From Candidatus Galligastranaerophilus faecipullorum (lineage in GTDB: Bacteria > Cyanobacteriota > Vampirovibrionia > Gastranaerophilales > Gastranaerophilaceae): a stretch of 45,787 bases of DNA. Where the stretch lies: positions 1 through 45,787 of the forward strand of contig DVFS01000021.1 of the NCBI GenBank assembly GCA_018713115.1, given 5' to 3'. The position numbers were made by a program, and so were the translations under genes. The notes under the pieces are model-generated. The model had not been told where the DNA came from and searched no databases. It saw nothing but the letters and a program-made list of their open reading frames with translations. Positions 1-45,787 of this stretch are shown one piece after another; positions within the stretch are counted from its first letter, which is position 1, and each line of letters opens with the position of its first letter.

Positions 1-24
1 GGGCCTGTTTTATAAAACAGGCCC
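1..24. terminator. Perfect palindrome, likely terminator hairpin at window edge
   Basis: The first 24 bases are a perfect inverted repeat, with arm GGGCCTGTTTTA and its reverse complement. The repeat sits six bases beyond the stop codon of the minus-strand dehydrogenase gene, so it probably forms that transcript's terminator hairpin. Any U-tract would lie outside the window, so this part cannot be checked. It could also serve a plus-strand gene ending to the left. Confidence 0.6.
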
Positions 25-30
25 GGCTGC

Positions 31-999
31 CTAAAATTTTAACAGTATTTTTAAAATATCTTTTTGTTTATTTTTCTCAAATGCCTCAAGAGCTTTATCC
101 ACAGGATAAATCTCGCTTACAAGAGGCTTAATATCGAGTTTTTTTGAACCCATAAGCCTTAAGGCGGGGGCAAATTGACCGCAGCGAGAGCCTAATACCG
201 TTATTTCATCCACTACAACAGGGGCTAAGTTCAGACCTTCTTTTGCGGCGATTGTACTTTTTAAAACAAGCACTCCTCTTGGTTTTGTAAGGTTTAATGA
301 TGTTTCAAAACCGCCCGTCGAGCCTGTTGCTTCAATTACAATATCAAAAGTTTTATTATCCTCGGGTCTTAAATCCTGAAGCATTTTTGTTTTAACACCT
401 GCCCTGCGCGAGATTTCAAGTTTGTTTTGATGTTTTCCGATATGCACTAAATCCACATTCAGTGCATTTAAAACAAGCGCAATGCAAAGCCCTAATTTAC
501 CGTCGCCCAGAAGCGCCACTTTGTCTGCAGGTTTTATGTGCAGTTGTTCGGTTATCTCCATTGCGGCAGCCACAGGCTCCACAAAAGTTGCCTCTTCGTC
601 GCTTAAAGTGTCGGGCACTTCAAGAAGATTTTTAACGGGAAGTGTAAAATATTCGCTGAAACATCCGTCTTTTTTCCATATACCCAGAGTCTGACGATTG
701 GGACAGTGGCGCTCAAGGTGTTTTGCGCACCATTCATCATCATCGCAGCCGCAGTTAATTTCACCCACGACCCTTTTTCCGACCCATTGAAAATCGCATT
801 CATCACCGGCTTCAACAACATCACCCACAAACTCATGGCCCAAAACGCCCTTGTAGCCCATATAGCCTTTTGTAATCTCCAAATCCGTATTACAAATACC
901 GCTCATGCGTGTTTTTATAAGCACTTCTCCCGGTTTTGGAACGGGTTTTTCATAGTCGCTGACAAGTTTTAGTTCTTCATCAAATACAACTGCCTTCAT
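31..999 (-). CDS. Zinc-dependent alcohol dehydrogenase-like (MDR family) oxidoreductase
   Basis: This is a 322-residue medium-chain dehydrogenase/reductase. The N-terminal GroES-like domain carries the catalytic zinc ligands Cys36 (GICNTD), His55-Glu56 (GHEF) and probably Glu141. A cysteine cluster at residues 83, 85, 91 and 99 resembles the structural zinc lobe. The Rossmann domain has the loop GDGKLGL at 165-171 for NAD(P). Family members oxidise alcohols or polyols such as threonine or sorbitol; the substrate cannot be read from the sequence. The ATG follows GAGAGG at good distance. Thioredoxin reductase lies 17 bp upstream on the same strand, so the two are probably co-transcribed. The protein is slightly short for the family (usually 340-350 residues). 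Confidence 0.88.
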   Translation of the reverse strand: MKAVVFDEELKLVSDYEKPVPKPGEVLIKTRMSGICNTDLEITKGYMGYKGVLGHEFVGDVVEAGDECDFQWVGKRVVGEINCGCDDDEWCAKHLERHCPNRQTLGIWKKDGCFSEYFTLPVKNLLEVPDTLSDEEATFVEPVAAAMEITEQLHIKPADKVALLGDGKLGLCIALVLNALNVDLVHIGKHQNKLEISRRAGVKTKMLQDLRPEDNKTFDIVIEATGSTGGFETSLNLTKPRGVLVLKSTIAAKEGLNLAPVVVDEITVLGSRCGQFAPALRLMGSKKLDIKPLVSEIYPVDKALEAFEKNKQKDILKILLKF

Positions 1000-1016
1000 T
1001 TGCTTTTATTTCCTCT

Positions 1017-1964
1017 CTATATTTGCGAAACCTGAATTTCTTCTTTTACTCTCTCTAAATACTTAACCGCGCTGACGCCTGCAATGGCGCCGTCGGCAAC
1101 GGCAGTTATAACCTGCCTTAAGGGTGTTACTCTGACATCACCCGCGGCAAACACACCGGGGATAGATGTTTGCAGATTTTCATCAACGGTTATAAAGCCT
1201 TTTTCATCCTGTTGAAGCTGTCCGTTAAAGCCGTCGCAGTTGGGTGTAAAACCTATGTAGGGGAATACTCCGTCGGTTTGAATATGTGATATTTCGCCTG
1301 TTTTAAGGTTTTTTACAACAACATTTTGAACTTTTCCGTCGCCCTGAATCTCCTGAACGACACTGTCCCAGATAAATTCTATTTTATTGTTTTTAAAAGC
1401 GCGTTCCTGAACGATTTTATCGGCGCGAAGAGCATCGCGGCGATGAACAATATATACTTTTAGAGCAAATTTTGTCAAATATATACCCTCTTCAACGGCT
1501 GCATTTCCGCCGCCTACAACCACAACGGTTTTGTCTTTATAAAAAGCCCCGTCGCATACGGCGCAATAACTTACACCTCTGCCGGTAAATTCCTGCTCGC
1601 CTTTAACATTGAGTTTAGAGGGCTTGGCACCTGTCGCGATAATCACGCTGTGCGCCTTATATTCGCCTTTGAGGGTTTTAATGACTTTAGGGTTTGAAAC
1701 AAGGTCTACACTCTGAATTTCTTCCATGGTAAATTTTTCGACATTAAATTTATCAAGATGTTCTTCAAATTTTTCGCTTAACTCCCAGCCTTCAATCGAA
1801 GGAAAACCTAAATAATTTTCTATTTCAAGATAGTTTGTCGGCTGTCCGCCCAAAAGCGAAGTATCAATCACGGCACAGCTTATATTACCCCTTGCGCAGT
1901 ATACGCCCGCGCTTATTCCCGCAGGTCCGCCGCCAAGGATTACAGTGTCATAAATCTTCTCCAT
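1017..1964 (-). CDS. trxB: Thioredoxin reductase
   Basis: This 315-residue FAD/NADPH flavoenzyme reduces thioredoxin in the cytoplasm. The FAD-binding motif GGGPAG is at residues 11-16, the redox-active pair Cys134-Ala-Val-Cys137 follows, then the NADPH motif GGGNAA, and the C-terminal FAD motif GVFAAGDVR. Length and domain order match bacterial TrxB. The ATG directly abuts the stop codon of the upstream secreted-protein gene, and AGGAGA lies ten bases before it, so the two are translationally close. A membrane-anchored thioredoxin-like protein (8295-8819) is a possible partner in the same genome region, but nothing shows direct coupling. Confidence 0.97.
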   Translation of the reverse strand: MEKIYDTVILGGGPAGISAGVYCARGNISCAVIDTSLLGGQPTNYLEIENYLGFPSIEGWELSEKFEEHLDKFNVEKFTMEEIQSVDLVSNPKVIKTLKGEYKAHSVIIATGAKPSKLNVKGEQEFTGRGVSYCAVCDGAFYKDKTVVVVGGGNAAVEEGIYLTKFALKVYIVHRRDALRADKIVQERAFKNNKIEFIWDSVVQEIQGDGKVQNVVVKNLKTGEISHIQTDGVFPYIGFTPNCDGFNGQLQQDEKGFITVDENLQTSIPGVFAAGDVRVTPLRQVITAVADGAIAGVSAVKYLERVKEEIQVSQI

Positions 1965-2456
1965 TTATCCCAAATCTCCTGATATTTTTTGTCCTACTAC
2001 TTTATATTTTACTACATCTTTTTTAATTAGCTGATTATTTACATATCTTTCAATAATGTATGTATCATAACCCGTAAAAATATTGCCGTTAAGCCGGAAC
2101 TCGGGGCTTTCTCTCTGAACGATTTTCATATTTCCGCGCGTATCGGACTTGACCCTCTGGAATTTAAGGGTTTTGCCGTCAAGATTTTTTTGAGATTCCA
2201 CCTGAATGGATGAACTTGCTCCCGATTGCACATTTTCTAAAATTAATGTATTCCCGTATCCTCCTAACGTCCATATATCGACGCTTATCGGGTTAAAAAG
2301 TTCCGGATTATTTGTTTCCGAAATTTTTGATGTCACATGCCATGTACCAAAAAACCCTTTCGGGATTTCATCTTTTGTAATTGTTGCGCGCAAAACCTCT
2401 GCCTGAGCGCAGTTTAGTGTAAGTATTAAAATAAGTGCAATTAAAAATTTTCTCAT
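1965..2456 (-). CDS. Small secreted protein of unknown function
   Basis: This is a 163-residue protein that I do not recognise. Residues 1-20 form a clear signal peptide (Lys/Arg start, long Leu/Ile run, cleavage near AQA). The mature part alternates hydrophobic and polar residues with several Gly-Asn and Asp-Gly turns, which suggests an all-beta fold; the GTWHVTSK segment is reminiscent of lipocalin-like barrels, but only loosely. It is first in a run with trxB and the dehydrogenase. There is no ribosome binding site. A TATATT box lies seven bases before the ATG, fitting the leaderless pattern seen elsewhere in this window. Confidence 0.8.
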   Translation of the reverse strand: MRKFLIALILILTLNCAQAEVLRATITKDEIPKGFFGTWHVTSKISETNNPELFNPISVDIWTLGGYGNTLILENVQSGASSSIQVESQKNLDGKTLKFQRVKSDTRGNMKIVQRESPEFRLNGNIFTGYDTYIIERYVNNQLIKKDVVKYKVVGQKISGDLG

Positions 2457-2550
2457 ACGTAAAAATATAATAATTTTTTTACAAATATCATACTTTGGAT
2501 TGAGGCGAATTTTATGCGTTATTGTACTATATAAGAGAGGAGTTTTAGTT

Positions 2551-3048
2551 TTGAGAAAAATAATAACGTTAATTTGTCTTGTTATGTTTTCGGTTTTGTG
2601 TGTTATTAACTACACAATGCCCGCGGATGCCGCAAGAAAAAACACAAAAGAAAAAAAAGAAGCTCCAAAGGTTGATGAAGAACAGCTGAATCAGATGACA
2701 CAGAAAATCGACCTTTTAACAAGAAAATATTATACAAGAGAATTATACTCGCCCGAAGACTCGGACAGTCTGATAAATTTAAAGCTTCAGCTTGACACTA
2801 TTATGAACACAACGCCCGAGCCCGTGTATGCGCCTCTTTACTATAAACTCGGCACACTTTTTAAATTAAGAGGCTTAAAGGCTGAAAGTATAGATTGTTT
2901 AAAAACAATAATAGAAAACTTCTCTGATACCGCATACGGCCCCAAGGCACGCGAAGTGCTCGGCGAAATGGGTGTAGTAATAAAAGAACCCGAGCGCCTG
3001 CCTGCCGCTGATGAAGATGAAGAAGAAGAGGACGAAGAATTTTACTAG
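2551..3048 (+). CDS. Secreted or periplasmic TPR-like helical protein
   Basis: I place the start at a TTG, because GAGAGGAG lies eight bases before it and the protein then opens with a proper signal peptide (LRKIITLICLVMFSVLC..., cleavage near ADAA). That gives about 165 residues; an upstream ATG at 2500 would add 17 residues before the signal and has no ribosome site. The mature region is helical and charged. The stretch with PLYYKLGTLFKLRGLKAESIDCLKTII looks like one or two tetratricopeptide-type helix pairs, often used for protein binding. The tail is very acidic (DEDEEEEDEEF). Its 3' end overlaps the convergent gene by four bases. Function unknown. Confidence 0.75.
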   Translation: MRKIITLICLVMFSVLCVINYTMPADAARKNTKEKKEAPKVDEEQLNQMTQKIDLLTRKYYTRELYSPEDSDSLINLKLQLDTIMNTTPEPVYAPLYYKLGTLFKLRGLKAESIDCLKTIIENFSDTAYGPKAREVLGEMGVVIKEPERLPAADEDEEEEDEEFY

Positions 3049-3563
3049 GCAAAATTAACGTCTATTAAATTCATAACTGCAAGAGCGGACAAACCTGCCA
3101 TGGAAGATGAAAGCGAGTTGTCAAAACTCATTGATGTGCCCTGTGCATACTCGTTAAAATATTCCTGGGCGCGGATTCTCATATCGTCATATTTAGTAAA
3201 CTCTTCTTCGTTTTGCGCACCCATAATTCTTTTATCCAGTTCATCCATAATATCGTCATAATCTTCCTGAACGGAATCATTCTGATGCAGGCCCAATTCC
3301 CACATAATTTCATACCAGGGGCGCTCTTCAAAACCTTCGGTTTCATTCATTTGCTCCTGCTGTTCCTGAGCGCGCTCAATCTGTTCCTGAATCATGGCAG
3401 CCCTTAAGCGCTCTACGTCCTTTTCGTAATCATCTGTAGGGATAAGGTCATATTGGCGCAACAAAATATTAAGCTCTTCCTGCTGTTTTTGTTTGTCGTC
3501 CTCGGAGCTTATGTTATAGATATATGCAAATGATGATATTGAGCTTATCGGGGATATTGCCAT
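3045..3563 (-). CDS. Hypothetical protein, acidic and helical
   Basis: This 172-residue protein is not one I recognise. It starts MAISPISSISSFAYIYNI, a short hydrophobic Ser/Ile-rich leader. About 110 charged residues follow, rich in Glu and Gln (runs such as EQIERAQEQQEQ), likely helical or coiled coil. It ends in a Ser/Ala/Gly-rich hydrophobic stretch (SLSSSMAGLSALAVMNLI). No catalytic motif is visible. AAGG precedes the ATG at 8 bases. It converges on the secreted TPR-like gene with a four-base overlap. The layout (short hydrophobic head, charged middle, hydrophobic tail) resembles other lineage-specific proteins in this window, such as the one at 6181. Confidence 0.7.
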   Translation of the reverse strand: MAISPISSISSFAYIYNISSEDDKQKQQEELNILLRQYDLIPTDDYEKDVERLRAAMIQEQIERAQEQQEQMNETEGFEERPWYEIMWELGLHQNDSVQEDYDDIMDELDKRIMGAQNEEEFTKYDDMRIRAQEYFNEYAQGTSMSFDNSLSSSMAGLSALAVMNLIDVNFA

Positions 3564-3660
3564 AGTTCTTGCCTTTGCCTTATATTTTTTTTATTCCCCA
3601 TTCAAACTAAGAAATAACAGGTTTTATGAAATTTTTATGTAGTGTATAATAAGTTTTGTT

Positions 3661-4227
3661 ATGAATAACGATTTACACAACCCGCAATTTAATAAACACG
3701 GATACATTCAGGTCTACACGGGAGACGGCAAAGGCAAAACAACAGCATCTTTAGGGCTTGCGCTGAGGGCTCTGGGGCGCGGGTGGTGCGTGCTTATCGT
3801 TATGTTTACAAAAGGCGGCTCGGACTACGGAGAGCTTTATTCTTTTGCAAATTTGAGCGATGAGATTAAAAAATGCTTTAAAATCGTAAACGCGGGCGCG
3901 GATAGAATTGTATACCGCGGCAACATTGATGAAATCGACAGAAAAGAAATTAAAAAAGGCTGGGATATAGCGCTTGACGCCATAAAAAACAATAAATACC
4001 AGCTTGTCATACTGGATGAAATAAATATCGCCGTTGATTTAGGGCTTATTGACTTAAATGAACTGCTTGACGCTCTTAAAAACAAACCTGAGGATATGGA
4101 AATTGTTTTAACGGGCAGAAATGCCAAACAGGAAGTCATAGACATTGCCCATCTGGTATCCGAGATTGTCCCTGTTAAACATTACTGGGACATAGGTGTC
4201 AGCGCAAGGGAAGGTATGGAGTATTGA
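3661..4227 (+). CDS. cobO: Cob(I)yrinic acid a,c-diamide adenosyltransferase
   Basis: CobO/BtuR-type adenosyltransferase of 188 residues. It transfers adenosyl from ATP to cob(I)alamin or its precursors, the last activation step toward coenzyme B12. The inverted-type P-loop GDGKGKTT is at residues 21-28, followed by the family motifs LVILDEINIAV and VLTGR, and it ends in the typical SAREGMEY. Length is normal. No other cobalamin gene and no cobalamin riboswitch is nearby, which fits scavenging but does not prove it. A TATAAT box lies ten bases before the ATG, leaving little or no 5' leader. The stop overlaps the start of the MlaD-like gene by four bases (TTGA). Confidence 0.95.
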   Translation: MNNDLHNPQFNKHGYIQVYTGDGKGKTTASLGLALRALGRGWCVLIVMFTKGGSDYGELYSFANLSDEIKKCFKIVNAGADRIVYRGNIDEIDRKEIKKGWDIALDAIKNNKYQLVILDEINIAVDLGLIDLNELLDALKNKPEDMEIVLTGRNAKQEVIDIAHLVSEIVPVKHYWDIGVSAREGMEY

Positions 4228-4928
4228 ACAAAAGAGAAAAATGGCTGGAATTAAAAAAAAGGCTTAAGAGTGCGGTTTTTCTGGAAATCGTATTCTGGAT
4301 TATTCTGCTTGCGTTAATTTTTAGCATAGGATACGGAATTTTTTATCATAAATTTATAAAACCAAACCTCTACACCATAACCTTTAATGACATCGACGGG
4401 ATTATAAACGGTTCGCCCGTGAGGTTTATGGGGCTTGTAAGCGGACATGTAAGAAAGCTCACCTATCATAAAGACTCTATTGAAGTGCAGATAATAATTA
4501 CAAAGAAAAATATGAAAATCCCCCCGGGCTCTGTAGCCTCGGTTGAATTTTCAGGCATTGCGGGGTCAAAATCCATAGAAATTATGCCGCCTGAGAATAA
4601 CCTTGCGGATATAGGGATAATTTCAAAGGATACTTTAAGAATCACCGATGTGCTTGATGAGTATATGTATATAGGAAAAGTTTTCGCTTCACTTAAAGAC
4701 TTTGTGGACGCCATTAATCAGGATACCGTTTTAAAAGTATTTTCAACCGTAAAAGAAGCCTCATCGGGGCTTGAAAAAGCGGATGAGTCAATCGAAGAAG
4801 GGCAGAGTAAATACAAAGAATTTGACAAACGCATGGAAAATGTGCTTAAAAGCCAGAAAAAACTTGAAAATACTCTGGATAAAATCAACAAAAATACCAG
4901 AAAAATAGGCTCATATTTAAAAAAATGA
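4224..4928 (+). CDS. MlaD/MCE-domain lipid-transport protein
   Basis: This is a 234-residue inner-membrane-anchored protein. One membrane segment sits near residues 17-42. An MCE/MlaD beta-barrel domain follows (about 47-120), with the typical pattern GIINGSPVRFMGLVSGHVRKL and the IPPGSVASVEFSGIAGSKSIEI segment. The C-terminal half is helical and charged. MCE proteins form hexameric rings that move phospholipids between inner and outer membranes, so this supports a diderm envelope. No MlaE/MlaF permease or ATPase is in the window. The start is a TTG overlapping the cobO stop, with AAGG/GGAG just before it, so translation is coupled to cobO. This adenosyltransferase-lipid transporter pairing has no obvious functional logic. 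Confidence 0.88.
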   Translation: MNKREKWLELKKRLKSAVFLEIVFWIILLALIFSIGYGIFYHKFIKPNLYTITFNDIDGIINGSPVRFMGLVSGHVRKLTYHKDSIEVQIIITKKNMKIPPGSVASVEFSGIAGSKSIEIMPPENNLADIGIISKDTLRITDVLDEYMYIGKVFASLKDFVDAINQDTVLKVFSTVKEASSGLEKADESIEEGQSKYKEFDKRMENVLKSQKKLENTLDKINKNTRKIGSYLKK

Positions 4929-4972
4929 ACTTTTGTGATATTATTTTGCCCGAAATGGAGAAATAAAAGTCA

Positions 4973-5896
4973 ATGTCGGAAAATTTGATTGAAGTCGTAG
5001 TAGATGTAGAAACAACGGGTCTTGATTACACAAGGGAAAAAATCATAGAATTTGCAGGTGTAAAGCTCGTTGACGGCGTTATAACAGAGCGTTTTGAAAC
5101 GCTTGTAAACCCTCACCAGCACATAAGAAAATCTTCTCAGGCAATCCATGGCATATCGGAAGAAGACCTTGAAGGGGCACCCGAAGAGGAAGAAATTTTT
5201 CCTAAAATTTTTGAATTTATAGGGGATGCGCCGATTGTTGCGCATAATGCAATTTTTGACTTCAGTTTTTTGAACCGCACATCAAAAAGGCTATACTCCA
5301 AGCCTCTTGAAAACCGCTATATAGATACACAGCAGATGTTTAAAGAAGTCTACCCCCAGATGGAATCCTGCGGGCTTGAGTGTCTTATGAATACATTTAA
5401 CGTTGATTTTTCAACCCGCCACAGAGCCATGGCAGACGCCGAAGGGCTTGCGCTCTGCTACCCTGCATTAAAAAAAATGTATTTTCAAAAATACGACTGG
5501 CAGCTGTCGCAAATACAAAATGCAGACTATCTTTTTGAAAGATATTTAAGACTACAAAACGCCATAAGTGTTATGCAGTCTGAAATTCAGGATTTAAGGT
5601 CTATTTTTAAAATCTATTTTGAAAAAGGCGGAGAAGATATCGTCGCAAACTCGGGCGAAACGCTCTCGTACAACTCTAAAAAAACTTTTTCTTATGATTT
5701 TGTGCAGATTAAAGACATTTTAGACGAAATAGGCGCGCTTCCAAAGGCGGTAAGACTTAATAACGCTTTTGTCGACAGGCTCGTTATGGGTAATGCCCTT
5801 GATGAAGAAACAAAAGACAAAATAAAATCCGCCCGTATTGCAATAAGCGAAAATAAAACTCTTTCGGTCAAAAAGCCCGACAACAGTGCATCTTAG
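4973..5896 (+). CDS. DnaQ-like 3'-5' exonuclease (DEDDh)
   Basis: This 307-residue protein has an N-terminal DEDDh exonuclease domain (about 6-170). Exo I is D11-V-E13-TTGL, Exo II is HNAIFDFSF with Asp96, and Exo III is HRAMADAEG with His150 and Asp155. All acidic ligands and the catalytic histidine are present. The fold is shared by DNA polymerase III epsilon and by PolC-type proofreading domains, which remove 3' nucleotides. The C-terminal 130 residues are helical and unassigned. It is not joined to a polymerase. GGAG precedes the ATG. A hairpin with a T-run closes the transcript at 5921-5960. Confidence 0.85.
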   Translation: MSENLIEVVVDVETTGLDYTREKIIEFAGVKLVDGVITERFETLVNPHQHIRKSSQAIHGISEEDLEGAPEEEEIFPKIFEFIGDAPIVAHNAIFDFSFLNRTSKRLYSKPLENRYIDTQQMFKEVYPQMESCGLECLMNTFNVDFSTRHRAMADAEGLALCYPALKKMYFQKYDWQLSQIQNADYLFERYLRLQNAISVMQSEIQDLRSIFKIYFEKGGEDIVANSGETLSYNSKKTFSYDFVQIKDILDEIGALPKAVRLNNAFVDRLVMGNALDEETKDKIKSARIAISENKTLSVKKPDNSAS

Positions 5897-5920
5897 ATTT
5901 AATTGTAACAAATTGTAAAT

Positions 5921-5960
5921 AATTATTGCCTATTTTGTATATAAAAAGGCAATAATTTTT
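5921..5960 (+). terminator. Rho-independent terminator after the exonuclease gene
   Basis: An 11-bp perfect stem (AATTATTGCCT pairing with AGGCAATAATT) encloses a 15-base loop and runs into TTTTT. It lies about 25 bases after the exonuclease stop. The stem is AT-rich, so it is weaker than the other terminators here. Confidence 0.65.
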
Positions 5961-5981
5961 ACATGCAATTTTTTATATAAG

Positions 5982-6119
5982 TACGAGAGAGAAAACCATA
6001 AAAACCACCACACGAGAGAACACTACCACCACACACACGAGAGAAAAGAGAGAAACACCACACAAGAACTTGAGGATTAAAAACCAAGTTTTAGCCCTTC
6101 CCGAAAGGAAGGGTTTTTA
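5982..6119 (+). ncRNA. Candidate small RNA with repeated CGAGAGA motifs
   Basis: Between two terminators lies a stretch that codes for nothing I can support but looks like a small RNA. A TATATAA box ends at 5980. The region from 5982 to about 6066 is almost free of T and built of A/C runs broken by ACGAGAGA, seen at 5983, 6012 and about 6038, plus a partial copy. It should be unstructured. Next comes a 6-bp hairpin (AACTTG / CAAGTT, 6067-6090) with loop AGGATTAAAAAC, then a terminator hairpin at 6095-6119. This order (single-stranded region, stem, terminator) is common in trans-acting sRNAs. The family is not one I recognise. It could instead be a long leader for the next gene, but the terminator argues against that. 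Confidence 0.55.
6095..6119 (+). terminator. Rho-independent terminator of the candidate sRNA
   Basis: A perfect 7-bp stem CCCTTCC / GGAAGGG with loop CGAAA is followed directly by TTTTTATTT. It is a strong intrinsic terminator on the plus strand. No gene ends just upstream, which is why the preceding T-poor stretch is read as its own transcript. Confidence 0.88.
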
Positions 6120-6180
6120 TTTATAGCAATTTTTTTATTTTTTTGTTTTTATATATGTGTGTAAAAAACAGGACAAACCA

Positions 6181-7281
6181 ATGCTTAATTCCGTTCCCAG
6201 TGTTTACAGTAAAGTTGTCGGCAATGCAAGCGGCGGTTCTGTCGTGCAGCCAACAAGTGCGTCTGCTATTCCCGAGAAAAAAGATAGTTTTAAAAAAAGC
6301 AACAATAAAACACTCGCTGTAACTTCTATAGGGACTGCAAGCGGCGGTATTGCAGGCATGGTATATGCAAAAATGACTGAAGCGGCAAGAAAAATACCAC
6401 GTGCTATTTTAGATAAATATAATACTGATTTTAGTACCTATAGTAACGCAAGAGTCAAAATACAAGACCGGGTTTACAAGGATGAGTTTGAGCCTTTACT
6501 TAAAAGTATGGTTGATAAACTTTTGGGCAATGAGGAGTTGCCCCCCGAAGAATTAAAACTTGCAAAAGATTTAGATTTAGACCCGAACATGGTTAGGTTT
6601 TTTGATGGTGCAAAAAAAAGATTGAATATACTTGCAGATGAATTAAACAAACATCCAAACGATACGTCAGCTATTTCGGGTTATTCAATCCTTTCTCCCG
6701 GTTCTGATAAATTTGATATGGCCAGTTTTTCGGATTTTAATAAATGGTTCGGCATTATAGAAGAAAATGGTACAAAACACCGGGATATTCAAGAATTTTT
6801 AGACTATACAAGTTCTGAATATTTTAAAGATATTAACTTTAAAATCAAATACGATAAAAATGGTGTGGCAAACGGCATAATACCAAGCATTGATTTTAAA
6901 AACAGTCTTCCCGAAGGAGAGACATTGTCTGATACCACATATACATTTAAAGAACTGGTTGAAAAAGTTATTGCTAAAAAAGAGTTTGAACATAACCGTA
7001 TTGATGAAACAACATTGTGTTCATTGAGTCATAATATAGGCATATCTAAAAATAATAATCACCCCTCAAGCCAAAGTGTGCTGCTAAAGCGTTTCAATGA
7101 ACTTTGTGAATCTGCAATAGATAAAGCAAAAGCAGTAAATGAAGAATTAAAAAACAGTGCCATAAAAGCTTATAAAAATAAACAGATGTTAAAATTCGCA
7201 GGAATCGGCGCACTTGCCGCAGGTGCTTTGGCAGCATGCGGCGCCTTAATATATAAAAAAGTTAACGAAAAAGAACAATAA
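6181..7281 (+). CDS. Hypothetical protein with C-terminal membrane segment
   Basis: I do not recognise this protein of about 366 residues. I start it at the ATG at 6181, which follows AGGAC by six bases; an in-frame ATG at 6157 sits in a T-run without a ribosome site. The N-terminal 35 residues are Ser/Val/Gly-rich and look disordered. A short hydrophobic Gly/Ala segment (VTSIGTASGGIAGMVYAKM) follows, then about 280 mostly helical, charged residues. Near the C-terminus is a clear membrane segment (FAGIGALAAGALAACGALIY) followed by a short Lys/Glu tail. No enzyme motif is visible. It lies between the candidate sRNA and the radical SAM gene. Confidence 0.7.
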   Translation: MLNSVPSVYSKVVGNASGGSVVQPTSASAIPEKKDSFKKSNNKTLAVTSIGTASGGIAGMVYAKMTEAARKIPRAILDKYNTDFSTYSNARVKIQDRVYKDEFEPLLKSMVDKLLGNEELPPEELKLAKDLDLDPNMVRFFDGAKKRLNILADELNKHPNDTSAISGYSILSPGSDKFDMASFSDFNKWFGIIEENGTKHRDIQEFLDYTSSEYFKDINFKIKYDKNGVANGIIPSIDFKNSLPEGETLSDTTYTFKELVEKVIAKKEFEHNRIDETTLCSLSHNIGISKNNNHPSSQSVLLKRFNELCESAIDKAKAVNEELKNSAIKAYKNKQMLKFAGIGALAAGALAACGALIYKKVNEKEQ

Positions 7282-7375
7282 TTATTTTATTTTTTAAACA
7301 AATCTGCCCGCATGTCTAATTTTCATTTTCACTTTAAATTTTAAAATTTTATTAAAGTTTAAGAAGGAGAAAAAA

Positions 7376-8266
7376 GTGCAAAATACGAAGATTCAGGGGC
7401 AAAATAACACTGCAAAAGAAAAATTTATGTCCGCACCGCAGGTGGAGATGAAAGAGTTAAACAATTTGTTTTTTGAACTCTGTTACAGGGCATGCAACCT
7501 TAAATGTAAACACTGTTATATAGAGAAAAATCCCTACAAACAGGAAAAAGATTTTATTCCTCTCGATAAAATCAAAAATGCACTTTTGCAGACAAGAGGC
7601 GAAAACTTAAACTCAATTTATCTGACAGGCGGGGAACCGCTTATGCACCCTGATTTTAACAGCATTTTAAGAATGTGTTTAAAATTCTCCAACGTAACAG
7701 TTATGTCAAACGGGCTTATGATAAACGACAAAAAAGCAAGGTTTCTGAGAAAAATCGACGATGAAAACAACTTTGAAACCATATACAGAATAAGTTTAGA
7801 CCACTATGACGAACTTAAAAACGATGAAATACGCGGCCGCGGCAGCTTCAGAAAAGCGCTCGGAGCAATTTTAAATCTTGCAAAATACGAATTTAACCCC
7901 ATAATATCCGTTTGCAATTATTTTTGTGAAACACGCGAAGAGCTGTTTAAAGGTTTTTATGAACTTTTTAAAAAGCACGGATTTGAAATTGAAGATATAA
8001 ATCTTAAAATCATGCCCTATTTTGAAAAAGGCGCAAAAGAAGAGTACATCGAGGATTTTGATTTTGATAAAACAAAACTGGACTGCTTTAACTCGCGTGT
8101 TTTAAGCATAAACGGAGTATACTCCTGCCCTGCGCTCTCTAACGACTTTCGTGCAAGAGCGGGTTCGGATATGAGCAATTATTCAAGAAAAACATTTCTG
8201 GATACCGAAAAATGCACAAAGTGCATAAAACATTTCAGCAAAAACCAGGTTAATGACTTTTGCTGA
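7376..8266 (+). CDS. Radical SAM protein of unknown substrate
   Basis: A 296-residue radical SAM enzyme. The [4Fe-4S]/SAM site is Cys40-x3-Cys44-x2-Cys47 (CNLKCKHC), followed by the SAM-binding GGEP motif in LTGGEPLMHP. The C-terminus carries Cys280, Cys283 and the final residue Cys296, plus an earlier CPAL cysteine, a pattern expected for a second iron-sulfur cluster as in SPASM or twitch domains. Such proteins often modify peptides or assemble cofactors. No precursor peptide or peptidase is evident beside it, so the substrate is open. The GTG start is set by AAGGAG six bases upstream. It converges with the anchored thioredoxin gene, leaving a gap of 28 bases. Confidence 0.88.
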   Translation: MQNTKIQGQNNTAKEKFMSAPQVEMKELNNLFFELCYRACNLKCKHCYIEKNPYKQEKDFIPLDKIKNALLQTRGENLNSIYLTGGEPLMHPDFNSILRMCLKFSNVTVMSNGLMINDKKARFLRKIDDENNFETIYRISLDHYDELKNDEIRGRGSFRKALGAILNLAKYEFNPIISVCNYFCETREELFKGFYELFKKHGFEIEDINLKIMPYFEKGAKEEYIEDFDFDKTKLDCFNSRVLSINGVYSCPALSNDFRARAGSDMSNYSRKTFLDTEKCTKCIKHFSKNQVNDFC

Positions 8267-8294
8267 AACAAACTTTAATATATAAGCCCGTTGT

Positions 8295-8819
8295 CTATTC
8301 TTTAGGTCTTAAAAACTCTTTAAAGTCCCTTATAAGGTCTTCTTTGGCATTAGGTGCAAAAAGTTTAAAATTATCTATAAGGACTTTTTCGCCGGTTTTC
8401 GGATTTAAAAGGAAAACCGTCGGGAAACCATGCACGCCGTATTCCTGTAAAAGCGCCTGATTAGACTGGTCGTCGCAATTGACAAAAGCAACCGCAAACT
8501 TCTTTTTGATATTTTTGTCTTTTGTAACTTCATTAAACGTAGGGGCAAATCTCTGGCAGAAACCGCACCAGTCAACATAAAACCAGATAATAACGGGTTT
8601 GTTTTTCTTTAAAGCTTTTTTTAAAGAGCGCCCTCTGTCGTATTTTTTTGAAATGGGCAGGTCTGCGTTCGCTGAAAGCGAAGGTATGTGCCCGTTTACA
8701 CCCAAAAAAGTCACCACGGACAGCGTCATTGCGGCGATTGATAAAATTAAAGAAGCTATAACACCGCCTATAAGCAGTTTTTTATAACATTTTTTTTCCT
8801 GATTCATCTCTTCACTCAT
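8295..8819 (-). CDS. Membrane-anchored thioredoxin-like protein
   Basis: This 174-residue protein has one N-terminal membrane helix (about 14-40) and then a thioredoxin fold. The active site WCGFC lies in IIWFYVDWCGFCQRFAP, and the cis-proline region is GVHGFPTVFLL. It should face the periplasm or outer side of the membrane and reduce or exchange disulfides there, like DsbE/TlpA-type or thioredoxin-like proteins. The active site lacks the canonical CGPC, as in several membrane-tethered relatives. The ATG follows ACGGAG. A single gene with a promoter between it and the SEC-C gene is likely. Specific partner unknown. Confidence 0.88.
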   Translation of the reverse strand: MSEEMNQEKKCYKKLLIGGVIASLILSIAAMTLSVVTFLGVNGHIPSLSANADLPISKKYDRGRSLKKALKKNKPVIIWFYVDWCGFCQRFAPTFNEVTKDKNIKKKFAVAFVNCDDQSNQALLQEYGVHGFPTVFLLNPKTGEKVLIDNFKLFAPNAKEDLIRDFKEFLRPKE

Positions 8820-8871
8820 TTTTTCACTCCGTTTTATTGTATTTTTATTTTACTACACAAAATACCCTGCA

Positions 8872-8887
8872 GGCAAATTAATTTGCC
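8872..8887. repeat. 16-bp perfect palindrome over a stop codon
   Basis: GGCAAATTAATTTGCC is perfectly self-complementary and covers the TAA of the SEC-C gene. It has no T-run after it on the minus strand. It may help form a 3' hairpin. A similar palindrome with a TTAATTAA core covers two stops at 22536-22559. Confidence 0.6.
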
Positions 8888-10149
8888 CCGCAGCACTTTT
8901 TGAATTTTTTCCCGCTGCCGCAGGGGCAAGGGTCGTTTCTGCCGACATTTTCAAATTGCTGCACGGGTTTTGCATCTTCATCTTCTTTTATACCCAGAAT
9001 CTCCGAAAAGATTTTTGAATTGTAAAGCGTATGCACGGGGCTGAATTTCTGCACCCTGCCCCCTTTAAACTTTTCAAAAATCTCAACCGTTGAGCAAAAA
9101 TCAGTGCCCAGAGCGGAATTTATTACCTCCAAAAAGTTTTCATACTTCTTTGCGCATTTTGAAATAACGCTAAGGGGCACTTTATCGCTTTTTAAAAAGT
9201 CTTTTACGCATTCTTTTGCACCCTCAATTTGAAATTCCCCGTCCTTAAATGTTTCAAAAATTTTGTAAAACGTGCCCAGAAACGGGATAATATAAAGTCC
9301 TTCATCCTCGTCAAAGTACATCCCGACATCGTATATACAGTTGTGGCGCGAAAATCCGCCTATTGCATTTTGTATGAAATCATCACTGCCGCCGAATTCT
9401 TTCACATCAAAAAATTTATACTCTAAAGGCTCTTCAACAAATTTTTCCGCGTCCTCTAAACCGTGAAACGCCTCAATAAGATCATCGGCGAGTTTATTTG
9501 TCGTTATAACCCCGAATTTTAAATACTCTTTAAAATGGCTCTCAAATGTGTCTTTAAAGTCTTTAAGCGAGACTTTAAGTTTTGAATTTTTCTCTTCGTT
9601 TTTAAAAACCGCACATTTTGAATCGGAAATAAGGCACCTTAGCGCTTCCGAGCCTGCACGGTAAAAATTCAGCGAAGATATGACATCGTAAATTTCAAGC
9701 AGATAAAACTCTTCTTCAAACTCTATTACTCTTGCGCGGATGAAGTCACCTTTTGCAATCCCTCTTAAATTGACCATTTTCACAAGCGGGATAAGGCAAA
9801 AATCTCTCTCCGCCGTGAGCGAATAGGTTTCATAGGCATTTTTTAGCACTTTTTTAATTTCAAAAACAGATGTTGCGCTGTTTTTAAGCGCCTCAACAAC
9901 AGAGGGATTTTTTAGCGCGCCTTTAGATGTATAATAATCCAGAACCCTTGTACCGTCCTGCATTTTCCCGTCAAGTAAATATTCAACAAGGGCTATATTA
10001 AGCTGCGTTTGGGTTTCGATTTTCATATCATTTTCGCCCGCACAGATTTCAAAGTCTTCCCCCAGTTCCTTATCCGAAGCTATAAAATCAAGCAGCGAGT
10101 CAATTTCACCCGAAAGCGCATTCAGTTTATCCACCACATTTAAAGACAT
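8878..10149 (-). CDS. SEC-C metal-binding motif protein
   Basis: A 423-residue protein, mostly acidic and helical, with a SEC-C zinc-binding motif at the very C-terminus: [16 protein letters not shown], cysteines 408, 410, 419 and 420. This motif is best known from the tail of SecA, where it binds SecB and ribosomes, but it occurs on many otherwise unknown proteins. The long N-terminal part has no motif I can name. It is the last gene of a minus-strand run with tatD, an 83-aa gene and tlyA; GGGAGGAAGG gives a very strong ribosome site, and its ATG abuts the tlyA stop. A role around ribosomes would fit the tlyA neighbour, but that is inference. Confidence 0.8.
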
Positions 10150-10926
10150 CTAGCCTTCCTCCCGTTTTAAAAATATTAAATACTCGACATTTCCATGCTT
10201 TGCACCCGTTATCGGGCTTTCAATGACCCCCTGCGGCATAAGGCGCAGCGATATACAAAACTCCTTTATGTCCTCAATTATTTTTTGGTGCACCTTTTTA
10301 TCACGCACCACACCGCCTTTTGAAATATCTCCCCTGTCGGCTTCAAACTGCGGTTTTATAAGAATCACAAGCCATGCATCTTCAGAGATAAAGTTTTTAC
10401 AATTTTCAAGCACTTTTTTAATTGAAATAAAAGACAGGTCCATAGCAAGAAACGAAGGCAGATTTCCGTCAAAATCACCGTCGAAAATATCACCAAACGC
10501 ACAGGTTCTGATATTTACATTTTCTTTTGAAACTATCCTCTTATCCTGCCTTAATTTCCAGGCAAGCTGGTTTGTGCCGCAGTCGACAGAGTAGACTTTT
10601 TTGGCGCCCTCTTTTAACATACAGTCGCTGAAACCGCCTGTTGAAGCACCCATATCAATACATATTCTGTCTTTTAAATCTATTTTAAAAGCGTCAAGCG
10701 CGCCTTTTAATTTTAACCCGCCGCGGGAAACATAAGGCAGGGTTTTAACTTCAATTTTTGCAGGTTTTTTCTCATCAAAAAGCACATTCTCATCAAACAT
10801 CTGCCCCGCTTTTGTAACGGGAGTGTCGTTTATTTTAACATTCCCCGCTAAAATCGCGGCACTTGCAGAGTTTTTGGTCTCAAAAAAACCATGTTCAAAA
10901 AGTATCAAATCAAGGCGCTTTTTCAT
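10150..10926 (-). CDS. tlyA: TlyA family rRNA 2'-O-methyltransferase (hemolysin A family)
   Basis: 258 residues. Residues 1-60 form an S4 RNA-binding domain. The rest is an FtsJ/RrmJ-like methyltransferase with SAM motif DMGASTGGFSDC near 91-102 and the later LAMDLSFISI and VILIKPQFE motifs. TlyA methylates 2'-hydroxyls of cytidines in 16S and/or 23S rRNA; loss gives capreomycin resistance in mycobacteria. It was first named a hemolysin, and that activity should not be assumed here. Length is normal. It sits three bases after an 83-residue gene and directly before the SEC-C gene. Its own ribosome site is weak, so coupling to the upstream gene is likely. Confidence 0.93.
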   Translation of the reverse strand: MKKRLDLILFEHGFFETKNSASAAILAGNVKINDTPVTKAGQMFDENVLFDEKKPAKIEVKTLPYVSRGGLKLKGALDAFKIDLKDRICIDMGASTGGFSDCMLKEGAKKVYSVDCGTNQLAWKLRQDKRIVSKENVNIRTCAFGDIFDGDFDGNLPSFLAMDLSFISIKKVLENCKNFISEDAWLVILIKPQFEADRGDISKGGVVRDKKVHQKIIEDIKEFCISLRLMPQGVIESPITGAKHGNVEYLIFLKREEG

Positions 10927-10929
10927 AGT

Positions 10930-11181
10930 TTAGGCAAAATACTGCTCTTCCTGAAGTGCAACCCCTGAAATCTGCGAAGCCTGAATGCAGACTTTTTTAA
11001 TAGGGCCGTTCGGTTCAAATTCAAAAACCTTGTTCACAGGCGTGTTTACAACCTCTCTTAACTCACCGTAAACTTCCTGCGGATTGTCAAAGTATAAAAC
11101 AAGAGGCGCGCTCAGGTTTTTTAAAAAAATCAGCACTGCCGTTTTAATTTTTATGTTTGATGTGTTGTACTGTTGTGTCAT
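10930..11181 (-). CDS. Small conserved-looking hypothetical protein
   Basis: This is an 83-residue protein that I do not recognise. It begins MTQQYNTSNIKIKTAVLIFLKN and contains regular hydrophobic/polar alternation (APLVLYFDNPQEVYGELREVV), suggesting a small alpha/beta or beta domain. It has no membrane segment, signal or cysteine. AAAAGGAG lies 8 bases before the ATG, so it is clearly translated. It sits between tatD (15 bp gap) and tlyA (3 bp gap), so it belongs to that operon. Confidence 0.78.
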   Translation of the reverse strand: MTQQYNTSNIKIKTAVLIFLKNLSAPLVLYFDNPQEVYGELREVVNTPVNKVFEFEPNGPIKKVCIQASQISGVALQEEQYFA

Positions 11182-11196
11182 CCCGTTTTCTCCTTT

Positions 11197-11946
11197 TTAT
11201 ACATTGAAAAAATTTTGCGCATTTGCTGTTGTTACGCGCTCAACTTCGCTTAATGCCGTGTCTTTCAGGTTTGCAATTTCTTTTGCGCTTAAAACAATAT
11301 ATTTAGGCGCATTTTCCTCCCCGCGGTAAGGGTGCGGGGTAAGATAGGGCGTGTCCGTTTCAAGCATAATGTGCTCAAGCGGAATTTCTTTTGCAACCTG
11401 ACGGACTTTTTTGGCATTTTTAAAAGTCACAACCCCGCCGAGCGCTATAAACCAGCCTTTTTCCACACACCTTTTTGCAAATTCCAAAGAACCCGAAAAA
11501 CAGTGAAGAAGCACTTTTTTGGCGCCCATTTGCTCTAAAATTTCAAAAGTATCCCCGTGCGCTTCCCTGTCATGCACTACAACAGGCAGCTTAAGGGCAT
11601 TTGCAATTTCTATTTGCGTTTTAAAAACTTTTTTCTGTACATCGACAAAAGTCTTGTCCCAGTAGTAATCAAGTCCTATTTCACCTATTGCGACCACTTT
11701 TTTATGCGCGGCAAGTTCCATCATCCTCCCTGCCGTATCATCACTGAATTTCTGTGCCTCGGAAGGGTGCACGCCGACTTGAGCATAAACATTTTCGTAT
11801 TCATCCGCAAGTTTTATAACTTTTTCAAATGTGTCAGGCTCAACCCCCGGGACGATTATCTTCTCCACACCCGCTTCAAGTGCTTCTTCTATCGCGCGTT
11901 TCGGGTCATTCAGCATATCAAGATGTGCATGTGTATCAATTATCAT
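11197..11946 (-). CDS. tatD: TatD family metal-dependent DNase
   Basis: A 249-residue TIM-barrel hydrolase of the TatD/YcfH family, with DNase activity in characterised members. Metal ligands are visible in THAHLDM (His6, His8), GEIGLDYYW, VVHDREAH, LHCFSGS and ETDTPYL. The PHPYRGEENAP loop is also typical. Length fits the 250-260 range. It is the first gene of the operon running through tlyA. There is no ribosome binding site; a TATTAT box sits six bases before the ATG, so the message is probably leaderless. The rnpB promoter on the other strand lies about 30 bases away, so the two transcripts diverge. Confidence 0.93.
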   Translation of the reverse strand: MIIDTHAHLDMLNDPKRAIEEALEAGVEKIIVPGVEPDTFEKVIKLADEYENVYAQVGVHPSEAQKFSDDTAGRMMELAAHKKVVAIGEIGLDYYWDKTFVDVQKKVFKTQIEIANALKLPVVVHDREAHGDTFEILEQMGAKKVLLHCFSGSLEFAKRCVEKGWFIALGGVVTFKNAKKVRQVAKEIPLEHIMLETDTPYLTPHPYRGEENAPKYIVLSAKEIANLKDTALSEVERVTTANAQNFFNV

Positions 11947-11977
11947 AGGTATATAATATCAGAAATTAGATTTGGTG

Positions 11978-11983
11978 TATAAT
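11978..11983 (+). promoter_or_regulatory. -10 box of the rnpB promoter
   Basis: TATAAT lies seven bases before the first base of the P1 helix of RNase P RNA. No clear -35 hexamer stands 17 bases upstream. Because the RNA 5' end is fixed by base pairing, this promoter shows where transcription starts relative to the -10 box in this organism. Confidence 0.8.
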
Positions 11984-11990
11984 GTTTTAT

Positions 11991-12367
11991 GGAAAGCGGG
12001 CGGATAATCGCGCGGGGGCATAAGCCTCCGTGAGGAAAGTCCGGACATCCAAAAAGGCAGATTGCTTGGGAAAGCCAAGTGCGCGCGAGCGTGAGGACAG
12101 TGCCACAGAAAAGTAGAATGCTGAACAACCCTTAAAATAGCATTGTGCCGCAAGGTACAGGCGCAATAAGGCGTACAGCGATTGTGCAACGGCGGGGTAA
12201 GAGCCCACCGCTGAAACCGCGAGGTTTCAGGCATGGTAAACCCCAATCGGATGCAAGTTTGAATTTGCAGAAAGGGTGCCTTTTCCCGCCCGAAAGGGAC
12301 TGCATAAAAAAACGCATTAGACAGATGATTATCTGAAAAACAGAATCCGGCTTATTGCAAGCTTTCC
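11991..12367 (+). ncRNA. rnpB: RNase P RNA, bacterial type A
   Basis: This is the catalytic RNA that trims tRNA 5' leaders. Conserved elements are plain: GAGGAAAGTCCGGACATC near the 5' end, the AGAGCCCACC and ATGGTAAACCCC core segments, and ACAGAATCCGGCTTAT near the 3' end. The 5' GGAAAGC (11991-11997) pairs with GCTTTCC (12361-12367) as helix P1, which sets both ends to within a few bases. The size of about 377 nt is normal for type A. No tRNA lies next to it. A strong hairpin region follows (12380-12475). Confidence 0.96.
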
Positions 12368-12379
12368 GCTTTTAGTGAA

Positions 12380-12473
12380 GAAAATTTCTTACGGGGCTTG
12401 TGCCCCGTAGAAATTTTCAAACGAGCCTTAGGATGTAAGCCCGTACGGAAAGGCGGGAAGCCCTGCCTTTAGC
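12380..12473. repeat. Two hairpins downstream of rnpB
   Basis: The 12368-12504 gap holds no gene. At 12380-12418, GAAAATTTCTTACGGGGC and GCCCCGTAGAAATTTTC form a 17-bp stem with one bulged T and a TTGT loop. At 12452-12473 a second stem, AAAGGC plus GGG, pairs with CCC plus GCCTTT around a short loop. Neither is followed by a T-run, so they are not classical intrinsic terminators. They could be part of an rnpB 3' extension, a separate RNA, or a repeat element. Confidence 0.6.
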
Positions 12474-12504
12474 ATGACATTTGGCTTGTGTGCTTCTCTG
12501 CTTT

Positions 12505-12714
12505 CTATATCCCGAGCCTGCCGATTAGTCTTGTCAGGTCTTTATGCAGGCTTTCAATCTGTGCCTGTTGGATAAAAATAAGGTCGTTAAATTCTTTCCC
12601 GCTTAAATCGGGGTCACATCCGTCATTGAGGTTTATTATAACCTTTGACATTGTTCGTATCAGAGAAAAATTGTTGTTTATCCCGTTAATTTCACGCGCA
12701 GTGTCTGTTTGCAT
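12505..12714 (-). CDS. Small helical protein, partner in divergent HTH module 1
   Basis: A 69-residue protein of unknown function. It is predicted helical: an Ile/Asn-rich first part, a loop around NDGCDPDLSG, then a long amphipathic helix (FNDLIFIQQAQIESLHKDLTRLIGRL). It has no signal or membrane segment. It diverges from the HTH gene at 12818 across 103 bases that contain promoters for both. The ribosome site is weak (GAAAG). Its promoter has a consensus -35 and an inverted repeat at the expected transcription start, so it is the likely target of the HTH protein. The pairing suggests a two-component regulatory or toxin-antitoxin-like unit; that is inference. Confidence 0.6.
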   Translation of the reverse strand: MQTDTAREINGINNNFSLIRTMSKVIINLNDGCDPDLSGKEFNDLIFIQQAQIESLHKDLTRLIGRLGI

Positions 12715-12741
12715 ATATTTTCTTTCTATTTTGCAATTTAG

Positions 12742-12757
12742 ATGTCTTTATAGACAT
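12742..12757. promoter_or_regulatory. Inverted repeat, probable operator of module 1
   Basis: ATGTCT-TTAT-AGACAT is a perfect 6+4+6 inverted repeat. It overlaps the expected transcription start of the minus-strand small gene, the usual position for a repressor site. The binder is not known; the HTH protein at 12818 is the obvious candidate. Confidence 0.6.
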
Positions 12758-12816
12758 ATAATATAACATTATTCTTTTTTCTGTCAAATATGAAATAAAA
12801 AAGTATAATATGAAAT
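12758..12816. promoter_or_regulatory. Back-to-back promoters sharing one -35 region, with direct repeats
   Basis: On the minus strand, TTGACA (12787-12782) is followed by TATATT (spacer 16) or TATTAT (spacer 18), driving the 69-residue gene. On the plus strand, CTGTCA (12781-12786), 17 bases and TATAAT (12804-12809) drive the HTH gene. The two -35 hexamers occupy the same bases, so polymerase can use only one direction at a time. The 10-mer AATATGAAAT occurs at 12787-12796 and again at 12807-12816, two helical turns apart, inside the plus-strand promoter. Confidence 0.7.
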
Positions 12817-12817
12817 T

Positions 12818-13024
12818 ATGAGTACAAGAGATGATATTAAAAGTTTGATATTCAAAGAAGGGCAGACAATTAATTCTGTTGCAAAAGAACTTTCGCGCAT
12901 ATCAGGGAAAGAAATCACACCTAATAATTTATCACTTAAACTTGCACGCGACACGCTCCGCTACAAAGAGGCAAAAGCCATCGCGGAAATTCTCGGTTAT
13001 GAGTTAGAATTTAGAAAGCGTTAA
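12818..13024 (+). CDS. Small HTH regulator, module 1
   Basis: A 68-residue protein with a helix-turn-helix-like helical layout: DIKSLIFKEG, then INSVAKELSRISG, then NNLSLKLARDTL, then EAKAIAEILGYELEF. It resembles small Cro/XRE-type regulators found in gut bacteria and aligns without gaps to the protein at 37389-37619 (about 32 of 68 positions identical by eye). No ribosome site is present. TATAAT ends eight bases before the ATG, so translation probably begins at the 5' end of the RNA. Two direct repeats overlap its own promoter, suggesting autoregulation. A bidirectional terminator closes it. Confidence 0.78.
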   Translation: MSTRDDIKSLIFKEGQTINSVAKELSRISGKEITPNNLSLKLARDTLRYKEAKAIAEILGYELEFRKR

Positions 13025-13026
13025 AA

Positions 13027-13046
13027 AACCGCCCCGAAGGGCGGTT
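13027..13046. terminator. Bidirectional terminator between HTH gene and lytic transglycosylase gene
   Basis: AACCGCCC-CGAA-GGGCGGTT forms an 8-bp stem. It runs into AAATTTTT on the plus strand and TTTTTT on the minus strand, so it can end both converging transcripts. Confidence 0.9.
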
Positions 13047-13052
13047 AAATTT

Positions 13053-13553
13053 TTACAGAGTTCCCGATACTACGCTTTTTATCTGCGGGTCGGCTTTTAG
13101 AGTGTTGTACTCCTGCTTAATCTTTGAGATAAACGCGCGCGTTTCTTTAAAAGGCGGGACGCCTTTGTATCTTGCAACATTTCCGGGGCCTGCATTATAA
13201 GCTGCAAGTGCCAGGTCCATGGAGCCGTATTTTTTGTACATCATCTGATAGTACATAATTCCGCCTTTAATATTTTCATTTTGAACGTGCGGATTAACAC
13301 CCAGTCTGCGGGCAGTGTCGGGCATAAGCTGAAATAAACCTACGGCGCCCGAGGGGTTTTTCTTATTAGGGTTAAAATTTGATTCAAGTTTTGCAATACT
13401 GAGCGCTACAAAGGGGTCAACACCCATTTTAAGTGCAGTCTGCGCGATGGCTTTTTGAACTTCTTGTGGCGATTGGGCTGCTTGAGCTTTGTCTGTGGTG
13501 CCGATTGCTAAGCAAAAGCACAGCAGCAAAGTTGCCATTAGCTTTTTCGTCAT
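13053..13553 (-). CDS. Secreted lytic transglycosylase (SLT domain)
   Basis: 166 residues. A signal peptide covers about 1-25 (cleavage near AQA-AQS). The SLT domain follows: catalytic Glu57 in AKLESNFNP, then SGAVGLFQLMP and ALAAYNAGPGNVARY, the standard motifs of goose-lysozyme-like transglycosylases. It cleaves the MurNAc-GlcNAc bond in peptidoglycan, leaving 1,6-anhydroMurNAc. It is short, with no LysM or other binding domain. GAGGATGAAACC gives a good ribosome site. About 300 non-coding bases lie upstream, so a long leader is possible. Confidence 0.93.
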   Translation of the reverse strand: MTKKLMATLLLCFCLAIGTTDKAQAAQSPQEVQKAIAQTALKMGVDPFVALSIAKLESNFNPNKKNPSGAVGLFQLMPDTARRLGVNPHVQNENIKGGIMYYQMMYKKYGSMDLALAAYNAGPGNVARYKGVPPFKETRAFISKIKQEYNTLKADPQIKSVVSGTL

Positions 13554-13856
13554 GGTTTCATCCTCATATTCTCTTTTTTTTAAACAGGGTAGAAATCGGG
13601 CTTTGCTTACTTACTACACATTTTATTCGCGAAACCGACATAACCCTAGTTTCAAATCTACTATACAATAAAAATCAAATTTTGCAACCCCCTAAAATAT
13701 GTATAGTCAGCAAAAACCCTTGCAGCACAATAGTTATAGCTATTACTACATATATAGAATATTGTTATATTTTGACATAAATCCATGCCCGTTTTTTAAA
13801 TTCTTGATTGTTTTAAGTATTTTTGATACCATCATATTATTGAAAATCTAATATTT
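13554..13856. other. Non-coding gap between transglycosylase and tRNA-Ser
   Basis: I see no gene here. It is AT-rich, with scattered -10-like boxes on both strands that must include the promoters of the minus-strand transglycosylase and the plus-strand tRNA (for the latter, TATTAT at 13835-13840 is possible). A segment reading AAGCAAAGCCCG on the minus strand faintly recalls a c-di-GMP riboswitch piece, but no complete fold can be built. Confidence 0.5.
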
Positions 13857-13945
13857 GGAGAAATGGCCGAGTGGCTGAAGGCGGCACCCTGCTAAGGTGT
13901 TATGTGGAGTAATCTGCATCGAGGGTTCGAATCCCTCTTTCTCCG
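13857..13945 (+). tRNA. tRNA-Ser (anticodon GCU)
   Basis: Acceptor stem GGAGAAA pairs with TTTCTCC, with discriminator G. The D-arm TGGCCGAGTGGCTGAAGGC is typical of class II tRNAs. The anticodon loop CTGCTAA gives GCT, reading AGC/AGU serine codons. A long variable arm and the T-arm GAGGGTTCGAATCCCTC complete it. The 3' CCA is not encoded. It stands alone. Confidence 0.97.
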
Positions 13946-14055
13946 ATTTTCAACTCCCGCAAAGGGAGTTTTGTTTTAATGAAGAACTTTATAATCTCTT
14001 GAGCAATCGTTGTGTCAATGTTAAAATTAATCTGTAAATTTATTTTGCAGGTGTT

Positions 14056-15354
14056 ATGAAAAAGATTTTATCATTTATTATTGCCTTTATGTTGTTTTTT
14101 GCGCCATGTTCATATGCTCTGGAGCAAAGCGGGGCGGGAAGTTCATCTGTTTCCGTTTCGGCGGACAGTGCAGTAAAAAAAACCGCCGCAAAGAAGAAAA
14201 AAAAGAAGAAAAGCAGCAAGAAAAAGAAAAAATCAAAATCCAAAAAGAAAAAGACAGCAAAATCAAAATCAAAATCCTCAAAAAAGAAAAAATCCAAAAC
14301 CAAAAAAACAAAAAGTACAAAGCCCAAAAAAGCAAGTGTTACAAAAACCGCCGGACCTACGATGACAGAGCGCATAAACACTATCGGAAACAGGCTTTTA
14401 ACAAGGAACAAAATTGAAACGGCAATTAATTTTAAGCTTAGAAAAACAAGCAAAATCAATGCTTATGCAGATTTACACGGCAATGTCATGGTCTTTAGCG
14501 GGCTTATAAGAATTTGTGAAAATGACGAAGAACTTGCAGGCATAATAGCACATGAAGTGGGGCATATAGTAAATGCCCATATGGCAAAGCTTACCCTTGC
14601 AAACATGGCCGTAAATGTCTCTCTTGAATTTGCAAAAGCCGTGCCTGTTGTAGCTCTGCCCGTTGCACTGGTATATCTCGTATCGGCAAAAAGATGGCAG
14701 AGAATGGATGAATACGAAGCGGATATCACATCGGTCGACCTTATGATAGGTGCGGGATACAACCCGCTTGCCATGGTATCGGCACTTCAAAAAATCAACT
14801 CCGGTAAATATCTGGACTTTCTCTCAACCCACCCGTCAGGCGAAAAAAGGACTCTTTACATATACGACTACATAGCACACAGATATCCGCAATATATTGA
14901 AAAAGGGTACGACACGGAAAGCTACAGGGAATTTCTTGCATATGCAAAACCGATTCTTGATGAGCGGAAATTTGACAATGACCTTATGACAAAACACCTT
15001 GAAAAACAGGAAAAACTTGAAATAAAAAGAAAGAAAAAATATGCAAAATACCAGAGAGCATATTATGAAAAACAGGAAAGAATCGCGCAGGATAAAATAG
15101 AGCAGGAGCAAAAAGCGCTTGAAGCAAAAGAAAAACTCGCCCAAAAAGCCCTAAAAGAAGTGCAAAAAGCAGCAGCAAAACAAAAAAGGCTTGAAGAGAA
15201 AAAAATAAAAAAAGAGCAAAAACTGCAGGAAAAACTTGAAAAACAAAAGCAAAAAGCACTGATAAAAGAACAAAAGCAGGAGGAAAAACGCCTTAAAAAA
15301 GAAAATAAATTAAAAGAAAAAGACCTTGAAAATAAGCAAAAATCAGCGGCTTAG
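14056..15354 (+). CDS. M48 family metalloprotease with Lys-rich linker and charged tail
   Basis: 432 residues in three parts. Residues 1-22 are a signal peptide. Residues about 40-95 are almost pure Lys/Ser (runs of KKKKKSSKKKKK type), a low-complexity, strongly basic linker. The peptidase domain follows (about 100-260), with zinc motif HEVGH at 166-170 and the third ligand region EYEAD at 219-223, as in M48 proteases such as BepA/LoiP, which handle outer-membrane protein quality. The last 130 residues form a Lys/Glu/Gln-rich coiled coil. Family members usually carry TPR or LysM parts instead, so both extensions are unusual. AGGTG precedes the ATG. The 3' end overlaps the converging exonuclease gene by 12 bases. 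Confidence 0.88.
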   Translation: MKKILSFIIAFMLFFAPCSYALEQSGAGSSSVSVSADSAVKKTAAKKKKKKKSSKKKKKSKSKKKKTAKSKSKSSKKKKSKTKKTKSTKPKKASVTKTAGPTMTERINTIGNRLLTRNKIETAINFKLRKTSKINAYADLHGNVMVFSGLIRICENDEELAGIIAHEVGHIVNAHMAKLTLANMAVNVSLEFAKAVPVVALPVALVYLVSAKRWQRMDEYEADITSVDLMIGAGYNPLAMVSALQKINSGKYLDFLSTHPSGEKRTLYIYDYIAHRYPQYIEKGYDTESYREFLAYAKPILDERKFDNDLMTKHLEKQEKLEIKRKKKYAKYQRAYYEKQERIAQDKIEQEQKALEAKEKLAQKALKEVQKAAAKQKRLEEKKIKKEQKLQEKLEKQKQKALIKEQKQEEKRLKKENKLKEKDLENKQKSAA

Positions 15355-15939
15355 CTTTTTTAACATATCAAGATAGATTAAATACGTCATTTCACAGTCT
15401 TTAAGCCCTCTGTGGGCGCCTTTTGTATCAATATTTAAATGATGCGCTATAGTGGAAAGTTTATAATTTTCAAGTCTGTATGCCTTTTTAGCCAGAGATA
15501 CGGTATCAACAAGGTTATTAGAGAGATTCTCATCAAAATTTATTTTCATTTCCCTGTGCAGAAAATTAGCGTCAAACCTGACATTGTGCCCGACAATGAT
15601 ATCTTCGCCCGTAAATTCTTTAAACTTTTTAAGCACTTCTTTTATATCGGGCTGATTTTCAAGCATTGAAGGTAAAATACCAGTGAGATTTGAAATAAAA
15701 GCACTAATGGCACATTTAGGATTAATAAGCATGGAAAAATCCGCAGCTCTTTTTAGTCCCCTTACTTTAATTGCACTTATTTCAATTATCTCATCCGATG
15801 TGAGGTTAAAGCCCGTAGTTTCAATATCGACCACACAGAAATCCTGCGGCATAATATCAAGCATTCTGCCGCGCGGTTTTCTCCTGACGGGAGTTTTCGG
15901 AATTTCAATATTTTCACTAAAAGACAAGTTAAGCTGCAT
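15343..15939 (-). CDS. DnaQ-like 3'-5' exonuclease, stand-alone
   Basis: A 198-residue DEDDh exonuclease. Exo I is D38-I-E40-TTGF, Exo II is GHNVRFDANFL, and Exo III is GAHRGLKDCEMTY with the catalytic His and Asp. Residues 1-30 form a basic extension (VRRKPRGR) before the domain. It resembles the epsilon proofreading subunit and the free-standing exonucleases related to it; which one cannot be decided here. It is a second, distinct copy of this fold in the window (the first is at 4973). No ribosome site: TATAAT lies six bases before the ATG, so a leaderless message is likely. Confidence 0.85.
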   Translation of the reverse strand: MQLNLSFSENIEIPKTPVRRKPRGRMLDIMPQDFCVVDIETTGFNLTSDEIIEISAIKVRGLKRAADFSMLINPKCAISAFISNLTGILPSMLENQPDIKEVLKKFKEFTGEDIIVGHNVRFDANFLHREMKINFDENLSNNLVDTVSLAKKAYRLENYKLSTIAHHLNIDTKGAHRGLKDCEMTYLIYLDMLKKLSR

Positions 15940-16010
15940 GATTTAATTATAAAATGAAATAACATACAGACAAAACATTTTATATATTGTAAATATTAAT
16001 TATAACTAAC

Positions 16011-16039
16011 TTGACTAAAAATATTGTAAAATATAGAAT
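16011..16039 (+). promoter_or_regulatory. Promoter of the GT10 gene
   Basis: TTGACT (16011-16016), a 17-base spacer and TAGAAT (16034-16039) make a near-consensus sigma-70 promoter. The ATG at 16047 is at the expected transcription start. The TTG of the -35 box is in frame with the gene and could be mistaken for its start codon. Confidence 0.78.
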
Positions 16040-16046
16040 AACTGCT

Positions 16047-16949
16047 ATGGAAGAAGTAAAAATAAACTATTTCGGGTTTACCGAAGATTTTGACGAGCAA
16101 AATAATTTTTTGCTAGACATACTGGCAAAAAATTTTAAACCTGTTATTTCAGACAAACCTGATTTTGTTTTTTGTTCTTGGTTTTATAGAGAAAGCCGTA
16201 ATAAAAAGAAAAAATTTCCTTTTAAAAACTGTATTAAAATCTTCTTTTCCCAGGAACCTTTAAGGATTCGCTCCCTGAGATATCATTACATTGCCGCAGA
16301 CAGAGTGTTTAAAACTCTTCAGAAAGATAAATTTCTGCTTTATAATTACTGCCCCCCGATAAATCCCGAACAAAGAAAAACATTGCCCGATTCTCTTGCA
16401 AAGAGAAAATTCTGTAACTTTGTTTATTCAAACTTTTCCTGCGGCAATAATGCACAAAACAGGGTGGATTTTTGTAAAAAATTAGCGCAATATAAACACA
16501 TCGACTGCCCCGGGAAAGTTCTGAATAACATGAAAAACAGCATCAGCGCGCGCGACGGAGTAGACTGGGTGCAGGGCAAAATGGATTTTATCAGCAATTA
16601 TAAATTCACAATAGCCTTTGAAAATAATATTTTTAGAGGCTACACCACAGAAAAGCTGTATCAGCCGTTTCTGGCAAATTCCATTCCCATATATTCGGGC
16701 AATCCCGATGTTTTAGAGGATTACAACCCGAAAGCTTTTATCAATGTTGCGGATTATAAAAATTTTGACGAAGTTATTGAAAAAGTAATAGAACTTGACA
16801 ACAACGACGAGCTTTATATGCAGATGTTAAGGGAGCCTGTTTACTGCAGAGAAATCGACTATGACAAAAAGCTGGAAGAGTTTTTATACCATGCGGTCAA
16901 ACAGGGAAATACATTCTTAAACAGATTAAACAAAGCAATATTTATTTAA
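16047..16949 (+). CDS. Glycosyltransferase family 10 (alpha-1,3-fucosyltransferase-like)
   Basis: About 300 residues from the ATG. The GT10 signature is clear in the second half: NYKFTIAFENN followed by RGYTTEKLYQPFLANSIPIYSGNPDV, which forms the GDP-fucose site in FucT enzymes; an upstream FCNFVYSNFSC also fits. GT10 enzymes add fucose in alpha-1,3/1,4 linkage, as in Lewis-antigen-type LPS decoration of Helicobacter. Here it may modify O-antigen or another surface glycan. I reject the in-frame TTG at 16011, since it is the -35 box. The gene stands alone, without other glycan genes next to it; heptose kinase and O-antigen ligase are about 7 kb away. Confidence 0.88.
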   Translation: MEEVKINYFGFTEDFDEQNNFLLDILAKNFKPVISDKPDFVFCSWFYRESRNKKKKFPFKNCIKIFFSQEPLRIRSLRYHYIAADRVFKTLQKDKFLLYNYCPPINPEQRKTLPDSLAKRKFCNFVYSNFSCGNNAQNRVDFCKKLAQYKHIDCPGKVLNNMKNSISARDGVDWVQGKMDFISNYKFTIAFENNIFRGYTTEKLYQPFLANSIPIYSGNPDVLEDYNPKAFINVADYKNFDEVIEKVIELDNNDELYMQMLREPVYCREIDYDKKLEEFLYHAVKQGNTFLNRLNKAIFI

Positions 16950-17045
16950 TCTCCGCTTTTGTTATTGTTAAAATCCGTACTGTTATTTTATCATACTACT
17001 CTTTTTGTATGAAAAGATTTTTTAAAAGAGGGATATAATGGTCTT

Positions 17046-20000
17046 ATGTTACAGGAAGCCCAGAAAGCTATTGCAAGTGCGTTTAACACCAGTTTTATAA
17101 AAAAACTGGCGCAGTATCTGCATGATTGTGTCAGAGAAGAGGTTAAAAGCTCGACTTTTCGCAACCTCAAGGAAGATAAAGAAAACAAATGGGTCTTTCT
17201 GGATGATGAAGAAAAACTCTTCACAAACTTTGATGAGCCGCTTTTGCTGGACGGTTCGGACAGTTATTTGACCGAACTTATGATTCAGGGAGATATGAAT
17301 GCAAAGGAAAAATACCTCATATACGGGTATTTGTTTCTTGTGGGCAAAAATTCCAAAGTGCGCAAAAATAACCAGTTTTTGACCCCGCTTTTATACGTAC
17401 CTTGCAAACTTGAAAGAAAGGGTGTAAACATTGTCCTCACTGCTCAGGAGGATATCTTATCTCTTAATACCGGTGCTCTTGCGCAGCTTATGAAGCGCGA
17501 TGACGAGCAGGAGGCCGACGCTATGCTCTCGGGGCTTTTAGATGTTGTACCCGAATTGCCGCTTACAAAAGAAAGCCTTGATGTATTTTTAACCACGCTT
17601 AAGTCCCTTGTGCCCGAGGTGGAAATAGAAACTTCCGCTGCGGAAAATGATATAAAACAGGACTTTGAGGACTTTTATTCAAGAGAGAATATAGAAAAAG
17701 CCTTTGAGGACGGGGATTTTGACTTTGACGCAATTGATGAAATTGCAAAAAGACCCCGTGTAAAGGTGGAAAAACTTACCTTGCAGCAAAAATGCGCGGT
17801 AATTTTGACCAAGCGCCCGACCGTTACGGCAGGAGTTTTACATGAACTTACGCAAATTGCCGAAAAACCGCAGGGAGTCTATCGCGAAACGGTATTAAAC
17901 GTCATAAGCCATGAGTATTTGCTGCAAAAAGGCAAGGTTGCAAACGAAAAAATTGAACAGAAAGAAATTGCGGACTTTTTCCCCATAACTCCGCTTGCAC
18001 TCAGTGATTCTCAGGAAGATGTAATCAAAAAAATAGAAGAAAACGACTTCCTTGCAGTTTACGGCCCCCCGGGAACGGGTAAGTCGCAGACTATTGTAAA
18101 TCTTGTATCCCACCTGATTGCAAACGGAAAAAGCGTCCTTGTGGCATCGCGCATGGATAAGGCCGTGGATGTTGTGGCAGAGCGCTTAAATTCTCTCAGC
18201 GCCCCGTATCTTGCACTTCGCGCGGGCAGGGCAAACTACCAGAAAATGCTTAACTTTAAGCTTGAAGATTTGCTTTCAAATAAGGTAGACCTTGACAGCG
18301 GCTATGCGGACGCGGTTATGGCAGAGCCGGGTGATATGAAAAATCTTTTGAATGAAATAAAGCGCCTTGAAGACGGCGCGCAGAAGATTTTTGCACTTGA
18401 GAAGCACTACGGTGAAATAAACGATGAGAAAAAAGAAACAAAAGAAGCAATCGGCGAGTGTGAAATAATTAAAAACGCATTGTCTCTTGAGGAAGTTAGT
18501 CAGGTCAAAAAACTCCTTGAGGCACTTGAAAAATATGAAAGAAAACAAAAGAAAAATTTTCTGGATAAGATTTTTGAGGGTATAAAGCTTAAAAAAATCA
18601 AAAAACTGCTTAATTTAAAAGGGAAGGTAAAAGCGTCCGAAATATCCGCCCGCCTTGCCATGGAACTTGATTTAGAGCTGCTTGAGGCAAAGCTGCGCGA
18701 GATTGAAAACAACATTTATAAAATCGGGAATCTCCACCAGATTTTAAAGAAAATAAAAAGCCTGCGAAAAAAACAGCGCAAACTCGCGGTGGATATTTTA
18801 AGAAACAGGCGCAGGACGGCGCTTAAGAACATTCTTTGCGACCAGCAGAAGCGCCAGAGATTGATGATTCACTCAAAATCGCTTGTTTCAAGAAAAGTAA
18901 ACCAGCAAAACAGGCTGCTTGAAAAAGAAGATTTCAAGCCGCTTTTAAGCGCGTTCCCCTGCTGGTGTGTTACAACTTACGCTATTTCAAATTCCCTTCC
19001 CTTAAAGCCCGCGCTTTTTGATGTGGTTATAATCGATGAAGCGTCGCAGTGCGATATTGCAAGCTGTTTCCCCATACTTTTCCGCGCTAAAAAGGCGGTT
19101 ATCGTCGGGGATGACAAACAGCTCCCGCACCTTTCCTTTTTAGAGAAAGCAAAAGAACAATCGTTTTTAAACCAGTACAATATAGAAGACCGTTATCAGC
19201 TGCTGTGGAGGTTTCGCACCAATTCCATGTTTGATGTCGCAAATTACTATTCGACAACACCGACACTTTTAGATGAGCATTTTCGCTCGCCCAAACCTGT
19301 TATAGAATTTTCAAACAGAGAATTTTACGGCGGCAGAATAAAAGTCATGAAACCTTATTTTGACACCGTTTCGCCTGTTGAAGTAATCGAGGTTCAAGAG
19401 GCAAAGGTCGATACCGATGTAACACGCAATCAGGCAGAGTGTGAAGCGGTTATTAAAAAAGTTCAGGATATTATTTATGAAAACGAGAAAAATCCCGACA
19501 GCGAGCCTGTTTCAATAGGTATTATCTCGCCTTTCAGAGGACAGGTGGAGTTAATTAAAAAAGCGGTCTTAAAAGTATTTTCGCAGGAAACTATTCAGCG
19601 CCATGAGATTGAAGTCGGTACGGCGCATACTTTTCAAGGCGATGAAAGAGATATAATGCTTATGTCCTGGGCAATAGCTCCTAATTCGCACTCGCAAAGT
19701 CTTATGTTTCTGCAAAAACCTAATCTTTTTAACGTTGCAATTACGCGTGCGCGCAAAAAACTCATAAACTTTATCTCAAAATCCGTAAATGATTTACCCG
19801 AAGGACTTTTAAGGGATTATCTGGAGTTTGTGCAATCGCAGGACAGAGTTATTTCCTCGAGAAAAAATACGTTTAAAAATCTTTTTGAAAAAGAAGTTTT
19901 TGAAGACCTTTGCGAAGAATTCCCGACCCATGAACTGCGTGCGGGGGTGGACTTTGCGGGGATTAATGCCGATATTATGATGGATGGCAGGCTGGTTGTG

Positions 20001-20168
20001 GAAGTTGACGGGGCAGAGGACGAGTTTTTATCTAATGTCAATGAAACTAAAAAGCAGTCAATAATGGAGCGTCTGGGCTATGAAGTCGTGCGTGTGACAA
20101 AACGCGAATGGGGCTTGAGTAAAGACGCTGCTCTTGATAGAATAAGGTCACAGCTGGTACAAAGTTAA
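17046..20168 (+). CDS. SF1 helicase (Upf1/Dna2-like) with C-terminal nuclease-like domain
   Basis: 1040 residues. An unassigned N-terminal part (about 1-320) is followed by a superfamily 1B helicase: Walker A GPPGTGKSQT near 340-349, Walker B VIIDEASQCD near 660, VGDDKQLPH, a long helical insert (about 440-600), and the C-terminal motifs GTAHTFQGDERDI and NVAITRARKKL. The last 100 residues (EVFEDLCEEFPTHELRAGVDFAGINADIMMDGRLVVEVDG...) look like a DUF559/Vsr-type restriction-endonuclease fold with an acidic D/EVDG core. This combination is known in AAA_11/AAA_12 proteins of repair or phage defence. TATAAT lies six bases before the ATG. MutS2 follows after ten bases. Confidence 0.87.
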   Translation: MLQEAQKAIASAFNTSFIKKLAQYLHDCVREEVKSSTFRNLKEDKENKWVFLDDEEKLFTNFDEPLLLDGSDSYLTELMIQGDMNAKEKYLIYGYLFLVGKNSKVRKNNQFLTPLLYVPCKLERKGVNIVLTAQEDILSLNTGALAQLMKRDDEQEADAMLSGLLDVVPELPLTKESLDVFLTTLKSLVPEVEIETSAAENDIKQDFEDFYSRENIEKAFEDGDFDFDAIDEIAKRPRVKVEKLTLQQKCAVILTKRPTVTAGVLHELTQIAEKPQGVYRETVLNVISHEYLLQKGKVANEKIEQKEIADFFPITPLALSDSQEDVIKKIEENDFLAVYGPPGTGKSQTIVNLVSHLIANGKSVLVASRMDKAVDVVAERLNSLSAPYLALRAGRANYQKMLNFKLEDLLSNKVDLDSGYADAVMAEPGDMKNLLNEIKRLEDGAQKIFALEKHYGEINDEKKETKEAIGECEIIKNALSLEEVSQVKKLLEALEKYERKQKKNFLDKIFEGIKLKKIKKLLNLKGKVKASEISARLAMELDLELLEAKLREIENNIYKIGNLHQILKKIKSLRKKQRKLAVDILRNRRRTALKNILCDQQKRQRLMIHSKSLVSRKVNQQNRLLEKEDFKPLLSAFPCWCVTTYAISNSLPLKPALFDVVIIDEASQCDIASCFPILFRAKKAVIVGDDKQLPHLSFLEKAKEQSFLNQYNIEDRYQLLWRFRTNSMFDVANYYSTTPTLLDEHFRSPKPVIEFSNREFYGGRIKVMKPYFDTVSPVEVIEVQEAKVDTDVTRNQAECEAVIKKVQDIIYENEKNPDSEPVSIGIISPFRGQVELIKKAVLKVFSQETIQRHEIEVGTAHTFQGDERDIMLMSWAIAPNSHSQSLMFLQKPNLFNVAITRARKKLINFISKSVNDLPEGLLRDYLEFVQSQDRVISSRKNTFKNLFEKEVFEDLCEEFPTHELRAGVDFAGINADIMMDGRLVVEVDGAEDEFLSNVNETKKQSIMERLGYEVVRVTKREWGLSKDAALDRIRSQLVQS

Positions 20169-20178
20169 AAGACCTTAT

Positions 20179-22551
20179 ATGACTGAAAATTCAGCGGAAT
20201 TAATCCGAAAACATGCCCAATCACTGGAATTTGACAAGGTTTTAGAAAATCTTGCCAATTTTGCCGTATCTCAGGCAGGAAAGCAAAAATGCCTGAGTGC
20301 ACCTGTTTACGAGAAAAAAGCGCAGATAGAATATCAGCTTGAACTTACGGATGAAGCAAAAAGAATTTATGATAATGCGGGTAATTTTTCCTCCTTTCCG
20401 CTTGAGTTTCTCTGCGACGGCACTAAACTGCTTGAATCACAAAGGCTTGGCGCGGGGGATATCATTGACCTTGCCAAGAATTTAAGAACCTCAAGGCTTG
20501 TAAAAAATTTTATTTCAAAAGAAGAAAACTGCCCCAATCTCAAAGGCTTTTTACTTTCTTTATACACCGATAAAGACTTTGAGGACAGGGTATTTTCGAC
20601 ATTTGACGCGGATTTGAATGTATCGGACAGTGCAAGCCCGGAACTTAAGCGGCTCAGAAATTCGCTAAAAAGCACTAAAGACAACCTGAAGGGCGCTATT
20701 TCAAAGCTTTTAAACGATGACAGTTTCACGAATCATCTTCAGGACACGATTTATACAACCCGCGAGGGCAGGACGGTTTTTCAGGTTAAAGCTGCCGATA
20801 AAAACAAAGTGGCGGGCATTGTGCATGATATCAGCGCGAGCAATCAGACTTATTTTATCGAGCCTTCTTCTCTTGTGCCTTTAAACAATAAAATAAGGCA
20901 GATAGAAATTGAGATAAATGCTGAAATAGAGCGGATTTTACGGGAATTGACGAGAGAATTTTTAAGTATCAAAAAAGAACTCGATGAAACCCAGAATGCG
21001 CTCAGCGAGCTTGATTTTATTTTTGCAAGGGCAAAATATTCCATCCGCACAAAGTCAACAGGTGCTCAGATAAGTGATGAGAAAGTGCTTGAGATTCAAG
21101 CCATGCGTCATCCGCTTTTGATAGGGAATGTTGAAAACATTGTGGAGAATGATTTTGAACTCGGCAAAAATTACAATTCCCTTTTGATAACAGGCTCAAA
21201 TACGGGCGGCAAGACTGTTGCACTAAAGACTGCGGGACTTTTGACCCTTATGACAAAGGCAGGCATGCATATACCTGCGCACGGAGCCAAAATTTACCCC
21301 TTTAACAGAGTTCTTGCCGATATATCCGAAGAACAGAGCATATCGCAGAGTTTGTCGACATTCAGCGCGCATATAAAAAATATTTCATCAATTATTGAAA
21401 ATGCCGACTCATCTTCGCTTGTTCTCTTTGATGAACTGGGTGCAGGCACCGACCCCGAGGAAGGTGCGGCTCTGGCGCGTGCGATACTTGAATATTTATC
21501 CCGAAACGATATTTTATGTGCCTGCACGACACATTTGGGCGAGCTGAAAATTTTAAAATACGAAAACGAAAAGTTTGAAAACGCAAGTGTCGAGTTTGAT
21601 GTTGAAACCCTAAAACCCACTTACAGGTTGATTTTAGGTCTTGCAGGCTCATCAAATGCACTTGACATTGCACGCAATTTAAATTTAAAAGATGAAATAA
21701 TACAAAGTGCAAGGCAGGTTCTTAAAAACTCGCAAAGTCCCGAGAGCGGTGTGTTTATGAAAATTCAGGAAACACACGGCTCACTTGTGCAAAAAGAGCG
21801 CGAAGCACGGGAAATAAAAGAGCGAACGGCTCAGATTGAAGCACAGTATGAAGAAAAACTTAAAGAATTAAAAGCGCAGAAGAAAAAGACGCTTGAAAGC
21901 TTTAAGAAAAAATATCAGTCCCAGCTTGAGGCTGCGCGTGCAGAGATTAAAGATACGCTTGAAATTATGCGCAAAGAAAAGTCCGAAAAGATTGCCATGC
22001 GCTCTTATTCGCGGCTTGCAAGGCTGGAGAGCGCTGCAAGAGAGGAGTTTTCAAGTGACGAAGAAAAGCTGCAAAATAAATACGAACAAATCGACTGGAA
22101 TAATATAAAAATCGGTCAAAATGTCCTTATAAAAGGGCTTGAGCAGGTGGCAAAACTTGAAAGCCTGCCGGATAAAAAAGGCAAAGCCCTTGTATCAATA
22201 GGACTTATTAAAACAAAGGTAGATGCGGAAAAACTGGCAAAAACGGATAAGAAGATAAATAAGGCGCTTAAAAAGATTTCCGTAAGTTTTGACGATATGA
22301 CCCAGAGCCTTTCAAACAGGCTGGATATCAGGGGCATGAGAGCGGAAGATGCGATAGATTATCTTGATAAACAGTTTGATATGGCGTCATTGAGAAATTT
22401 AAGAGAAATTGTGGTGGTGCACGGACACGGTACGGGTGCGCTCAAAAGTGCGGTGAGAAATTACCTTAAATCTTCTCCTTATGTTGCCAAATTCCGCCCG
22501 GGCGCAGACGGCGAGGGAGGCGACGGGGTAAGCATTGTAGATATTAATTAA
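20179..22551 (+). CDS. mutS2: MutS2 family protein with Smr domain
   Basis: 790 residues. N-terminal clamp and helical parts come first, then the ABC-type ATPase (Walker A TGSNTGGKTVALKT near 338; Walker B LVLFDELGAGTDPEEGAA near 415). A long Lys/Glu coiled coil follows, then a C-terminal Smr nuclease domain beginning LDIRGMRAEDA near 714, with HGHGTGALK. MutS2 does not act in mismatch repair: known members suppress homologous recombination, and in Bacillus it also splits collided ribosomes. Length is typical. It starts ten bases after the helicase-nuclease stop with only a weak ribosome site, so the two are surely one transcript. Confidence 0.97.
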   Translation: MTENSAELIRKHAQSLEFDKVLENLANFAVSQAGKQKCLSAPVYEKKAQIEYQLELTDEAKRIYDNAGNFSSFPLEFLCDGTKLLESQRLGAGDIIDLAKNLRTSRLVKNFISKEENCPNLKGFLLSLYTDKDFEDRVFSTFDADLNVSDSASPELKRLRNSLKSTKDNLKGAISKLLNDDSFTNHLQDTIYTTREGRTVFQVKAADKNKVAGIVHDISASNQTYFIEPSSLVPLNNKIRQIEIEINAEIERILRELTREFLSIKKELDETQNALSELDFIFARAKYSIRTKSTGAQISDEKVLEIQAMRHPLLIGNVENIVENDFELGKNYNSLLITGSNTGGKTVALKTAGLLTLMTKAGMHIPAHGAKIYPFNRVLADISEEQSISQSLSTFSAHIKNISSIIENADSSSLVLFDELGAGTDPEEGAALARAILEYLSRNDILCACTTHLGELKILKYENEKFENASVEFDVETLKPTYRLILGLAGSSNALDIARNLNLKDEIIQSARQVLKNSQSPESGVFMKIQETHGSLVQKEREAREIKERTAQIEAQYEEKLKELKAQKKKTLESFKKKYQSQLEAARAEIKDTLEIMRKEKSEKIAMRSYSRLARLESAAREEFSSDEEKLQNKYEQIDWNNIKIGQNVLIKGLEQVAKLESLPDKKGKALVSIGLIKTKVDAEKLAKTDKKINKALKKISVSFDDMTQSLSNRLDIRGMRAEDAIDYLDKQFDMASLRNLREIVVVHGHGTGALKSAVRNYLKSSPYVAKFRPGADGEGGDGVSIVDIN

Positions 22552-22559
22552 TATCTACA
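22536..22559. repeat. 24-bp perfect palindrome across two convergent stop codons
   Basis: Arm TGTAGATATTAA is followed directly by its reverse complement TTAATATCTACA. It covers the mutS2 stop and the stop of the minus-strand gene, which lie only three bases apart. There is no T-run beyond the stem on either side. It may act as a compact bidirectional 3' end. Confidence 0.7.
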
Positions 22560-23238
22560 GTCCAAGGCGCATTGTTTTGATTTTTTGTATGGTTCTTTCT
22601 CTGTCAACGCGTTCTTTGTAAAGTTTTTCAAAATTTTCCTGTACATAGCTATAGTTTTGAACGGTAGCTTTAATTGATTTGTCAGCAAGCCAGAAAAGCG
22701 ACGGGACAGCTATTATAAGGGTAAAAACAGATACTATTATATGTCTTAAAATTCTTTTGAACAAATGCCACTTTCTGTCTTTGCCCTCAAGGTCGATTTT
22801 AAGCTGCAGAGCTTCATTTACATATGCGCTTCTGCCGTCTGTATCCATTTCATCAAAATAAGGAACAAAATCTTTTGCTATGTAAATTACATATTTTTTA
22901 ACGGCGTCATTTTCACCCGATGCAAAAGGATCCTGCCAGCTATCGTTTTGGTTGTCATCATTTTGCATTTCAAGTGCTTCCGTATTTTCAATATCATTTC
23001 CGATGTTTTGTTCATCCGCACTTTCGCTGTAATTGTCGAGAGAAGGTTCGTTAACAGGGATTGACCCCATAATATCTTTTGGAATTTCATCGGATGAATT
23101 TTCATTTCTGAATATGGAATTATCCGGGTCTAAAACATCTTTGTATTCTTCGCCCATCTGGTTTTTAATTTTGTCTATGTGTTTATCAATATCAAAATTT
23201 TCTTCCACTTTTAAACCCCGATAATTATTATTTTTCAT
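22555..23238 (-). CDS. Hypothetical single-pass membrane protein
   Basis: 227 residues; I do not recognise the family. The first 130 residues are very acidic and Asn/Asp/Ser-rich, likely disordered and cytoplasmic. A short helical region (VKKYVIYIAKDFVPYFDEM) follows, then one membrane segment (RHIIVSVFTLIIAVPSLFWLA, about 165-185) and a basic coiled tail. No signal peptide or enzyme motif is present. No good ribosome site or promoter is evident; TTTTAT stands six bases before the ATG. It diverges from the heptose kinase gene. Confidence 0.7.
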   Translation of the reverse strand: MKNNNYRGLKVEENFDIDKHIDKIKNQMGEEYKDVLDPDNSIFRNENSSDEIPKDIMGSIPVNEPSLDNYSESADEQNIGNDIENTEALEMQNDDNQNDSWQDPFASGENDAVKKYVIYIAKDFVPYFDEMDTDGRSAYVNEALQLKIDLEGKDRKWHLFKRILRHIIVSVFTLIIAVPSLFWLADKSIKATVQNYSYVQENFEKLYKERVDRERTIQKIKTMRLGL

Positions 23239-23297
23239 TTTAGCATAAAATTTACTTTTGGGCTTAATTTCATTTTTATGTTAGAATAAAAGTTGCA

Positions 23298-24338
23298 ATG
23301 TATATGGATAAACAGGAATTATTAAAAAAGTTAGACAGATTGAAGGAGCCGAAGATTCTCGTTATAGGCGATTTTGGCATAGATGAAATGGTCTTTGGCA
23401 CAACACAGAGAATCTCGCGTGAAGCCCCTGTTTTGATTCTTGAACATTCAAAAACCAAAATAATTCTCGGCACGGCGTCTAACGCCGCACACAACATTTC
23501 CGCCCTTAACTGCGGTAAGGCTGCGGCTATAGGTGTTTTCGGGGATGATTACTACGGAGGAGTTTTACTCAAGGCTCTTCAGGATAAAAATATCGACACA
23601 AGCTATATGGTGATGGATAAAGAAAGAAAAACCACTACCAAAACGCGCATTTCAGGCTCCTGCTCGCAGAGTATTACACAGCAGATAGTAAGAATTGACA
23701 GGCAGACAACTGACCCGCTCAGTCCGAAAACCGAAGCGCTTGCCATTGAAAATATAAAAAAAGCGGTTCCTTTGTTTGACGGGATAATTTTATCCGATTA
23801 TCATCTGGGATTTTTAACCGAAAATATTGTAAAAACAGCAATTGACGAGGCAAAAAAACACAATAAAATAATTGTTGCCGATGTTCAGAAAAACTTTGAT
23901 AAATACACAGGCGCAAGTGCTATTACGCCAAACCAGCCTGATTGTGAAAAGTATTCGGGATATTTCTTCAAGGATGAAAAAACCCTTAAAGATGCGGGGT
24001 GCGCCCTTGTGCAAAAACTTAATCTCGACAGGGTTCTTCTGACACGCGGAGAAAAGGGCATGGCGCTTTTTGAGAAAAAAGGCGCAAATGTGGAATTTTT
24101 TGAAGTCGAAGCCTTTAACAGAAAAGAAGTATTTGATGTAACCGGTGCGGGCGATACCGTTGTAGCTGCTTTTACGCTTGCCCTGTGCGCCGGATGCAGC
24201 GGATACGAGGCGATGTATATCGGAAATCTTGCGGCAAGTATTGTCATCAGGTTTTTCGGATGTCATAGTGTAAGTATTGAAGATTTAAAATCCGAACTTG
24301 AAAATTTAAAAGGAGAAGAAATATATGAAATTTCTTAA
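23298..24338 (+). CDS. rfaE1: D-glycero-beta-D-manno-heptose-7-phosphate kinase-like (PfkB/RfaE1)
   Basis: A 346-residue PfkB-family sugar kinase. The N-terminal part reads LVIGDFGIDEMVFG and RISREAPVLIL, very like HldE/RfaE domain I (RISPEAPVPV). The C-terminal motif VTGAGDTVVAAF near 281-292 holds the catalytic aspartate and anion hole. RfaE1 phosphorylates heptose-7-P to the 1,7-bisphosphate for ADP-heptose and LPS inner core. It lacks the nucleotidyltransferase half found in bifunctional HldE. Its 3' end overlaps the next gene by 14 bases, and O-antigen ligase follows, both supporting an LPS role. TAGAAT lies ten bases before the ATG; no ribosome site. Confidence 0.87.
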   Translation: MYMDKQELLKKLDRLKEPKILVIGDFGIDEMVFGTTQRISREAPVLILEHSKTKIILGTASNAAHNISALNCGKAAAIGVFGDDYYGGVLLKALQDKNIDTSYMVMDKERKTTTKTRISGSCSQSITQQIVRIDRQTTDPLSPKTEALAIENIKKAVPLFDGIILSDYHLGFLTENIVKTAIDEAKKHNKIIVADVQKNFDKYTGASAITPNQPDCEKYSGYFFKDEKTLKDAGCALVQKLNLDRVLLTRGEKGMALFEKKGANVEFFEVEAFNRKEVFDVTGAGDTVVAAFTLALCAGCSGYEAMYIGNLAASIVIRFFGCHSVSIEDLKSELENLKGEEIYEIS

Positions 24339-24897
24339 AAAACTGAGAACTTTTGACCTTATTATAATAGGTGTTTTAATAGTGGCGCTTTTAGTCGGCG
24401 TGCTTACTATGTTTGGCAAAAGAGCCACTTCTTCAAACCAGATTGAAACAACGGCGGATGTCGAGATAGAAGTCTTTTTAAGGAGTGTAACCATCAGTGC
24501 TTCAAATAATATCTTTGAAGCGGGTGATGAAACATTTATCACAATCAGGAATGTTCCTTACACAAAACTTAAAATAAAAGACGTTAAATACGACAGAAAA
24601 AAAGCCATAGTTCCGACACTTAACATGAAGCAGCCTTTTACCGTTGTGGATGATGTTACGGCTCCTTATCAGTATGATTTTCTTGTGACTGTTGTAGATA
24701 AGGCAAAAATCACCAAAGACCGCGACGGCGCGGTTGTGGGCGGCAACAAAATCAAAATAGGTCTGCCTATTACACTTGAAGGTGCGGATTATAAATTAAA
24801 CGGCATTGTTTCAAACATTACGGTTGTGGCAAAGCCGGATGAAACAATTAATGACGACTTGGAAAAACAGGTAAACCAAAACCAGGATGTTCAATAG
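24325..24897 (+). CDS. DUF4330-like membrane-anchored protein
   Basis: 190 residues. One membrane helix (about 10-30, LIIIGVLIVALLVGVLTMF) is followed by an outward-facing beta-rich domain (VEIEVFLRSVTIS..., GNKIKIGLPITLEGADYKLNGIVSNI). The layout and the final GxPITLEG-type motif match DUF4330, which is common in Cyanobacteria, often beside polysaccharide export genes. Function unknown. AAAGGAG precedes the ATG inside the end of the heptose kinase gene, and the O-antigen ligase start lies within its last codons, so it is tightly coupled to LPS genes. Confidence 0.78.
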   Translation: MKFLKKLRTFDLIIIGVLIVALLVGVLTMFGKRATSSNQIETTADVEIEVFLRSVTISASNNIFEAGDETFITIRNVPYTKLKIKDVKYDRKKAIVPTLNMKQPFTVVDDVTAPYQYDFLVTVVDKAKITKDRDGAVVGGNKIKIGLPITLEGADYKLNGIVSNITVVAKPDETINDDLEKQVNQNQDVQ

Positions 24898-26254
24898 AAA
24901 ACCCGGTACAAAAAGTATTTTTATAAGCCTTAAAAACGGTATTTTGCACCGCGTGCAGAATACCGGGTTTGCCGCGCTTGCGCGCGAGTCTATGTTTTTT
25001 GAAAATATAGACTCTTTAATATACATTTTTCTAATGCTGACTCTTGTGTCCTGTGCTTTTTGCGAGTCGGGGTATATAGGTGTATTTGCGTTGTGTTTCA
25101 GTATATTGCAAAGCATAAAACTCTTTATTAAAAAAGGTGCAAGGACAAAAATCTCGCTTTTTGATAAAGCCATAATGGTTTATTTTGCCTTTGTGGTGTT
25201 GAGTTTGTTCGGCTCCACCCTTTTTGCGCTCAGTCTTAAAGGCTTTATGAAAACCGCGGTTTATATGTATTTTTACTTTAGCGCGCTTTCTTATTTTCTT
25301 GACAATAAAGAAAAGATTTTGCCCACTATACTTGCAATTTCAGGTCTTGTCAGTTTCGAGAGCATAATAGCGGTTATTCAAAATAATTCAGGAATCCTTG
25401 CAATTGCAGGCTGGCAGGATACGACAAATCTTGACCCGACACAGGTGATTTCACGTGCATACGGTACGCTTAAGCCCTATAATCCCAATCTGCTTGCGGG
25501 TTATCTTGTTGCGGGGCTCTTTTCGCTGTGGTGTCTTTCAATGATTAACCTTTTAAACAAGCACTACAAGCGGTTTCTGGGATTTTTGATTTTAATGCTT
25601 TTATCTACCGTTGCAATAATTTACACGGGCTCGCGCGGAGGATACCTCGGCATTGCTGCCTTTTACGGTATTTTTGCACTGGGATGTGTATACTATATCC
25701 AAAATTACCTCGGCGGCTTTAAAGCCATAAGAAAAAGGTATAAAAATCTCGCGCTTACGCTTATTTGCGCGGCGCTTGTTTTTATAATGTCAAATCCCGC
25801 GATTACAAACCGCATTTTATCTATATTTGAATTTCGCGGCGACTCTTCAATTGCTTTCAGGATGAATGTCTATGCTTCATCTTTTAAAATGTTTCTTGAT
25901 AATCCCTTCCTCGGTATAGGAGTGGGTAACAAAAACTTCAGGGAAATTTACGGGCTTTATATGCGCTCGGGCTTTGACGCCCTCGGGTCTTACTGTGTCC
26001 CCCTTGAAATAGCCGTTGAAAGCGGTATTTTTGCCCTTGTCGCTTTTGTTACTTTCCTTGTTATGTGGTGCAGAGATTGCTTCAGGGTTATAAAAAATGC
26101 TCCTCAGAGAACTAAAATCGTTGTATTTTCATTAATTTTAAGCATTTTGCCCGTTATGACACACGGACTTTTTGATACTGTCTGGTTCCGCCCCCAGATT
26201 CAGATTCTTTTCTGGCTTAATGTAGCTTTTCTGGGCGCATTAAAAGAAAATTAA
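24887..26254 (+). CDS. O-antigen ligase family protein
   Basis: A 455-residue multi-spanning membrane protein with about ten to twelve hydrophobic helices. The Wzy_C-type motif YTGSRGGYLGIAAF and a large external loop with LGIGVGNKNFREIYG mark it as O-antigen ligase or polymerase-like. Such proteins transfer undecaprenyl-linked O-chains to lipid A-core on the periplasmic face (WaaL), or polymerise glycans (Wzy); sequence alone does not settle which. Upstream heptose kinase favours an LPS ligase role. The ATG overlaps the DUF4330 gene by 11 bases. It converges with the amidase gene, sharing four bases. Confidence 0.85.
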   Translation: MFNRKPGTKSIFISLKNGILHRVQNTGFAALARESMFFENIDSLIYIFLMLTLVSCAFCESGYIGVFALCFSILQSIKLFIKKGARTKISLFDKAIMVYFAFVVLSLFGSTLFALSLKGFMKTAVYMYFYFSALSYFLDNKEKILPTILAISGLVSFESIIAVIQNNSGILAIAGWQDTTNLDPTQVISRAYGTLKPYNPNLLAGYLVAGLFSLWCLSMINLLNKHYKRFLGFLILMLLSTVAIIYTGSRGGYLGIAAFYGIFALGCVYYIQNYLGGFKAIRKRYKNLALTLICAALVFIMSNPAITNRILSIFEFRGDSSIAFRMNVYASSFKMFLDNPFLGIGVGNKNFREIYGLYMRSGFDALGSYCVPLEIAVESGIFALVAFVTFLVMWCRDCFRVIKNAPQRTKIVVFSLILSILPVMTHGLFDTVWFRPQIQILFWLNVAFLGALKEN

Positions 26255-27423
26255 AATACGATTAAATATCTCAGATAATTTTCTACACCTTTAGCGAGTG
26301 CGTGTGAAAAAGACTTTTGAAATTTTTTATTCGTGATTTTCTGTACATCTTCTTTGTTTGTCAAATAAACACATTCCACAAGTACGGATACGGGGTATGT
26401 CGGGCGGGTAAGCGCAAAAGAAGCCCGGTTTATGCCGTCGTCTTTGAGTTTTGTTTCGCCGGTAGTTATTTTTTGTATATTTGATGCAAGGGCAAGTGCC
26501 TGATTGTTATAGTAATAAGTACCCGTGCCGTGTTTTTGTTGATTTTTTTGAGGTGTTGAATTTTGATGTATGCTCAAAAGTATATCGCTCTGTTTTTCCT
26601 GCGCAAAATGCACTCTGTCATACAGGGAGATGTATTTGTCCTTTTTCCTTGTCATATAGACTTTTGCACCTCTTTTTTTGAGCGCGTTTCTTATTTGTTT
26701 TGACACTTTTAAATTGATATCTTTTTCTTTAATACCCGGGGCGTATACACCCGGGTCAACTCCGCCATGGCCGGGGTCAAGCACGATTTTAATATTTTTT
26801 AGAGGTTTTTTGCGGTTTATTTCGGGCGGTTTTTTAATTTCAACAATAAGCCCTTTTTTATGTGCAAAAACTTCATAACCAAAAAGCGCGGGGGTTATGT
26901 ATTTGATCTTTAAAATATTATTTTTCGGGTACGAAAAAGTAAAACAATGCGGCTTGTTTTTAATTTCGGCATTTTTTGCGTCTGTGTCATAAAGATAAAA
27001 CTCAAGCCCGTCGGGGACTTCTTTAAAAGAGTATGAATTTTGTATTTCAAGCGGAATAAAAATGCTGTATTTCTTTTTATCTTCGCTGATTTTTATTTGT
27101 TCGGCTTTCTGGATGCGTTTTTCGGGTATTATTGCCTGAATGTCCGCATATTTTTTCTCCATCCAGTAGTATTTATCTTCTCCAAGGTCAATTCTGTAAA
27201 AGTTTTTGTACTCTTTATCGGCATATACGACAAAACCTTTCCTTAAGTGTAAAAACCTTTTTGCGTTTTCATCGGGCGCTTCTCTTACGGGCGAAAAATC
27301 AGCCTTAGCCTCAATTACGGCATATTTTGCAATGCCTATGTCCTCTAAGCCCTCTTCTTCTATGGCATAAACGCTTAAAACCCCGTACAGTAAAAATAAA
27401 AGTAGTATAAAAAACTTTTTCAT
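26251..27423 (-). CDS. N-acetylmuramoyl-L-alanine amidase (Amidase_3) with SH3-like and AMIN-like parts
   Basis: 390 residues. A signal peptide (1-20) is followed by an SH3b-like domain (about 33-95), an AMIN-like beta region (about 110-200), and the Amidase_3 domain (about 208-390). Zinc ligands are His219 in LDPGHGG, Glu233 in GIKEKDIN and the histidine in LLSIHQNS. The catalytic glutamate sits in VLVECVYLTN. It cuts the MurNAc-L-Ala bond during cell separation, like AmiC. TAAAAT lies seven bases before the ATG and no ribosome site is visible. It converges on the O-antigen ligase gene. Confidence 0.93.
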   Translation of the reverse strand: MKKFFILLLFLLYGVLSVYAIEEEGLEDIGIAKYAVIEAKADFSPVREAPDENAKRFLHLRKGFVVYADKEYKNFYRIDLGEDKYYWMEKKYADIQAIIPEKRIQKAEQIKISEDKKKYSIFIPLEIQNSYSFKEVPDGLEFYLYDTDAKNAEIKNKPHCFTFSYPKNNILKIKYITPALFGYEVFAHKKGLIVEIKKPPEINRKKPLKNIKIVLDPGHGGVDPGVYAPGIKEKDINLKVSKQIRNALKKRGAKVYMTRKKDKYISLYDRVHFAQEKQSDILLSIHQNSTPQKNQQKHGTGTYYYNNQALALASNIQKITTGETKLKDDGINRASFALTRPTYPVSVLVECVYLTNKEDVQKITNKKFQKSFSHALAKGVENYLRYLIVF

Positions 27424-27489
27424 GGTAGAAATTTTAGCATAATCAAACCTGTGTAAACAAATTTTCTTTACGGGTTTTTAGAAAATACA

Positions 27490-29127
27490 ATGAAGATTAA
27501 TTCCATACAGCCGTATCACTTTTCTTTTAAAGGCGCGCAGATGAGTATAACCGCCTTTTCGGACACTCACGGCCAGCTTGAGGATATAGGCAGTTTCTGG
27601 GAAGAAATAGAGAAAAACAAAGACGACATTTTTTTAAAAGAGGGAAAGGGAAAAAAAGACATTGTAGCCGTTGCGGGCGACTGGTTTATGGCAGGGAATG
27701 TAAAGGGTTATAAATCAAATCCTGATTATAATTCGCAAAAGTACCAGCTTTTATTTTTTAACAAACTTATGAAAATGTTTTCCCGCATGTCAAAGTCAAT
27801 AACTTCAATTTTTACAATCGGAAATCATGAACTGGATGCCGGATTTGAAGAATTTTCAAAGTGTGTTCGAAAACTTAATTCTCAAATTGTTTCCACAAAT
27901 GTTGACCTTGAAAGTTCGGATGTGCTAAAGCGCCATGCCCTCCGTTCAAAAACAATTGAAATTCAGGATGATAAAGATCCCTCTCTTGTACACAAGGTTT
28001 TGTTTCTGGGTGTGTCGCCGGGTAATATGAGTTATTACAATAAAAAACTTGAGGGGATAAAGTTTTCGGATGATGTGTATAAACCGCAGTCGAAAATTAC
28101 CCCTGATGAGGTTAAAAACTCAATAAATGCGGTTAAAAAAGAAATTGAAGACTTTAAAGAAGAAAATCCCAAGGGTGTCGTTGTTCTGCTTGATCATTTC
28201 GGCGGCACTTTTCAGGATGAACTTTTAAGACAAAAACTGCCCGTGAATGTTATCTTGAGCGCCCATGAGCATTTAGACTACGACGAACTCAAGGGCTCCA
28301 CCCTTATTGTTAAACTCTTTCAGAATTTTAAAAAATTTGAAAACGTAAAAATAAATTTTGATGATAACGGGGATTTATCCGGTATTAAAACACGCGCATA
28401 TTACCCTAAAGGCTTGAGCGGCGCTAACGAAATGCAGGATTTTTATGAGCGTGTATTTAAAAAAGACATTGAACAAAGCTATTCAATCCCCGCGCGTGAC
28501 GGTATTTGCGACCTTGAATTGAAGGGCGTGAGGTATAAAAACAGCTATCTTGCAAATTATATAACGGATGTTATTTTAAACAGAATCCAAAAAAGAATAC
28601 CCGAAACAGATTTTTTTGCGCTCAATGCAAGCGCTATAAGGGGCCCGCTTAAAACAAAAGAGGGCGGAGAGGTGAATAATATAAATATTCTCCTGACGCT
28701 GAACGGTATCAGAAATGAAGATGCAAATATTATGCTCAGCCGTGTTACGGGCAGAGAAATCCTTTATATGATTGGTGAAAATATTATGTCAAATGCCCAG
28801 TCCAGAGAGAAGAATCCCCTTAATCACTACAGCGGTTTAAGCTATAACAAAACCATGCTTATAAAAGGCATACAAATGGGGCTTGATGAGAAAAATCTTA
28901 TTTTATTTATAAGGGATAAAAACGGCGAACCTCTCGATTTAGACAGGGAATATCTTCTTGCAAACGTGGAAAAATTCTTCCTCAAAAGCAAAAACCCCTT
29001 CATAAAAGAACTCTATACTTCAAGCAAAACCGCAAGAACTCTTTTAAATGCCAAAGAAGAGTTCAAAAAACATTTTGAAGAAAATCTTGATGAAGTTAGC
29101 GCTTCAAAAGAAATAAGAGTAAGTTAA
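27490..29127 (+). CDS. 5'-nucleotidase-like metallophosphatase without signal peptide
   Basis: 545 residues. The calcineurin-like phosphatase domain has all metal motifs: FSDTHGQ (Asp25, His27), AGDWF, IGNHELDAGF, LLDHFGG and SAHEHLDY. The C-terminal half matches the 5'-nucleotidase C domain (YLANYITDVIL, NASAIRGPL). Relatives such as UshA or YfkN are exported and split nucleotides. Here the first 20 residues (MKINSIQPYHFSFKGAQMSI) are no classical signal peptide and run straight into the first catalytic strand, so export is doubtful. The FSFKGAQ head resembles VSYRGSAQ in the facing gene at 29894. No ribosome site is evident. Its stop overlaps the converging gene by four bases. Confidence 0.85.
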   Translation: MKINSIQPYHFSFKGAQMSITAFSDTHGQLEDIGSFWEEIEKNKDDIFLKEGKGKKDIVAVAGDWFMAGNVKGYKSNPDYNSQKYQLLFFNKLMKMFSRMSKSITSIFTIGNHELDAGFEEFSKCVRKLNSQIVSTNVDLESSDVLKRHALRSKTIEIQDDKDPSLVHKVLFLGVSPGNMSYYNKKLEGIKFSDDVYKPQSKITPDEVKNSINAVKKEIEDFKEENPKGVVVLLDHFGGTFQDELLRQKLPVNVILSAHEHLDYDELKGSTLIVKLFQNFKKFENVKINFDDNGDLSGIKTRAYYPKGLSGANEMQDFYERVFKKDIEQSYSIPARDGICDLELKGVRYKNSYLANYITDVILNRIQKRIPETDFFALNASAIRGPLKTKEGGEVNNINILLTLNGIRNEDANIMLSRVTGREILYMIGENIMSNAQSREKNPLNHYSGLSYNKTMLIKGIQMGLDEKNLILFIRDKNGEPLDLDREYLLANVEKFFLKSKNPFIKELYTSSKTARTLLNAKEEFKKHFEENLDEVSASKEIRVS

Positions 29128-29894
29128 TGACCTTCCTTTGAGCCGGCGGTTTTTGAACCCGACTCAAATCCGCACCAGGCGTATATTAAGGGCAGGATTT
29201 TATCTGCGTGTATTTTATTTGCAAAAGGTACTTTTGAAATAATCAGAAGTGCCAGCAGGTCGTCAATATGCACAATATAATCCTGCGGTTTGAGTTTTCT
29301 TTCTTTTGCTTCAAAATTCGGATTATCTCTGTTTAAAAATTTGTCTATAACACCCGAGGCCTTCTGGGCAAGAGGCATGCCGAGCCCTATGCCTGCAAGC
29401 GGGGCTATGATTTTAGGCGCGATGTTTTTAACTTTCATTTTTTTGGCAATGCCTAAAATAGACGTTGCAATAGTTGTCGGAATCGCAACGGTTGTTATGT
29501 CAAAAAGCGACTCTTTGACTTTTGCTTTTTTATCTTCGGGTGTTTTGGCATCCGTCAGTCCGCCCAGAAGTCCGCCCAAAATTGCCGAGGTGCTTACGGT
29601 AAGAACTGTTGCGAGATCTTTTTTAAGCGAGTCGTTCTCAAATATGTCAAAAGTTAGTTTACCCTTTGTTGCTTTGCTTATTGCAAAAACGGGAATAAGC
29701 GCTCCCGCAAGTGCGCCCAAGGCGGCAGCAGGGGAGAATTCTTTTTTTGCTTCTTTATTTTTTGTGTCCGGAGTTTTGTCTTGTACCTGAACGTTAGTAT
29801 CTGTCGTAGTTTCGGCTTCGTTTTTTAAATATTTACCGCCGATTTGCGCGCTCCCTCTATATGAAACATTGTTGCCGGTTTTTTGTACTTGCAT
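29124..29894 (-). CDS. Hypothetical multi-spanning membrane protein
   Basis: About 256 residues from the ATG at 29894; an in-frame TTG 21 bases further up is less likely. The head reads MQVQKTGNNVSYRGSAQIGG, then a polar Lys/Glu/Thr region, then Ala/Gly-rich hydrophobic helices (AAALGALAGALIPVFAI, VSTSAILGGLLGGL, TVAIPTTIATSILGIA, APLAGIGLGMPLA). These could be four membrane spans or a surface-seeking amphipathic set. No motif of known function. It faces the metallophosphatase gene tail to tail with a four-base overlap and shares its odd N-terminal pattern. Confidence 0.72.
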   Translation of the reverse strand: MQVQKTGNNVSYRGSAQIGGKYLKNEAETTTDTNVQVQDKTPDTKNKEAKKEFSPAAALGALAGALIPVFAISKATKGKLTFDIFENDSLKKDLATVLTVSTSAILGGLLGGLTDAKTPEDKKAKVKESLFDITTVAIPTTIATSILGIAKKMKVKNIAPKIIAPLAGIGLGMPLAQKASGVIDKFLNRDNPNFEAKERKLKPQDYIVHIDDLLALLIISKVPFANKIHADKILPLIYAWCGFESGSKTAGSKEGH

Positions 29895-30033
29895 TTTCTT
29901 ACATTCTTTCCACAATTATAAAGCACAAACACAAAAAAAATTGCTAAATTTTTTTTACATCGCTTTATATTTAATTGTAATTCTCTCAAATTTACGCTAT
30001 TGTTGATATTGAGAAGATTGGCAGGGATTAATT

Positions 30034-31089
30034 ATGAACAGCGAATTATTTGTTATAGATTTAACGGGATGTACAAATACCGGCGAGATTATTACAAATG
30101 TTTCAGCCGCTTTTGAAGTTCCCGATTCAAGAGAGAGAAAAATCGGCCTTAAACTCGGGGATATTTCCCTGAATCAGGCTCAAATGCTATCTATTCAATC
30201 TCTTATTGCAAGTTATGCTTCAGAGCTTGACTTTATAGAAAGTGCGAACGAGGCCACAAGAAACATTTGTGAAAATATGGGTATAAAAGTTCAAACACCG
30301 CCTTACAGCGCTCCGTATCAGAAGGAAGAACGGGAAATAGGTTTTGAAATAGGGCCCCGCGATACTGATTCCAATGCGCCTTTAAGTGATTATAACGGCA
30401 ATAACGAGGTTTCCGATACGGGCGGGAATAATATTTCTGAAATTGTGCATGAAACTTTTGAACGCGAATTCGGAAATGAAATTCAACCTTCGGAACTAAA
30501 AGGAAACGGCTTGCCTCAAGACCTTGGCGGTAACGGCGAGGCGGCAGATACGGGCGGGAATAATATTTCTGATTCTCAAGGCAGCGGTTTTGAAGAATTT
30601 AAACCTATAGAGTTTAATGAAGATGAAAAACAGGTCATGGAAACTTACAAAAAAGCCTATGACGAGAACGAAGAAGATAAACAAACATGGGAAGAAGTTG
30701 ACTACTACGCGCCTCCGACCGATGAGCCCGTTGTTGTTGATTCAAAACAGACAATTTATGTCAATCAGACCTTGCGCTCGGGACAGGTTTTAGAGTTTGA
30801 CGGAAATATTGTTATAATAGGCGACTGCCACCCCGGATCCGAAATTAAAGCTACGGGCGATATTACAGTATGGGGTGTGCTCGGCTCAATTGCGCATGCA
30901 GGCATGAAAGGCAATCGCGACGCTAAAATCCGCGCGCTTAAAATGAATGCCGTGCAGCTAAGGATTGCAAACTGCTACTCAAGGCGTCCTGACGGCACAA
31001 ATATCCCCTATATAATCAAATCTTCGGTATTTACTCCCGAAGAAGCCAGAATCGTGGATGATTCAATCGTATTATTCAAAATTAATTAA
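30034..31089 (+). CDS. minC: Septum site-determining protein MinC with extended linker
   Basis: 351 residues, versus roughly 220-270 usual. Residues 1-95 resemble the MinC N-domain that blocks FtsZ assembly. Residues about 235-350 are the C-terminal beta-helix that binds MinD (VNQTLRSGQVLEFDGNIVIIGDCHPGSEIKATGDITVWGVLGSIAHAG is the family hallmark, here quoted in parts: RSGQVLEFDGNIVIIGD, GSEIKATGDITVWG, GSIAHAG). Between them lies an acidic, Gly/Asn-rich linker with the unit DTGGNNIS repeated. AGGGA precedes the ATG. minD follows after 16 bases and minE after that, so this is a complete min operon. Confidence 0.93.
   Translation: MNSELFVIDLTGCTNTGEIITNVSAAFEVPDSRERKIGLKLGDISLNQAQMLSIQSLIASYASELDFIESANEATRNICENMGIKVQTPPYSAPYQKEEREIGFEIGPRDTDSNAPLSDYNGNNEVSDTGGNNISEIVHETFEREFGNEIQPSELKGNGLPQDLGGNGEAADTGGNNISDSQGSGFEEFKPIEFNEDEKQVMETYKKAYDENEEDKQTWEEVDYYAPPTDEPVVVDSKQTIYVNQTLRSGQVLEFDGNIVIIGDCHPGSEIKATGDITVWGVLGSIAHAGMKGNRDAKIRALKMNAVQLRIANCYSRRPDGTNIPYIIKSSVFTPEEARIVDDSIVLFKIN
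30415..30440 (+). repeat. 26-bp direct repeat in minC linker, copy 1
   Basis: The segment beginning GATACGGGCGGGAATAATAT and ending TTCTGA encodes DTGGNNIS. It is identical to bases 30547-30572. Identity at every base, including third positions, points to a recent in-frame duplication. Confidence 0.92.
30547..30572 (+). repeat. 26-bp direct repeat in minC linker, copy 2
   Basis: Identical to 30415-30440, 132 bases downstream. Weaker similarity continues around it (GGCAATAACGAG versus GGTAACGGCGAG), so the repeated unit was probably longer. Confidence 0.92.
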
Positions 31090-31105
31090 AAAGGAGCAAA
31101 AATAA

Positions 31106-31915
31106 ATGACAGGTTCTGTAATAGTAATCACCTCGGGTAAAGGCGGCGTCGGTAAAACGACAACTTCTGCCAACATAGGCACCGCTCTTGCCAAAGACGG
31201 CAATAAAGTTGTTTTAATAGATACCGATATCGGTCTTAGAAACCTTGATTTGCTCCTGGGGCTTGAAAACCGCATTGTTTACACCATTGTAGATGTTGTC
31301 GAAGAGCGCTGCAAATTGAAACAGGCGCTTGTAAAAGACAAGAAAAACCCCAACCTCTGTCTGCTTGCAGCAGCGCAAACACGTGATAAGTCGGCAGTTA
31401 CGGCGGAACAGTTAAAAGAAATCTGTGATACGCTAAAAGAAGATTTTGACTACATTCTGGTTGACTGCCCCGCAGGTATTGAACAGGGCTTCCAGAATGC
31501 CGTTGCAGGTGCAAATGAGGCAATTGTCGTGACTACGCCCGAGATGAGCGCTATTCGCGACGCAGACAGAATTATAGGTCTTCTTGAAGCAAAAGAAGAA
31601 GTTGAAAAATACCGCCTCCTTGTCAACCGCGTGCGTCCTAATCTCATTAAAACAAATGACATGATGAGTGTAGAGGATGTGGTAGAGATTCTTTCATGCG
31701 ACCTTATCGGTGTAATTCCCGAGGATACGGGCGTTATCACTTCCACAAACAAAGGCGAGCCTATTGTAAATGATGAAAACTCGCTTGCGGGCAAAGCTTA
31801 TATGAACGTAGCAAAAAGAATTCAGGGCGAAGAAGTGCCTTTCCTTGATATAGACCAGCCCAGAACCATTATGGAAAAGATTAAAAAATTCTTTTCAAAG
31901 AAAGTGAAGGCTTAA
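31106..31915 (+). CDS. minD: Septum site-determining ATPase MinD
   Basis: 269 residues of the ParA/MinD family. The deviant Walker A SGKGGVGKTT is at about 9-18, switch I DTDIGLRNLDLLLGLE follows, then the Walker B region YILVDCPAGIE. The last residues MEKIKKFFSKKVKA form the amphipathic membrane-targeting helix. MinD binds the membrane as an ATP dimer, recruits MinC and is released by MinE. AAGGAG precedes the ATG. It sits between minC and minE in one operon, with one base between its stop and minE. Confidence 0.98.
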   Translation: MTGSVIVITSGKGGVGKTTTSANIGTALAKDGNKVVLIDTDIGLRNLDLLLGLENRIVYTIVDVVEERCKLKQALVKDKKNPNLCLLAAAQTRDKSAVTAEQLKEICDTLKEDFDYILVDCPAGIEQGFQNAVAGANEAIVVTTPEMSAIRDADRIIGLLEAKEEVEKYRLLVNRVRPNLIKTNDMMSVEDVVEILSCDLIGVIPEDTGVITSTNKGEPIVNDENSLAGKAYMNVAKRIQGEEVPFLDIDQPRTIMEKIKKFFSKKVKA

Positions 31916-31916
31916 T

Positions 31917-32519
31917 ATGAGAGATATTTTTTCGGATTTATACAACAAAGTCCTCAGTTTCTTTGTAAGCCAGAATGTACATGACGAAACAAAAAGCGTT
32001 GCCAAAAGCAGGCTCAGAACAGTGCTTATGCAAGACAGGGTAGGTTTTTCCGAGCGCGCCATGCAAATGCTCAAAGAAGAGCTTGTGTCTACTATTTCAA
32101 AATACATGGAAATTGATGAAGAGCGCTTTGACCTTGAAATCAATGCGCTTGATGATGCTACAACGCTGAACCTTGCCATTCCCGTTCTGCGCGCTAAGAC
32201 AGATGATGAAATAGACGAGGCTGTTAAAGAACAGGCTATTAAAACACAGGCTAAGGCTCAGGAAATTGTCGAAGAGCTTGAAGAACTTATAAAGGAAAGA
32301 GCCGCAGTGCTTGCAGGCGTTCAGGACGGCGAAGTTTTGCAGGATGATTCAAAAGAATCCGATACATCTGATGACAATGAGCAGGATGAGCATGACGAAG
32401 CTTCGGATGATGATAATGACGGGGATGAAGAGTCTTCTAAAGAACACATCGAAGAGCGGGACGACAAGGATGTTCAGCCCTCAAAAAAACATAAAAAAGC
32501 TAAAGTTAAGGAAAATTAA
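31917..32519 (+). CDS. minE: Cell division topological specificity factor MinE with long acidic tail
   Basis: Residues 1-95 match MinE: an amphipathic N-terminal helix (DIFSDLYNKVLSFF), the MinD-contact segment (AKSRLRTVLMQDRVGF), and the topological-specificity domain (LKEELVSTISKYMEIDEERFDLEI..., LAIPVL). MinE stimulates MinD ATPase and drives its release. The family is usually about 85-105 residues; this one has 200. The extra part begins with a charged helix (EIVEELEELIKERA), then an Asp/Glu/Ser-rich stretch, then a Lys-rich end (SKKHKKAKVK). No frameshift explains it. ATG follows minD by one base with AAGG inside minD. Confidence 0.93.
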   Translation: MRDIFSDLYNKVLSFFVSQNVHDETKSVAKSRLRTVLMQDRVGFSERAMQMLKEELVSTISKYMEIDEERFDLEINALDDATTLNLAIPVLRAKTDDEIDEAVKEQAIKTQAKAQEIVEELEELIKERAAVLAGVQDGEVLQDDSKESDTSDDNEQDEHDEASDDDNDGDEESSKEHIEERDDKDVQPSKKHKKAKVKEN

Positions 32520-32526
32520 GCTCAAT

Positions 32527-32574
32527 ACTTGTGTTTCTGTAATGTTTTAATTAAAATTGTTTACAAACACAAGT
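32527..32574 (+). promoter_or_regulatory. Inverted repeat and promoter-like boxes before rplI
   Basis: ACTTGTGTTT (32527-32536) and AAACACAAGT (32565-32574) are exact reverse complements 28 bases apart, ending just before the AAGGAG of rplI. Within them, TTGTGT and TAAAAT (32552-32557) are 17 bases apart and could be a promoter. If so, the right arm lies at the transcription start like an operator. If transcription comes from the min operon, the arms can form a stem beside the ribosome site. Confidence 0.55.
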
Positions 32575-32590
32575 CAAAAAGGAGAAAACC

Positions 32591-33091
32591 ATGCAGGTTA
32601 TATTAAAAAAAGATGTCCAAAACCTCGGCGAAGCGGGCGATTTGGTCAATGTTAAAGACGGTTATGCAAGAAATTTTCTTTTGCCCAACAACGTAGCTGA
32701 AGTTGCAACCGAAGGCTCGCTTGCGGCAAGAGAAAGAAATATAGCAAGAATTAAAGCAAAATCCGAAAAACTTCATCAGGAAGCTTTAGAAAAAGCTCAA
32801 AAAATTGAAGCGGCCGAGCTTATTGCGCTCAGTGCAAAAGCAGGTGAATCAGGAAAACTTTTCGGTACAATTACAACAAAAAAACTTGCCGAAGAGCTTC
32901 TTAACAAGACAGGTATCGAAGTTGACAGAAAATCAATCATTCTGGATAACCCGATTAACCACATCGGCAGCTTTGTTATGACGGTTAAACTTTCTTCTAA
33001 AGTAAAAGCAAAACTTAATGTAGAAGTTACCGCTTCCGAAACAATCAAAGAATCAATCGAGATTGAAGAAGAACAGCAACAAGAAGCTTAA
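32591..33091 (+). CDS. rplI: 50S ribosomal protein L9
   Basis: 166 residues. The N-terminal RNA-binding signature MQVILKKDVQNLGEAGDLVNVKDGYARNFLLPNNVA (quoted parts: KKDVQNLGEAGD, KDGYARNFLLP) is followed by the long connecting helix and a C-terminal domain ending in a Glu/Gln tail, about 15 residues longer than typical L9. L9 binds the base of the L1 stalk and helps reading-frame maintenance. AAGGAG is eight bases before the ATG. A strong hairpin ends the gene. Confidence 0.98.
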   Translation: MQVILKKDVQNLGEAGDLVNVKDGYARNFLLPNNVAEVATEGSLAARERNIARIKAKSEKLHQEALEKAQKIEAAELIALSAKAGESGKLFGTITTKKLAEELLNKTGIEVDRKSIILDNPINHIGSFVMTVKLSSKVKAKLNVEVTASETIKESIEIEEEQQQEA

Positions 33092-33115
33092 GCACAATAA
33101 ATACATAAAACTTTT

Positions 33116-33140
33116 AACCCCTCTTGAATCAAGAGGGGTT
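33116..33140. terminator. Bidirectional terminator between rplI and rsfS
   Basis: AACCCCTCTTG and CAAGAGGGGTT form an 11-bp stem with a three-base loop, continuing into TTTTGAGTTT on the plus strand. It lies between two converging genes. On the minus strand the following run is TAAAAG, so it is weaker there. Confidence 0.85.
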
Positions 33141-33146
33141 TTGAGT

Positions 33147-33548
33147 TTATTCATATTTTGCAAATTCTTTTGATTCCTCTTCCCATTCTTCGCGCTCGAG
33201 TTTGAAGGCATGGTTCCAGAATTTTTCAAGTGCATAGGTTTCTCTTTGTTCACTGTGCATGATGTGTACTACCACATCGCCGTAGTCAAGCAGGTTCCAG
33301 CGGTTTTTAACGTCGTTTTCATCGCCTGCGGGGATTCTGCCGAAATGTTCTTTTATCTTTTCGCGCACCGTTGCGGTTAAGCCTTTTACCTGGGTTGAGC
33401 TCTGTGCCGAGGCTATTACAAAATAGTCGGAGAGTACACAGACATTTGCCACGTTTAAAATCACAATATCAAGCGCTTTTGAGTCGTCTAAAATACGTGC
33501 AATCACACTTGCGAGTTTTTTTGAAGAAATTTCTTTTGTTTCAATCAT
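33147..33548 (-). CDS. rsfS: Ribosomal silencing factor RsfS
   Basis: 133 residues of the RsfS/Iojap family. It binds ribosomal protein L14 and keeps the subunits apart when nutrients are low. The family motifs SDYFVIASAQSSTQVKGL, IPAGDENDVKNRWNLLDYGDVVVHIM and EQRETYALEKFW are all present. The final 20 residues are acidic and extend a little past the usual end. Its ATG overlaps the stop of the upstream YaaT-like gene by one base (TAATG), so translation is coupled. It faces rplI, another 50S-linked gene. Confidence 0.96.
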   Translation of the reverse strand: MIETKEISSKKLASVIARILDDSKALDIVILNVANVCVLSDYFVIASAQSSTQVKGLTATVREKIKEHFGRIPAGDENDVKNRWNLLDYGDVVVHIMHSEQRETYALEKFWNHAFKLEREEWEEESKEFAKYE

Positions 33549-34468
33549 TATATATTTCCCGTTGAACTGTTTTTATCGTTATCCAGTGATTTTAAATCCA
33601 CCGTTTCGCCTTCCTCATGGTAATTTAGTGCGTTTTGCGAGGGGTCGATTTCAATATTTACTTCCTGATCAATCATCTCGATGTCGTCTTTTGAATATTC
33701 CTTGATTTTGCCGTCCTCAAGCTTGACCGATACGGTTTTTTTAAGAAAATTGAGCGAAAATACTTTGGCGACGCCGTCGGGTGTCATAACGCCCGAGCCA
33801 ATGGGAGGCAGGGTTTTTGCGGCTTCAAGGTAGTTAGGGTATTCGTAGTTTAAGCAGCATAAAAGTCTGCCGCAAGCGCCCGTAATTTTCCCCGGAGTCA
33901 TGGGAATTCCCTGATCGCGTGCGAGTTTTGTATTTACCGATTCAAATTTCTTTAAAAATCTGCAGCAGCAGTAATCCTGTCCGCAAACGCCCTGACCGCC
34001 TAAAATTGAGGTTTCATCCCGCACGCCTATGTGTCTTAAATCTATTCTCACCCTTTTAAATTCCTGTGTGAGGTCTTTTAAAAGTTCGCGAAAATCCACT
34101 CTCTCGGGCGCCGTGTAGTAAAAAGTAATTTTTTTCCTGTCAAAAGTGTAGCGGGTCTGAACAAGGTTCATAACAAGTCCGCGCTTTTCAACGAGTGCTT
34201 TGCACTTAAAAAACGCTTCGACTTCAAGTTTTTTCTGCTCCTCAAGGGCTGCGCGGTCATTTTCATTAATGGTGCGGATTAAAGGCAGCGCCTCGGGTTT
34301 GAACTTTTGCCACTGCTGCATGATTTGAGAATTTACTATAAAAACACTAAAGACCTCTTCGCCCTTTTCCGTTCTGACAAGGACTTTTTGCCCGTGGTGC
34401 AGATTTGCTCCGTCGGGAACTTTAAGAGGGTGAAAGGTGTTTTTAATAATTCTCACTGCAAATTTCAT
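33548..34468 (-). CDS. PSP1/YaaT family protein
   Basis: About 306 residues from the ATG at 34468; a start six codons upstream would lie in the promoter. The PSP1 C-terminal domain is plain, with the Cys-rich signature GVCGQDYCCCRFLKKF and GACGRLLCCLNYEY. In Bacillus, YaaT joins YlbF and YmcA in a complex that acts on RNase Y and on phosphorelay; in other lineages its role is less clear. TATAAT sits six bases before the ATG. It diverges from the SNF2 helicase gene across 44 bases. A C-terminal polar tail follows the domain. Confidence 0.88.
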   Translation of the reverse strand: MKFAVRIIKNTFHPLKVPDGANLHHGQKVLVRTEKGEEVFSVFIVNSQIMQQWQKFKPEALPLIRTINENDRAALEEQKKLEVEAFFKCKALVEKRGLVMNLVQTRYTFDRKKITFYYTAPERVDFRELLKDLTQEFKRVRIDLRHIGVRDETSILGGQGVCGQDYCCCRFLKKFESVNTKLARDQGIPMTPGKITGACGRLLCCLNYEYPNYLEAAKTLPPIGSGVMTPDGVAKVFSLNFLKKTVSVKLEDGKIKEYSKDDIEMIDQEVNIEIDPSQNALNYHEEGETVDLKSLDNDKNSSTGNI

Positions 34469-34474
34469 AAAAAA

Positions 34475-34505
34475 ATTATACAACAAATTTTGTTTATATT
34501 AAAAT
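34475..34505. promoter_or_regulatory. Divergent -10 boxes between yaaT-like and SNF2 genes
   Basis: TATAAT on the minus strand (34480-34475) stands six bases before the yaaT-like ATG. TAAAAT on the plus strand (34500-34505) stands seven bases before the SNF2 ATG. With only 44 bases between the two start codons, each promoter's upstream part must overlap the other's. Confidence 0.65.
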
Positions 34506-34512
34506 AAATAAG

Positions 34513-37413
34513 ATGATAGTTGCGGACAATCTTACTTTTAAGAAAAACGATATCGAAAAACTTCTTTTGAATCTGGATCAAAACCCTTATTCTCAAAAGA
34601 ATAAAGACTTTCGCTATACGCTCTCGCTTATCTACGAACTTATAGAGGAAGAGTTTTCAGACACTTTTGATACTAAAAATCAGATTCTTCGCACAACGGA
34701 TATTATCCTTAAGGCAAAAGATAACACGGCTGAGATTTTTATTACCCCGCCTTATAATTTTGAATATTATCTGAAGTCAAAAGGTTCGCTCTACAGGCTT
34801 AAAGCGCAGTATAAAAACTTTGACAATGAAGATAAATACGGTTATGACATCACGCTTGATATGCTCTTTGAATACTTTACGGGCATTGATGAAAATCAAG
34901 AGCTTGCGGATGATGTTACACAGAATTATCGGTTCTACTTTAACCTTTTTCAGTTTGTTAAAAAAACAGTTGAAAAGCTAAACTTCATCCCCGCGGTAAA
35001 GTTTAAAAAAGATACGTTTTCCATAGTCTGGGAGCCTTATTTTAAAAATAAAGACTACTTAAGGAGTTATCAAAGTGTTGTTGAGAATGATTTTCTTGAC
35101 TCAGAAACCACAAAAAAACTCATTGACAGGTATTTAAATTACCTTATATTTACATTCTTAGGTGTTAAGCACTACAAATTCAAAGATCTGAAAGCTGCGA
35201 TATACTTTACTAAAAACACTTCTCACAAAAGAATTTTCAAGGGCAGTGATTTAGGTCTTGATATTCAAAGCTGGCTTGATGAAATGTCTTTAGGAACTTA
35301 TGACATTATTCCGGTCTTTAATATTGAAAAACTCGACGATGAGAAGTTTTTAATGCGCATTCTTGCCAAAGACAAGGTTAAAAATGAGATAATAAACCTT
35401 GATGACCTTGATGAAATGCAAAAAACGCTTATTGAAAAGCAAATCAACTGGGCTACAAAATACATTGAAGACCTTGAAGATGTTACTTTAGAGCTTGATT
35501 TGTCGGGTGTTTACAAGCTTATTACGCAGATTACTTACTATCTTGCGCAGGCAGGCATGGAAGTGAATCTGCCCGAGGGAATGGATAATGTTATTATCCC
35601 GCGTGCTTCAATTAACGCTAAAATCAAGCAAAAACGCCTCGGCGATATTCAGGAGCTGTTAAATCTCAATACAAATTCCACAATCTCGCTTGATGAGATT
35701 ATGGATTTTTCAATCGAGGTGGCTCTGGGTGAGAGTGAAAAAATGTCGGCGGAAGAGTTTCAGAAACTCGCTAAAGATACAAACGGGCTTATTAAATACA
35801 AAGACAAATACATTCTTATCGACCGCGATGAAACACAAAAACTGCTTGAGCGCTTAAAGAAAAAGCCTGATTTTGTGATGAACAAAATGCAGCTTTTGCA
35901 CCATGCGCTCTCGGGCAAGATTGATGAGTATGATTTTGACTACGATGAAGCCTTTGCGCGCATTATCTCCGATTTTACAAGAGTTGAGGAAATTTCCCTT
36001 CCAAAGAACCTTACAGGCACGCTGCGCCCCTATCAGGAAATCGGTTTCAGATGGCTGTATACTAACGTTACCAAGGGTTTTGGCTGTGCGATAGCCGATG
36101 ATATGGGTCTCGGTAAGACAATTCAGGTTATAAGCCTTATTTTAAAATTAAAAGAGGAAAATAAACTTAAAAAACCTGTGCTTGTTGTGTGCCCGACCAC
36201 TCTTATGGGCAACTGGGAGCGTGAACTTGAAACATTTGCACCGAGCCTTAAAACGTATATTTATCACGGTTTTAACCGTGAATTCAGCATGGACTGTGAT
36301 GTTATCCTTACAACCTATGCAATATTAAGAATTGACCTTGAAGAGTTTAAAAAGCACAGCTGGGATTTATTTGTAATTGATGAAGCGCAGAACATTAAAA
36401 ACCCATCCACAAGCCAAACTCAGGCAGTAAAAACAATCAAAGCGAACATGAGAATCGCAATGACGGGCACACCTGTTGAAAACCGCTTAAGCGAGCTTTG
36501 GAGCATTTTTGACTTTATAAACAAAGGCTATTTAGGCTCAATTAACGACTTTAGCAAAAACTACTCCGTGCCCATTGAAAGGTTTAAAGAAACCACACGC
36601 GCGCAAAAACTCAAAAAAGCAATCTCGCCTTTTATGCTAAGGCGCCTGAAAACAGACAAGACAATTATCTCCGACCTGCCTGAAAAAGTAGTGCTGGATG
36701 AGTTCTGCTATTTGACAAAGACTCAGGCGGCGCTGTACGAGCGTGTTTTAAATCAGTCAATGAATGACATTGCAAACTCGGGCGGCGGTATCAACAGACG
36801 CGGTGCGATTTTCAAACTTATTACCTCCTTAAAACAGGTATGTAACCACCCTTACCACTATTTAAAACATGGCGATATGAGTCAGGGCGCCTCGGGCAAA
36901 ACGCAAAAACTCGTATCCATTCTGCACAATATCATCTCAAACGATGAAAAAGCGCTTGTATTCACGCAATACAAAGAAATGGGCACGATTCTTGAAAAAA
37001 TTATTGCAGATGAATTTAACTTTGATCCGCTCTTTTTCCACGGTTCGTTGAATGTCAAACAAAGAGAACAGATGATAGGGGAATTCAGCGAAGATTTATC
37101 CAAAAAAATCATGATTCTCTCGCTTAAGGCGGGAGGTCTGGGTTTGAACCTTACATCCGCGTCAAACGTTATCCACTACGACCTGTGGTGGAACCCTGCC
37201 GTTGAAGATCAGGCAACAGACAGGACTTACCGTATCGGACAGGATAAAAACGTTATGGTACACAGGTTTATAACTCTTTCAACATTTGAAGAAAAAATCG
37301 ATAAAATAATAAAAGACAAACGCGAACTCGCTGACGCTGCAGTATTCGCAGGCGAAAAAATCATCACCGAACTAAGCGATGATGAAATCTATGAAATATT
37401 TTCACTTGCCTGA
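34513..37413 (+). CDS. SNF2/HepA-type DEAD-like helicase (SWI2/SNF2 family)
   Basis: 966 residues. The N-terminal 480 residues include a SNF2-associated region (about 380-450, LLNLNTNSTISLDEIMDFSIEVALGE is typical; quoted parts LLNLNTNSTISLDEI and FSIEVALGE). The ATPase core follows: motif I DDMGLGKT near 530, DEAQ near 623, TGTPVENRLSELWS. The helicase C-lobe has KALVFTQYKEM, LSLKAGGLGLNLTSAS and DQATDRTYRIGQ. These enzymes remodel protein-nucleic acid complexes; bacterial HepA/RapA relatives free stalled RNA polymerase, but this subtype is the broader one common in Cyanobacteria. No ribosome site; TAAAAT lies seven bases before the ATG. Confidence 0.94.
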   Translation: MIVADNLTFKKNDIEKLLLNLDQNPYSQKNKDFRYTLSLIYELIEEEFSDTFDTKNQILRTTDIILKAKDNTAEIFITPPYNFEYYLKSKGSLYRLKAQYKNFDNEDKYGYDITLDMLFEYFTGIDENQELADDVTQNYRFYFNLFQFVKKTVEKLNFIPAVKFKKDTFSIVWEPYFKNKDYLRSYQSVVENDFLDSETTKKLIDRYLNYLIFTFLGVKHYKFKDLKAAIYFTKNTSHKRIFKGSDLGLDIQSWLDEMSLGTYDIIPVFNIEKLDDEKFLMRILAKDKVKNEIINLDDLDEMQKTLIEKQINWATKYIEDLEDVTLELDLSGVYKLITQITYYLAQAGMEVNLPEGMDNVIIPRASINAKIKQKRLGDIQELLNLNTNSTISLDEIMDFSIEVALGESEKMSAEEFQKLAKDTNGLIKYKDKYILIDRDETQKLLERLKKKPDFVMNKMQLLHHALSGKIDEYDFDYDEAFARIISDFTRVEEISLPKNLTGTLRPYQEIGFRWLYTNVTKGFGCAIADDMGLGKTIQVISLILKLKEENKLKKPVLVVCPTTLMGNWERELETFAPSLKTYIYHGFNREFSMDCDVILTTYAILRIDLEEFKKHSWDLFVIDEAQNIKNPSTSQTQAVKTIKANMRIAMTGTPVENRLSELWSIFDFINKGYLGSINDFSKNYSVPIERFKETTRAQKLKKAISPFMLRRLKTDKTIISDLPEKVVLDEFCYLTKTQAALYERVLNQSMNDIANSGGGINRRGAIFKLITSLKQVCNHPYHYLKHGDMSQGASGKTQKLVSILHNIISNDEKALVFTQYKEMGTILEKIIADEFNFDPLFFHGSLNVKQREQMIGEFSEDLSKKIMILSLKAGGLGLNLTSASNVIHYDLWWNPAVEDQATDRTYRIGQDKNVMVHRFITLSTFEEKIDKIIKDKRELADAAVFAGEKIITELSDDEIYEIFSLA

Positions 37414-37619
37414 CCCTTTTTAACAAACTGAATTTCATACCCTAAAATTTCCGCAATAGCTTCAGCGTCTTCAAAACGCAGGTAGCCTTTGTTTAGTTTT
37501 GCCGAAAAGTTGCTCAGGCTGATGTTTTTGCCGGTCTTTTCACTTAAAAGCATGGCAAGTTCTTTCATTGTGATATTTTCTTTAGCCATAAGAATTTTAA
37601 TGTGTTCTTTTGCGCTCAT
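37389..37619 (-). CDS. Small HTH regulator, module 2
   Basis: A 76-residue protein paralogous to the one at 12818: same helices (HIKILMAKEN, MKELAMLLSEKTG, SNFSAKLNKGYL, DAEAIAEILGYEIQF), aligned without gaps, with a short extra tail. The block AEAIAEILGYE is almost identical in both. Likely a DNA-binding Cro/XRE-like repressor. TATAAT (37632-37627) ends seven bases before the ATG and no ribosome site exists, so its message is probably leaderless, as in module 1. Its 3' end overlaps the SNF2 gene tail by 25 bases. Confidence 0.78.
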   Translation of the reverse strand: MSAKEHIKILMAKENITMKELAMLLSEKTGKNISLSNFSAKLNKGYLRFEDAEAIAEILGYEIQFVKKGQASENIS

Positions 37620-37626
37620 AAATATA

Positions 37627-37677
37627 ATTATACTTATTTATTGAATGATTGACATATCAGTTGATATATTTTATAAT
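37627..37677. promoter_or_regulatory. Divergent promoters with perfect consensus and embedded palindrome
   Basis: Plus strand: TTGACA (37649-37654), exactly 17 bases, TATAAT (37672-37677), an ideal sigma-70 promoter for the 53-residue gene. The spacer holds ATATCA-GT-TGATAT (37654-37667), a 14-base inverted repeat placed where a bound repressor would block polymerase. Minus strand: ATGTCA (37655-37650), 17 bases, TATAAT (37632-37627) for the HTH gene. As in module 1, the two -35 hexamers share the same bases. Confidence 0.85.
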
Positions 37678-37746
37678 ATTCAACAAATATCTTTATTTAT
37701 AGTTAAATACATTGATAAAATTTTAACATATCTTAAAGGAGAACCT

Positions 37747-37908
37747 ATGGACAAAGTTGAAGTGGAAAAATTGATTGATGAAATTACAACGGTTGCGGCG
37801 CTTTTTTGTTATGCGCAAGATGTGGGTGAAAGCGCAGTAAGGCTGCTGACGGATATTTTAAGCGATAAAATCGCTAAATTGAAAAGCATTCTGTATTATC
37901 ACTCATAA
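37747..37908 (+). CDS. Small helical protein, partner in divergent HTH module 2
   Basis: I start this 53-residue protein at the ATG preceded by AAAGGAG five bases upstream; upstream in-frame codons belong to the leader. It is predicted as two helices (VEVEKLIDEITTVAALFCYAQD and AVRLLTDILSDKIAKLKSIL), soluble and acidic. It differs in sequence from the 69-residue gene of module 1 but matches it in size, helical nature and position opposite an HTH gene. The promoter is a perfect consensus with an operator-like palindrome, and the leader is about 60 bases. Its end overlaps the prmC end by 35 bases. Role unknown. Confidence 0.68.
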   Translation: MDKVEVEKLIDEITTVAALFCYAQDVGESAVRLLTDILSDKIAKLKSILYYHS

Positions 37909-38755
37909 GCACCATTTGAGCCGCAACCACGCGGTCAACTCCCGAGAGGTCTTTTATGACGTCACTTACTTGAAAGCCGTTTCGCTCAAGGAGTATGCAT
38001 ACTTCGCGCGCCTGCCCCTTTGCGCATTCAAATGCTATATAGCCGCCGTAGTTTACATATTTTGCAGCCTGTTTAATGATTTTTTTGTAAAATTCCATGC
38101 CCTCATCCTGTGCCAAAAGTGCACTTTTCGGTTCAAAATCCCGCACGGTTTTATCAAGGTTGTCGTAGTCTTTTTTGCAGATATAGGGCGGATTTGACAC
38201 TACGACATCAAAGGTTTCGCCTTTTCTTAGCGCACTGAAAAGGTCGGATTTTCGGTATACGACTTTTTTAATCAAGTCCAGTTTTTGCGCGTTTTCAAGT
38301 GCTGTCTGAAGTGCGTTTGAACTTATATCAAGCGCCAGAACCTCTGTCTGCGGAGCGTTTTTAGCTATCATACAGGCAATGCACCCGCTGCCTGTGCCTA
38401 TATCGAGTACGTTTATCGTGTCCTGTTTTTTTTGACTGATTTTATTAATTTTATCAAGTGCACAGTTTACAAGAAGCTCTGTTTCATCGCGCGGGATAAG
38501 GGTATCGGGCGTTACAATAAACTTTTCGCCCATAAAATCCGCATAACCCAGAAGGTGCTGTATGGGTGCGCCCGTATCGGCGAGTTTGCGCGCAAAGGCA
38601 AGCACTTCGTCTTTGTTTTTGACTTCTTTTTGTAAAAGCATATCTTCAACGCTCATGTTCCCTACTTCGCGAAGGATAATGCGTGCTTTGACACTTGCCT
38701 CGTCAATGCCCGCGTCCGTGAGGATTTTTTTAACTTCATTGAGCGTTTCATTCAT
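37874..38755 (-). CDS. prmC: Release factor glutamine methyltransferase
   Basis: About 293 residues. N-terminal helical domain, then a Rossmann methyltransferase with SAM motif VLDIGTGSGCIACMIA and the family hallmark VSNPPYI. PrmC methylates the GGQ glutamine of RF1 and RF2, tuning termination. The region TPDTLIPRDETELLVN is also typical. The ATG lies inside the end of the upstream gene (ATGAATGA), so it is translationally coupled; a TTG one codon earlier is possible. It is the last gene of a three-gene run from 39423. Confidence 0.95.
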   Translation of the reverse strand: MNETLNEVKKILTDAGIDEASVKARIILREVGNMSVEDMLLQKEVKNKDEVLAFARKLADTGAPIQHLLGYADFMGEKFIVTPDTLIPRDETELLVNCALDKINKISQKKQDTINVLDIGTGSGCIACMIAKNAPQTEVLALDISSNALQTALENAQKLDLIKKVVYRKSDLFSALRKGETFDVVVSNPPYICKKDYDNLDKTVRDFEPKSALLAQDEGMEFYKKIIKQAAKYVNYGGYIAFECAKGQAREVCILLERNGFQVSDVIKDLSGVDRVVAAQMVLMSDNTECFSI

Positions 38756-39257
38756 CAAAATCTTCTCCCCCCTGTGTTTTCGGTTCGATTATCTCCATTA
38801 TCCAGTTTTTCAAGTCCAGTCTTGTTGCGCCTTCAAGCGGTTTTTGAGGTACGTTGTGGGCTTTTGCCACTTTTTCATAATACCACAGCTGTTTTTTTGT
38901 GGGTTTTAATTTGGACATTTTAAAATCATTGGCACGTTTTCTTGCTTCTTTTTGAAGAGCCTTCTGTCTTTCTATAAGCGGTTTTTGGGCTTCTTTTTGT
39001 TTTAGTTCCCAAAAAATATATTCAAAAAATTTTTTTATATCTGACAAAAATTCATCGTTTGAAAAATTTTCAAGCGCAAATTCAAAATGCGCGGAACCCA
39101 CGTCATTGTAGTAGTTTTCTTCTTCTATAAACTTATCCAGAAGTTCGATGGCATTCATTTTCGGGTGTTTTTTTGCAAATGAGCGCAAAAAACTCACCAG
39201 CTGCGAGCGCTGGCGCGGGGTGAGGTATAAAAACACGCTGTTTTTAATATATTGCAT
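38748..39257 (-). CDS. Hypothetical helical protein upstream of prmC
   Basis: 169 residues, unrecognised. Highly charged and mostly helical, rich in Lys, Glu and Phe, with a basic middle (KEARKRANDFKMSKLKPTKKQLWYYEKVAKAHNV). The segment TKKQLWYYEKVAKAHNVPQKPLEGATRLDLKNWI looks like a small helical RNA/DNA- or protein-binding module (here quoted from parts TKKQLWYYEKVAKAHN and TRLDLKNWI). No signal or membrane segment. It begins one base after a 54-residue gene and overlaps prmC, so the three form an operon. Confidence 0.75.
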   Translation of the reverse strand: MQYIKNSVFLYLTPRQRSQLVSFLRSFAKKHPKMNAIELLDKFIEEENYYNDVGSAHFEFALENFSNDEFLSDIKKFFEYIFWELKQKEAQKPLIERQKALQKEARKRANDFKMSKLKPTKKQLWYYEKVAKAHNVPQKPLEGATRLDLKNWIMEIIEPKTQGGEDFDE

Positions 39258-39258
39258 A

Positions 39259-39423
39259 TTAAATTAAATCATCGGGCTTTAGCTGTTTTTTGTCAAGATG
39301 AAACTTTGCAAACCTTGCTTTTATGGGGTTTGTAGCCTTTGATGAAAATTGAAAATCCGGGTCTTTTTTTGACTCTTTTTCGATTTTCTTTTCTTCAATG
39401 AATGTAAGTTTATCTTTTTCCAT
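39259..39423 (-). CDS. Small basic/acidic protein heading the prmC operon
   Basis: A 54-residue gene that short-gene filters would miss. It reads MEKDKLTFIEEKKIEKES, then DPDFQFSSKATNPIKARFAKFH and ends KKQLKPDDLI. It is charged, without cysteines or hydrophobic segment. TATAAT lies six bases before the ATG and there is no ribosome site. The stop is one base from the next ATG, so this is the first gene of the operon leading to prmC. Translation is supported by this arrangement, not by similarity. Confidence 0.65.
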   Translation of the reverse strand: MEKDKLTFIEEKKIEKESKKDPDFQFSSKATNPIKARFAKFHLDKKQLKPDDLI

Positions 39424-39491
39424 AATGCAATTATATACCTTTTATATACTAATAAAGTATTTCAAATGAAAAAAATTGCCTGATTTTAAAA

Positions 39492-40406
39492 TTACTTTAC
39501 ATCAAGTCCGAGAGTTTTTATAAAAGCGGGATCTTTCTGCCAGTTTTTGACAACTTTTACAAACAATTCAAGGAAAACTTTTTTCTGTGCGATTTTTTCA
39601 AGTTCAAGGCGCGATGCGGTGCCTATTTTCTTCAGCATTGAGCCGCCTTTGCCTATTAAAATCTTTTTTTGCGAATCGTTTGAAACGATAATCTGTGCGC
39701 TTATTCTGTCGATGTTTTCTTCTTCTTTATAATTTTCAATAATTACCGCGACCGAGTGCGGGATTTCATCTTTTGTGGAAAAAATTATTTTTTCCCTCAC
39801 CACTTCGGCTGCAATCTCACGCATGGTCTGGTCTGTGACTTCATCCTCATCGTACATTTTTCCGCCTTCGGGAAGGCAGTTTTTGATTTTTTCTATAAGG
39901 TCGTTTATATTTCTGCCTGTTTTGGCGCTTATTTTAACCGTGTCGGGCGGGATTTCAAAAAGAGATTTATAAGAATAAGTGTTCAACTCTCTTTTTGCGA
40001 GGTCTTTTATTAAATCAGCCTTGTTTAACACAAGCAGTACGGGTGTTTTTAAGTTTTTAAGATAATTTTCGACAATCCACTTATCCCCCCTGCCCGCTTG
40101 CCCGCTTACATCTGAAAGAAAAAGAATCAGGTCTGTATCTTCAAGTACGCTCTTTGACTGCTCTGAAAGCGCTTCGCCTAGTTTGTTCAGGGGTTTGTGG
40201 ATACCGGGTGTATCAATAAAGACTATCTGGGAATTTGAATCGGTATAGATTCCTTTTATGTTTTTTCTTGTGGTCTGCGCCACAGGGGTTGTTATTGCAA
40301 TTTTCTGACCCGTTATTTTGTTTAAAAGGGTGGACTTACCGACATTTGGACGCGCGATTATAGCCACAAAGCCGAATTTAAAAGACTGCGCGCATTTTTT
40401 TTCCAT
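39492..40406 (-). CDS. era: GTPase Era
   Basis: 304 residues. G1 is ARPNVGKST, G3 is DTPGIH, G4 is NKAD, and G5 is KISAKTGRN; a C-terminal KH domain holds ILIGKGGSMLKKIG. Era binds 16S rRNA near the anti-Shine-Dalgarno end and assists 30S maturation. The first P-loop glycine (normally GRPNVGKS) is alanine, GCG in place of a glycine codon, while the GKS is intact. AAAGGGA precedes the ATG. It is transcribed toward the prmC operon but that operon has its own promoter. Confidence 0.97.
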   Translation of the reverse strand: MEKKCAQSFKFGFVAIIARPNVGKSTLLNKITGQKIAITTPVAQTTRKNIKGIYTDSNSQIVFIDTPGIHKPLNKLGEALSEQSKSVLEDTDLILFLSDVSGQAGRGDKWIVENYLKNLKTPVLLVLNKADLIKDLAKRELNTYSYKSLFEIPPDTVKISAKTGRNINDLIEKIKNCLPEGGKMYDEDEVTDQTMREIAAEVVREKIIFSTKDEIPHSVAVIIENYKEEENIDRISAQIIVSNDSQKKILIGKGGSMLKKIGTASRLELEKIAQKKVFLELFVKVVKNWQKDPAFIKTLGLDVK

Positions 40407-40524
40407 TCATTCCCTTTCTTTGCCACAAAAATTAATTCATTGTATAATTGCTGATATAAACATTATAATATAAAATTAAATTTTAATCAGTCCTTAATAA
40501 AACAGGCAAGGAATAAAAGCAATA

Positions 40525-42315
40525 ATGAAAAAATTTCTTTTAATACTAACGGGGATAGTAGTTTTCGGCTCGTGTGCATTTTCAATAGAGAGCGATTTTA
40601 AAAACAGTCTTTTAAAGGCGGATTTTGTAAAAGTCGGCGCAAATGACTATAATATCAGGCTTTTTACCCAGAAGCCCTACAGCGAGCCCATAAAAGTTAT
40701 TAAAAAAACAAACACAAGCTACTATCTGCTTCTGCCCGAGACTTTTCACTCGGTCGGCTCGATTGCGCCCACGGGCGATATAAAAAGCGCGGAGGTTAAG
40801 CTTTTTCCCTATGCAGGGCAGGATTTAAACAACGGATATACAAAAATAAGCATTTATACAACAAAACCTGTTAATATTACGCCCAAACTCAGCACTTCGA
40901 CAGGGTCTGTGGCGCCTTCAATCGACGCTAAAAAACTTGCGCAGTTAGACAGCGCTTTTAATACAAAACAGGCGCAAATGCAGGCCCGTGAGCGTCAAGC
41001 GCAGTATGAGGCACAGCAAAAACAGATTCAGCAGCAAAAAGCTCTTGAAGCGCAAAAACTAAAACAGCAGCAGGAAGCTGCAAAAGCACAGGCGCAGCAA
41101 AAAGCACAGCTTGAAGCACGGAAACTTCAGGAGCAAAAAGCGGCACAGGAGCGTCAGGCAAGACTTTTAGCACAGCAGGAAGCACAAAAAAGGGCTCAGG
41201 CACAGGCTCAAAGGCAGGCACAGCTTGAAGCGCAGAGAAAAGCCCGAGAAGCAAAAAGACTTGAAGAACAAAGACTTGCGGCACAAAGGGCACAGGCTCA
41301 AAAAGCACAGCAGGTGCAAAAACCTGCAAATGTGCAGACAAGCAGCGTTCAGCTGAAAGATAAAAAACAAACCCGAACATCCGGGGCGCCTGTTGCAAAA
41401 CCTGTACAGAGCGCACAAAAGACGGTGCAAAAACCTGCACAGAGCAAGCAAGATACAACCCCTGTCAAAAAAGAGCAGGTACAGGTACCCATAAGCCCTG
41501 TTACGGCGGAACTTCCCGCGCAGCAGAGTACCGAAGTTCAAATACCCCGGAATATTGACGAAGAAGTAAACAGCAGCATAGTGACCGAGGATTTAACAAA
41601 TAATCCCGAACTTGATAAAACCATTGCACAGATACCCGATACTCTGGATAAAAAAGAAACAAAAGTTTCATTTGTTGAAATTTTAAAAGACAAACTTTTG
41701 CGTCTTAAGCCTTATTATTATATAATTATCGACAACCCGATACTTATAATTGCCTCTCTTGTGGCTATTGTCGGAATTATAATGCTGATTTTATTAAACA
41801 GAAGTAAAAAAGGACATGGTGAAAATATGCAGCAGGATACGACCCTGAGTGATACAACCGAAAAATCGGATCTTGAAGCTCTGAATAACGATACCGCACC
41901 TGAGATTACCCCCTCTGCCAATGAGGCTGTAAATGACGACATTCAATCCTTTAAGGATGAATTTAAAGATTTAGCTTATGACATTGAGCCCGAGCGCTCA
42001 AGTGTTTCAACTGCAACTTCCGAAGTTGAAATTGAAGAGCCCTATATTGAGCCCGAGGTTTTATCTTCCGTTGAGATTGCTCCCGGCAGAGGTTTTATGG
42101 TTATTGACCGTCAGGGTGTAAAGGCGCTTTTTGGCTATATTAATGACGATGTATTTTTGATTTATCAATTCAGAGAATATATTTCAAATTACGATATTAA
42201 ATTCAGAATATCTGAAAAACAGGATGACAAGACATTTTTCATTGTTAAAATTGACAAGTTTAAACTCCTTGTCAGGGTGACAAATAAAAATATGCGTCTT
42301 GAACTTGAAATGTAA
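40525..42315 (+). CDS. Envelope protein with Gln/Ala-rich coiled coil and one membrane helix
   Basis: 596 residues; family not recognised. A signal peptide (about 1-20) is followed by a beta-rich region (20-125) that recalls AMIN-type envelope domains. Residues about 145-270 are an almost uninterrupted Gln/Ala/Lys coiled coil (QAQARQAQ-like units, TolA-like composition). A polar Pro/Gln region leads to one membrane helix near 400-425 (NPILIIASLVAIVGIIMLILL), then an acidic cytoplasmic part and a compact alpha/beta end domain. The topology suggests a protein linking periplasm and cytoplasm. AAGGA precedes the ATG. The next small gene overlaps its stop (TAATG). Confidence 0.75.
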   Translation: MKKFLLILTGIVVFGSCAFSIESDFKNSLLKADFVKVGANDYNIRLFTQKPYSEPIKVIKKTNTSYYLLLPETFHSVGSIAPTGDIKSAEVKLFPYAGQDLNNGYTKISIYTTKPVNITPKLSTSTGSVAPSIDAKKLAQLDSAFNTKQAQMQARERQAQYEAQQKQIQQQKALEAQKLKQQQEAAKAQAQQKAQLEARKLQEQKAAQERQARLLAQQEAQKRAQAQAQRQAQLEAQRKAREAKRLEEQRLAAQRAQAQKAQQVQKPANVQTSSVQLKDKKQTRTSGAPVAKPVQSAQKTVQKPAQSKQDTTPVKKEQVQVPISPVTAELPAQQSTEVQIPRNIDEEVNSSIVTEDLTNNPELDKTIAQIPDTLDKKETKVSFVEILKDKLLRLKPYYYIIIDNPILIIASLVAIVGIIMLILLNRSKKGHGENMQQDTTLSDTTEKSDLEALNNDTAPEITPSANEAVNDDIQSFKDEFKDLAYDIEPERSSVSTATSEVEIEEPYIEPEVLSSVEIAPGRGFMVIDRQGVKALFGYINDDVFLIYQFREYISNYDIKFRISEKQDDKTFFIVKIDKFKLLVRVTNKNMRLELEM

Positions 42316-42461
42316 TGGAAAAACCTAAAAAACCAAAAAAAATAAAACTGAATACCAAAAAATGGGGTATAGATTTTAACAAAAACGAATACTATGAAAT
42401 TGTGGAGTCAAACTCCGCACGGCCCCGCGATGTCTTTAAAAAGCCGCACGGCGGGTTATAG
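42315..42461 (+). CDS. Small basic protein coupled to the envelope-protein gene
   Basis: 48 residues: a Lys/Pro-rich head (MEKPKKPKKIKLNTKKWG), then IDFNKNEYYEIVESNSARPRDVF and a KPHGGL end. Its ATG overlaps the TAA of the large envelope gene, the classical sign of translational coupling. No homologue comes to mind. The strong Lys head suggests binding to acid or membrane surfaces; its neighbour has an acidic cytoplasmic part, so an interaction is possible but only inferred. Confidence 0.6.
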   Translation: MEKPKKPKKIKLNTKKWGIDFNKNEYYEIVESNSARPRDVFKKPHGGL

Positions 42462-42560
42462 GGTTATTTTTTGTTTTGTGATGCCGGGAAAATTTCCGTT
42501 GCAAGCTCTGTGAAAATATTATATAATATTTTTATAAGTCATTGTATTTCGGGTGCATTA

Positions 42561-43157
42561 ATGAAGAAGATTTGTTTTGCGGATAGAAAAGCCTTTACTC
42601 TTGCAGAGGTGTTAATTACGCTTGCCATAATAGGTATAGTTGCGGCAATTACAATACCTATAGTTATTGCAAGAACGACCCAGAGCGAGTATCGTACCGG
42701 TGCAAAAAAAGCATTTACGACTTTAAGTAATGTGGTTCAGCAGCTTGCACTGCAGGAAGATATGGCGCCTGAAGATTATGAAGAGCGCACGGACGCACAA
42801 AACCAAGAATATGTGCAGCTTATGAAACAAAGACTCCAGATAATGAGAGAAGAAACCGATTCTGAGGGCAACCCCGTTTTTTATACGACCGACGGTATAA
42901 GATTTCATATGATAAACAGTTATACCTATTACGTTGATGCCAACGGCGACAAGGCGCCTTGCAAGTTAACCACCGCAAAAAGCGACTGGAAAACGGCGCA
43001 GTATGAAGATGATGAAGATCTTTTGAATCTCAGCTGGGATAATGTTAAATTATCCGATATGTTCTATATCTATTTTAATCCTGAAAACGGCAGAGGCATT
43101 ATAGCACCGTATGTTTCCGGAATTGAAAGTATAGTAGACCCGCAGACAAATCCATAA
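42561..43157 (+). CDS. Type IV pilin-like / pseudopilin prepilin
   Basis: 198 residues. The prepilin signature AFTLAEVLITLAIIGIVAAITIPIVIA is near residues 11-37 (quoted here in two parts, AFTLAEVLITLAIIG and IVAAITIPIVIA): basic leader, cleavage before Phe, Glu at +5, then the hydrophobic assembly helix. The rest is polar, with a C-terminal domain that could bind calcium (DANGDKAP). It may be a minor pilin or type II secretion pseudopilin; no assembly ATPase or prepilin peptidase lies in the window. The ATG has only a weak GGTG; a longer in-frame TTG start at 42471 is unlikely, because it would bury the leader. Confidence 0.9.
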   Translation: MKKICFADRKAFTLAEVLITLAIIGIVAAITIPIVIARTTQSEYRTGAKKAFTTLSNVVQQLALQEDMAPEDYEERTDAQNQEYVQLMKQRLQIMREETDSEGNPVFYTTDGIRFHMINSYTYYVDANGDKAPCKLTTAKSDWKTAQYEDDEDLLNLSWDNVKLSDMFYIYFNPENGRGIIAPYVSGIESIVDPQTNP

Positions 43158-43161
43158 AAAA

Positions 43162-43608
43162 CTAGTGCTTTGCGGCTTTAGAGATATCTCTCTGTATGTC
43201 TTTTTTCTTCAGGGCTTCTCTTTTGTCGTAGAGTTTTTTACCCTTTGCAAGGGCTATGTCGACTTTTGCCCATCTGCCCGAAAAATACATTTCAAGAGGC
43301 ACTATAGTGTAGTTTTCCTGCTTTACTTTACCGAGCATTTTGAGTATTTCTTTTTTATTTAAAAGCAGCTTTCTTACGCGTTTTTCTTCATGGTTAAAAC
43401 GGTTTCCCTGCTCATACAGACTTATATGTGCATTGTACAAAAAGGCTTCGGAATCTTCGATTTTAACAAAACTGTCTTTGAGATTAACCGCTCCTTTTCT
43501 GATTGATTTTATCTCGGTGCCCGTCAAAACAAGACCTGCACTGAATTTATCAAAAATCAGGAAGTCATGGTATGCTTTTTTGTTTGTTGTAATAATTTTT
43601 TTCTGCAT
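43162..43608 (-). CDS. smpB: SsrA-binding protein SmpB
   Basis: About 148 residues from the ATG at 43608. Motifs KKAYHDFLIFDKFSAGLVLTGTEIKSIRKG (parts KAYHDFLIFDKF and GLVLTGTEIKSIRKG) and KGKKLYDKREALKKKD mark the OB-fold and basic tail that hold tmRNA and enter the stalled ribosome. Codons upstream would add 25 residues not seen in the family and would cover the promoter. TATAAT is six bases before the ATG; there is no ribosome site. It diverges from the histidine kinase and converges with the prepilin gene. The tmRNA gene is not in the window. Confidence 0.97.
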   Translation of the reverse strand: MQKKIITTNKKAYHDFLIFDKFSAGLVLTGTEIKSIRKGAVNLKDSFVKIEDSEAFLYNAHISLYEQGNRFNHEEKRVRKLLLNKKEILKMLGKVKQENYTIVPLEMYFSGRWAKVDIALAKGKKLYDKREALKKKDIQRDISKAAKH

Positions 43609-43652
43609 AAAAGGATTATAACACAGTTTTGTTATGCTATAATGTTGCCGAG

Positions 43653-45716
43653 ATGAACAAAGTAAAGTTCGATTTAACAGCACAAAATAAATTAATTATC
43701 ACGGGGTTATTAATATCGACCGTTGTCATTGTAGGGGTTGCGTTTTTTGCCATAAGCAAAATCCAGCAGAAACTCTACGATTCATACGGCAGCTTCGGGC
43801 AGCTTTTAACTAAAACACTTGCCATACAGACTTATGAACTTACAAAAGATACCCCTAAAGAGTACAGATACAACCTTTTAAGAACGCATGCGAATTCAAT
43901 CCTCACAAGTAATAAAGATATTTCTTTTATAACTTTTAAAGACGAAAAAGGTAAAATAATCTATACAACGGCAGACGCCTATAACCGCCGTGCACAGGAT
44001 ACAAGGATTAATGTAAGTTCTCCTATGACGGATTCTTTCGGAAGAATTGTGGGAATAGTTGAAATAGGTCTGAGTGCCGATATGGCAAGTGTGGTCGCGC
44101 GCACGACAAAAAATTCCATGCTTTTGGTATTTACCCTTGTGTGGATAATATTTACCATAGTTATTGTCGTAAATACTTTCTTAATCACGCGCGAACTTAC
44201 GCTTTTGCACCACGGGGTAAAAGAAATTTCTAACGGCAGGTTCGGTACGGTGCTTGATTATAAGCAGTCCTCGGGCGAGATAAAAGAGCTTTTTTCGGCA
44301 TTTAACGATATGTCAAAAAGACTGCATGCCTATGAAGAACAAAACGTCGACCAGCTTACTCTTGAGCGCAACAAACTCGAGGCGGTTTTGATGAGCATTG
44401 CAAACGGGGTTGTCGTGTGTGACAATTACGACAAGGTTTCAATAGTCAACCCTGCGGCGCAAAAAATCCTCTCCGCAACTGCAATGGAGCTTTCGGGAAC
44501 ATCTATTCAAAACTATTGCGATACAAACGGCGAGATGTGCTTTAAGGAAAAAATTGCCGTTTTTAAAGACACTCCGCTTGATGTTATGGAGAAAAAGCCG
44601 CTTGAGTTTAATATAAATGTCGACAACAGAGTAATAAAAACGCTCATTTCGCCTATGTACTCAAAAGTCCACGATTATATGGGCTATATTATAATACTTA
44701 TCGATATTACAAAAGAAGCCGAGGTGGACAAGCTTAAAAATGACTTTATATCCAATGTCTCCCATGAATTAAGAACGCCCGTTACCATTCTTACAAGTTA
44801 TGCGGAAACCCTCTACAGTTACGGAAAAGACTTTAACTACGATGAGCAGAAAGAATTCATCGGCACCATAAATCAGGAAGTTATCCGCTTGAATAAAATG
44901 GTTAATGATATTCTGGATTTTTCAAAACTTCAAAACGATGTCGAACTTGAAAAGACAAGGCAGAATATTATGCCCGTTATAGAGCGCTCGCTTGAGGATC
45001 ATAAAATCCTTGCGGAAGAAAAAAATATTACCTTCTCGGTCATAAAAGAGCCGGGGCTGCCTGATATTGCCTTTAACGAGCAGAGTATCGAGAGGGTTTT
45101 ATCTAACCTTATTACAAATGCAATAAAATACTCGCCTGATAACTCGCGTGTTAAAATCCGCGCGGAGATTGCAAAAGACCCGAATTACCTTGAAGTAACC
45201 ATTGAAGATATGGGTATGGGTATTGCGCCCGAGTATCAGGAAAAAATCTTTGACAGATTCTTTAGAATAGAAAACGCCACGCACACCATCAAAGGTACGG
45301 GTTTAGGCTTGCACCTTGTTAAAATCGCCATTGAAAAACACCACGGCGGCAAGGTTTTTGTCCGCTCAAAAGTAGGCGAAGGTTCGACTTTCGGTTTCCG
45401 GCTGCCTCTTGATGCCAAGGCAACCGATGAAAATGTTCAAACCCCGCAAGACCCGGAGCAAATACCAGTTGCTGTGCATAAAGAGGCTGCAGGCAGTGAA
45501 AACACCCAAAACACGCAAGAGACCGGGGCTGCAAAAACCGTAAACGAAATGCCTCAAAACCGCGAAGAAAAAGTCTATGAACCTGCAGAAATTTCAACCG
45601 TAAAAGACTATGAAACCAAAGCCGTGCAGGACGCAAAATTTGTAGACGCCCCCCCGCCAAAACCCAAGGAAGAAGAATGGGAAATAACCTTCGAGGTGAG
45701 GGATAAGAAAATATAA
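43653..45716 (+). CDS. Sensor histidine kinase, HAMP-PAS type (NblS/WalK-like)
   Basis: 687 residues from the ATG at 43653; an in-frame TTG 24 bases upstream overlaps the promoter. Membrane helix 1 (about 12-34), an extracytoplasmic sensor (35-150), helix 2 (about 157-182), a HAMP region, a PAS domain (NGVVVCDNYDKVSIVNPAAQKIL), the phospho-acceptor H-box SNVSHELRTPV, then HATPase motifs NLITNAIKYSP, EDMGMGIAP and KGTGLGLHLVK. The order matches NblS/Hik33 of Cyanobacteria and WalK of Firmicutes, which watch envelope or stress state. A tail of about 100 Glu/Pro/Thr-rich residues is unusual. TATAAT lies nine bases before the ATG. No response regulator is in the window. Confidence 0.93.
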   Translation: MNKVKFDLTAQNKLIITGLLISTVVIVGVAFFAISKIQQKLYDSYGSFGQLLTKTLAIQTYELTKDTPKEYRYNLLRTHANSILTSNKDISFITFKDEKGKIIYTTADAYNRRAQDTRINVSSPMTDSFGRIVGIVEIGLSADMASVVARTTKNSMLLVFTLVWIIFTIVIVVNTFLITRELTLLHHGVKEISNGRFGTVLDYKQSSGEIKELFSAFNDMSKRLHAYEEQNVDQLTLERNKLEAVLMSIANGVVVCDNYDKVSIVNPAAQKILSATAMELSGTSIQNYCDTNGEMCFKEKIAVFKDTPLDVMEKKPLEFNINVDNRVIKTLISPMYSKVHDYMGYIIILIDITKEAEVDKLKNDFISNVSHELRTPVTILTSYAETLYSYGKDFNYDEQKEFIGTINQEVIRLNKMVNDILDFSKLQNDVELEKTRQNIMPVIERSLEDHKILAEEKNITFSVIKEPGLPDIAFNEQSIERVLSNLITNAIKYSPDNSRVKIRAEIAKDPNYLEVTIEDMGMGIAPEYQEKIFDRFFRIENATHTIKGTGLGLHLVKIAIEKHHGGKVFVRSKVGEGSTFGFRLPLDAKATDENVQTPQDPEQIPVAVHKEAAGSENTQNTQETGAAKTVNEMPQNREEKVYEPAEISTVKDYETKAVQDAKFVDAPPPKPKEEEWEITFEVRDKKI

Positions 45717-45787
45717 TTCTGAGTGAGTTTGAGAGCCGCGACGAGCGGGTCGAAAACGCAACTGTCGATAACCGCCGTTGTGAACGC
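45717..45787. other. GC-rich tail without recognisable gene
   Basis: The last 67 bases are about 58% G+C, clearly richer than the rest. I see no start codon with a ribosome site. The minus strand stays open across it and could be the end of a gene lying to the right, or the region could be a repeated element. Confidence 0.35.

Follow-up and report, generated by a model that had tools for sequence, protein, structure and literature searches.

The arrangement in which a -10 box abuts the start codon is already known from other bacteria. Zheng et al. (2011, PMC3160421) describe TA-like (TANNNT) signals around 12 bp upstream of starts and report that 207 of 953 bacterial genomes have leaderless genes; in the part of that paper dealing with their distribution, Cyanobacteria are not among the groups named, and many cyanobacterial genomes are said to use neither Shine-Dalgarno (SD)-led nor leaderless genes. 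For Deinococcus-Thermus, a -10 motif adjacent to ORFs has been linked to leaderless mRNA with mutation and RNA data (Zhong et al. 2025, PMC12340547). In Synechocystis 6714, a member of the same phylum as the organism studied here, 48 leaderless mRNAs have been reported, 6 of which are conserved in strain 6803 (PMC5386190). Finally, Cappable-seq of mouse cecum attributed 10% and 15% leaderless TSS to Akkermansia and Bifidobacterium, respectively (PMC4782308); the main text of that paper contains no mention of Gastranaerophilales, Melainabacteria or Cyanobacteria.

We analyzed a stretch of 45,787 nucleotides (the window) from the 1.79-Mb MAG of a gut bacterium related to Cyanobacteria but not photosynthetic, the relatives of which are Candidatus Gastranaerophilales. 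The box and its position are those described in PMC3160421, likewise alongside SD-led genes, and a -10 box directly before the start is common to Deinococcus-Thermus (as described in PMC12340547) and to this genome, where it is seen from sequence alone. Unlike the Cyanobacteria as portrayed in PMC3160421, the non-photosynthetic relatives examined here do appear to use leaderless genes. A full-text literature search recovered no paper on leaderless genes in this lineage, in agreement with the initial annotation of the window, which knew of no such report. We consider it very probable that the boxes are best explained as sigma-70 -10 elements abutting the ATG, which would give leaderless mRNAs with a 5'-terminal AUG start.

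Boxes abutting start codons in the window

A box was defined as a match to TATAAT in at least 5 of 6 positions, of the form TA...T, and the gap was counted from the end of the box to the ATG. All 15 boxes on the earlier list were recovered by script, each with the claimed gap. TATAAT at gap 6 precedes the ATG of an AAA_11/AAA_12 helicase-like gene (17046-20168, Pfam; box to ATG 17034..17048, + strand), a PSP1-domain gene (33548-34468, Pfam; 34466..34480, - strand), smpB (43162-43608; 43606..43620, -), an RNase_T exonuclease gene (15343-15939; 15937..15951, -) and a 54-aa ORF (39259-39423; 39421..39435, -), and at gap 7 that of a Cro/C1-type HTH gene (37389-37619; 37617..37632, -). Divergent to the PSP1-domain gene, TAAAAT lies at gap 7 before a SNF2-family helicase gene (34513-37413, Pfam; 34500..34515, +), and the same box and gap are found before an Amidase_3 gene (26251-27423, Pfam; 27421..27436, -). 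Other variants are TAGAAT at gap 7 before a glycosyltransferase family 10 gene (16047-16949; 16034..16049, +), TATATT at gap 7 before an ORF without Pfam match upstream of a thioredoxin reductase gene (1965-2456; 2454..2469, -) and TATTAT at gap 6 before a TatD-type DNase gene (11197-11946; 11944..11958, -). TATTAT at gap 7 (14076..14091, +), absent from the earlier list, precedes the called ATG 14089 of an M48-protease-like gene. The start of this gene is uncertain, and its longest ORF opens at 14056.

At larger gaps, TATAAT precedes a 68-aa ORF without Pfam match (gap 8; 12818-13024; 12804..12820, +), a histidine kinase gene (gap 9; 43653-45716; 43638..43655, +) and, as a looser case, a cob(I)yrinic acid a,c-diamide adenosyltransferase gene (gap 10; 3661-4227; 3645..3663, +). 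The gaps of 9 and 10 at 43653 and 3661 would imply a leader of about 2-4 bases, the one predicted for the histidine kinase gene being probably of 2-3 bases. TAGAAT at gap 10 before ATG 23298 of a PfkB-type kinase gene (23282..23300, +) is a doubtful case.

The rnpB gene had been put forward as an internal yardstick for the distance from box to +1. Its TATAAT lies at gap 7 from GGAAAGC, which forms the 5' strand of P1 in RNase P RNA (11978..11991, +); this distance agrees with the gaps found here, but the calibration is loose over relatives: a box of at least 5/6 was present at gap 6-9 in 9 of 18 scored loci, with gaps spread (30 loci, 12 of them unscored as the 5' coordinate was hidden in clipped loci).

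Excess over background

Using gene starts from a home-made gene caller, we found a gap 6-7 box at 12 of the 31 operon-first genes of the window (39%); 11 of these were already on the earlier list and the twelfth is 14089. In 20 stretches of the same genome outside the window (382 kb) the count was 19 of 183. Set against shuffled upstream regions (mean 4.6, SD 2.1, maximum 12 in 300 shuffles), this bears out the excess of boxes before starts that had been anticipated. Against other gap pairs before the same genes (mean 8.6, maximum 16; p=1.4e-3) the excess was smaller and moderate. These other pairs also contain promoters of leadered genes. Given 12/31 versus 19/183 (p=2e-4), the window is unusually rich. 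In relatives, 25 of 191 operon-first genes had a gap 6-7 box (other pairs: mean 7.8, maximum 14), and in PSII-bearing genomes 5 of 221 (mean of other pairs 4.9). The claim that leaderless genes are common has to be scaled down: the raw share, background included, is around 10-18% of operon-first genes instead of the 39% of the window. This compares with around 30% of ORFs given for Deinococcus-Thermus (PMC12340547), and is similar to the shares given for Akkermansia and Bifidobacterium (PMC4782308), which belong to other phyla.

Independently of the gene caller, we also counted every exact TATAAT separated by N_k (k = 0-25) from an ATG that opens 100 codons or more. The non-window stretches of the genome gave 13 at k=6; at k=7 the count was 5, no higher than the 6 at k=21 and the 5 at k=22. 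The corresponding figures for relatives were 12 (k=6) and 10 (k=7), with every other k at most 4. With alternative ATGs allowed, gap 6-7 was found at 22 of 175 genes in the genome itself (gap 1-2: 11) and at 27 of 174 in relatives (gap 11-12: 16). Across the genome, exact TATAATN6ATG occurred 81 times versus 24 for the reversed pattern, a control that is a rough guide only, because the reversed ATG is no start codon, and that was replaced by the spacing N11-12. The ATG opened at least 60 codons at 22 of 30 loci of the genome versus 4 of 30 in PSII-bearing genomes (p=5e-6). Boxes at gap 5-8 were present at 34 of 214 first genes versus 1 of 112 genes inside operons (31/180 versus 5/126 with earlier class limits). 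Signals as described by Zheng et al., i.e. TANNNT with its first T around 12 bp before the start, occurred above background. An EM search begun from TATAAT retained the motif only in the first-gene sample of the genome itself; in other samples it drifted, in the family sample to an SD motif.

Promoter context and start codon

Four features that played no part in the choice of genes accompany the boxes. Among 58 gap 6-7 boxes of the genome and its relatives, 19 had the extended -10 TG (p=2e-9) and 11 had TTG at spacer 16-17 (p=3e-4); the corresponding numbers among 7099 boxes in coding DNA were 454 and 386. The majority of these boxes lack the TTG and the majority lack the TG; in Deinococcus-Thermus the -10 motif is said to be sufficient (PMC12340547), whereas here both elements are enriched, each being missing from most boxes. 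A pyrimidine at -1 was found in 49 of 56 box genes versus 166 of 304 other ATG-started genes (p=1.4e-6), and all 56 box genes start with ATG, versus 304 of 349 others. With GTG in place of ATG, the spacing excess was 1.07-fold (40 family genomes), slightly above control (p=0.04), compared with 1.73-fold with ATG (132 family genomes). Together, these features point to sigma-70 -10 elements with a predicted +1 at the A of the ATG.

SD-led genes are the larger class in this genome. Of the genes inside operons, most of which had been said to have AGGAG-type sites, 57 of 112 have one by strict regex and a share of around 0.72 by EM. An SD site was present in 2 of 56 box genes versus 150 of 349 others. 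As a control, genes with A/T-only hexamers at the place of the box had an SD site in just 5 of 43 cases, so that the scarcity of SD sites is not independent evidence: the box mostly just fills the space. We had considered SD exclusion as independent support and dropped it on this ground, which lowered our confidence in the leaderless reading slightly. The anti-SD CACCTCCT was intact in all three full-length 16S genes of the family, which come from relatives; a search for the 16S gene in the MAG itself did not find one.

The same control speaks for an alternative reading, in which the box acts in translation, as an AT-rich element (an S1 or unstructured-leader signal) of a normal leader, with transcription starting further upstream. 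Sequences upstream of genes are AT-rich in this genome. Signals of this kind have been proposed for Bacteroidetes and Cyanobacteria, and PMC5397173 takes them up in connection with non-SD genes. Nevertheless, we regard this reading as improbable, considering the peak at gap 6-7, the enrichment of TG and TTG there and not in the 90 boxes that have a gap of 0-4 or 9-16 (TG 8%, TTG 3%), the pyrimidine at -1, and the conservation of TA...T with a free third position in the Amidase_3 family.

Conservation among orthologues

Box and gap are retained in most of the orthologues compared, namely for 17046, 27423, 34468, 34513 and 43608, and not for 39423. In the 17046 family, all 10 close relatives have exact TATAAT at gap 6, and L120 (65% identity) has it at gap 7. 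The spacer in this family is variable, but conservation among the close relatives is also high in the DNA 5' of the box. For 27423, TA(A/C/G/T)AAT was found at gap 6-7 in all 10 other distinct upstreams with aligned start (one row, L122, lacked one), as TAAAAT, TACAAT, TAGAAT or TATAAT, so with a free third position. In the 34468 family the gap was 6-7 in 4 of 5 other genomes with aligned start. The exception, G037 (L083/L121), has its box 18 bases upstream and AGAGGA in between. For 34513, gap 6-7 was found in all 4 other distinct upstreams with aligned start (7 rows from 4 genomes lacked one). The first residues vary (MIVA, MDKI, MDKK, MMEL) and the ATG is still 6-7 bases from the box; judged from these alignments, the start tracks the box and not the protein. 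These counts exclude more remote orthologues of 34513 (21 rows at 43-49% identity, all without an aligned start); by eye, some of them (L090, L092) show a gap-6 TATAAT preceding an ATG and others (L099) look leadered.

The remaining genes had few counterparts. For smpB the single orthologue, L113, is identical in box, gap and spacer; in L113 the histidine kinase gene has gap 10, and the box of the single orthologue of the 54-aa ORF, likewise L113, is weak. The start of the TatD-type DNase gene differs in the single distant relative found, L068. No orthologue of 15939 (RNase_T) or 16047 (glycosyltransferase family 10) was recovered among the loci searched. The single match of the 68-aa ORF, L075 (48%), is not clearly an orthologue, because it also matches 37619 and has its TATAAT further upstream.

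These families bear on a second alternative, in which the promoters are real and translation starts at a downstream codon, leaving ordinary short leaders. This is probably true for 23298: the ATG is absent in about half of the relatives (5/10, and 6/12 in a second comparison). The relatives without it all carry the following ATG (23304 here), three with GGAAGG before it, making 23298 doubtful as a start. As a general account it seems to us quite unlikely, since an ATG is needed at this position, GTG being nearly unenriched, since it is conserved together with the box in the four families with several orthologues, and since the start in the 34513 family follows the box.

Distribution within the phylum

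The TATAAT-ATG pattern at N6-7 was compared with N11-12 across 291 genomes sampled from the phylum. All 132 family members had N6-7 above N11-12 (26442 versus 15250 in total; 1.73-fold). Chance co-occurrence in an AT-rich genome, in which intergenic DNA yields boxes at any gap (mean 8.6/183 per gap pair outside the window), is hardly credible in the face of these 132 genomes, of 19/183 against a shuffle maximum of 12, and of box and gap conserved in orthologues.

Five deep families lacking photosystem II (PSII) had a spacing excess of 2.7-fold, whereas 135 PSII-bearing genomes had only 1.15-fold and three gene-level samples of them no spacing excess; Synechocystis 6714 does have reported leaderless mRNAs (PMC5386190). 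No significant excess was seen in another five non-PSII genomes, which lie outside the class (G088, G095, G154, G190, G210). Non-PSII status was assigned by absence among the 135 PSII positives. At the gene level, 1/15, 0/39 and 1/42 first genes of deep non-PSII families had a gap 5-8 box; these samples are too small, so that for the deep families we relied on pattern counts over whole genomes and on the ORF test. One scenario, which we put forward tentatively and with some doubt, is that leaderless initiation was ancestral to the phylum, was retained in non-photosynthetic lineages (Gastranaerophilales and the deep non-PSII families) and was largely lost toward oxygenic Cyanobacteria, in which case translation initiation may have been rewired at about the time when that group arose.

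Proposed mode of initiation and implications

The position-specific excess, promoter context, ATG-only starts and orthologue conservation all support the leaderless reading. Housekeeping sigma-70-type promoters would carry a -10 element ending 6-7 bases before the ATG, so that RNA polymerase would start at its A, or a few bases earlier at gaps 8-10, and the resulting mRNA would be leaderless. As no room is left for an SD site, the ribosome, with its anti-SD intact in relatives and SD sites used for many other genes, would have to begin on the 5'-terminal AUG itself, a mode that would serve mainly the first genes of transcription units. We infer both the exact +1 and the way in which the ribosome starts. 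The messages of a sizeable minority of genes thus probably begin at the first codon, without a ribosome-binding leader.

For uncultured gut bacteria of this kind, start prediction can err if leaderless genes are not modelled. Leaderless mRNAs have also been described as able to differ in their response to initiation-blocking antibiotics (PMC9581028). The difference from photosynthetic relatives points to a change, inside a single phylum, in how ribosomes find starts.

Frequency of -10 boxes directly upstream of start codons

The initial annotation proposed that leaderless genes are common, on the basis of 15 ATGs with a -10-like hexamer (TATAAT or a close variant, here 'box') ending 6-10 bases upstream (the gap), and all 15 boxes were found in the window sequence at the gaps given. 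Genes were called on the window, which forms contig C53 of a 1,785,349-base MAG, and on 20 further stretches of this genome, together 428 kb, using a small script with a codon-phased Markov model, in which starts were chosen on coding score and start codon, and upstream sequence was ignored. A gene was considered operon-first if its neighbour was divergent or, when on the same strand, lay 60 bases or more away, and a box had to match at least five of the six positions of TATAAT and conform to TA...T. In this way, a box at gap 6-7 was found for 12 of the 31 operon-first genes in the window and for 19 of the 183 outside it. The latter number bears out the anticipated excess over shuffled upstream regions (300 dinucleotide-preserving shuffles of the same 183 upstreams: mean 4.6, maximum 12) and is also higher than that for the remaining gap pairs (mean 8.6, maximum 16), a control that includes the promoters of leadered genes.

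When alternative ATG starts were permitted, gap 6-7 was occupied in 22 of 175 genes of the genome itself (seven other gap pairs: 2-11), in 27 of 174 genes of relatives (2-16) and in 4 of 201 genes of PSII-bearing genomes, i.e. those with Photo_RC matches (3-7). A caller-free count of exact TATAAT, followed by k bases and an ATG opening at least 100 codons, yielded 13 places for k=6 and 5 for k=7 in the genome outside the window (other k: 0-6), 12 and 10 in relatives (0-4), and 0 and 1 in three PSII-bearing genomes (0-3). A box at gap 5-8 preceded 34 of 214 first genes, versus 1 of 112 genes inside operons. By EM, around 18% of these 214 first genes carried a box at gap 5-9 and around 48% an AGGAG motif at gap 4-13; leaderless genes are thus frequent, as claimed, but they constitute a minority of the first genes.

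Promoter and start-codon features

Several features that played no part in gene selection set the boxes apart. Of the 58 gap 6-7 boxes from the genome and its relatives, 19 had an extended -10 TG and 11 had TTG at spacer 16-17, as compared to 6% and 5% of boxes in coding DNA (n=7099), 8% and 3% at gaps 0-4 or 9-16 (n=90), and 10% and 14% at gaps 20-50 (n=298), where leadered promoters are expected. A pyrimidine directly preceded the ATG in 49 of 56 box genes versus 166 of 304 other ATG-started genes, which is the usual -1/+1 preference if the A of ATG is +1. All 56 box genes started with ATG (others: 304 of 349), and the spacing excess was almost gone in 40 family genomes when GTG was substituted for ATG (1882 vs 1755). 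An SD-like site was found in 2 of 56 box genes versus 150 of 349 others; this scarcity is mostly mechanical, since only 5 of the 43 box-less genes in which gap 6-7 held some other A/T-only hexamer had such a site. The 16S 3' end reads CACCTCCT in three full-length family genes.

We propose that main-sigma RNA polymerase binds the box promoters and would initiate at the A of ATG, and that the ribosome would initiate at the 5'-terminal AUG with SD pairing absent. The sequence features support the polymerase half, that of main-sigma promoters, while we infer the precise +1 and whether the ribosome initiates as 70S or by way of 30S. The use of rnpB as a gauge for +1 held in part: in the window the 5' strand of P1 begins at 11991 with a box at gap 7, which fits the ATG gaps, but in relatives the gauge is loose.

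Conservation among relatives

Orthologue counts include the window sequence and exclude rows lacking an aligned start codon (one for 27423; seven, from four genomes, for 34513). For the Amidase_3 gene at 27423 (-), TA(A/C/G/T)AAT was present at gap 6-7 in 11 of 11 distinct upstreams while the surrounding DNA had diverged, and for the SNF2 helicase gene at 34513 (+) TAAAAT was kept at gap 6-7 in 5 of 5 upstreams despite differing first residues. The box of the helicase-like gene at 17046 (+) was invariant in seven distinct upstreams with a variable spacer; in close relatives the DNA just upstream of it was likewise conserved. A 9-codon reading frame (17009-17038), whose TAA stop falls within this TATAAT, recurs in nine of ten close relatives and is shortened in locus L055; it may encode a leader peptide or reflect nothing more than conservation of the promoter. 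For the PSP1 gene at 34468 (-), gap 6-7 was found in 5 of 6 distinct upstreams. In the orthologue of genome G037 (loci L083 and L121) the same box lies 18 bases up, with an AGAGGA-containing stretch between box and ATG; judged from its sequence, this is a natural leadered form, marking a natural switch between the leaderless and leadered modes. The neighbouring genes at 24325 and 31106 keep AAGGAG-type sites in relatives.

The -10 boxes of three divergent pairs, PSP1/SNF2 (34475-34505), tatD/rnpB (11953-11983) and smpB/histidine kinase (43615-43643), are 19, 19 and 17 bp apart, so that each -35 would overlap the partner's -10. The spacing recurs in relatives for PSP1/SNF2 (19 bp, locus L120) and smpB/histidine kinase (17 bp, L113). 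Separately, two adjacent, similar 122-aa membrane-protein-like ORFs on contig C25 (L028 and L029) both have TATAAT at gap 6, with spacers ATTGTT and ATTTGT; further instances of the ATTGTT spacer are found on contigs C48 (two) and C73 (one).

Distribution within the phylum

Leaderless genes have been described for many phyla, Cyanobacteria not being among those named in the available excerpt (Zheng 2011, PMC3160421). According to the passages of PMC9581028 that cite the GeneMarkS-2 work, 21.6% of bacterial species are predicted to use leaderless transcription, and Cyanobacteria are one example of species with a weak signal of unknown nature. For Synechocystis 6714, 48 leaderless mRNAs are reported (PMC5386190). 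Among open-licence PMC papers we found no report of leaderless genes in Gastranaerophilales, Melainabacteria or Vampirovibrio, in agreement with the initial annotation, which knew of none for this lineage.

For a phylum sample of 291 genomes, we compared exact TATAATN{6,7}ATG with TATAATN{11,12}ATG. N6-7 was the higher in 132 of 132 Gastranaerophilaceae genomes (26442 vs 15250; per-genome ratio 1.11-3.05, median 1.73), in 6 of 6 others of the same order and class (782 vs 533), and in 13 of 13 from five families outside the class without Photo_RC matches (f4, f6, f10, f13 and f14; 480 vs 178); in five other non-PSII genomes the excess of N6-7 over N11-12 was not significant. Among PSII-bearing genomes 83 of 135 were higher, a small but significant 1.15-fold excess (8231 vs 7130), and single genomes reached 1.87, so that the ratio ranges overlap with those of Gastranaerophilaceae.

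Exact N6 places numbered 81 in the genome itself, 516 in six PSII-bearing genomes and 249 in six deep non-PSII genomes. Among the first 30 from the genome itself and five from each of the other genomes, the ATG opened a frame of 60 codons or more in 22, 4 and 26 of 30 loci, respectively. The deep genomes sampled are richer in GC (51-65%), such that long frames arise more easily: a stop in frame within the 20 preceding codons was present for only 7 of their 26 long frames versus 15 of the genome's own 22. Many spacers at the deep non-PSII places (partly L209-L238) have CC right before the ATG, e.g. TATAATCCCGCCATG, an apparent preference for pyrimidines at positions -1 and -2. From the N6-7 excess and the reading-frame counts across the phylum, the leaderless mode looks widespread in its non-photosynthetic part and weak in its photosynthetic part.
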